In this document: positions 1 through 26,142 of the stretch, one piece after another
Layout of the letters: the number at the start of each line of letters is the position of its first letter
Numbering within the stretch: the stretch's first letter is position 1
IMG/VR virus record: IMGVR_UViG_3300007963_000037
Location: 1 to 26,142 of that record
From: a virus
Length of the DNA: 26,142 nucleotides
Reading direction: 5' to 3' (one strand)
Translations under genes and position numbers: made by a program
Notes under the pieces: model-generated
Databases searched by the model: none
What the model was told of the DNA's origin: nothing
The model's input: the letters and a program-made list of their open reading frames with translations, nothing else

Positions 1-495
1 GGCGTTGACTGTTGTGATCGCAGTCTTTTCTGAAGCGTTTAGCCAAGTGTTCTCTAAATAATATTTAGTGACTGCATCTTGGTTAGCTGTTGGATTAGCT
101 ACATCCTTAATACGTTTGCTATGGGCGTCATATGCATCATCAGGGTCTAGTGATATAGAGTCTTGGGCGTAATCAATAGCCTCCTGTCCCATGTTAAAGG
201 CTTGTTCACTATCAGTATCTAGATCAGATTCTGTAAGCGTTGCTCCTGCTACATAATCAACCAGCCTAGCTGTGTGGCTTGTGACCCTTCGGACCTCTAC
301 TAGCTGACCACTTGTTGGGATGTTACCAGTGGTGAATGTCACAGTGTTGGTGGTAGGGAAGGTGTAGTGGGTTGTTAGTGTTTTAGTAACTCCGTCAACT
401 TTAACCACTAGGTCTGAAGCATTCCTGTACGCGAAACCCAAAGTGATTGGAGTGTTGTTACCGTCAGCGGTAGCACGTACTAATGCGAATGCCAT
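1..495 (-). CDS. Tail fibre protein, N-terminal part (T7 gp17-like), cut by window edge
   Basis: The first 165 residues of a gene that starts at 495 and runs off the left edge in open frame. The start MAFALVRATADGNNTPITLG and the following TFPTTNTVTFTTGNIPTSGQ resemble the N-terminal domain of T7 gp17 (T7 tail fibre family), the part that attaches the fibre to the tail tube. Around residues 100-150, D/E/A-rich segments (ESDLDTDSEQAFNMGQEAID, then KRIKDVANPTANQDAVTK) look like the start of the helical shaft. A GGAG lies about 11 bases before the ATG. The gene follows the gp16-like gene and is preceded by a palindromic element (527-544), the position of T7 promoter phi17. The receptor-binding C-terminus is outside the window, so nothing can be said about host recognition. 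Confidence 0.88.
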   Translation of the reverse strand, partial: MAFALVRATADGNNTPITLGFAYRNASDLVVKVDGVTKTLTTHYTFPTTNTVTFTTGNIPTSGQLVEVRRVTSHTARLVDYVAGATLTESDLDTDSEQAFNMGQEAIDYAQDSISLDPDDAYDAHSKRIKDVANPTANQDAVTKYYLENTWLNASEKTAITTVNA

Positions 496-526
496 GAGTA
501 TCCGATCTCCATAATGTTAAGAAATG

Positions 527-544
527 TCTGAGGGGGTCCTCAGA
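527..544 (-). promoter_or_regulatory. Palindromic element copy E, before the tail fibre gene
   Basis: The minus strand reads TCTGAGGACCCCCTCAGA followed by CATTTC: a perfect 7-bp stem with a 4-base ACCC loop. It lies in the gap between the gp16-like stop (547) and the tail fibre start (495), where T7 has phi17. One of five near-identical copies in the same orientation. It is not followed by a T-run, which argues against a simple intrinsic terminator. A role as phage RNA polymerase promoter or RNA processing site is inferred. Confidence 0.6.
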
Positions 545-546
545 GA

Positions 547-3500
547 TTAGTCATCGTCGTCGTGAAGTTGATCGATGAGGTTGTAGATGCCAACTACGTT
601 TGTCCAAGGACCTAGCTTCAATAACCTTTCCCAGTTAACTTCTCTATCGTTTTGGGGATTAAGAGCGCCGGGAGCTGCTATCAAGTAGTCGAACTTCTGT
701 AAGGTGTCCCAAGAAGGGTTTCCCGTGAAGAAGCCTGTGGCTAACCCTGTGGACCTGCCGTATCTAAAGGCAGGTTCAAATCCTGCAGCTTGTAGACCTG
801 TATCTACCAAGCCGGGAAAGAGTGCAGAGTAGGCAGACCTTTGGAAAGCTGCAGAAGCTATAGCTTCCATTGTCCACTTCCCATCTTCACCGTGCATCTC
901 TTCACCCCAGATAGCATCTGCAGTCATACCCTTGATGCCTGTCTGAGCCATATAGGCCAAGCTTCCCATCAAGGCAGTGGACATGAATGCTGTAAAGGAT
1001 TGAAGGTTTCTTCTATGTACAGCATGTAGCATCTGCTTGGCATGAGCTACTAAGATGAAGGTCCTGAACTGTGTAAGTATCTTACCTATATTGGTGGTCA
1101 TAAACATGCCCATAGAACCTATATCGTTCTCTTGGATGACCCTGTAGGTCCACCTCATAAGGCTATTAGCGAAGTCTTCCCTAAGCTGGGAGGGCCACTG
1201 TTCAACACCAATCTCTTCAACCACACCTCTAGAATTTACTTTAGAGGTTCTTTTTAACTGGTCCCCTATGGCGTCTGCAGTTTCTTTAGATAGCCCAATC
1301 TCTCTAAAGTTCTCGTAGTCAACTTCGTTGAAACCTCTTGTATATCGGTCGTGTATCCTTTGTACTGCTGCTTTAGCGGATGTACGTTGCATCCATATAG
1401 TAATTGGCGTCATACCACTGACAACGCTCGTTACACGCTTCATTCTTTCCATAGCTGATAATGCTTTTTGCTGAAGAGGACTAAATTGTTGACCTAAGAC
1501 CTCTCCAGCGGCACCTGAATACCGTTCTGATACAGTAGCGAACCTGAAAAACTCTGAGCCTACACCGCTGATAGCCTCAAGTTCTCTCATTAATACATCG
1601 TCTTTAATATTACCTGTCTCTAAGTCTCTCTTGAGAGTTCTTAAAGCTGGGACCTGCCTGAACATAGTCTTTAGACCAAAGAAGGTAGCTATATTCCCCA
1701 TCTCTGCGACCTGTGCGAACCCTGACTGACCCATAACACGGTTATAGTTCCATCCAAGCAGCATTCTTGTAGCGAAATTACGTCCTTGATTAGTTTCATC
1801 TTCTCTTAAGGACTTTCCTATGAGGTGCCTGTACATAATGGTCGCACGTTTAATGTCGCTTTCAACACTTGCCTTATCTGCAGGACTCATTAAAGCTGCT
1901 TCAGATTTTATTTCTTCTATTCTGTCATCAAAATCCTTAGTAGACTTGATACCAAGTCTTTGAGCTGCAGCTATACGACCAGACATCTGCCTGAGGTACT
2001 GATCGTATCCCATTACGTTGCTTTCATAGAGGTCTTCCATATTAAATTTATGGGTTTGACCATCTACACCTTTAGCAACAGCTTCAAATGTTTCATCTAC
2101 GTCTGCCCTGAAGGAAACCTCTTTTGTATTACCGGCCTTACTCTTAATTTCCTTTGTTACACCTCGTCCCCTAGCCGAAGTTGATGAACCTTTTGTCTGT
2201 CTACTTTTCAATATCTCTTTAGCTACGGTTAAATCTTCTTCTTTAACTCCTGCAGTCTTTAGATATTTAATTACCTCATCGATGTTCCTTGCAGCCAACC
2301 TTCCGAGATCAATGATTTCTCCATCAGCTACTCTTTGTATGGCTTGAACATAGACCTTTGCTAAGGCTCTAGCCTCCTTAAGTTCCAAGGGAGACTTTGT
2401 TCCCTTCATATAAGCTTGGGCTATAAGTTCTATTGCACCGTCTTCACCGAAGACTCTGTTCCATTCGTCTATCTTTGAATGGATGATCCTACGAGGAACG
2501 TATAGATGATTAAAATCAATGTCTGCAGCTTCCTCCATACCAGAGTCCTTCATCATCTGAAGCATATCTCTAGTGGATTTCCTTTGAGCGTCCCTAGCTT
2601 TCTTTAACGCTGATTTCTGTGCGGAGTTAAGGTCAGGCATAGAGTCAATGAAGTCATCGCCGTCCCTGCGAACAGACCTATCTACTAATGCGTAGAACTG
2701 TTCGTGAACCCTCATGCGTTCGATTGGGTTCTGAACAGTTACCCCAGCTTCTTTTGTGAAAATGTTTCTGGACGCTACGATCTGATTAAAGACCTTCTTT
2801 TGTGACCTGTGTATCTGGGTTCCCAACTCAGTAGCAGAAATCCTTGCTACTTGACCGCTTTTAACATCAGGTAAAACGTCTTGAGCTAGTCCACCGAAGT
2901 ATCCTTTCATCTTTGGACTTTTAGATGTCTTAACCCTAGACATCATATCAAACCGTATAGATAACCTGTTGTCCCATTTGAAATGGTGAACAAAAGGCAT
3001 AGTAACGTAGTTCGACATAGCTGCAGGGGCAGTGTCTAGACCCTCTGGAGACAACGCTGCCTTAGATTTGTCGCTTAGTTTTATTCCTGCTTCATCTGCA
3101 GCGGCTCTCAAAGCGGCATTGCTGTGGTCGTCAGCTACCTTTTTCATAGGTCTATAGGCATATCTGCCAACAGCTCCACCAAGTATCCCAGCGGTGCCTA
3201 CTGCAGCTACAGAGTCTTCCCAGCCCCAAGTTACCTTATCGGATAATACAGCCGCCTCTAGGGCAGCTACTTCTGCCATTGTTAGTGCTCCTATTGCACT
3301 AGCTCTAGCTATGTTTCCCATCTGTGCAGCTTTACCAACAACTGAAACCCCTCCAGTAAAGAAGGCTAATCCAAGGGCTGCAGGGTCTAGGAAGTTAGTT
3401 GCCAAGCGCAGACCTGCACCTCTCCAGCCGTACTCAGCAAGGTCCTGTGTCAACTTTTGTTCTTGCTTAATGTGCTCTACTTCAGAGTCCCACTCAGCTT

Positions 3501-3804
3501 GACTCTTTACACCGTCAAGGGAATCTAGGTGCTCAAAGAGTATCCCGTGGTTCTCATGTGCATCCTTGTACATCTCAGGGGTACGCACAAAGTCAGGGTC
3601 TACAGGATCATCTCCCCCATTCATCCACCTAAAGAGGTTAGCCATAGCCCAATCTTCGTGAGCAATCTCATCTGTTAGGCCCCAAGGCACTTCTTCTTTT
3701 GTGGTGTCTTCTACCACTATAGGAAGGGCTAGGCTTTCAGTAAGTCTTGTTGTTGATTCAGATACAAGGTTATCCTCTGAAGAGGGAAGGTATGTATCTG
3801 TCAT
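547..3804 (-). CDS. Internal virion protein, T7 gp16-like, without transglycosylase domain
   Basis: A 1085-residue protein in the position of T7 gp16, the ejectosome protein that enters the cell envelope first and helps pull in DNA. It is about 230 residues shorter than T7 gp16 (1318). I see no lytic transglycosylase motif at its N-terminus, which is acidic and polar (residues 1-120). Hydrophobic, glycine/alanine-rich stretches near residues 141-157, 168-187 and 197-213 could insert in membrane. A later one (LMGSLAYMAQTGIKG) lies near the C-terminus. The rest is charged and helical, with many K/R/E-rich segments. It ends in four aspartates. The ATG at 3804 overlaps the upstream stop as TGATG, implying coupled translation. 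Assignment rests on gene order, size and character rather than on a catalytic motif. Confidence 0.8.
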   Translation of the reverse strand: MTDTYLPSSEDNLVSESTTRLTESLALPIVVEDTTKEEVPWGLTDEIAHEDWAMANLFRWMNGGDDPVDPDFVRTPEMYKDAHENHGILFEHLDSLDGVKSQAEWDSEVEHIKQEQKLTQDLAEYGWRGAGLRLATNFLDPAALGLAFFTGGVSVVGKAAQMGNIARASAIGALTMAEVAALEAAVLSDKVTWGWEDSVAAVGTAGILGGAVGRYAYRPMKKVADDHSNAALRAAADEAGIKLSDKSKAALSPEGLDTAPAAMSNYVTMPFVHHFKWDNRLSIRFDMMSRVKTSKSPKMKGYFGGLAQDVLPDVKSGQVARISATELGTQIHRSQKKVFNQIVASRNIFTKEAGVTVQNPIERMRVHEQFYALVDRSVRRDGDDFIDSMPDLNSAQKSALKKARDAQRKSTRDMLQMMKDSGMEEAADIDFNHLYVPRRIIHSKIDEWNRVFGEDGAIELIAQAYMKGTKSPLELKEARALAKVYVQAIQRVADGEIIDLGRLAARNIDEVIKYLKTAGVKEEDLTVAKEILKSRQTKGSSTSARGRGVTKEIKSKAGNTKEVSFRADVDETFEAVAKGVDGQTHKFNMEDLYESNVMGYDQYLRQMSGRIAAAQRLGIKSTKDFDDRIEEIKSEAALMSPADKASVESDIKRATIMYRHLIGKSLREDETNQGRNFATRMLLGWNYNRVMGQSGFAQVAEMGNIATFFGLKTMFRQVPALRTLKRDLETGNIKDDVLMRELEAISGVGSEFFRFATVSERYSGAAGEVLGQQFSPLQQKALSAMERMKRVTSVVSGMTPITIWMQRTSAKAAVQRIHDRYTRGFNEVDYENFREIGLSKETADAIGDQLKRTSKVNSRGVVEEIGVEQWPSQLREDFANSLMRWTYRVIQENDIGSMGMFMTTNIGKILTQFRTFILVAHAKQMLHAVHRRNLQSFTAFMSTALMGSLAYMAQTGIKGMTADAIWGEEMHGEDGKWTMEAIASAAFQRSAYSALFPGLVDTGLQAAGFEPAFRYGRSTGLATGFFTGNPSWDTLQKFDYLIAAPGALNPQNDREVNWERLLKLGPWTNVVGIYNLIDQLHDDDD

Positions 3805-5963
3805 CAGTTAGATTCAGCCCTTGTCTTGTAGTACCACTTAGCCACACCTTGCGTTGAAAACGTCACAATGGGAGTTCCTTCTAGAACCCTAGGAAATGAA
3901 GACTGAGTAACCACCATATATTCATTACTTGTTCCGAGGTTACCTGTATTCACCGGTGATAAGGTTATATCGGCTGCTTTTATACCATTATCTTCAGCTA
4001 TTTTATTCAACACTGCATCTAGATTATCTGCAGCAGCGTCTGCGTATGCTGGATTCCTGAAAGGTGATGCGTGACCGACGCGCACTATCCTGTCTCCAAC
4101 TCCTACATAATTATGCCTAAGGTGCTTTTTGATATGATCTACTACAGCAGTTTCGTTAGCAACGTCGTGGTTTATGACACGCGCCAACATTTCAACCTCT
4201 GCTGACATTGCGAACCTCGCAGCTTTAGTCATATCTGTATCACCTATAGCTTGAATACCTTTAAGTGAAAGGCCAATCTTTCTAACATCAGTGTAATCTA
4301 ACCCTCTAAATATTGACTTTACCTGCTTTTCACTAAGGCGCTTACCTGTCCTGAAGCTTCCATCAGCAGCTTGTGTAAGAGTTTGCATGGTTTTTATGGT
4401 ATCAAGATATCCTTTAACTTCCCCTCCCTGTGCATATACTTCCGGCTTATCACCAAATCGAGTGGACCGTAGAACACTGTAGTTATCCATAAAGGTTCTG
4501 TTGTAAGATCTAGGTTTGAAATAAAGGTCTTTAGCTCTCCCGCTTAGTGCTGAATACCATTGGTAAAGGTTTTCAACATCAGAAACTAAAGAGTTCTGTA
4601 TGTCCTTATCGCTGCTCAACATCCTGTCCCTCAGGTTTGCTGAGTGGTTACGAATTGTATCAACAAGATAATTGAGTTGGGCTGGGTGATTTTCTGCAGC
4701 ATCCGCCAAAGCAGATTTGAATTGAATCTTATTATTCTTATATTTTTCTCGAAGATCGTTGGTGATTAAATCACCTGCGTTGTCAATATGTTTTCTCAAT
4801 CTCTCTGGGATAGGGATTTTATTCTCAATAAGCCGTTTTGTAGCAGCTATATCTTGGTTCTTTTGGTATGCAGATTCAAATGTCGCTATGTCTTTAAGTA
4901 GAGATTCTGATCGTGCTTTAACTTGTGGTCCTTTGGAACCATCTGATCTATAGGTGGAACTACTATCAAGTACAGGGGAAGGTATACCTTTCTCAGGAGA
5001 CTCCATAACAATCTTCTTAATAGCCTTAATATATGCAAGGCTATCCTGTTCAGAGTATGCACCGGATTGCACCTTAAGCATAAGACCCTCAAGTATGTTG
5101 AGCCTCATACTCTTAATGCTTGAAGAACCTAGTCCTACGTTGCTCTGGTATTGCTTGAGGAAAGTGTTAAGGGAAGAGCTGATGTTGTTAAAGGCGTGAT
5201 CCACAAGTTTCTTTGATGTCTGTCCTTTGATAGCAACATCAGGTTCGTTGTTGTCAGGGAAAGTTTTTACTATCTTTATTTCGTTCTTTTGAAAATTCAG
5301 AGTATCAGAGATAAACTCAAGCCCGTTAGCAACACCTGTGTTTACCTTCTCGGTGGTAAGTCTGGTATCGTATGCGGCTCTAAACTCTTTCCTAAATGCC
5401 TCTCTCCAGATTCTCATACGTTCATCAGCCCCTAGCTGCATCTTGTAGTTATGCTCACCGTACTGTTCTCTGAACCTGTCTGTTACGGTAGCCGTTTGAG
5501 CATCTAGATTAATCTTTGCTACATCTTCCCAAGGACCATTCTTCAAAGTGTCTAGCAGTTGATCAGTTACCTTCTTAGCTTCAGTATCTGCAAAGCTACT
5601 CCATGCCCTACTACCAAAAGCGTAATTGAAACTGTCGTAGTGCATCTGAGTTTTTAGTTCAGGATACTTTCCAGCCTTAAAATCTGATTGTATTTGATCG
5701 TAGCTCTGTCCTTCAGCCAGCTTCTGATCTATTAGTTTCTGGGCAGATAGATCAGCTTCAGTCATCCAACCTTTCTTATTGTTCTCTTTGTATGCCTTAA
5801 GCTTTGTATTGATGCTGCTTAAAGCATCTGCCAAATTACCCGCTGTAGTCTGTGTTGTCTTAGATAGATTAGGTACGGCAATACTGACATTCTTTGCTCG
5901 TACAGGGTTAACGGATTTTGCACCGGATATCTGTATCCTGTCTAACGCTTGTTTATAAGACAT
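3804..5963 (-). CDS. Internal virion protein, T7 gp15-like
   Basis: A 719-residue protein (T7 gp15 is 747) between the gp14-like and gp16-like genes, the T7 order for the three ejectosome proteins. It is largely soluble, helical and rich in K, D, N and Q, with no clear membrane segment or signal peptide. In T7, gp15 forms the channel across the periplasm with gp16. An open frame extends upstream to a GTG at 5978, but I prefer the ATG at 5963 (MSYKQALDRIQ), because it forms a TAATG overlap with the preceding stop, the same coupling used by neighbouring genes. A GGGTGG lies about 11 bases upstream. No catalytic motif was recognised. The family call comes mainly from position and length. Confidence 0.78.
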   Translation of the reverse strand: MSYKQALDRIQISGAKSVNPVRAKNVSIAVPNLSKTTQTTAGNLADALSSINTKLKAYKENNKKGWMTEADLSAQKLIDQKLAEGQSYDQIQSDFKAGKYPELKTQMHYDSFNYAFGSRAWSSFADTEAKKVTDQLLDTLKNGPWEDVAKINLDAQTATVTDRFREQYGEHNYKMQLGADERMRIWREAFRKEFRAAYDTRLTTEKVNTGVANGLEFISDTLNFQKNEIKIVKTFPDNNEPDVAIKGQTSKKLVDHAFNNISSSLNTFLKQYQSNVGLGSSSIKSMRLNILEGLMLKVQSGAYSEQDSLAYIKAIKKIVMESPEKGIPSPVLDSSSTYRSDGSKGPQVKARSESLLKDIATFESAYQKNQDIAATKRLIENKIPIPERLRKHIDNAGDLITNDLREKYKNNKIQFKSALADAAENHPAQLNYLVDTIRNHSANLRDRMLSSDKDIQNSLVSDVENLYQWYSALSGRAKDLYFKPRSYNRTFMDNYSVLRSTRFGDKPEVYAQGGEVKGYLDTIKTMQTLTQAADGSFRTGKRLSEKQVKSIFRGLDYTDVRKIGLSLKGIQAIGDTDMTKAARFAMSAEVEMLARVINHDVANETAVVDHIKKHLRHNYVGVGDRIVRVGHASPFRNPAYADAAADNLDAVLNKIAEDNGIKAADITLSPVNTGNLGTSNEYMVVTQSSFPRVLEGTPIVTFSTQGVAKWYYKTRAESN

Positions 5964-6550
5964 TACGGAAACTGCCACCCCCCATAACCCGATTTAAATT
6001 TGCCACTAGGGTCCTTCAAGTACTTCCTAGTACCGTCTTGCATATAATCAGTTCCTGCCCCTACAACCTTGGCGATTGGCGTCAGGAAACCTTGACTGAA
6101 TATAGGTGCAAAGGATGCATTCTTAGCTTTGTAATTGAGATAAGAAGCGTCTGCTTGTCTATCCAGAGTTCTGTAGATGTTAGCTACATCACCTGTCCTA
6201 CGTGTTCTGGCTGTAGCAGATTGGAGCATAATGTCTCCAAACAGGTCATCAGGACTGCTTCCCACCATTCCAAACTGACCAAGTCCCACCTCACCAAAAT
6301 GTACCTTAGACTTACCTACAGCCTGTGCTCCTTCGATTGCTTCATCCATGTTCATTTGAGCGGCTTGTTGTTTAGTTTCATCTTTCTGATCATTTATAGA
6401 CGCAAGGTTCATTTGGTAGTTTTCATACGCAATCTGATCCATCCTGCGTTGACGGTTGGCTTCCGCTTTGGCTTGTTGTTGCGAGTCAACATAGCTGGCA
6501 CCTGCAGAAACAATGCTCATTACAAGTGTCGCTTCAGCAATGCCACACAT
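5963..6550 (-). CDS. Internal virion protein, T7 gp14-like
   Basis: 195 residues, almost the length of T7 gp14 (196). It begins MCGIAEATLVMSIVSAGASY, matching the MC start and short hydrophobic N-terminus of T7 gp14, followed by an A/Q-rich helix (YVDSQQQAKAEANRQRRMDQ) as in that family. T7 gp14 forms the outer-membrane pore of the ejectosome. The frame can be read from a GTG three codons upstream. The ATG at 6550 is preferred because AAGGAG lies 8 bases before it, it overlaps the previous stop as TGATG, and T7 gp14 also starts MC. The C-terminal part is glycine/aromatic rich (KSGYGGWQFP). Confidence 0.82.
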   Translation of the reverse strand: MCGIAEATLVMSIVSAGASYVDSQQQAKAEANRQRRMDQIAYENYQMNLASINDQKDETKQQAAQMNMDEAIEGAQAVGKSKVHFGEVGLGQFGMVGSSPDDLFGDIMLQSATARTRRTGDVANIYRTLDRQADASYLNYKAKNASFAPIFSQGFLTPIAKVVGAGTDYMQDGTRKYLKDPSGKFKSGYGGWQFP

Positions 6551-7041
6551 CACGCGCACTCCTTAATAAAGAGGTAAAAGTCTTCACCGTTAAAACCATA
6601 TTTGTATTTGTTTACGATATTGAAACCGCACAGTTGCAACCACTTCTGTGATTGCCAGTGGGGTACATGCACAAAGTTGTAAAGTGCTTCATAGTCTTTG
6701 GATAAATGTTTGATCCAACCAACGCTATGTCTGATAAACTTTCTTGATACCTCAGAGATATCATCCGTACCGATAAGCCAAGGTACACCGAAGTTGGTTA
6801 CGTGGTGACAATTAGATACACCCCATAACGATATAATCTTCTTGTTATATACCAGAGCATAGGTTTCTTTTGACTGCTCTATGCATGACTGTAGGTGCTC
6901 TTGAGTAGTCTTGTGAGGACCCATCATTGCAGCTATTTCTATTACATCACTTACTCTTATGTTAGGCGTGATAGTTTCTACATCACCTTCTTCGCAAGGT
7001 CTTACATAGAGATCGATGTCTTCAACAGATAATCTAGGCAT
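6550..7041 (-). CDS. GNAT-like protein at the T7 gp13 position
   Basis: 163 residues between the tail tubular protein B gene and the gp14-like gene, the place of T7 gene 13. It has the layout of a small acetyltransferase-like (GNAT) fold: an N-terminal strand with a D/E-rich turn (LYVRPCEEGDVETI), a helix with IAAMMGPHKT, a central strand pair (YALVYNKKIISLWGVSN), and a C-terminal N.VH..HWQSQKWLQLCGF segment followed by a short strand (DFYLFIKECA). The last resembles the helix-strand end of phage GNAT-like proteins. Many marine T7-like phages carry a protein of this type here, and T7 gp13 is needed for virion assembly. No acetyl-CoA loop (Q/RxxGxG/A) is evident, so enzymatic activity is doubtful. 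The ATG lies one base after the gp12-like stop. Confidence 0.6.
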   Translation of the reverse strand: MPRLSVEDIDLYVRPCEEGDVETITPNIRVSDVIEIAAMMGPHKTTQEHLQSCIEQSKETYALVYNKKIISLWGVSNCHHVTNFGVPWLIGTDDISEVSRKFIRHSVGWIKHLSKDYEALYNFVHVPHWQSQKWLQLCGFNIVNKYKYGFNGEDFYLFIKECA

Positions 7042-7042
7042 A

Positions 7043-9118
7043 CTACATACGCCTACTATGCACAGAATAGTTTGCTTCCCACTCAGCCTGTATAAACTGT
7101 GCAGGTAGGTAGGAAGACGACTTAAGATCGACGGTTACCTGAGTGTTCCTAGCGATAACAGGGAAGCTAAACGATCCACTTTCTAGGGCTACCCTGTCAG
7201 GCTTTGCAGTAGGTAGGTTAACCCTCATAGAGGTAAACTCGTATGTCTTTAGATCACGACCTGTAGGGTTAACCTCTACATTAAAGAACCCTGTGTCCCT
7301 GTAGGTTACCTTCCAACGCCTCATCTGTAGTCTTCCGGTAGCTACAGCCATCTTCTCTCCAACAGACGTAGCAACGCCAGTACCCTCTCTCATGTACTGT
7401 GTGGAGAACCTGTAGTTCATCTCGTATTCAAGACCCAGTAGGCATGTTGATCCGCTATGGTCGCCTGTAGCTGCCACAGTAGTGGTGGTAGGTCTTGTAG
7501 CTGTTATCGATGTACCTTTGTCGTCTGCCGTACCTGACCTTACGACAACTACAGGAGTCCCTGTGGGTACAGCGTAGGGCAGTGTCCAGGTTGTAGTGTT
7601 AGTACCGGAGACATAGGAGCCTGTTAGGTTAACCTTGCGGTCTAATCTGGCACAAAAGTCTAAGTTAGTGTCATCTGGGACTAGGTAGTCCATGACCTCT
7701 AGATAAACACCATCGCTTCTAGATATTATGAAGAAGGTGTTATTCTCTACAGTCTCTATCCACAGGATAGTATCCTCTGAGCTGAACTGAAAGAATGACC
7801 AAGCACTTTGGTTCTTCTCTTGCCCTGCCCAGTTGTATTTATAGCAATATATTCTGGACGGTTGATTAGACGAAAGGAAGTAGAGAACATCCTCAGATGT
7901 AGATGCTGTTCCTTTGGATACATTCTTTGGTACAAACTGAGGGACATGAGCTGTTATATCTGCAGCATCGTGAGTGTCTAGGTCTGTAGCAACATAGAGT
8001 TCTCTAAGCCTAGAGAAGTCTCCACTGATCTGAGAGAAGTAAACATTAACACCTGCACCAACAGGTGGCATCTTAACATCCATCTCAAAGTCTGATGCAG
8101 GATTGATGGATATAGAACTTGCTGTTAAAGCTCCACTGCTTTCCACAAAGAACTGAGACTGTTCAGAGAACAGCAAGAGTTGTTCGTTGAATGGGATTGC
8201 ATATTCAACCTTAGATACCTTGGTGTGTGTAACATCTACGTCTATAGGATCAGAGTCTACAAGTGTGGTCACAGTAGTCCTGAAGAAGTTTTCATATTCT
8301 CCAGACTCTGAAAAGACAATCTTCTCATCTGCAGTTACGCCGAACCTGTTCTTGTAGAAGAACAACGAGGATATCTTCTTACCTATAAAGCCCGGTTCCT
8401 CATTAGTATCATCGTCACCAACTAACCTATTAGTCCATGTGATCGTATTGAAGGTGAAGTTAGCACCACTCTGTGTGATCTCATGGGGCAGTGTGGTCTT
8501 GTCGATCTCTATAAGGTTGTTGGGGGCTACAGTCTCTTCATAAACAGTACCAGCTTTCTTCTCTACCCAGAATGCCGCGAACTTATCTTCATTGTCCCCT
8601 AGGATTTTAAAGATGGCACCTGTAGAAGCACTGGTTTCAAGGTCTGAGAACTTCTGATTCTCTGTAAAAGTTACGTCAGGTGACCTAGTAGTAGCCATAG
8701 CTGTAGTAGTGTTCTTATTCAGTACATACGTCCGATTAAGAACGGTAAGGAACATTAGGTCTTCTCTGGGGTTAGAGCACACTAGGTACTGTAGGGTCAC
8801 ACTGTTGGTTACAGTGGACTCTGCACCAGTGATAGCGTTAAAGACCTTAAGGCTAGTTCCTGAAAGCGTGTTGTTACTCTGTACAATGATAATGTATCTA
8901 GAGCCTATGCCTCTATCGATCAGGTGACAGGCAGCATTGCTGGAAGAGTTCGTTAAGAGCTTCGCTGTGTGCTCTGTGGGAGGCCTCTTGTTTAAACCAT
9001 CTACCAAAGAACTCTGAGCGTTTACCTGAACAGCTCCTTGATAGACCCTTCTGACCTCATCAGGTTGTTGGCTTATGCCTTGAACCATATAGGGGATAGA
9101 GTCAGATACTAGAGTCAT
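7043..9118 (-). CDS. Tail tubular protein B (T7 gp12-like nozzle)
   Basis: 691 residues (T7 gp12 is 794). The N-terminus reads SDSIPYMVQGISQQPDEVRR, then VNAQSSLVDGLNKRPPTEHT, which are hallmark motifs of T7 tail tubular protein B. This protein makes the nozzle below the gp11 ring through which DNA leaves the particle. The body is beta-rich with many T/S/V strands, including IGKKISSLFFYKNRFGVTAD and ESGEYENFFRTTVTTLVDSD, typical of the family. The gene starts with ATG directly after the TAA of the gp11-like gene, so translation is probably coupled. Confidence 0.93.
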   Translation of the reverse strand: MTLVSDSIPYMVQGISQQPDEVRRVYQGAVQVNAQSSLVDGLNKRPPTEHTAKLLTNSSSNAACHLIDRGIGSRYIIIVQSNNTLSGTSLKVFNAITGAESTVTNSVTLQYLVCSNPREDLMFLTVLNRTYVLNKNTTTAMATTRSPDVTFTENQKFSDLETSASTGAIFKILGDNEDKFAAFWVEKKAGTVYEETVAPNNLIEIDKTTLPHEITQSGANFTFNTITWTNRLVGDDDTNEEPGFIGKKISSLFFYKNRFGVTADEKIVFSESGEYENFFRTTVTTLVDSDPIDVDVTHTKVSKVEYAIPFNEQLLLFSEQSQFFVESSGALTASSISINPASDFEMDVKMPPVGAGVNVYFSQISGDFSRLRELYVATDLDTHDAADITAHVPQFVPKNVSKGTASTSEDVLYFLSSNQPSRIYCYKYNWAGQEKNQSAWSFFQFSSEDTILWIETVENNTFFIISRSDGVYLEVMDYLVPDDTNLDFCARLDRKVNLTGSYVSGTNTTTWTLPYAVPTGTPVVVVRSGTADDKGTSITATRPTTTTVAATGDHSGSTCLLGLEYEMNYRFSTQYMREGTGVATSVGEKMAVATGRLQMRRWKVTYRDTGFFNVEVNPTGRDLKTYEFTSMRVNLPTAKPDRVALESGSFSFPVIARNTQVTVDLKSSSYLPAQFIQAEWEANYSVHSRRM

Positions 9119-9730
9119 TTACAGGTTATACCGTCGCGTTCCGTTTCTACTGAGAACCTTAAAGACACCCCAGTTCCTGTTGAGGATGTTAGCGTCCTCT
9201 GATCTAGAGTCTGCTTGTTCCATCTGAACAAGGGCTTCGTTCTCGTCTGTGTTGGTAAACCCGTTTAGGGTATCTGAACCAAAGACTCTGTTCTGGAAAC
9301 GTCTTGCAGATTTAACCGTTATGTAACGTCTTGCAGGTTGGGGGAGATCGTCCCAAGGAAGGATGAGGATCATGTCTACATAGAGACTATCCGTGAACGT
9401 GAATGTCTGTTCTTCACGGTCATACAGACGTTCCCCTCTTAGCACTACATCCTTATCAGGTGTACTACCTCTATTGGAAACGTCACAGAATACTGCGTTG
9501 TTAGGGACGTTGATTATACCGTCAGTATCTGGAGAAATTTTATAGTTATACTCACTATTGAAGTTGTAGCCTGTGGTCTGAACATCAACAATAGTTTCAT
9601 TCAAGATGTTCTGAGCTACAGCGACATCCTCTAGCTGTGAGTTTTCTAGAGAACTTACTGGAGCTTCACCAATGGCACTCAACATTACGTTGACAGCTTC
9701 AAGCTCTGTGGTTTTGGTAAGCTGTACCAT
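9119..9730 (-). CDS. Tail tubular protein A (T7 gp11-like adaptor)
   Basis: 203 residues (T7 gp11 is 196). Family features: LEAVNVMLSAIGEAPVSSLE near the N-terminus, then AQNILNETIVDVQTTGYNFN and NNAVFCDVSNRG, and a C-terminal RRYITVKSARRFQNRVFGSD. The protein forms the ring joining the portal to the tail nozzle. The start is well set by AAGGAG 6 bases before ATG. It is the first gene after the hairpin at 9750-9783, as gene 11 follows Tphi in T7. Confidence 0.93.
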   Translation of the reverse strand: MVQLTKTTELEAVNVMLSAIGEAPVSSLENSQLEDVAVAQNILNETIVDVQTTGYNFNSEYNYKISPDTDGIINVPNNAVFCDVSNRGSTPDKDVVLRGERLYDREEQTFTFTDSLYVDMILILPWDDLPQPARRYITVKSARRFQNRVFGSDTLNGFTNTDENEALVQMEQADSRSEDANILNRNWGVFKVLSRNGTRRYNL

Positions 9731-9749
9731 TCTCGCTCCTTAACTAAAT

Positions 9750-9783
9750 GAAGGGACCAGAGGATTAACCCCCTGATCCCTTC
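9750..9783 (-). terminator. Hairpin after the capsid gene (Tphi position)
   Basis: On the minus strand GAAGGGATCAG pairs with CTGGTCCCTTC (11 bp with one G-T wobble). The pairing can extend inward by about 4 bp around a TTAA-containing loop. It sits just after the capsid stop (9799) and before the gp11-like start (9730), where T7 has terminator Tphi. The following bases are ATTTAG, so there is no strong T-run. It probably gives partial termination, allowing capsid transcripts to outnumber tail transcripts. Function is inferred. Confidence 0.55.
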
Positions 9784-9798
9784 GTATTAGACTACACC

Positions 9799-10755
9799 CT
9801 AGGGTGCAGCAGTCCTGATTTGTACTGCAGCCTCTGGCCGGAGCACGCCATGTCCACATGCATATTTTGCGACCATTAACGTACCTTGGCGACGAATGTC
9901 ATAATCTGACTCTACCGCAAGGTCCATAAGCTTAACGGTGCCTACGCACGATGGATGCACAACTAATGCTACTGTATTACGGGCATCAACTACCTGACGG
10001 TTACTCGTACCAGCCCCAACACCAGAAGTGACGTTGGTAGTGGGGAGGTGGGGAGTTTTGATCAGAGTGATACCAGCAATACTGGCAACTGTACCATCCG
10101 CAATCGAACCGCGACCGCTAAAGTCTACGTTAATTGCGTTGGTGGCGTTAGCCAACATGTAGTAATCATCCGGTTTAAGGAAGCAATAACGGTCTTCCGC
10201 TGGAACGTAGTTATCATCAAGTGCTTCTGCAGCATCGAAGATAGCAGTGATTAGATCATTTGCTACCGTAGCTGAGTTAGCACTGGTGACAATAGTACCA
10301 GAAGGATAACTAGCATCTCCGACGTTTGCCGTTGTAGTCTTAGCAGCGGCAGTCATCATTTGGAGGATATGAGAATCCATCTGGAATGCCAGAGCGCGGC
10401 CCATCTCTTGGGTATATACGCTGCGGACATCATAGTGATTCTTAGCCTCATCGATGTTACTCAGGAAGGCGTCAGAAATAAGCAAATCGTTGATCGTAAT
10501 CACTTTCTCATTGTGATTAAGCGAACTGCCTACGATTTCTGCACCGGGAGTATGATAGGCTGCAGACAGACGGCCCATGACCGGGAACTGTGCAGACTTA
10601 CCACTAGCGATAGACCGGATCATGTGCTTGTCGGCGGTTACGGTGTACTTCTCATAGCTCTGAAGAACCTCACCAGCAAACACCTTAAGGAATAAGGCAT
10701 CTGCATCACCGGAAGCATTGACCTGACCTAAACGCGATACTGTAGCGTTAGCCAT
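9799..10755 (-). CDS. Major capsid protein (T7 gp10A-like)
   Basis: 318 residues (T7 gp10A is 345). The N-terminal half has the T7 capsid pattern: LFLKVFAGEVLQSYEKYTV, then RSIASGKSAQFPVMGR and PGAEIVG, which correspond to the N-arm and E-loop of the HK97 fold in this family. Later segments (NVGDASYPSGTIV, AIFDAAEALDDNYVPAEDRY) and the C-terminal ESDYDIRRQGTLMVAKYACG form the A and P domains. AGGT 8 bases before the ATG serves as ribosome site. A palindromic element (10786-10803) lies upstream in the place of T7 phi10, and a hairpin lies downstream. No extended minor capsid form (10B) is evident. Confidence 0.95.
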   Translation of the reverse strand: MANATVSRLGQVNASGDADALFLKVFAGEVLQSYEKYTVTADKHMIRSIASGKSAQFPVMGRLSAAYHTPGAEIVGSSLNHNEKVITINDLLISDAFLSNIDEAKNHYDVRSVYTQEMGRALAFQMDSHILQMMTAAAKTTTANVGDASYPSGTIVTSANSATVANDLITAIFDAAEALDDNYVPAEDRYCFLKPDDYYMLANATNAINVDFSGRGSIADGTVASIAGITLIKTPHLPTTNVTSGVGAGTSNRQVVDARNTVALVVHPSCVGTVKLMDLAVESDYDIRRQGTLMVAKYACGHGVLRPEAAVQIRTAAP

Positions 10756-10785
10756 AGTTAATTACCTCATAGTTTGTTGCGAAAG

Positions 10786-10803
10786 TCTGAGGGGGTCCTC
10801 AGA
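10786..10803 (-). promoter_or_regulatory. Palindromic element copy D, before the capsid gene
   Basis: The minus strand reads TCTGAGGACCCCCTCAGA, then CTTTCG instead of the CATT that follows the other four copies. The 18-base core is identical to copies A and E. It lies in the 120-base gap between scaffold and capsid, 30 bases before the capsid ATG, where T7 has its strongest promoter phi10. It is interpreted as a candidate promoter for the phage polymerase. A 5' mRNA stabiliser or RNase III-type site is the alternative. Confidence 0.62.
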
Positions 10804-10875
10804 CATTTGGTGTATGCCTTCTTCTTTAATAGACAAGATTATCCGACGTATCGGGTCAGGTTATTTTCGAGATGG

Positions 10876-11637
10876 CTAAGAGGCTAACTCACCTGAACGT
10901 GCAAGTTTGTCCTCAACTGCTGCCCTGAAAGCAGGGTCAGCTTTGTATTCTGGTTGCGCCATGTCCTGAGTCACTTGCGACCAGCTTTGGTAAATATTAC
11001 CAGTGTCTGGAGTAGATGATCCTCTTGTCAGGTTTGGTTGAATACCGTTCTCCTGAGAGTAACGGCTGTGCAAACTCCTGACTGCGTTGATGATGTCTAC
11101 TCTGTTGTTGCTTTGAATAGAGTTGTTGAAATGATCGATCTCATTCTCTGGAAGGCTATTCGCGGCCCAAGAGATCATGTCCTGATATCCTTCAGAACCT
11201 CCTACGATGCTCTCAGCTTCTTGAGTAACCGCTCTACCAACTGCTTGCTGACCTGTAATGAATTGATCAACAATGTCCCTAGGTATACCAGCGGCTTCCA
11301 GTTGACTATAGCGTTCTTCGCTGAGTCCGTTCGCCTGACGATATTCCTCAGACATTTCTTCAAAGTTAAGACCACGCTCCGCAAGCACCTCTTCAACTTG
11401 TTCAGTATCCGTAGCACTGGGTTTGTCGATGGGTTCAGGTTCAGTTCGATCAGGACTAGGTTGAGACAGTTTAGCTTCAAGTTCTCCATATGCTTTCGAC
11501 AGCTCCTCTGGTGAAGTGAATTTCTCAGGCAACCAATCAGGTCGCTCTTGGGTTTCCTCAGAGGCTTGCTCTACAACCACTTCTTCAGGAGCATCAGGTC
11601 CTGTTACATCGGCTGGTACTTCTACTTTATCAACCAT
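10876..11637 (-). CDS. Capsid scaffold / assembly protein (T7 gp9-like)
   Basis: 253 residues (T7 gp9 is 307), strongly acidic and helical, directly upstream of the capsid gene. The N-terminus is disordered and E/V/P-rich. It is followed by RPDWLPEKFTSPEELSKAYG, a motif typical of T7-like and other phage scaffold proteins. The middle is Q/E-rich, predicted helical. The C-terminal QVTQDMAQPEYKADPAFRAA and VEDKLARS form the likely capsid-binding helices. The ATG overlaps the stop of the small gene at 11630-11782, suggesting translation coupling. Confidence 0.9.
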   Translation of the reverse strand: MVDKVEVPADVTGPDAPEEVVVEQASEETQERPDWLPEKFTSPEELSKAYGELEAKLSQPSPDRTEPEPIDKPSATDTEQVEEVLAERGLNFEEMSEEYRQANGLSEERYSQLEAAGIPRDIVDQFITGQQAVGRAVTQEAESIVGGSEGYQDMISWAANSLPENEIDHFNNSIQSNNRVDIINAVRSLHSRYSQENGIQPNLTRGSSTPDTGNIYQSWSQVTQDMAQPEYKADPAFRAAVEDKLARSGELAS

Positions 11638-11782
11638 ACTCAGGCGTATCCCCTAACTGAATGAGGTTTCCGCTTTTCTCTGAGCGATACACAATGCCCT
11701 TTTCAGCATCGTTAGGTCCCGGCCAAACCGGGTATTCCTTTTCTTTCTTTGGTGTTAGGTTTTCTTTATTACTCTCTACCAT
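11630..11782 (-). CDS. Small 50-residue protein between basic protein and scaffold genes
   Basis: An ATG at 11782 with AAGGA 6-7 bases upstream opens a 50-codon frame ending in TGA at 11630, which overlaps the scaffold ATG (11637). The product starts MVESNKENLTPKKEKEYPVW and ends LIQLGDTPEYG. It is charged at the N-terminus, then has a WPGPND turn and a VYRSEKSGNLI segment that could be a small beta hairpin. The good ribosome site and tight overlaps at both ends, filling an otherwise empty gap, support a real gene. I do not recognise a family. Its place between portal and scaffold suggests a minor head or assembly role, but that is only context. Confidence 0.7.
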   Translation of the reverse strand: MVESNKENLTPKKEKEYPVWPGPNDAEKGIVYRSEKSGNLIQLGDTPEYG

Positions 11783-11791
11783 TAAGTATCC

Positions 11792-12760
11792 TTATTTCTT
11801 TTTCTTCTTTAGTTGTGTTGTGTACATACGACCACGCCACTTAAATGTTTTCTTACCAGCTTTCCTGTTAAGCCTGAATGTTTCCCTGAAGGATTTAGCA
11901 GAAGCAGTTTTCTTCTTATATACAGGGTAGTCACCACCCTTAGTTTTAACGTAACTCTTACTTGCCAGAGGTGTAGGGTTACGCTTCTTTGTAGCGGGAG
12001 GCTTCCTAGTAGCGGTCTTAGCTGGAGCCGCCGTCCTGCTAGAAATATTCTTCGTGCGGCGAGGCTTTGCTGCACCCGTGGATGACGTGCGAACCTTAGA
12101 GGTCTTAGGGTTAGCCCTGTTCTTAGAGGTGCCACTGTTTGTCAAAGCACCGTGAATGAAGCTTCCACCTAATAGAGCTAATCCTGCAGCAGTACCAAGA
12201 CGACCTCTACCTAGTAGAGCCATACCAGTCTTCCTCGCTGCTGAACCTGCTGCTACTCTGTGTGCAGGGTTAGCTCGTAGGGTAGTAGTCTTCTTCTTTG
12301 GTTTGGGGGTTACACCTTTAATAGCCTTGGCTGTATGTCCACCGGGTGTAGGAGGAGCTTTCCTAGTTTTCGGGTTCGCCTTAGGTTTAGGAGGTGGTTT
12401 TCTCTTCGCCTTTTGGGCCTGTTGAGAGGCGTAAGGTTTTGCAGAAGTGCTGCCTGTCCTGTGAGTACCCTTATTAAGCGTTGTAGAAGGTAACTGTTTA
12501 ACCCTCTTAGCTACACTTTGCATACCTTTGCTTAAAGGTTTTTTACTTTTTCTTTGTGCGCTTATTTTTTTTGCTTGTTGTTGAGTTTTAGAAGTCTTGG
12601 AAGACACGCTCTTCGTTGAAGAAGTATTAGGGTTTTTTGCTCCAGCTTTTCTACGAGCGTCAATCTTATCTAAAGATTTATTTAGACGCTTAAGAGCTTT
12701 TTCTGTTTTAGGATATAACCGTTTAGGTTTCTTACTATCGCGACCTGTTCGTCCTGCCAT
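11792..12760 (-). CDS. Lysine/arginine-rich protein with C-terminal phage module
   Basis: 322 residues, extremely basic and low in complexity: K, R, A, T, S and P dominate residues 1-165 and 210-265, much like histone H1 or nucleoid proteins. Between them lies a glycine/leucine-rich hydrophobic stretch (about 180-206, ALLGRGRLGTAAGLALLGGS then FIHGAL). The end (about 268-316) is different and ordered: GGDYPVYKKKTASAKSFRET, then AGKKTFKWRGRMYTTQL, a short aromatic motif seen at the C-termini of diverse phage virion proteins. It starts by TAATG overlap with the portal stop, so it belongs to the head operon. It may be a DNA-packing or internal head protein; no T7 counterpart sits here. Function is unknown. 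Confidence 0.75.
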   Translation of the reverse strand: MAGRTGRDSKKPKRLYPKTEKALKRLNKSLDKIDARRKAGAKNPNTSSTKSVSSKTSKTQQQAKKISAQRKSKKPLSKGMQSVAKRVKQLPSTTLNKGTHRTGSTSAKPYASQQAQKAKRKPPPKPKANPKTRKAPPTPGGHTAKAIKGVTPKPKKKTTTLRANPAHRVAAGSAARKTGMALLGRGRLGTAAGLALLGGSFIHGALTNSGTSKNRANPKTSKVRTSSTGAAKPRRTKNISSRTAAPAKTATRKPPATKKRNPTPLASKSYVKTKGGDYPVYKKKTASAKSFRETFRLNRKAGKKTFKWRGRMYTTQLKKKKK

Positions 12761-14301
12761 TATGAAATCCCTTGCTCCACTAGTTGTTTACCGGCGGCAG
12801 GTGCTGCACCTTTAATACCCTCCTGCATAGCCTGTTGCATCATCTGTTGCTGTTGCATTTGCTGCATCTGTGCAGCTAGTTCTTCCTCAGATCGAACAAG
12901 TCCTTGCACTTCTATGCCATGACCAGTTGCTAATCGTCTTATGAGGTCACCAGTGTTGATCCTTTGGATCGACTGAGGTGAAGCTCCTGTTAGCTGAATA
13001 AGATCAGATAAAAATGATTTAAGTTTCTGAAGATCGTTGCCCCTGCCCAGTGCTGCAGTGCCTGTAACGATCACAGGTTTCACTGTTCCTTTGGGAAGTG
13101 AGGGGATTTGACCTTTGGATTGCATCCGTTGGATCAGGATGCGGACTAATGGAAGCTGGAACTCTACGGAAAGGAGAGAGTACACACCGGAGAGTGCAGC
13201 TTCCATCTCATCTGCCATATATTTAATTTCCGTGGCAGTGACCCGTTCTGCCTGTCGCTGAACGCTTTCATTAAGTAAGAAAGCAAATTTGAGGCGTTCT
13301 TCGATGCGTTGAACGGAGTCTAAAACAACGCGCATGTCGTTGTATTTCTCTGTCTGCAGGACGTTTACATCCTCAGACGAACCTGTAACCACATCACCAT
13401 TGTTGGCGTCTGCTATATCAGACTTGCGAGTGGTAGCATTAGGTCGAACAAGGAACACTAGCTTACTGGCTGCAGCGGCACTCTCTACAAGTGCCTGAGT
13501 TAAAGCTTCCAGTGACCGTATGTCCCCAAGGACTTCCTCTACGAATGACCTACCGTAATCTTCACCATCGATACGGACCATTCTGAGAGGAAGCCAAGGA
13601 AGGATATCTTTTGGATACTCTCCATAGGAGTCTGCTAGTATCCTGTTTTCAATTTCTTGATAAACGATGTATCTGTCACCATCTCTGATGACCTTTGTAT
13701 ATAACGCAGTCTCATCTTCAGACCCTACACTGTGTTCAGCATCGATGTCTTCATAGTCTCCCTCTGGCAGGGCATCCTTAGACACCATCTCTTTAACGAT
13801 GATCTCTATAGGTTCCCCTTCAGAGTCCCTTCGGACAACGAAGTTAGTCATAGGGAATACCTTGAGAGCACCCTCCCTAGGCATGTGAACAAGAATATTG
13901 CCTGTTATTAGGAGGTGCTTAAGAGCTTCAAATATAGAAACTCTTACGGACTGAGCTTCAAGCTCATCCATTATACTACGTTCGATCTGTGAAAGTGATA
14001 ATTCTATTTGTTGTTTAATCTCAGGACTGCCCTCAAGTTCCTTGGCAGTTTCCTGTTCCGTCATTAAACGGAAGAAAGGTACGTTAGGCGGAAGAAGAAG
14101 TAGAAGTAGTTTACTTGCTAGATTGTTGACACCTCTAGCACCAACAGATTGATATGGAGTGTATAAATCTGAACTAGGAGTAAAACCTTCAGGAGGGAGT
14201 AGGGAGGGCAGCGTGAGTTCTGCACACTCCCTTGCCCTATCTAGAAAGTAATCTCTCTTGGTTGCTAGTTTATTATAACGACCAGCGCAACCTGTCTCCA
14301 T
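12760..14301 (-). CDS. Portal / head-tail connector (T7 gp8-like)
   Basis: 513 residues (T7 gp8 is 536). The N-terminus matches the family: KRDYFLDRARECAELTLPSL, then YTPYQSVGARGVNNLASKLL and LLLLPPNVPFFRL. In the middle, YGRSFVEEVLGDIRSLEALT and RVTATEIKYMADEMEAALSG correspond to the stem and crown helices. It forms the dodecameric vertex ring through which DNA is packaged and leaves. The C-terminus is M/Q-rich (AAQMQQMQQQQMMQQAMQEG), a low-complexity helix. The ATG follows the previous stop directly (TAGATG) and has no strong ribosome site, so it may depend on coupling. Confidence 0.95.
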   Translation of the reverse strand: METGCAGRYNKLATKRDYFLDRARECAELTLPSLLPPEGFTPSSDLYTPYQSVGARGVNNLASKLLLLLLPPNVPFFRLMTEQETAKELEGSPEIKQQIELSLSQIERSIMDELEAQSVRVSIFEALKHLLITGNILVHMPREGALKVFPMTNFVVRRDSEGEPIEIIVKEMVSKDALPEGDYEDIDAEHSVGSEDETALYTKVIRDGDRYIVYQEIENRILADSYGEYPKDILPWLPLRMVRIDGEDYGRSFVEEVLGDIRSLEALTQALVESAAAASKLVFLVRPNATTRKSDIADANNGDVVTGSSEDVNVLQTEKYNDMRVVLDSVQRIEERLKFAFLLNESVQRQAERVTATEIKYMADEMEAALSGVYSLLSVEFQLPLVRILIQRMQSKGQIPSLPKGTVKPVIVTGTAALGRGNDLQKLKSFLSDLIQLTGASPQSIQRINTGDLIRRLATGHGIEVQGLVRSEEELAAQMQQMQQQQMMQQAMQEGIKGAAPAAGKQLVEQGIS

Positions 14302-14541
14302 CTACACTGATACCGCTGTTTTCTTCTTCAGGTTAGTCTTAGGTATCGTTAAAGGGTCTGCAGGGTTCATAGTTCCTACAGATGTTGACGATGATCCGGT
14401 ATCCTGCTTGACCTCATCTGCACCTACAGTCTCCTCAGCACCATCGTCTGTCCTTAACTTTAGGATAGGCGCAGGTTCATCTTTTTCCTGTGGAATTACT
14501 GGCTGTACTGGTGCAGCGGCTGCAGGTCTAGATAGGCACAT
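14302..14541 (-). CDS. Small proline/alanine-rich protein before the portal (possible gp7.3-like)
   Basis: 79 residues starting MCLSRPAAAAPVQPVIPQEK, then an acidic middle (DDGAEETVGADEVKQD) and a basic C-terminus with LTIPKTNLKKKTAVSV. Short MC..P..PAPP proteins with a conserved L.IP-type end are common just before or within the head genes of T7-like phages, and T7 gene 7.3 lies at the same place. GGAG is 6 bases before the ATG. The preceding stop is immediately upstream. Assignment as a minor virion protein is tentative. Confidence 0.65.
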   Translation of the reverse strand: MCLSRPAAAAPVQPVIPQEKDEPAPILKLRTDDGAEETVGADEVKQDTGSSSTSVGTMNPADPLTIPKTNLKKKTAVSV

Positions 14542-14745
14542 CTATTTCTCCGCTCTGTTTTTAAGTTCAATGACAAAATCTACGACAGACCTCTGTCCAC
14601 CTCTGAATAAAAGCTGTTCAAAGCTCTCTGTTATGTGAGGACTTTTGTCTGGATAGACTTCATCCAACATGTTTATTAGATCATCCACTGTATCTGGGAT
14701 AACTAAATCTCTTTTTAACTGGTCCCTTATATTTGATTTAGGCAT
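14542..14745 (-). CDS. Small hypothetical protein between reductase and virion genes
   Basis: 67 residues from the ATG at 14745 (MPKSNIRDQLKRDLVIPDTV), or 72 from an in-frame ATG at 14760. I prefer 14745 because GGTGG lies 8 bases upstream, while the earlier ATG has only a poorly spaced AGG. Both overlap the end of the reductase gene. The product is helical with alternating acidic and basic residues (VDDLINMLDEVYPD, QRSVVDFVIELKNRAEK), without membrane segment. I do not recognise it. Confidence 0.62.
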   Translation of the reverse strand: MPKSNIRDQLKRDLVIPDTVDDLINMLDEVYPDKSPHITESFEQLLFRGGQRSVVDFVIELKNRAEK

Positions 14746-16420
14746 TACAAACGCCACCATGACCTGTTAACTCACAGATATCATGGGTTTCTACAGACTC
14801 TTCAAACTCCTTACCTAGTTTATTTATAGCCTCTTCATAGCTACAGTTTGTAAGAGGTTGTCCACCTCTTGCACCATCAGGATAGCAAGTAAAACCCCTT
14901 AACCCATGTGCATACTTGGCTAAGGTTTTAGAGAAGGGCTGAACAGTGTCAGGGTTGTTTAGTTTAGATCCCCATTTCGGGAGATTAATTGTAGAAGATA
15001 TCGACATATCGACATACTTCTGTACATCATACTGGAATTTGATCCGCCTCTCGTAGTCCTCTGCGAGGTCGAGTGCGGATTCCATATCGTCAGGCTTAAC
15101 ACCGTATAGGTCCACCATCTCCTGTGCAGTACTGTCTATGACGTATTGATAATTCCACCTTTTGTTTCCTTTTAAGTATCTCCTCTTATAGGCGACAGCA
15201 TATATAGGTTCTATTCCTGAGCTTGTGCCAGCGAGGATCGCTATGCTTCCTGTTGGAGCAATGGCGCGATTGGCAACAGGACGACTAACATTAAGACTAT
15301 CAGCAAAACTAGAACTAGTAGAATCGCTGACGCCTTCGTATATACCCAGCCATTTGTGCAACTCTTCCGTAACTTCGTACTTCGAGCCTCTCTTAATGAG
15401 CCACTCATGTATACCCATAAGTCCAAGTCCGAGCCGTCTATTCTTCTCTCGTACCTCATATATCTTTTGATACGGTAGTTCTGCTCGTAAGGTACCACAC
15501 AAGAGGAATTTTGTAGCAAGCTCTGTAATAACCCGTAGTTCATTTAGTGTTTCTATCCTTCCTAGGTTTAGTGATCCAAGGTTGCAAACGTCGCTGTCGT
15601 CGCGGCTGGTAACTTCAGTACAGGCGTTCCTTGCTGTTTCATCCTCCTTATCAAAGAAGTTAAAACTGAAGCCGGGTTCCGCTGTGCTTAAGGCTTGCTT
15701 AACATTCTCCCCAAACACTGGTCCTAGATCGCCAGTGTTCCAGAAGTTGAGGAGCCATTCTGTGTCATAATTAACGCTGATGTTGGTGTGGTCGAGGGGA
15801 GCTTTAAAGTTAAAGTCCTGCTTCTTAGCGTCAGCTATCGTCAATCCGCTGGAACCCACAGGGATATCAAACCAGTTCTTAGCTACAAGAAACTCTCTGA
15901 TATCCCCATGCTTGTGGTTTAGGGATGCATAGATCGCTGATCGTCTGCTTCCACCCTGCATCACACTGGAACCTATGTGATCTACGAACTTCATGGCGTC
16001 TAGAGGTCCGCTTGCCTGTCCCCCGGTAGACTTCAGCGGTGTTCCTGAGGGTCTGTACACTGAGTAGTCATTCCCAATGCCACCCCCTGTCATCAGACAG
16101 GAGGCAGCTTTCCATGCAAGGTTCGACCAGCTTTCGCGTGTATCTTCTGAGGATTTAAGGAGGTAGCAGTTATTGAAAAAACGCTTTGCCCTGCCAGCAT
16201 AATACAGATACCTGCCACCGGGTATGAACTTGAGGCTAGCGATAGCCTCAATCAGTGTCTCCTTCTCGTCAGCGGTAAGGTGATCCTGACATACATCTTC
16301 TACTACGGTCTTTGCTAATTCGGAGTACGTTTCCGCACCTTCGTGTCTATACTTTTGATTGAAGATAGTTTCGCTAAACTGACTACGAAACATAGGGTTG
16401 GTGTTACTGCGAAACGGCAC
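14738..16420 (-). CDS. nrdJ: Ribonucleotide reductase, class II (adenosylcobalamin-type)
   Basis: 560 residues. It reduces ribonucleotides to deoxyribonucleotides, feeding phage DNA synthesis. Visible motifs: NNCYLLK (C85, first redox cysteine), LMTGGGIGNDYSVYRPSG (110-127), QGGSRRSAIYASL, the active-site NACTE (N265, C267, E269), VCNLGSLNLGRI (C279, second redox cysteine), APTGSIAILAGTSSGIEP (388-405), and a GFTCYPDGARGGQPL loop followed by C-terminal cysteines C549 and C558 for re-reduction. The GGGIG and YPDGARGGQPL motifs and the absence of a small-subunit gene in this window favour the B12-dependent class II form. Most relatives read NPCxE; here proline is alanine. The start is GTG with AAAGGAG 9 bases upstream inside the previous gene. 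Such genes are frequent in marine T7-like phages. Confidence 0.92.
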   Translation of the reverse strand: MPFRSNTNPMFRSQFSETIFNQKYRHEGAETYSELAKTVVEDVCQDHLTADEKETLIEAIASLKFIPGGRYLYYAGRAKRFFNNCYLLKSSEDTRESWSNLAWKAASCLMTGGGIGNDYSVYRPSGTPLKSTGGQASGPLDAMKFVDHIGSSVMQGGSRRSAIYASLNHKHGDIREFLVAKNWFDIPVGSSGLTIADAKKQDFNFKAPLDHTNISVNYDTEWLLNFWNTGDLGPVFGENVKQALSTAEPGFSFNFFDKEDETARNACTEVTSRDDSDVCNLGSLNLGRIETLNELRVITELATKFLLCGTLRAELPYQKIYEVREKNRRLGLGLMGIHEWLIKRGSKYEVTEELHKWLGIYEGVSDSTSSSFADSLNVSRPVANRAIAPTGSIAILAGTSSGIEPIYAVAYKRRYLKGNKRWNYQYVIDSTAQEMVDLYGVKPDDMESALDLAEDYERRIKFQYDVQKYVDMSISSTINLPKWGSKLNNPDTVQPFSKTLAKYAHGLRGFTCYPDGARGGQPLTNCSYEEAINKLGKEFEESVETHDICELTGHGGVCNA

Positions 16421-16423
16421 TCC

Positions 16424-16624
16424 TTAATACTCCTTTAGAATGTTTTTGATGTATCCAATGTTTTCCTCAAGAGAGGTGAGCTTATTAATCAGCTCATTCT
16501 TATCGCTCGTCTTGACTGTCCTGCTTCTATAGACATCCACCATTACTGAAGCGAAGGTAGGTTTGATGTCGTCTAAAGAAGATACGGTATCCTCAAACAT
16601 GTGAGCTATTTGGAAGCTTCTCAT
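16424..16624 (-). CDS. Small hypothetical protein
   Basis: 66 residues (MRSFQIAHMFEDTVSSLDDI to IGYIKNILKEY). The ATG overlaps the stop of the DUF3310 gene as ATGA, with GAGGA 6 bases upstream. The second half (DKNELINKLTSLEENIGYIK) could form a short coiled coil. Its own 3' end carries the AAAGGAG used by the reductase start. No family recognised. It lies among nucleotide-metabolism genes. Confidence 0.7.
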   Translation of the reverse strand: MRSFQIAHMFEDTVSSLDDIKPTFASVMVDVYRSRTVKTSDKNELINKLTSLEENIGYIKNILKEY

Positions 16625-16926
16625 AATAAATCCTCACCTTTGATATGGTTGATCCGCATCTCCGCGTACCTTCGTATCTTCTCTAGGTCTTCAATCTCAG
16701 ATTCCCAATCCTGAAGACCATTACGATGTTTGTATCCAGCTCTCATCGCATACTTGATTATGTTACCTCGCCAGAACTCCACATCATTCTCCAAGATGAA
16801 CGTGATAGGCTGTACTTTCCATCGTGAGTAGTGAGCTGGATTATCAATGTCTGAGGGGTCCTCAGGGATATCTTCTTCATCGAACAGTTTAGGGTCTTTC
16901 ATCATCAAGGTGTGGGGGGTTGCCAT
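16621..16926 (-). CDS. DUF3310 family protein
   Basis: 101 residues with the DUF3310 signature: NPAHYSRWKVQPITFI (29-44), then FWRGNIIKYAMRAGYK (51-66) and a closing helix with DWESEIEDLEKIRRYAEMRI. These short phage proteins are often found with DNA-metabolism genes, but their biochemical role is not established. The ATG at 16926 has GAGGA 7 bases upstream and overlaps the exonuclease gene by 22 bases. Residues 21-27 (PEDPSDI) are encoded by palindromic element copy C, and the same peptide occurs at the primase-helicase C-terminus, where another copy lies. Confidence 0.82.
   Translation of the reverse strand: MATPHTLMMKDPKLFDEEDIPEDPSDIDNPAHYSRWKVQPITFILENDVEFWRGNIIKYAMRAGYKHRNGLQDWESEIEDLEKIRRYAEMRINHIKGEDLL
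16850..16866 (-). promoter_or_regulatory. Palindromic element copy C, inside the DUF3310 gene
   Basis: The minus strand reads CCTGAGGACCCCTCAGA followed by CATTGA. It is one C shorter than the intergenic copies and its first base is C instead of T, leaving a 6-bp stem with a 3-base loop. It is read as P-E-D-P-S-D-I in the DUF3310 frame. It lies just after the exonuclease gene, close to where T7 has phi6.5. Candidate phage promoter by analogy with the other copies. Confidence 0.5.
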
Positions 16927-17654
16927 AGGTTTATCCTCATGCCGGGGTAGTTCTCATACCTGAGAATGTGTGCGAGTTGAGCGTTATCTATTGCATCAGA
17001 TGTTTCTAAACCTGCCTTGTGATAGGCCTCTACAACTCTTGACCACATCCACTCATTAGTAGGCTCAGTACCTGATGGAGGTGTTAACAACCTTTCAGCT
17101 TTAACAGGTCCAATGCCGGGGCAACCTTTGTAATTATCAGTCGCGTCACCAGTTAAAGATTGTGTCATATGCCATTGATCACATTCTTCAATACACCGGT
17201 GGATGAGTGAACCGTCAATAAAATGGTAACCGGGTATCTGAAGAAGGTCCTTGTCAGGTGACACGATGATGCAGTTGTTTATCATCTTCTTTTGGGTAGC
17301 TAGGATACCTATGACATCATCAGCTTCTAGCTTGGGCCAAACTATTGCGTCGTACTCCTCTTCAAGGAAGTCCCTTATTCCGCTTAACGCTAATGGCTTT
17401 CGCTTGTTTGCCCTGTTCGCTTTGTACTCAGAACAAATTTCTTTCCTGAAGTTGTCACGGTCTGTCAGAGCTATGATTATATCAGAAGCCTCATGTACCT
17501 CTTCCAAAAGCCAGTTTAGATAGTTGTCTATTTCTGCAGTACACTCGTTGACATCTGAGTGCAGAGTCCAAAGACCTTCTTCCCATTCAATCGCGTGTTC
17601 AAAACTCATAGCAGTTCGATATGCTACGATATCTCCATCAACTAACAGCTTCAC
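16905..17654 (-). CDS. 5'-3' exonuclease (T7 gp6-like)
   Basis: 249 residues (T7 gp6 is 300) of the flap-endonuclease/5'-exonuclease superfamily. Metal-binding motifs are in order: LLVDGDIVAYR (D6, D8), LTDRDNFRK (about 63-71), EYKANR, LEADDVIG (E110, D112, D113), SPDKDLLQIPG (D134, D136), and LTGDATDNYKGCPGIGPVKA (D170, D173), the last being the helix-hairpin-helix clamp. In T7 the enzyme degrades host DNA and removes RNA primers. The start is GTG directly after the upstream TAA, with AAGGAG 6 bases before it lying inside the 3' end of the homing endonuclease gene, so that insertion has left the exonuclease expression signal intact. Confidence 0.92.
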   Translation of the reverse strand: MKLLVDGDIVAYRTAMSFEHAIEWEEGLWTLHSDVNECTAEIDNYLNWLLEEVHEASDIIIALTDRDNFRKEICSEYKANRANKRKPLALSGIRDFLEEEYDAIVWPKLEADDVIGILATQKKMINNCIIVSPDKDLLQIPGYHFIDGSLIHRCIEECDQWHMTQSLTGDATDNYKGCPGIGPVKAERLLTPPSGTEPTNEWMWSRVVEAYHKAGLETSDAIDNAQLAHILRYENYPGMRINLWQPPTP

Positions 17655-18134
17655 TTAACTCTCCTTCACTAGGTGTGTGTAGTCGGTTCTCTTCTCGTCT
17701 TTCAGATAACTGATGAGAACCTCATTCCTTTCATCCTCACCCTTCTTTACTCCAAGGATGGCTATAGCTTGGGTTTGTTTCTCTTTGAGGTAAGGTATCA
17801 ACTCGACTGCAAGATCAATAGCTTCTTGATTAGCTATTAACCATGTCCATGTCTGTCTTGCGTTACCTTTACTCTTTGCGTGGTCGTATATTTTACCACC
17901 ATACGAATCACGTATGCGGCACATCAGGTCATAGTTTGCACTGTTGATGCGTATGTGAGGCTGTGCTTTTCCGTAGTACTGGAAGCATCCCTCTCCATCT
18001 ACATACCCAGCCAACCACTCTAGGCTAATGTGTTTCTGACCAATCCGTTCCGACTTTATATTCAGCGTCGAGGGGCATTCTAATTCCGAAGTATGTTCCT
18101 GCCCGTCGAACAGACTGCACTGCGATTTCTCCAA
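17655..18134 (-). CDS. LAGLIDADG-type homing endonuclease overlapping the DNA polymerase gene end
   Basis: 159 residues with a single motif, SLEWLAGYVDGEGCF (about 37-51), matching the LAGxxDGEG form of the LAGLIDADG nucleases; such single-motif enzymes act as homodimers. Following segments (PHIRINSANYDLMCRIRDSY, then YLKEKQTQAIAIL) fit the alpha-beta DNA-binding saddle. The likely start is TTG at 18134, with AGGAG 6 bases upstream. This places the first 36 residues in another frame over the last 110 bases of the polymerase gene, while the nuclease core begins right at the polymerase stop. The polymerase C-terminus is intact, so this is a free-standing gene rather than an intein or a disrupting intron. 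No such gene exists here in T7. The start is less certain than the family. Confidence 0.8.
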   Translation of the reverse strand: MEKSQCSLFDGQEHTSELECPSTLNIKSERIGQKHISLEWLAGYVDGEGCFQYYGKAQPHIRINSANYDLMCRIRDSYGGKIYDHAKSKGNARQTWTWLIANQEAIDLAVELIPYLKEKQTQAIAILGVKKGEDERNEVLISYLKDEKRTDYTHLVKES

Positions 18135-19764
18135 ATGTCTCTCCTAATTCTTTGTCACACTCCCACTGCACCTCATCATGTACCCATGCCACTTGACGGC
18201 ATCGATCACTCAGTCCACGGGAATTAACTTCATCTTGAATTTCAACTAGCCACCTCTTGCAGATCACTGCACCTGCAGACTGAACCAATAGGTTCACACT
18301 GCTATGAGGTGAACGGACACGCAGCTTCCTGCCGTCGAGTCCACGTAAATATCCTGCTTGAGTAGCCTTAGAGGTCACGCCTCCAATCAGCTTGTTCAAA
18401 GCTGGCAGCTCTTTCAGGAATTTCTTCTTTAGTGAGGCACCTACACGCTTGTTACCACCGGCTATCTGACCGAGCTTCTCTGCACCTGCAGAATAAATCA
18501 GCGCATAGATGAATGTTTTCGCCTGATCCCTGTCACTAAGACCAGCCTTGTTCTGATTGTAGGTATGTATGTCACCATCAAGGATGGCTCTGGCGTACTC
18601 GCCACCATCCATAGGGTGCATGTAGTGAGCCAATACCCTTAGCTCTAAGCCTGAAATGTCAGAGCCTACGAGTACCTTGCCCTTACCGACAGTGAACAGC
18701 TCACGGCACTGCTTGCCATACGGCACCCTAACGCTAGGGACCTGAGCCATGTTAGGTTTCACATGGGTAGCCCTACCGCTGACAGCGCCATTACAGATAA
18801 CCCTGCCGTGTATCCTGTCTCCCTTAGCAGCATTAAGCCAAGCTCTCCTGCCTTCACCTAACGCTGCTATACGCTTCTGCAGAAGGAAGTATCTAGCTAA
18901 GAGCTTTGCTTCTTTGTAAGGCAGTCCAACAAGGACAGTCTCATCGATCTTAGGTTGACCCTTGTCAGTGTGCTTCTTAGGCTTCCATTGATACTTGTGC
19001 TGCAGCCTATTCGCTATGTGATGCCTACTGTTAGGGTTGAAGGTTACAGTATGACTCTTCTGTGTCAGCTCACCCTTAACGTAGCCATACTTAGAGTTGC
19101 TTGCCTTAGGTAGAAAGGGAGTAAGCACCTCATATGGCGGGAACAATTCCTGAAAGGTTTCTTCCAGCTTATCCCTGCGCTTAACAAGATCACTAAGAAG
19201 TTCCCATGCTTTATCACTATCGAACTTGAACCCATACATCTCCTGACTTCTGCAGATATCATGTATGCGGTGCTCTAGCTCTATGGAGTCATGGCTGAAC
19301 CCCTCTTCGATCAGCTTCTCGTACAGCGTTAAGGTGACCTCAACATCTTGCTGTGCGTACTTAAGCATCTCGTCAGTGAGAGTATGCCAAGGGCCTTCAA
19401 AGTCTCCCTTGTGGTTACCTAGCCGCATACCCCATGCCTTAAGGCTATGGGAACCTATGAGTCTGGTGGGGAAGTCTTCCCTCTCAAAGTCCTGTGACTT
19501 TACATCAGGCCAAACTAGACGAGACATGACCAGTGTATCTCTGATGATACCCTCAGGTTTGAACTTAGGTTCAAGCCTTTGAATAAAAGGTATGTCGAAG
19601 TCTATGATGTTGTGACCTACTAGGACATCAGCTTTCTCCAGAAGAGGCAGAGCCTCTCTCCAGTTGTCTGTCCAAGTGTATCTCTTGGCATGTTGATCGA
19701 TGGCAGTGATGCAGTGAATTACATCACCAACCAATCCATTTGTTTCTATATCGAAGACTATCAA
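18025..19764 (-). CDS. DNA polymerase, family A (T7 gp5-like)
   Basis: 579 residues (T7 gp5 is 704). The proofreading exonuclease is complete: VFDIETNG (D5, E7), VGHNIIDFD (about 49-57) and YAQQDVEV (D140). Polymerase motifs: GSDISGLELRVLAH (motif A, D369), RDQAKTFIYALIYSAGAEKL (motif B, K416 and Y420, equivalent to T7 Y526), and WVHDEVQWE (motif C, H529-E531). Between exonuclease and motif A, the thumb insertion that binds thioredoxin in T7 is much shorter (about 207-240). The C-terminus GTDWSETH aligns with the T7 GPNWAICH end, so the protein is whole. The start is TTG, overlapping the previous stop, with GGGAG 8 bases upstream. Confidence 0.96.
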   Translation of the reverse strand: MIVFDIETNGLVGDVIHCITAIDQHAKRYTWTDNWREALPLLEKADVLVGHNIIDFDIPFIQRLEPKFKPEGIIRDTLVMSRLVWPDVKSQDFEREDFPTRLIGSHSLKAWGMRLGNHKGDFEGPWHTLTDEMLKYAQQDVEVTLTLYEKLIEEGFSHDSIELEHRIHDICRSQEMYGFKFDSDKAWELLSDLVKRRDKLEETFQELFPPYEVLTPFLPKASNSKYGYVKGELTQKSHTVTFNPNSRHHIANRLQHKYQWKPKKHTDKGQPKIDETVLVGLPYKEAKLLARYFLLQKRIAALGEGRRAWLNAAKGDRIHGRVICNGAVSGRATHVKPNMAQVPSVRVPYGKQCRELFTVGKGKVLVGSDISGLELRVLAHYMHPMDGGEYARAILDGDIHTYNQNKAGLSDRDQAKTFIYALIYSAGAEKLGQIAGGNKRVGASLKKKFLKELPALNKLIGGVTSKATQAGYLRGLDGRKLRVRSPHSSVNLLVQSAGAVICKRWLVEIQDEVNSRGLSDRCRQVAWVHDEVQWECDKELGETFGEIAVQSVRRAGTYFGIRMPLDAEYKVGTDWSETH

Positions 19765-19973
19765 TGAAGTGTCTCCCTCAGCACAGTCACCAGTTCTGCT
19801 TCAGGGATTACGTCAGCTACCTCTTCGGTCACTTCGTTGACAAGGTCCTCCATATCATCTGTCAACACTTTGATCGCAACAGGACGCTTGGTGATGGTGG
19901 CTTGATAGATCGCAGCAAAGATAGTTATCAAAGCATCAGCTACGTCATCAGGCATCTCCTTCTCAGTAGTCAT
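19761..19973 (-). CDS. Small hypothetical acidic protein between helicase and polymerase genes
   Basis: 70 residues from the ATG at 19973 (MTTEKEMPDDVADALITIFA), chosen because AGGAGG lies 6 bases upstream; the frame is open further upstream without a comparable signal. The product is acidic and helical, with a hydrophobic face (VADALITIFAAIYQATI) and an E/D/V-rich second half (MEDLVNEVTEEVADVI). It starts inside the 3' end of the primase-helicase gene and its stop overlaps the polymerase TTG start. The place corresponds to the T7 gene 4.x small genes, but no family is recognised. Confidence 0.7.
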   Translation of the reverse strand: MTTEKEMPDDVADALITIFAAIYQATITKRPVAIKVLTDDMEDLVNEVTEEVADVIPEAELVTVLRETLH

Positions 19974-21582
19974 TGAGTACCTCCTCAATGTCTGAGGGGT
20001 CCTCAGAGAAATACTCCTCAAGCTTGGTAGTCTCTGGATCGAAGCGGAGAGTACAGGCTACACCAGTGTCACCACTGAACCTGTTCTTGAGCACCCTGAT
20101 GGTAGACACATGACGCTCGTCACCATTGAGGTCACGCTCTATGCCGATGCAAAGGTCTGATAGTTGAGCTATTGAATGGCTACCCCTGAGGGCATTCAGG
20201 CTTAACTCAATACCGTTCTCGTACCCCTTGTTACCATCAGGTCTACGCAGGTGAGACACTAGGATAAGACCAATGTTGCACTCCTCGACCAGCGACCTAA
20301 GAGCGGTCATGGTGGCATCGATGGTGCGCCTCTCGTCACCCTCTGCTAACGCGGATGACATGATTGTCAGGTGATCTAAGACAACCCAGTGTACGTCTAA
20401 GGCCTTAGCCATGAACCGTATCCTGTTGATGAGGTTGTCACTGTCGATTGATCCGAAGTGATCGTAGCAATACAGACCTTCAAGCTTGTCATAAGCTACT
20501 GTCCGCTCTGCTTGCTCGTCGTCAGACAGCTCACTCCAATCTCTAGTGTCTAGATGGATAGCCTTGCCCAACTTGAGAGACATCATGCCCTCTGCAGTGC
20601 GCTGCACTGACTCCTCAAGGGCTATGTATCCAACCTTCTCACCTCTTGTGAGTAGCTCATCAGCTATCTGTCTACAGACCTGGGACTTACCGACGCCCGA
20701 TCCTGCACACCATGTCACCAGCTCTCCTCGCCTCATTCCGTAGGTCTTATCGTTCAGACCTTGAAAGGGATAAGGAAGAGACGACTTGTTCTTCGGTCGC
20801 TTGATGTACTGAAGCAGATCAGAGTGATCTACTATGCCGTCAGGGTGGTAGACCTTAGCTGACCATATAGCATCGGTCAGCTCTCTAGCCCTACCAGACA
20901 CCAGCATATCGCTAGGGTCCTTAAGCGGTAGGGTTACAATGTGTGCCTTACCGGGAGAAAACAGTTTCGCTATCTCCCTTGAATATTTTTTACCGGGAAC
21001 ATCCTGATCTAGGCAGATGTTCACGCGGTCAAACTTCTCCAGCCAATCAAGTGACTTCTTTACAGACTTGATAGAGCTAGTCACTCCATGACTGACACTA
21101 ACGACAGGCCACTTGTTGTCTTGAGTCTGAGATATACTCAGACAATCTAGCTCACCCTCACACAGGGTGATCATCTTACCACCATCACGCCATAGCCATT
21201 GACCATATAGACCTACGTCTTTGCTATTCCCCTTCCAATTAAACTTCTTATCTGGGGTGCGTATCTTCTGTGCTATCAGGTTCTTCTGCTCGTCGTAGTA
21301 GTTTGCAACCTGAACAGTCTTATCTCCATCTTTAGCTACACCGTAGCCAAAGTGAGAAGTGGTAGCTTGTGTCAGCTTTCGCTTAGGTATCGCCTTACTA
21401 ACTGTCTGCAATAATCTCTCTCCTTCTTTTGGTTGATCGTCTGATCCATGCTCATAGTGCTCACAGCCAAAACAAAAACCGTGACCATCACTGTAACGGG
21501 CGAGGTTATCTCGACTGCCACAGGCTGGACACGGTTCATGTCGGAGGAACTCTGAGTCACTAAGATTTATATCTAGTGACAT
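19963..21582 (-). CDS. Primase-helicase (T7 gp4-like)
   Basis: 539 residues (T7 gp4A is 566). N-terminal zinc finger C18-x2-C21...C37-x2-C40 (PCPACGS, GHGFCFGC) for primer-site recognition. TOPRIM primase core with LCEGELDCLS (E142) and CLDQDVPGK (D192, D194). C-terminal ring helicase with Walker A AGSGVGKS (293-300), Walker B VHWVVLDHL (D403), ILVSHLRRP (H444) and RFSGDTG with the likely arginine finger (R501). The C-terminus is acidic (SEDPSDIEEVLNDY), as in T7 where it contacts DNA polymerase. Part of this tail is encoded by palindromic element copy B. GAGGAG is just before the ATG, which lies 23 bases inside the amidase gene. Confidence 0.96.
   Translation of the reverse strand: MSLDINLSDSEFLRHEPCPACGSRDNLARYSDGHGFCFGCEHYEHGSDDQPKEGERLLQTVSKAIPKRKLTQATTSHFGYGVAKDGDKTVQVANYYDEQKNLIAQKIRTPDKKFNWKGNSKDVGLYGQWLWRDGGKMITLCEGELDCLSISQTQDNKWPVVSVSHGVTSSIKSVKKSLDWLEKFDRVNICLDQDVPGKKYSREIAKLFSPGKAHIVTLPLKDPSDMLVSGRARELTDAIWSAKVYHPDGIVDHSDLLQYIKRPKNKSSLPYPFQGLNDKTYGMRRGELVTWCAGSGVGKSQVCRQIADELLTRGEKVGYIALEESVQRTAEGMMSLKLGKAIHLDTRDWSELSDDEQAERTVAYDKLEGLYCYDHFGSIDSDNLINRIRFMAKALDVHWVVLDHLTIMSSALAEGDERRTIDATMTALRSLVEECNIGLILVSHLRRPDGNKGYENGIELSLNALRGSHSIAQLSDLCIGIERDLNGDERHVSTIRVLKNRFSGDTGVACTLRFDPETTKLEEYFSEDPSDIEEVLNDY
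19991..20007 (-). promoter_or_regulatory. Palindromic element copy B, at the 3' end of the primase-helicase gene
   Basis: The minus strand reads TCTGAGGACCCCTCAGA followed by CATTGAGGAGG. It has a perfect 7-bp stem with a 3-base loop, one C shorter than the intergenic copies. It encodes S-E-D-P-S-D-I in the gp4-like acidic tail and lies 18 bases before the small-gene ATG at 19973. The position is like the T7 phi4c/4.3/4.7 group. Candidate promoter for the DNA polymerase transcript. Confidence 0.55.
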
Positions 21583-21994
21583 TCTCCTCTCTCCATTTGG
21601 TTACATCGAAGGATGGACACGCTTTGTTGGATACCTCGTTGTGTCCTATTACCTCAGCTTCTGGATATGTTTTACACAGCTCATTGACAAGGTTGGCTAA
21701 TGCCCACCACTGGCTATCCGTGAAGTTGTTCTCAGGTTTCATGCCTTCATCGACACCACCTGCTAAACAAACCCCAACGCTTGTTTTGTTTTTACCGTAA
21801 GCATGAGCACCTATCTCTTCGACGGCTCTGCCCGGTTCAACAACACCATTACGTTGGATAAAGAAATGGTAGCCTATCGTCCTGAACCCCCTCTGAATGT
21901 GTATCTTCTTTATCCACTCAGCATCGACATCCATAGATGGCTTGGTTGCTGCACAGTGGATCACTATTAACTCTGTGTTCTGTCTTTCATTCAT
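21560..21994 (-). CDS. N-acetylmuramoyl-L-alanine amidase (T7 gp3.5-like lysozyme)
   Basis: 144 residues (T7 gp3.5 is 151) of the Amidase_2 family. The zinc ligands and catalytic residues of T7 lysozyme are all present at a constant offset of four: H13 (VIHCAAT), Y42 (GYHFFI), H118 (VIGHNEV), K124 and C126 (NKACPSFD). It cuts the amide bond between muramic acid and the peptide and so helps lysis. In T7 it also binds and inhibits the phage RNA polymerase through its N-terminal arm. That arm is shorter and less basic here, so inhibition cannot be assumed. The ATG overlaps the endonuclease stop as ATGA, with AAAAGG just upstream. Confidence 0.94.
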   Translation of the reverse strand: MNERQNTELIVIHCAATKPSMDVDAEWIKKIHIQRGFRTIGYHFFIQRNGVVEPGRAVEEIGAHAYGKNKTSVGVCLAGGVDEGMKPENNFTDSQWWALANLVNELCKTYPEAEVIGHNEVSNKACPSFDVTKWREENVTRYKS

Positions 21995-22449
21995 CCTTTT
22001 AGTAACTCTTCCAGACCACTAAGGTCTGCATACTTAAAACCATGCCGCTCACACCACATTCCATATGTGGTCTGCGACTTCTTACTTATCTTTTGTCGTG
22101 GATTACTGAACAGAAAGCGGATATCTAATCCGCCTTCATCAGGGTGACCATAATGTTTTCTGATATTTAGGTGCTTGACTCTATCTGCAGAGTCGAACCT
22201 ACCTTTGACTTCGATGATAATATTTCCGACAACAAAGTCTGGTAGATACCTGTGAACCTTTGCTGGCTTTAGATATTTAATCCAGTCTGGTTCAAAGTTG
22301 AAGGTGACACCAAGGTTACCAAGTCTTGATGCCACCTTCTCTTCAAGCCCCGAACGAAAGGGCAAGCTTGTTATATCAGAAGTCCCCTTCTTCCTCAAGT
22401 TCCTCAGGGACTTCGGCCTCTTCTTCCATCGACGGTTCTTCGTCCTCAT
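21991..22449 (-). CDS. Endonuclease I, Holliday-junction resolvase (T7 gp3-like)
   Basis: 152 residues from the ATG at 22449 (T7 gp3 is 149). The core FRSGLEEKVASRLGNLGVTF matches T7 FRSGLEDK. Catalytic residues of the T7 enzyme are conserved: E36 (SGLEEK), D71 (YLPDF), E80 and K82 (IIEVKG). The C-terminal TTYGMWCERHGFKYADLSG is also typical. It resolves branched DNA and breaks down host DNA. The start is uncertain: the N-terminal 30 residues are strongly basic (RTKNRRWKKRPKSLRNLRKK) and overlap in another frame the acidic tail of the SSB gene. A TTG at 22479 and later TTG codons near the SSB stop are alternatives. The family is certain, the N-terminus is not. Confidence 0.88.
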   Translation of the reverse strand: MRTKNRRWKKRPKSLRNLRKKGTSDITSLPFRSGLEEKVASRLGNLGVTFNFEPDWIKYLKPAKVHRYLPDFVVGNIIIEVKGRFDSADRVKHLNIRKHYGHPDEGGLDIRFLFSNPRQKISKKSQTTYGMWCERHGFKYADLSGLEELLKG

Positions 22450-22972
22450 GGACGTAGCCGTCTTCCTCGTCAAATCCAAATCCTTCTGCTGTTCCGCTGC
22501 TTCCCTGAACTAAGTCTATGACCTGCACTGCATTCAGTCGCATGGATAGACCAGCACCTATTGGTGCCTCATAGGGTGCTAACGCTGTGTTTACTTTGAT
22601 CTTACTTCCTGCCCAGACTTCCACATCTGTCAGTGGTTTTCCCTTACTGTCGAACACAGGGATACGTGGCTTAAACTTTTGTTTGGATTTGAACCTGAAC
22701 TCGACGTTCCCTGTGGGATCGCCTTCGTCATCCACCTCCTCTCCATATGGTCGAACAGCTTCTTTGATCTTCTTCTTACCTTGGGCCTTCAGCCCCTTGT
22801 AGAAAGTATCAAGCTCCTTTTCTATTTTGTTTATAACAGGTGTAGCAGTGTCTTGATCTAAGACAAGAGTAACCTTGAACTCTCCATCACTATTGAACTT
22901 TGTGTCTGCTTTGCTTATCCAAGCCCACTTAGCTACACCTGCAGGTGTTGTCATAGTTGTATGCTTATTCAA
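22376..22972 (-). CDS. Single-stranded DNA-binding protein (T7 gp2.5-like)
   Basis: 198 residues (T7 gp2.5 is 232) directly after the RNA polymerase gene, as in the marine T7-like order. The body carries an OB-fold-like pattern (GVAKWAWISKADTKFNSDGE, FKVTLVLDQDTATPVI, GNVEFRFKSKQKFKPRIPVF). The last 30 residues are almost all acidic and end in phenylalanine (EEAEVPEELEEEGDF). This is the hallmark of gp2.5, whose tail binds the polymerase and helicase and competes with DNA. The start is TTG at 22972, with AGGAGAG about 7 bases upstream. The in-frame ATG at 22954 is too far from that site. Confidence 0.9.
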   Translation of the reverse strand: MNKHTTMTTPAGVAKWAWISKADTKFNSDGEFKVTLVLDQDTATPVINKIEKELDTFYKGLKAQGKKKIKEAVRPYGEEVDDEGDPTGNVEFRFKSKQKFKPRIPVFDSKGKPLTDVEVWAGSKIKVNTALAPYEAPIGAGLSMRLNAVQVIDLVQGSSGTAEGFGFDEEDGYVHEDEEPSMEEEAEVPEELEEEGDF

Positions 22973-22990
22973 TTCTATTCTCTCCTAATG

Positions 22991-23008
22991 TCTGAGGGGG
23001 TCCTCAGA
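22991..23008 (-). promoter_or_regulatory. Palindromic element copy A, between RNA polymerase and SSB genes
   Basis: The minus strand reads TCTGAGGACCCCCTCAGA followed by CATTAGGAGAG, so the SSB ribosome site begins directly after the shared CATT. The core is identical to copies D and E. It lies 4 bases after the RNA polymerase stop, where T7 phi2.5 precedes gene 2.5. Candidate phage promoter. Hairpin termination of the polymerase transcript is possible but lacks a T-run. Confidence 0.62.
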
Positions 23009-23012
23009 CTTT

Positions 23013-25463
23013 TCAACTGAAGAAATGATCTGATCTCAAGACCTGATCTATTTCATATGTACCCATCTCTGGTATCTCTGGAAGCATCTCCCGAAACTCT
23101 GGATGTAATGCTTCTTTTATGTGGTCCCTCATAATTTTGAGGTGGTTTGTGTCCGTATACATCTCACAAAATTTTTCGCGAGTGACTTGAGACAGGGTGG
23201 GAGAGTCTGCCGCTACGGTGCCATAGCTATCGTGGATCATGCAGAAGGCATTGACCCCTCTGTTCTTAGCCTCGACCACAGTAGACATCAGTGCTGAAGC
23301 ATCTAGAGAGTGGATAAAATTAGCCGCCACTGCATTGACTTGCTTGTGCCTACTGAACTTGTCAGACACAGCCTCCTTAACGGTCATGCGTATGGTGTTA
23401 CCAAGTAGCTTGGTCTTGATACGCCTGTCCTTCAGCTCTGGGTACACCTGCCGCACGTACATGCCGGTGGGTGTGATCCATGTGACAGGCAGACCAGCTT
23501 TATGGAGGACCCCTGCACATTGCTGAAGGAACTTCATGCCAACCATAACGGACCCTACCGTCTGGCGGATCGCATCCCATATCTCATCTGTCAGAGCGCG
23601 CGCAGGATGAAAGTAGTGACCATCGAACGGTTCAGGAATGTTCTCTGTCTCACACCTATCAGCTACCCAATCACACACTGTGTCAGTGAGTCTGTACTTG
23701 CGTGACCCATAGGCGAGGGTCATCGTAGGTTTCTTTGTCAGGTCCCTGTCGATACCAAACTCAAGCCAACCCTTGGCTATCTCGTCACCAAGCGCAGCCT
23801 TCTTCTTAAGGTTGTCGGTCAGTCTCGCAAGAGATACCAAGTAAGCGTCACCGGGTATCACGTTACCTGTCATGTTGACATGACAAGCTGCCTCTTGGTC
23901 TTTCAAGATTGCAGCCCAGTGTTGGATGGCGTTGCACGTACCGTCACGCATCACGGGTAGGGTGCTATAGAAATCCTTGCCGTGCTCCTTCCAGCCCTTC
24001 CATTCCTTGCACCAAGCTAGGTTGAGCAACGGTTTCTTCTCTCGGTCCCAGAACCTGCACTCGTAGGGATCATCCGCAGACCTTAGTATCTCTTCCTCAT
24101 GCTCACTTATCCACGCCACCCTGTCGTCAAGGCTTACCTTGTCGTAGCCCAACAGGCTGGCACCATAGATAGCTAGTTCGCGTGCAGCATCGTCATTCAT
24201 AGGCTTGCCTTCTGCATCAGCAAAGCGCAGAAGAGATCGACACATGCCATCACCTTGAGGCTGCAGGTAGCTGGCTTGAGGGTACGCTCGACCCCTGAAG
24301 TCTAAGGTGTGAACGTAGTAGATCTCCTCCTCATCCTTGAACTTCTCAGCGACCTGAAGGGTACGCGCTGCAAGTATCCTCCGGCTATTCAGCTTCTCTT
24401 TAGCCACGTAAGCCTTGACTGCTTCGTGTTTCCAAGCCTTCCACGTTTCCACCTCATACTCACCCGGTGGTTTAGGAGGTATATCGATGAGCTTCTCACA
24501 CGGTATCTTGCCGAGCGGTGATTGGGTGTCCCAGAGTTCACCGACGAACTCCAGCATGTCGTTATCCACAGTCCATCTAGTCTCTTGGATAGCGTTGACG
24601 GCTGTGTAGACCTCCTGCATCGGGAAAGCGTTAAGCTCTTCTAGGTAGTCACGGTTATGCACACGCACCAAAGATAGCTGACGCAGATGCATAGATAGGT
24701 AACCACCTGCCATGTTTTCTGCAGGGTCCTGCGACGGGTAGGTTCCACGCCAAGGCCTAGGCTTGACGATCATCGGATACCAGTACGGTTCGTTGATTGC
24801 CTGCAAATAGTCTGACTTTGTGATCCAAGCCACGCACTGGTCAGTGTACTTGACCCTCTTCTGCGACTTGGGTAGCTGCAGCAGTTCGATAAGGTCTGTG
24901 TGTGCAAGCACGTAGTTAACCAAGCGAACACCAACGAGGATGCGCTGCTTCACGGTCCAAGTGTCCCAAACTATGCCGGCCTTTTTGCTAGACTCCATGA
25001 GCTTGCGACGCTTGTAACGGTAGCCCCATGCTCGTTTCTTAAGGTCCTCATCGAGTACCTTGAACAGCTCTGGTCTAGCTTCCTCGAACGATCTTATCCT
25101 GATCTCTGTGTTGATAGCCTCACCAACACGCTTGAACAGTGACGTTGCGCTGTCCTCAGTGGCACAAAAATTCATCACAGTCTTAAGCGTGATCACCGTC
25201 AAGACATCAGGCTCAAGGCTATTGATCAGGTTGTAGGCCTCAAAGTTTGATCGACCTCTGCCTTGTACCCATGCCGTGAGGTCTGCCTTCAGCTCACGGG
25301 CTATCGTATCGATGTAGTAACCAACCAGATTCTTTACTGATCTGGTCATAGAGTTCATCTCTGATTTACGCAGCTTGGTGTTACGCGAATCACTGCGCCT
25401 TATTCCCTCTGCTCTGCTCTCCTTTTCCAGTTCAAATTGACGGGATATTTTCCCCAATTCCAT
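23013..25463 (-). CDS. Single-subunit DNA-directed RNA polymerase (T7 gp1-like)
   Basis: 816 residues (T7 is 883). Motifs in order (numbering from this ATG): TLDFRGRAYPQ (about 386-396), motif A RDGTCNAIQHWAAI (D507), motif B DLTKKPTMTLAYGSRKYR with K577/K578 and Y585 (T7 K631, Y639), and motif C MIHDSYGT (D745). It transcribes middle and late phage genes. In the specificity hairpin, R681 aligns with T7 R746, but T7 N748 is a lysine (K683) and the R756/Q758 positions are I/M, so it should not read T7 promoters. The C-terminus is DHFFS rather than FAFA. The frame opens at a GTG (25490), but the ATG at 25463 has GGAAGGA 7 bases upstream and is preferred. Confidence 0.96.
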   Translation of the reverse strand: MELGKISRQFELEKESRAEGIRRSDSRNTKLRKSEMNSMTRSVKNLVGYYIDTIARELKADLTAWVQGRGRSNFEAYNLINSLEPDVLTVITLKTVMNFCATEDSATSLFKRVGEAINTEIRIRSFEEARPELFKVLDEDLKKRAWGYRYKRRKLMESSKKAGIVWDTWTVKQRILVGVRLVNYVLAHTDLIELLQLPKSQKRVKYTDQCVAWITKSDYLQAINEPYWYPMIVKPRPWRGTYPSQDPAENMAGGYLSMHLRQLSLVRVHNRDYLEELNAFPMQEVYTAVNAIQETRWTVDNDMLEFVGELWDTQSPLGKIPCEKLIDIPPKPPGEYEVETWKAWKHEAVKAYVAKEKLNSRRILAARTLQVAEKFKDEEEIYYVHTLDFRGRAYPQASYLQPQGDGMCRSLLRFADAEGKPMNDDAARELAIYGASLLGYDKVSLDDRVAWISEHEEEILRSADDPYECRFWDREKKPLLNLAWCKEWKGWKEHGKDFYSTLPVMRDGTCNAIQHWAAILKDQEAACHVNMTGNVIPGDAYLVSLARLTDNLKKKAALGDEIAKGWLEFGIDRDLTKKPTMTLAYGSRKYRLTDTVCDWVADRCETENIPEPFDGHYFHPARALTDEIWDAIRQTVGSVMVGMKFLQQCAGVLHKAGLPVTWITPTGMYVRQVYPELKDRRIKTKLLGNTIRMTVKEAVSDKFSRHKQVNAVAANFIHSLDASALMSTVVEAKNRGVNAFCMIHDSYGTVAADSPTLSQVTREKFCEMYTDTNHLKIMRDHIKEALHPEFREMLPEIPEMGTYEIDQVLRSDHFFS

Positions 25464-25485
25464 AGTGTGGTCCTTCCAATGTCGG

Positions 25486-25498
25486 ACCACCCCATAGT
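25486..25498 (+). repeat. Inverted repeat, left copy
   Basis: ACCACCCCATAGT, the exact reverse complement of 25669-25681; perfect over 13 bases. It overlaps the upstream edge of the RNA polymerase gene (27 bases before the chosen ATG). Possible integrase arm site. Confidence 0.6.
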
Positions 25499-25576
25499 TG
25501 CACGGGTGTATTCGGTGTACGTGCCGGTGTTATTGACGTTCAACTCTGATTGATGCACTGGTGTATAGGCGTGTAA

Positions 25577-25618
25577 GGGGATTTGCAATCCACTGCCTAA
25601 CCACTCGGCCATCGCACC
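25577..25618 (-). tRNA. Partial tRNA-Cys(GCA)-like sequence, 5' half only
   Basis: The minus strand carries an acceptor-like GGTGCGA, then a textbook D arm (GGCCGAGTGGTTAGGC, 25610-25595) and an anticodon arm GTGGA-TTGCAAA-TCCCC with anticodon GCA at 25586-25584 (one mismatch in the stem). The variable region TTAC follows, but no GGTTCGAATCC-type T arm is present, and only a weak partner for the acceptor (TGCATCA, 25557-25551) can be found. It is therefore unlikely to be a working tRNA. It is better read as a captured host tRNA 5' half forming the core of an attachment site. Confidence 0.55.
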
Positions 25619-25668
25619 ATCGTTTAATATCAATGACTTAACCAATTGTTTGTAACTATTCTAACAAT

Positions 25669-25681
25669 ACTATGGGGTGGT
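25669..25681 (+). repeat. Inverted repeat, right copy
   Basis: ACTATGGGGTGGT, the exact reverse complement of 25486-25498, on the other side of the tRNA-like core. A related direct copy, ATGGGGTGT, follows at 25698-25706. Possible integrase arm sites. Confidence 0.6.
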
Positions 25682-25736
25682 TGTGGTTTCTAAGGGGATG
25701 GGGTGTACCATATAGATTCTTTATACACTAGCTCCC

Positions 25737-26042
25737 TCAACATAACTTTATTTCTATCTTGTGGTAAGTAGCCCATCCCATTATCAGATAGACTAGATCG
25801 TGTGGGTCTGAGAAAGGATTTCCTTTCCAGAAGACATAGTCCTCAAGTACCTCAATCTTAGTGACACTGCCCTCCTCGTCTGAATGTACATGGCACCAAT
25901 AGCCAGCCAATGTACCTTTCCCATAGTCGAGAGAAAGTCCAGCCCATGAAATCATGTTGTCAGCGGTGCGGGTATCGAACTCACTTTGTGAAACTTTTGA
26001 TATGAACGATACTGTGTCCAATAAAACATTTGGAAAACTCAT
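25737..26042 (-). CDS. Hypothetical early protein
   Basis: 101 residues starting MSFPNVLLDTVSFISKVSQS. The ATG overlaps the stop of the gene upstream as ATGA and has AGAGAGGT 7 bases before it, so the start is well supported. The middle has GLSLDYGKGTLAGYWCHVHS, then an acidic DEEGSVTKIEVLEDYVFWKG and a C-terminal LVYLIMGWATYHKIEIKLC. It looks like a small mixed alpha-beta protein without signal peptide. It is the last gene before the attP-like region and RNA polymerase, hence probably early and transcribed by host polymerase. No family recognised. Confidence 0.72.
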   Translation of the reverse strand: MSFPNVLLDTVSFISKVSQSEFDTRTADNMISWAGLSLDYGKGTLAGYWCHVHSDEEGSVTKIEVLEDYVFWKGNPFSDPHDLVYLIMGWATYHKIEIKLC

Positions 26043-26142
26043 GTGTGATACCTCTCTCCGTAAGCTACTGTCAGTAGATACCTTGAAGCTTCAGTTACCC
26101 AAGTATCTTCTGACCAATCAGGAACTGACCACCCTTTGATAC
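26039..26142 (-). CDS. 3' end of an unidentified gene, cut by window edge
   Basis: An open frame enters from the right edge and ends in TGA at 26039, overlapping the next ATG (26042) by ATGA. The last 33 residues begin IKGWSVPDWSEDTWVTEASR and end LLTVAYGERYHT; they are tryptophan-rich. The other two frames on this strand are closed by stops in the same stretch. Function cannot be told from this fragment. Confidence 0.55.
   Translation of the reverse strand, partial: IKGWSVPDWSEDTWVTEASRYLLTVAYGERYHT

Follow-up and report, generated by a model that had tools for sequence, protein, structure and literature searches.

Short repeated sites in T7-like and temperate phages

Temperate T7-like phages were discovered recently, and how a self-sufficient RNA polymerase is silenced in them is a standing question. 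Four described systems of short, repeated sites bear on the element considered here. The first is the stoperators of mycobacteriophages, many near-identical short sites lying between and inside the genes of a temperate genome and proposed to stop transcription; they are asymmetric, lie in one orientation and are read by a monomeric repressor (PMC9283540). A second is the promoters of T7, Syn5 and LUZ100, which are roughly 17–25 bp long, occur in several near-identical copies before SSB, structural and tail genes, and are directional with a defined start. The Syn5 promoter is ATTGGGCACCCGTAA (PMC6834552), and that of LUZ100, ATTACCACACAG, was annotated from mapped starts (PMC10134795). A third is the promoter of Cronobacter phage Dev-CD-23823, AATGTATACCCCTATATACAC, which is active in vitro (PMC12272871) and forms an inverted repeat around a C-rich centre. 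The fourth is motif1, AACTATCCACnnnGCATAG, the second motif scattered through LUZ100 and RHEph01 and through contigs H and I; copies directly follow the polymerase stop, and others occupy the primase/polymerase boundary and early-region positions.

The palindromes described below resemble each of these systems in some respects and differ in others. Whereas stoperators are asymmetric and uniformly oriented, the palindromes are dyad-symmetric and their orientation varies; unlike the T7, Syn5 and LUZ100 promoters, they have a variable centre and no directional information. Syn5 had been offered as an analogy in an earlier note on this DNA, but the parallel is weak, since neither its promoter nor the other known or inferred polymerase promoters compared are dyad-symmetric. 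The Dev-CD-23823 repeat is likewise rejected as a precedent for a palindromic promoter: it is missing from some of that phage's own copies and from the motifs of GAP227, PP2, fHe-Yen3-01, phiAS7, VpaP_G1 and MA13, while the palindromes keep their symmetry. Motif1, finally, is only pseudo-palindromic, lies mostly in one orientation, is unrelated in sequence and follows the family of the MarR-like regulator. Palindromes of this kind were not found described in the literature searched, which excluded most subscription journals.

Five palindromes in a T7-like genome

The window, meaning the whole analysed stretch of 26,142 bases from a virus record, carries the genes of a marine T7-like phage on its minus strand. 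These encode RNA polymerase, SSB, endonuclease, amidase, primase/helicase, DNA polymerase and exonuclease, together with DUF3310, ribonucleotide reductase, portal, capsid, tail and internal virion proteins. The closest RNA polymerases among named phages are those of Pelagibacter phages, at about 34–35% identity (34% for HTVC031P). Rfam and tRNA scans of the window found nothing.

The earlier note had reported a 17–18 base palindrome at 22991, 19991, 16850, 10786 and 527. All five copies are present on the minus (coding) strand and are non-random; 300 randomisations of the window under a first-order Markov model gave no match to the pattern. The palindrome itself is real but longer than first described, an alignment of 23 sites giving AAWGTCTGAGG-N3/4-CCTCAGACWTT, a dyad-symmetric element with 11-bp arms. 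CATT follows four of the five copies, as had been said, with CTTT after the copy at 10786; the copy at 16850 begins CCTGAGG. Of the stations likened to T7 promoter positions, those before SSB, capsid and tail fibre are conserved across lineages. The copies at 19991 and 16850 lie inside reading frames, the latter near the start of DUF3310. Positions and counterparts are collected in Table 1.

Table 1. Palindromes and associated features of the window
Feature	Position	Strand	Remarks
Palindrome 1	22987..23012	-	RNA polymerase/SSB gap; spacer ACCC; homologous sites in L040, L086, L050; counterparts with other arms in lineages C, D, K, F
Palindrome 2	19987..20011	-	Within 3' end of primase/helicase gene (SEDPSDI); spacer ACC; retained in L086 and L050 despite changed peptide
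Palindrome 3	16846..16870	-	Within 5' part of DUF3310 gene (PEDPSDI); spacer ACC; retained in L050, there with spacer TGT
Palindrome 4	10782..10807	-	47 bp upstream of capsid gene; spacer ACCC; homologous sites in L036, L030; same place with other arms in C and D
Palindrome 5	523..548	-	Directly past internal virion protein gene, ahead of tail-fibre gene; spacer ACCC; homologous site in L030; same place with other arms in C and D
Single-subunit RNA polymerase gene	23013..25490	-	PHROG 414, E 3e-209; candidate reader if the palindromes are promoters
Motif1, weak match	25551..25570	-	Upstream of polymerase gene; candidate operator of MarR-like regulator

The alignment drew on the window and the near-identical contigs L011, L040, L006 and L048, on relatives of 86–89% identity (L086, L036), on L025, and on a roughly 75%-identical relative (L030, and L050 with L053). 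About a dozen sites are distinct, comprising the five of the window and those of overlapping and closely related contigs; further database hits to the 14-base core seem for the most part to be unrelated and due to chance. Information in the two arms is alike, staying high up to 11 bp from the spacer and falling near zero further out. No left-right asymmetry was detected (permutation p 0.28 and 0.56), nor was any directional information in the 20 sites of lineages A and B, and there is no conserved initiation base.

The spacer varies freely among the 23 sites (ACCC, ACC, ACCT, GGT, AGT, TGT, GTG). At the SSB site the window has ACCC, L086 has AGT and L050 has GGT, and at homologous sites of the roughly 75%-identical relative ACC(C) becomes GGT, its flipped form. 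All copies in the window do lie in the direction of transcription, as had been claimed, but this means little for a palindrome whose only asymmetric part flips, and the orientation of sites varies between homologous positions. Spacer length follows location: the three intergenic copies of the window have four spacer bases and the two in-frame copies three, and across the window and L040 this was so at four of four intergenic and four of four in-frame sites, as expected if an extra base is forbidden by the reading frame. In the in-frame copies at the primase end, the arms are kept while the peptide varies (SEDPSDI, SEESSDI, SEGSLDM), which points to selection on the nucleic acid.

DNA sites or RNA hairpins

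A palindrome in a transcript could conceivably act as an RNA hairpin, serving as a processing site, stabiliser or terminator, and in the window's lineage the stem is predicted to fold at -9 to -14 kcal/mol. If the stem were what is selected, however, the arms should covary, and they do not. Of 253 positions compared, 209 match between the arms, where random dealing of arms between sites would give 210.5, and in the transcript the mismatches are as often of the A-C type (7) as of the G-U type (7), with 30 of other kinds. Predicted energies range from -14 to -3 kcal/mol across lineages, and the stems of lineage K are weak (-3 to -8 kcal/mol). As the earlier note had observed, none of the five window copies is followed by a T-run, and none has an Rfam match. 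We consider the hairpin reading very improbable, and selection on an RNA hairpin or a cruciform is rejected given the missing covariation and the weak hairpins of lineage K. Judging by the alignment, the arms vary independently and the element is recognised as a pair of half-sites in double-stranded DNA.

Other palindromes at shared stations

Scanning related phages at syntenic places, as the earlier note had proposed, uncovered shared stations at which the arms are either the same or specific to a lineage. Contigs whose RNA polymerases are 44–50% identical to that of the window carry different palindromes, namely CTAAAG-N3-CTTTAG in lineage K (L147/L212; five copies), CCGAAG-N4-CTTCGG in lineages C and D (five and six copies) and GTTCAC-TGA-GTGAAC in lineage F (two copies). 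L050, with a polymerase 62% identical, has the same arms as the window. Dyad symmetry is preserved in four lineages despite different arm sequences.

The most widely shared station lies 3–24 bp past the end of the polymerase gene and 29–56 bp ahead of SSB (A, B, C, D, K and F). Others are at the primase/DNA-polymerase boundary (A, B, K), about 430 bp upstream of portal (C, D, K), 47–53 bp upstream of capsid (window, C, D), 6 bp past the internal virion protein and ahead of the tail fibre (window, C, D), in the early region (A, B, K, F) and near the genome end (D, L025). Several copies sit just 5' of ribosome-binding sites. Near its genome end, L025 has a tandem pair of palindromes 28 bp apart, beside other short tandem repeats, an arrangement that would suit sites of replication, recombination or packaging in place of transcription. 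Such a role is nevertheless most unlikely for the element as a whole, its copies being spread genome-wide at gene-block boundaries, several of them immediately before translation signals, and placed syntenically in four lineages.

The early region and temperate genes

The earlier note had reported the early gap ahead of the polymerase gene to be free of copies. This is correct for the 652 bases of that region within the window, but L040, which is 99% identical and reaches further, has three more copies there, and L053 has four, so the gap is a limit of the window and not of the phage. Upstream of the polymerase, L040 and L053 also both encode a tyrosine integrase, together with a winged-helix regulator. 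The regulator falls into PHROG 9665, as does the MarR-like regulator of LUZ100, and in both contigs a palindrome overlaps the 3' end of its gene. From this gene set, the phage is probably temperate and able to lie dormant in its host. No related prophage was found in two scans of bacterial genomes, and no host promoter overlapping the early copies was recognised above chance.

Operators or promoters

Our best reading, tentative and a little short of an even chance, is that the palindromes form a stoperator-like operator network of a putative dimeric regulator; the serious rival, that they serve the phage's single-subunit RNA polymerase as promoters unusual in their dyad symmetry, is possible but appreciably less probable. 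Both gradings are judgements, not computed probabilities.

The operator reading draws on recurrence, symmetry, half-site independence, station conservation, lineage differences in the arms and a temperate gene set, all taken from the sequences. Both arms are equally and sharply conserved around a free centre and vary independently, as the half-sites of a dimer operator would. The lack of direction in lineages A and B, the flipping of the spacer at homologous sites, and the persistence of symmetry in four lineages with differing arms argue the same way, as do the integrase and MarR-like regulator, the early-region copies, the copy overlapping the regulator gene's 3' end and the tandem pair of L025. 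Comparison with sister phages is also informative. The station 3–10 bp past the polymerase stop (A, B, C, D and F) matches their scattered non-promoter motifs, found at +4 in LUZ100, +8 in RHEph01 and +3 in CRP-113, whereas their promoters lie further on, at +20 to +55 (about 55 bp past the stop in LUZ100 and RHEph01). In LUZ100, moreover, motif1 sits within P1 and P2, host promoters that have been mapped; an operator would be placed likewise.

We infer both a dimeric protein that reads the sites and repression by it. A homodimeric regulator would bind the two-fold symmetric palindromes on double-stranded DNA, the sites forming an operator network spread across a temperate T7-like genome. Bound in the early genes, where the polymerase gene ends and ahead of SSB, capsid and tail fibre, the dimer would block initiation or elongation. 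The lytic programme may in this way stay silent in the prophage, or have its timing set as infection proceeds. Genome-wide dimer operators would, if this is right, constitute a concrete silencing system in temperate T7-like phages. Counting against this reading are spacers of 3 or 4 bp in one genome, which would be unusual for a rigid dimer, and the bacterial genome scans without a related prophage.

On the promoter reading, the polymerase would bind the palindrome and start just downstream, possibly in both directions. In its favour, exact k-mer and junction-seeded searches recovered no recurrent motif other than the palindrome in A, B, C/D and K; with the palindrome taken as an operator, these searches give no candidate polymerase promoter for the clade. 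The same searches recovered the promoters of LUZ100 and likely promoters of RHEph01 (TTACCCCTCCCTTA), CRP-125/113 (TTAGGTTGCACCATAG) and Dev-CD-23823, but none in several AT-rich pelagiphages or BB8, and the absence of a second motif is therefore not conclusive. The palindromes also recur at T7-like promoter stations, before SSB, portal (in relatives), capsid and tail fibre and at the genome end, and the pre-portal station of C, D and K corresponds to promoters of CRP-125, CRP-113 and RHEph01, which further counts against operators. Arms differ where polymerases are 44–50% identical and are the same at 62%, while the MarR-like helix stays constant; the palindrome of K has a motif1-like sequence ahead of it, the order seen for motif1 and the promoter in LUZ100; and lineage C gives a weak hint of orientation (p 0.06).

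Against promoters stands the want of direction: sites in A and B have no asymmetry or conserved initiation base around their free and flipping spacer, and true symmetry would let the bound polymerase initiate in either direction. Dyad symmetry is absent from the other promoters examined, the inverted repeat of Dev-CD-23823 being lost in its relatives, and seven or so copies lie in the early region of A and B and others at the primase/polymerase boundary, where the sisters have no promoter. Of the promoter class proposed in the earlier note, then, a recurrent element at gene-block boundaries that differs with the polymerase survives, but its directionality does not. A marine T7-like clade with direction-neutral, dyad-symmetric promoters, each lineage having its own palindrome at the same stations and arms co-evolving with polymerase specificity, is possible but less likely than not. 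Were it real, a symmetric polymerase promoter would break the rule of directional promoters. The distinct palindromes and their polymerases offer, on either reading, ready pairs in which orthogonal recognition could be examined.

Candidate readers

If the operator reading is correct, the MarR-like regulator is an unlikely reader. Its recognition helix, SQAS[IV]SRNCAALG, is nearly identical in L040, L053 and L147, where the palindrome arms differ, and phages with that regulator family carry a different motif. Another candidate is a small, fast-diverging early protein with a predicted strand-helix-helix order, resembling a ribbon-helix-helix protein; its low-confidence model (pLDDT 67) has no significant fold match, identity among the candidates is 14–19%, and naming it as the reader is only a guess. 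For the MarR-like regulator itself, motif1-like sites upstream of the polymerase gene in several lineages are the candidate operators. The site is weak in the window, with a PWM score of 14.4 against shuffled maxima of 13.8–15.1, and in L040 scores 14.5 against shuffled maxima of 9.6–11.1.

Additional sequence features

In LUZ100 the AACTATCCACnnnGCATAG-like motif overlaps two mapped host promoters, P1 and P2. It is a second scattered motif in phages that carry the MarR-like winged-helix regulator, and a candidate operator for this regulator.

Another element, GCGATGGCCGAGTGGTTAGGCAGTGGATTGCAAATCC, is probably an attP core, with a tRNA-Cys gene as the integration target; ARAGORN made no tRNA call at this stretch. 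The integrase and polymerase genes flank it. The window and L040, a contig 99% identical to it elsewhere, differ by an insertion or deletion in the early region between sister strains: about 240 bp (window 25787-26029), comprising the greater part of a 101-aa ORF (window 25737-26042), are missing in L040.

The sixth palindrome is shared with L040, its site is not retained among more distant relatives, and it is possibly a chance occurrence. Finally, short repeat arrays lie near the T7 genome ends, and the array of L025, a related contig, looks similar.

Coordinates of the additional features
Feature	Location	Strand	Remarks
AACTATCCACnnnGCATAG-like motif	LUZ100 374, 575, 3937, 3993, 6687, 6963, 11567, 22148		
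AACTATCCACnnnGCATAG-like motif	RHEph01 713, 7744, 14713, 24677		
GCGATGGCCGAGTGGTTAGGCAGTGGATTGCAAATCC, tRNA-gene 5'-half-like	window about 25573-25614	(-)	GCA anticodon-like loop
GCGATGGCCGAGTGGTTAGGCAGTGGATTGCAAATCC counterpart	L040 about 4170-4215		
Sixth palindrome, TCTGAG-TATAT-CTCAGA	window 21126-21142	(-)	within primase gene; weaker
Short array of CTTAAGGACTC-type repeats	L025 2910-2966		following terminase gene, near palindrome pair
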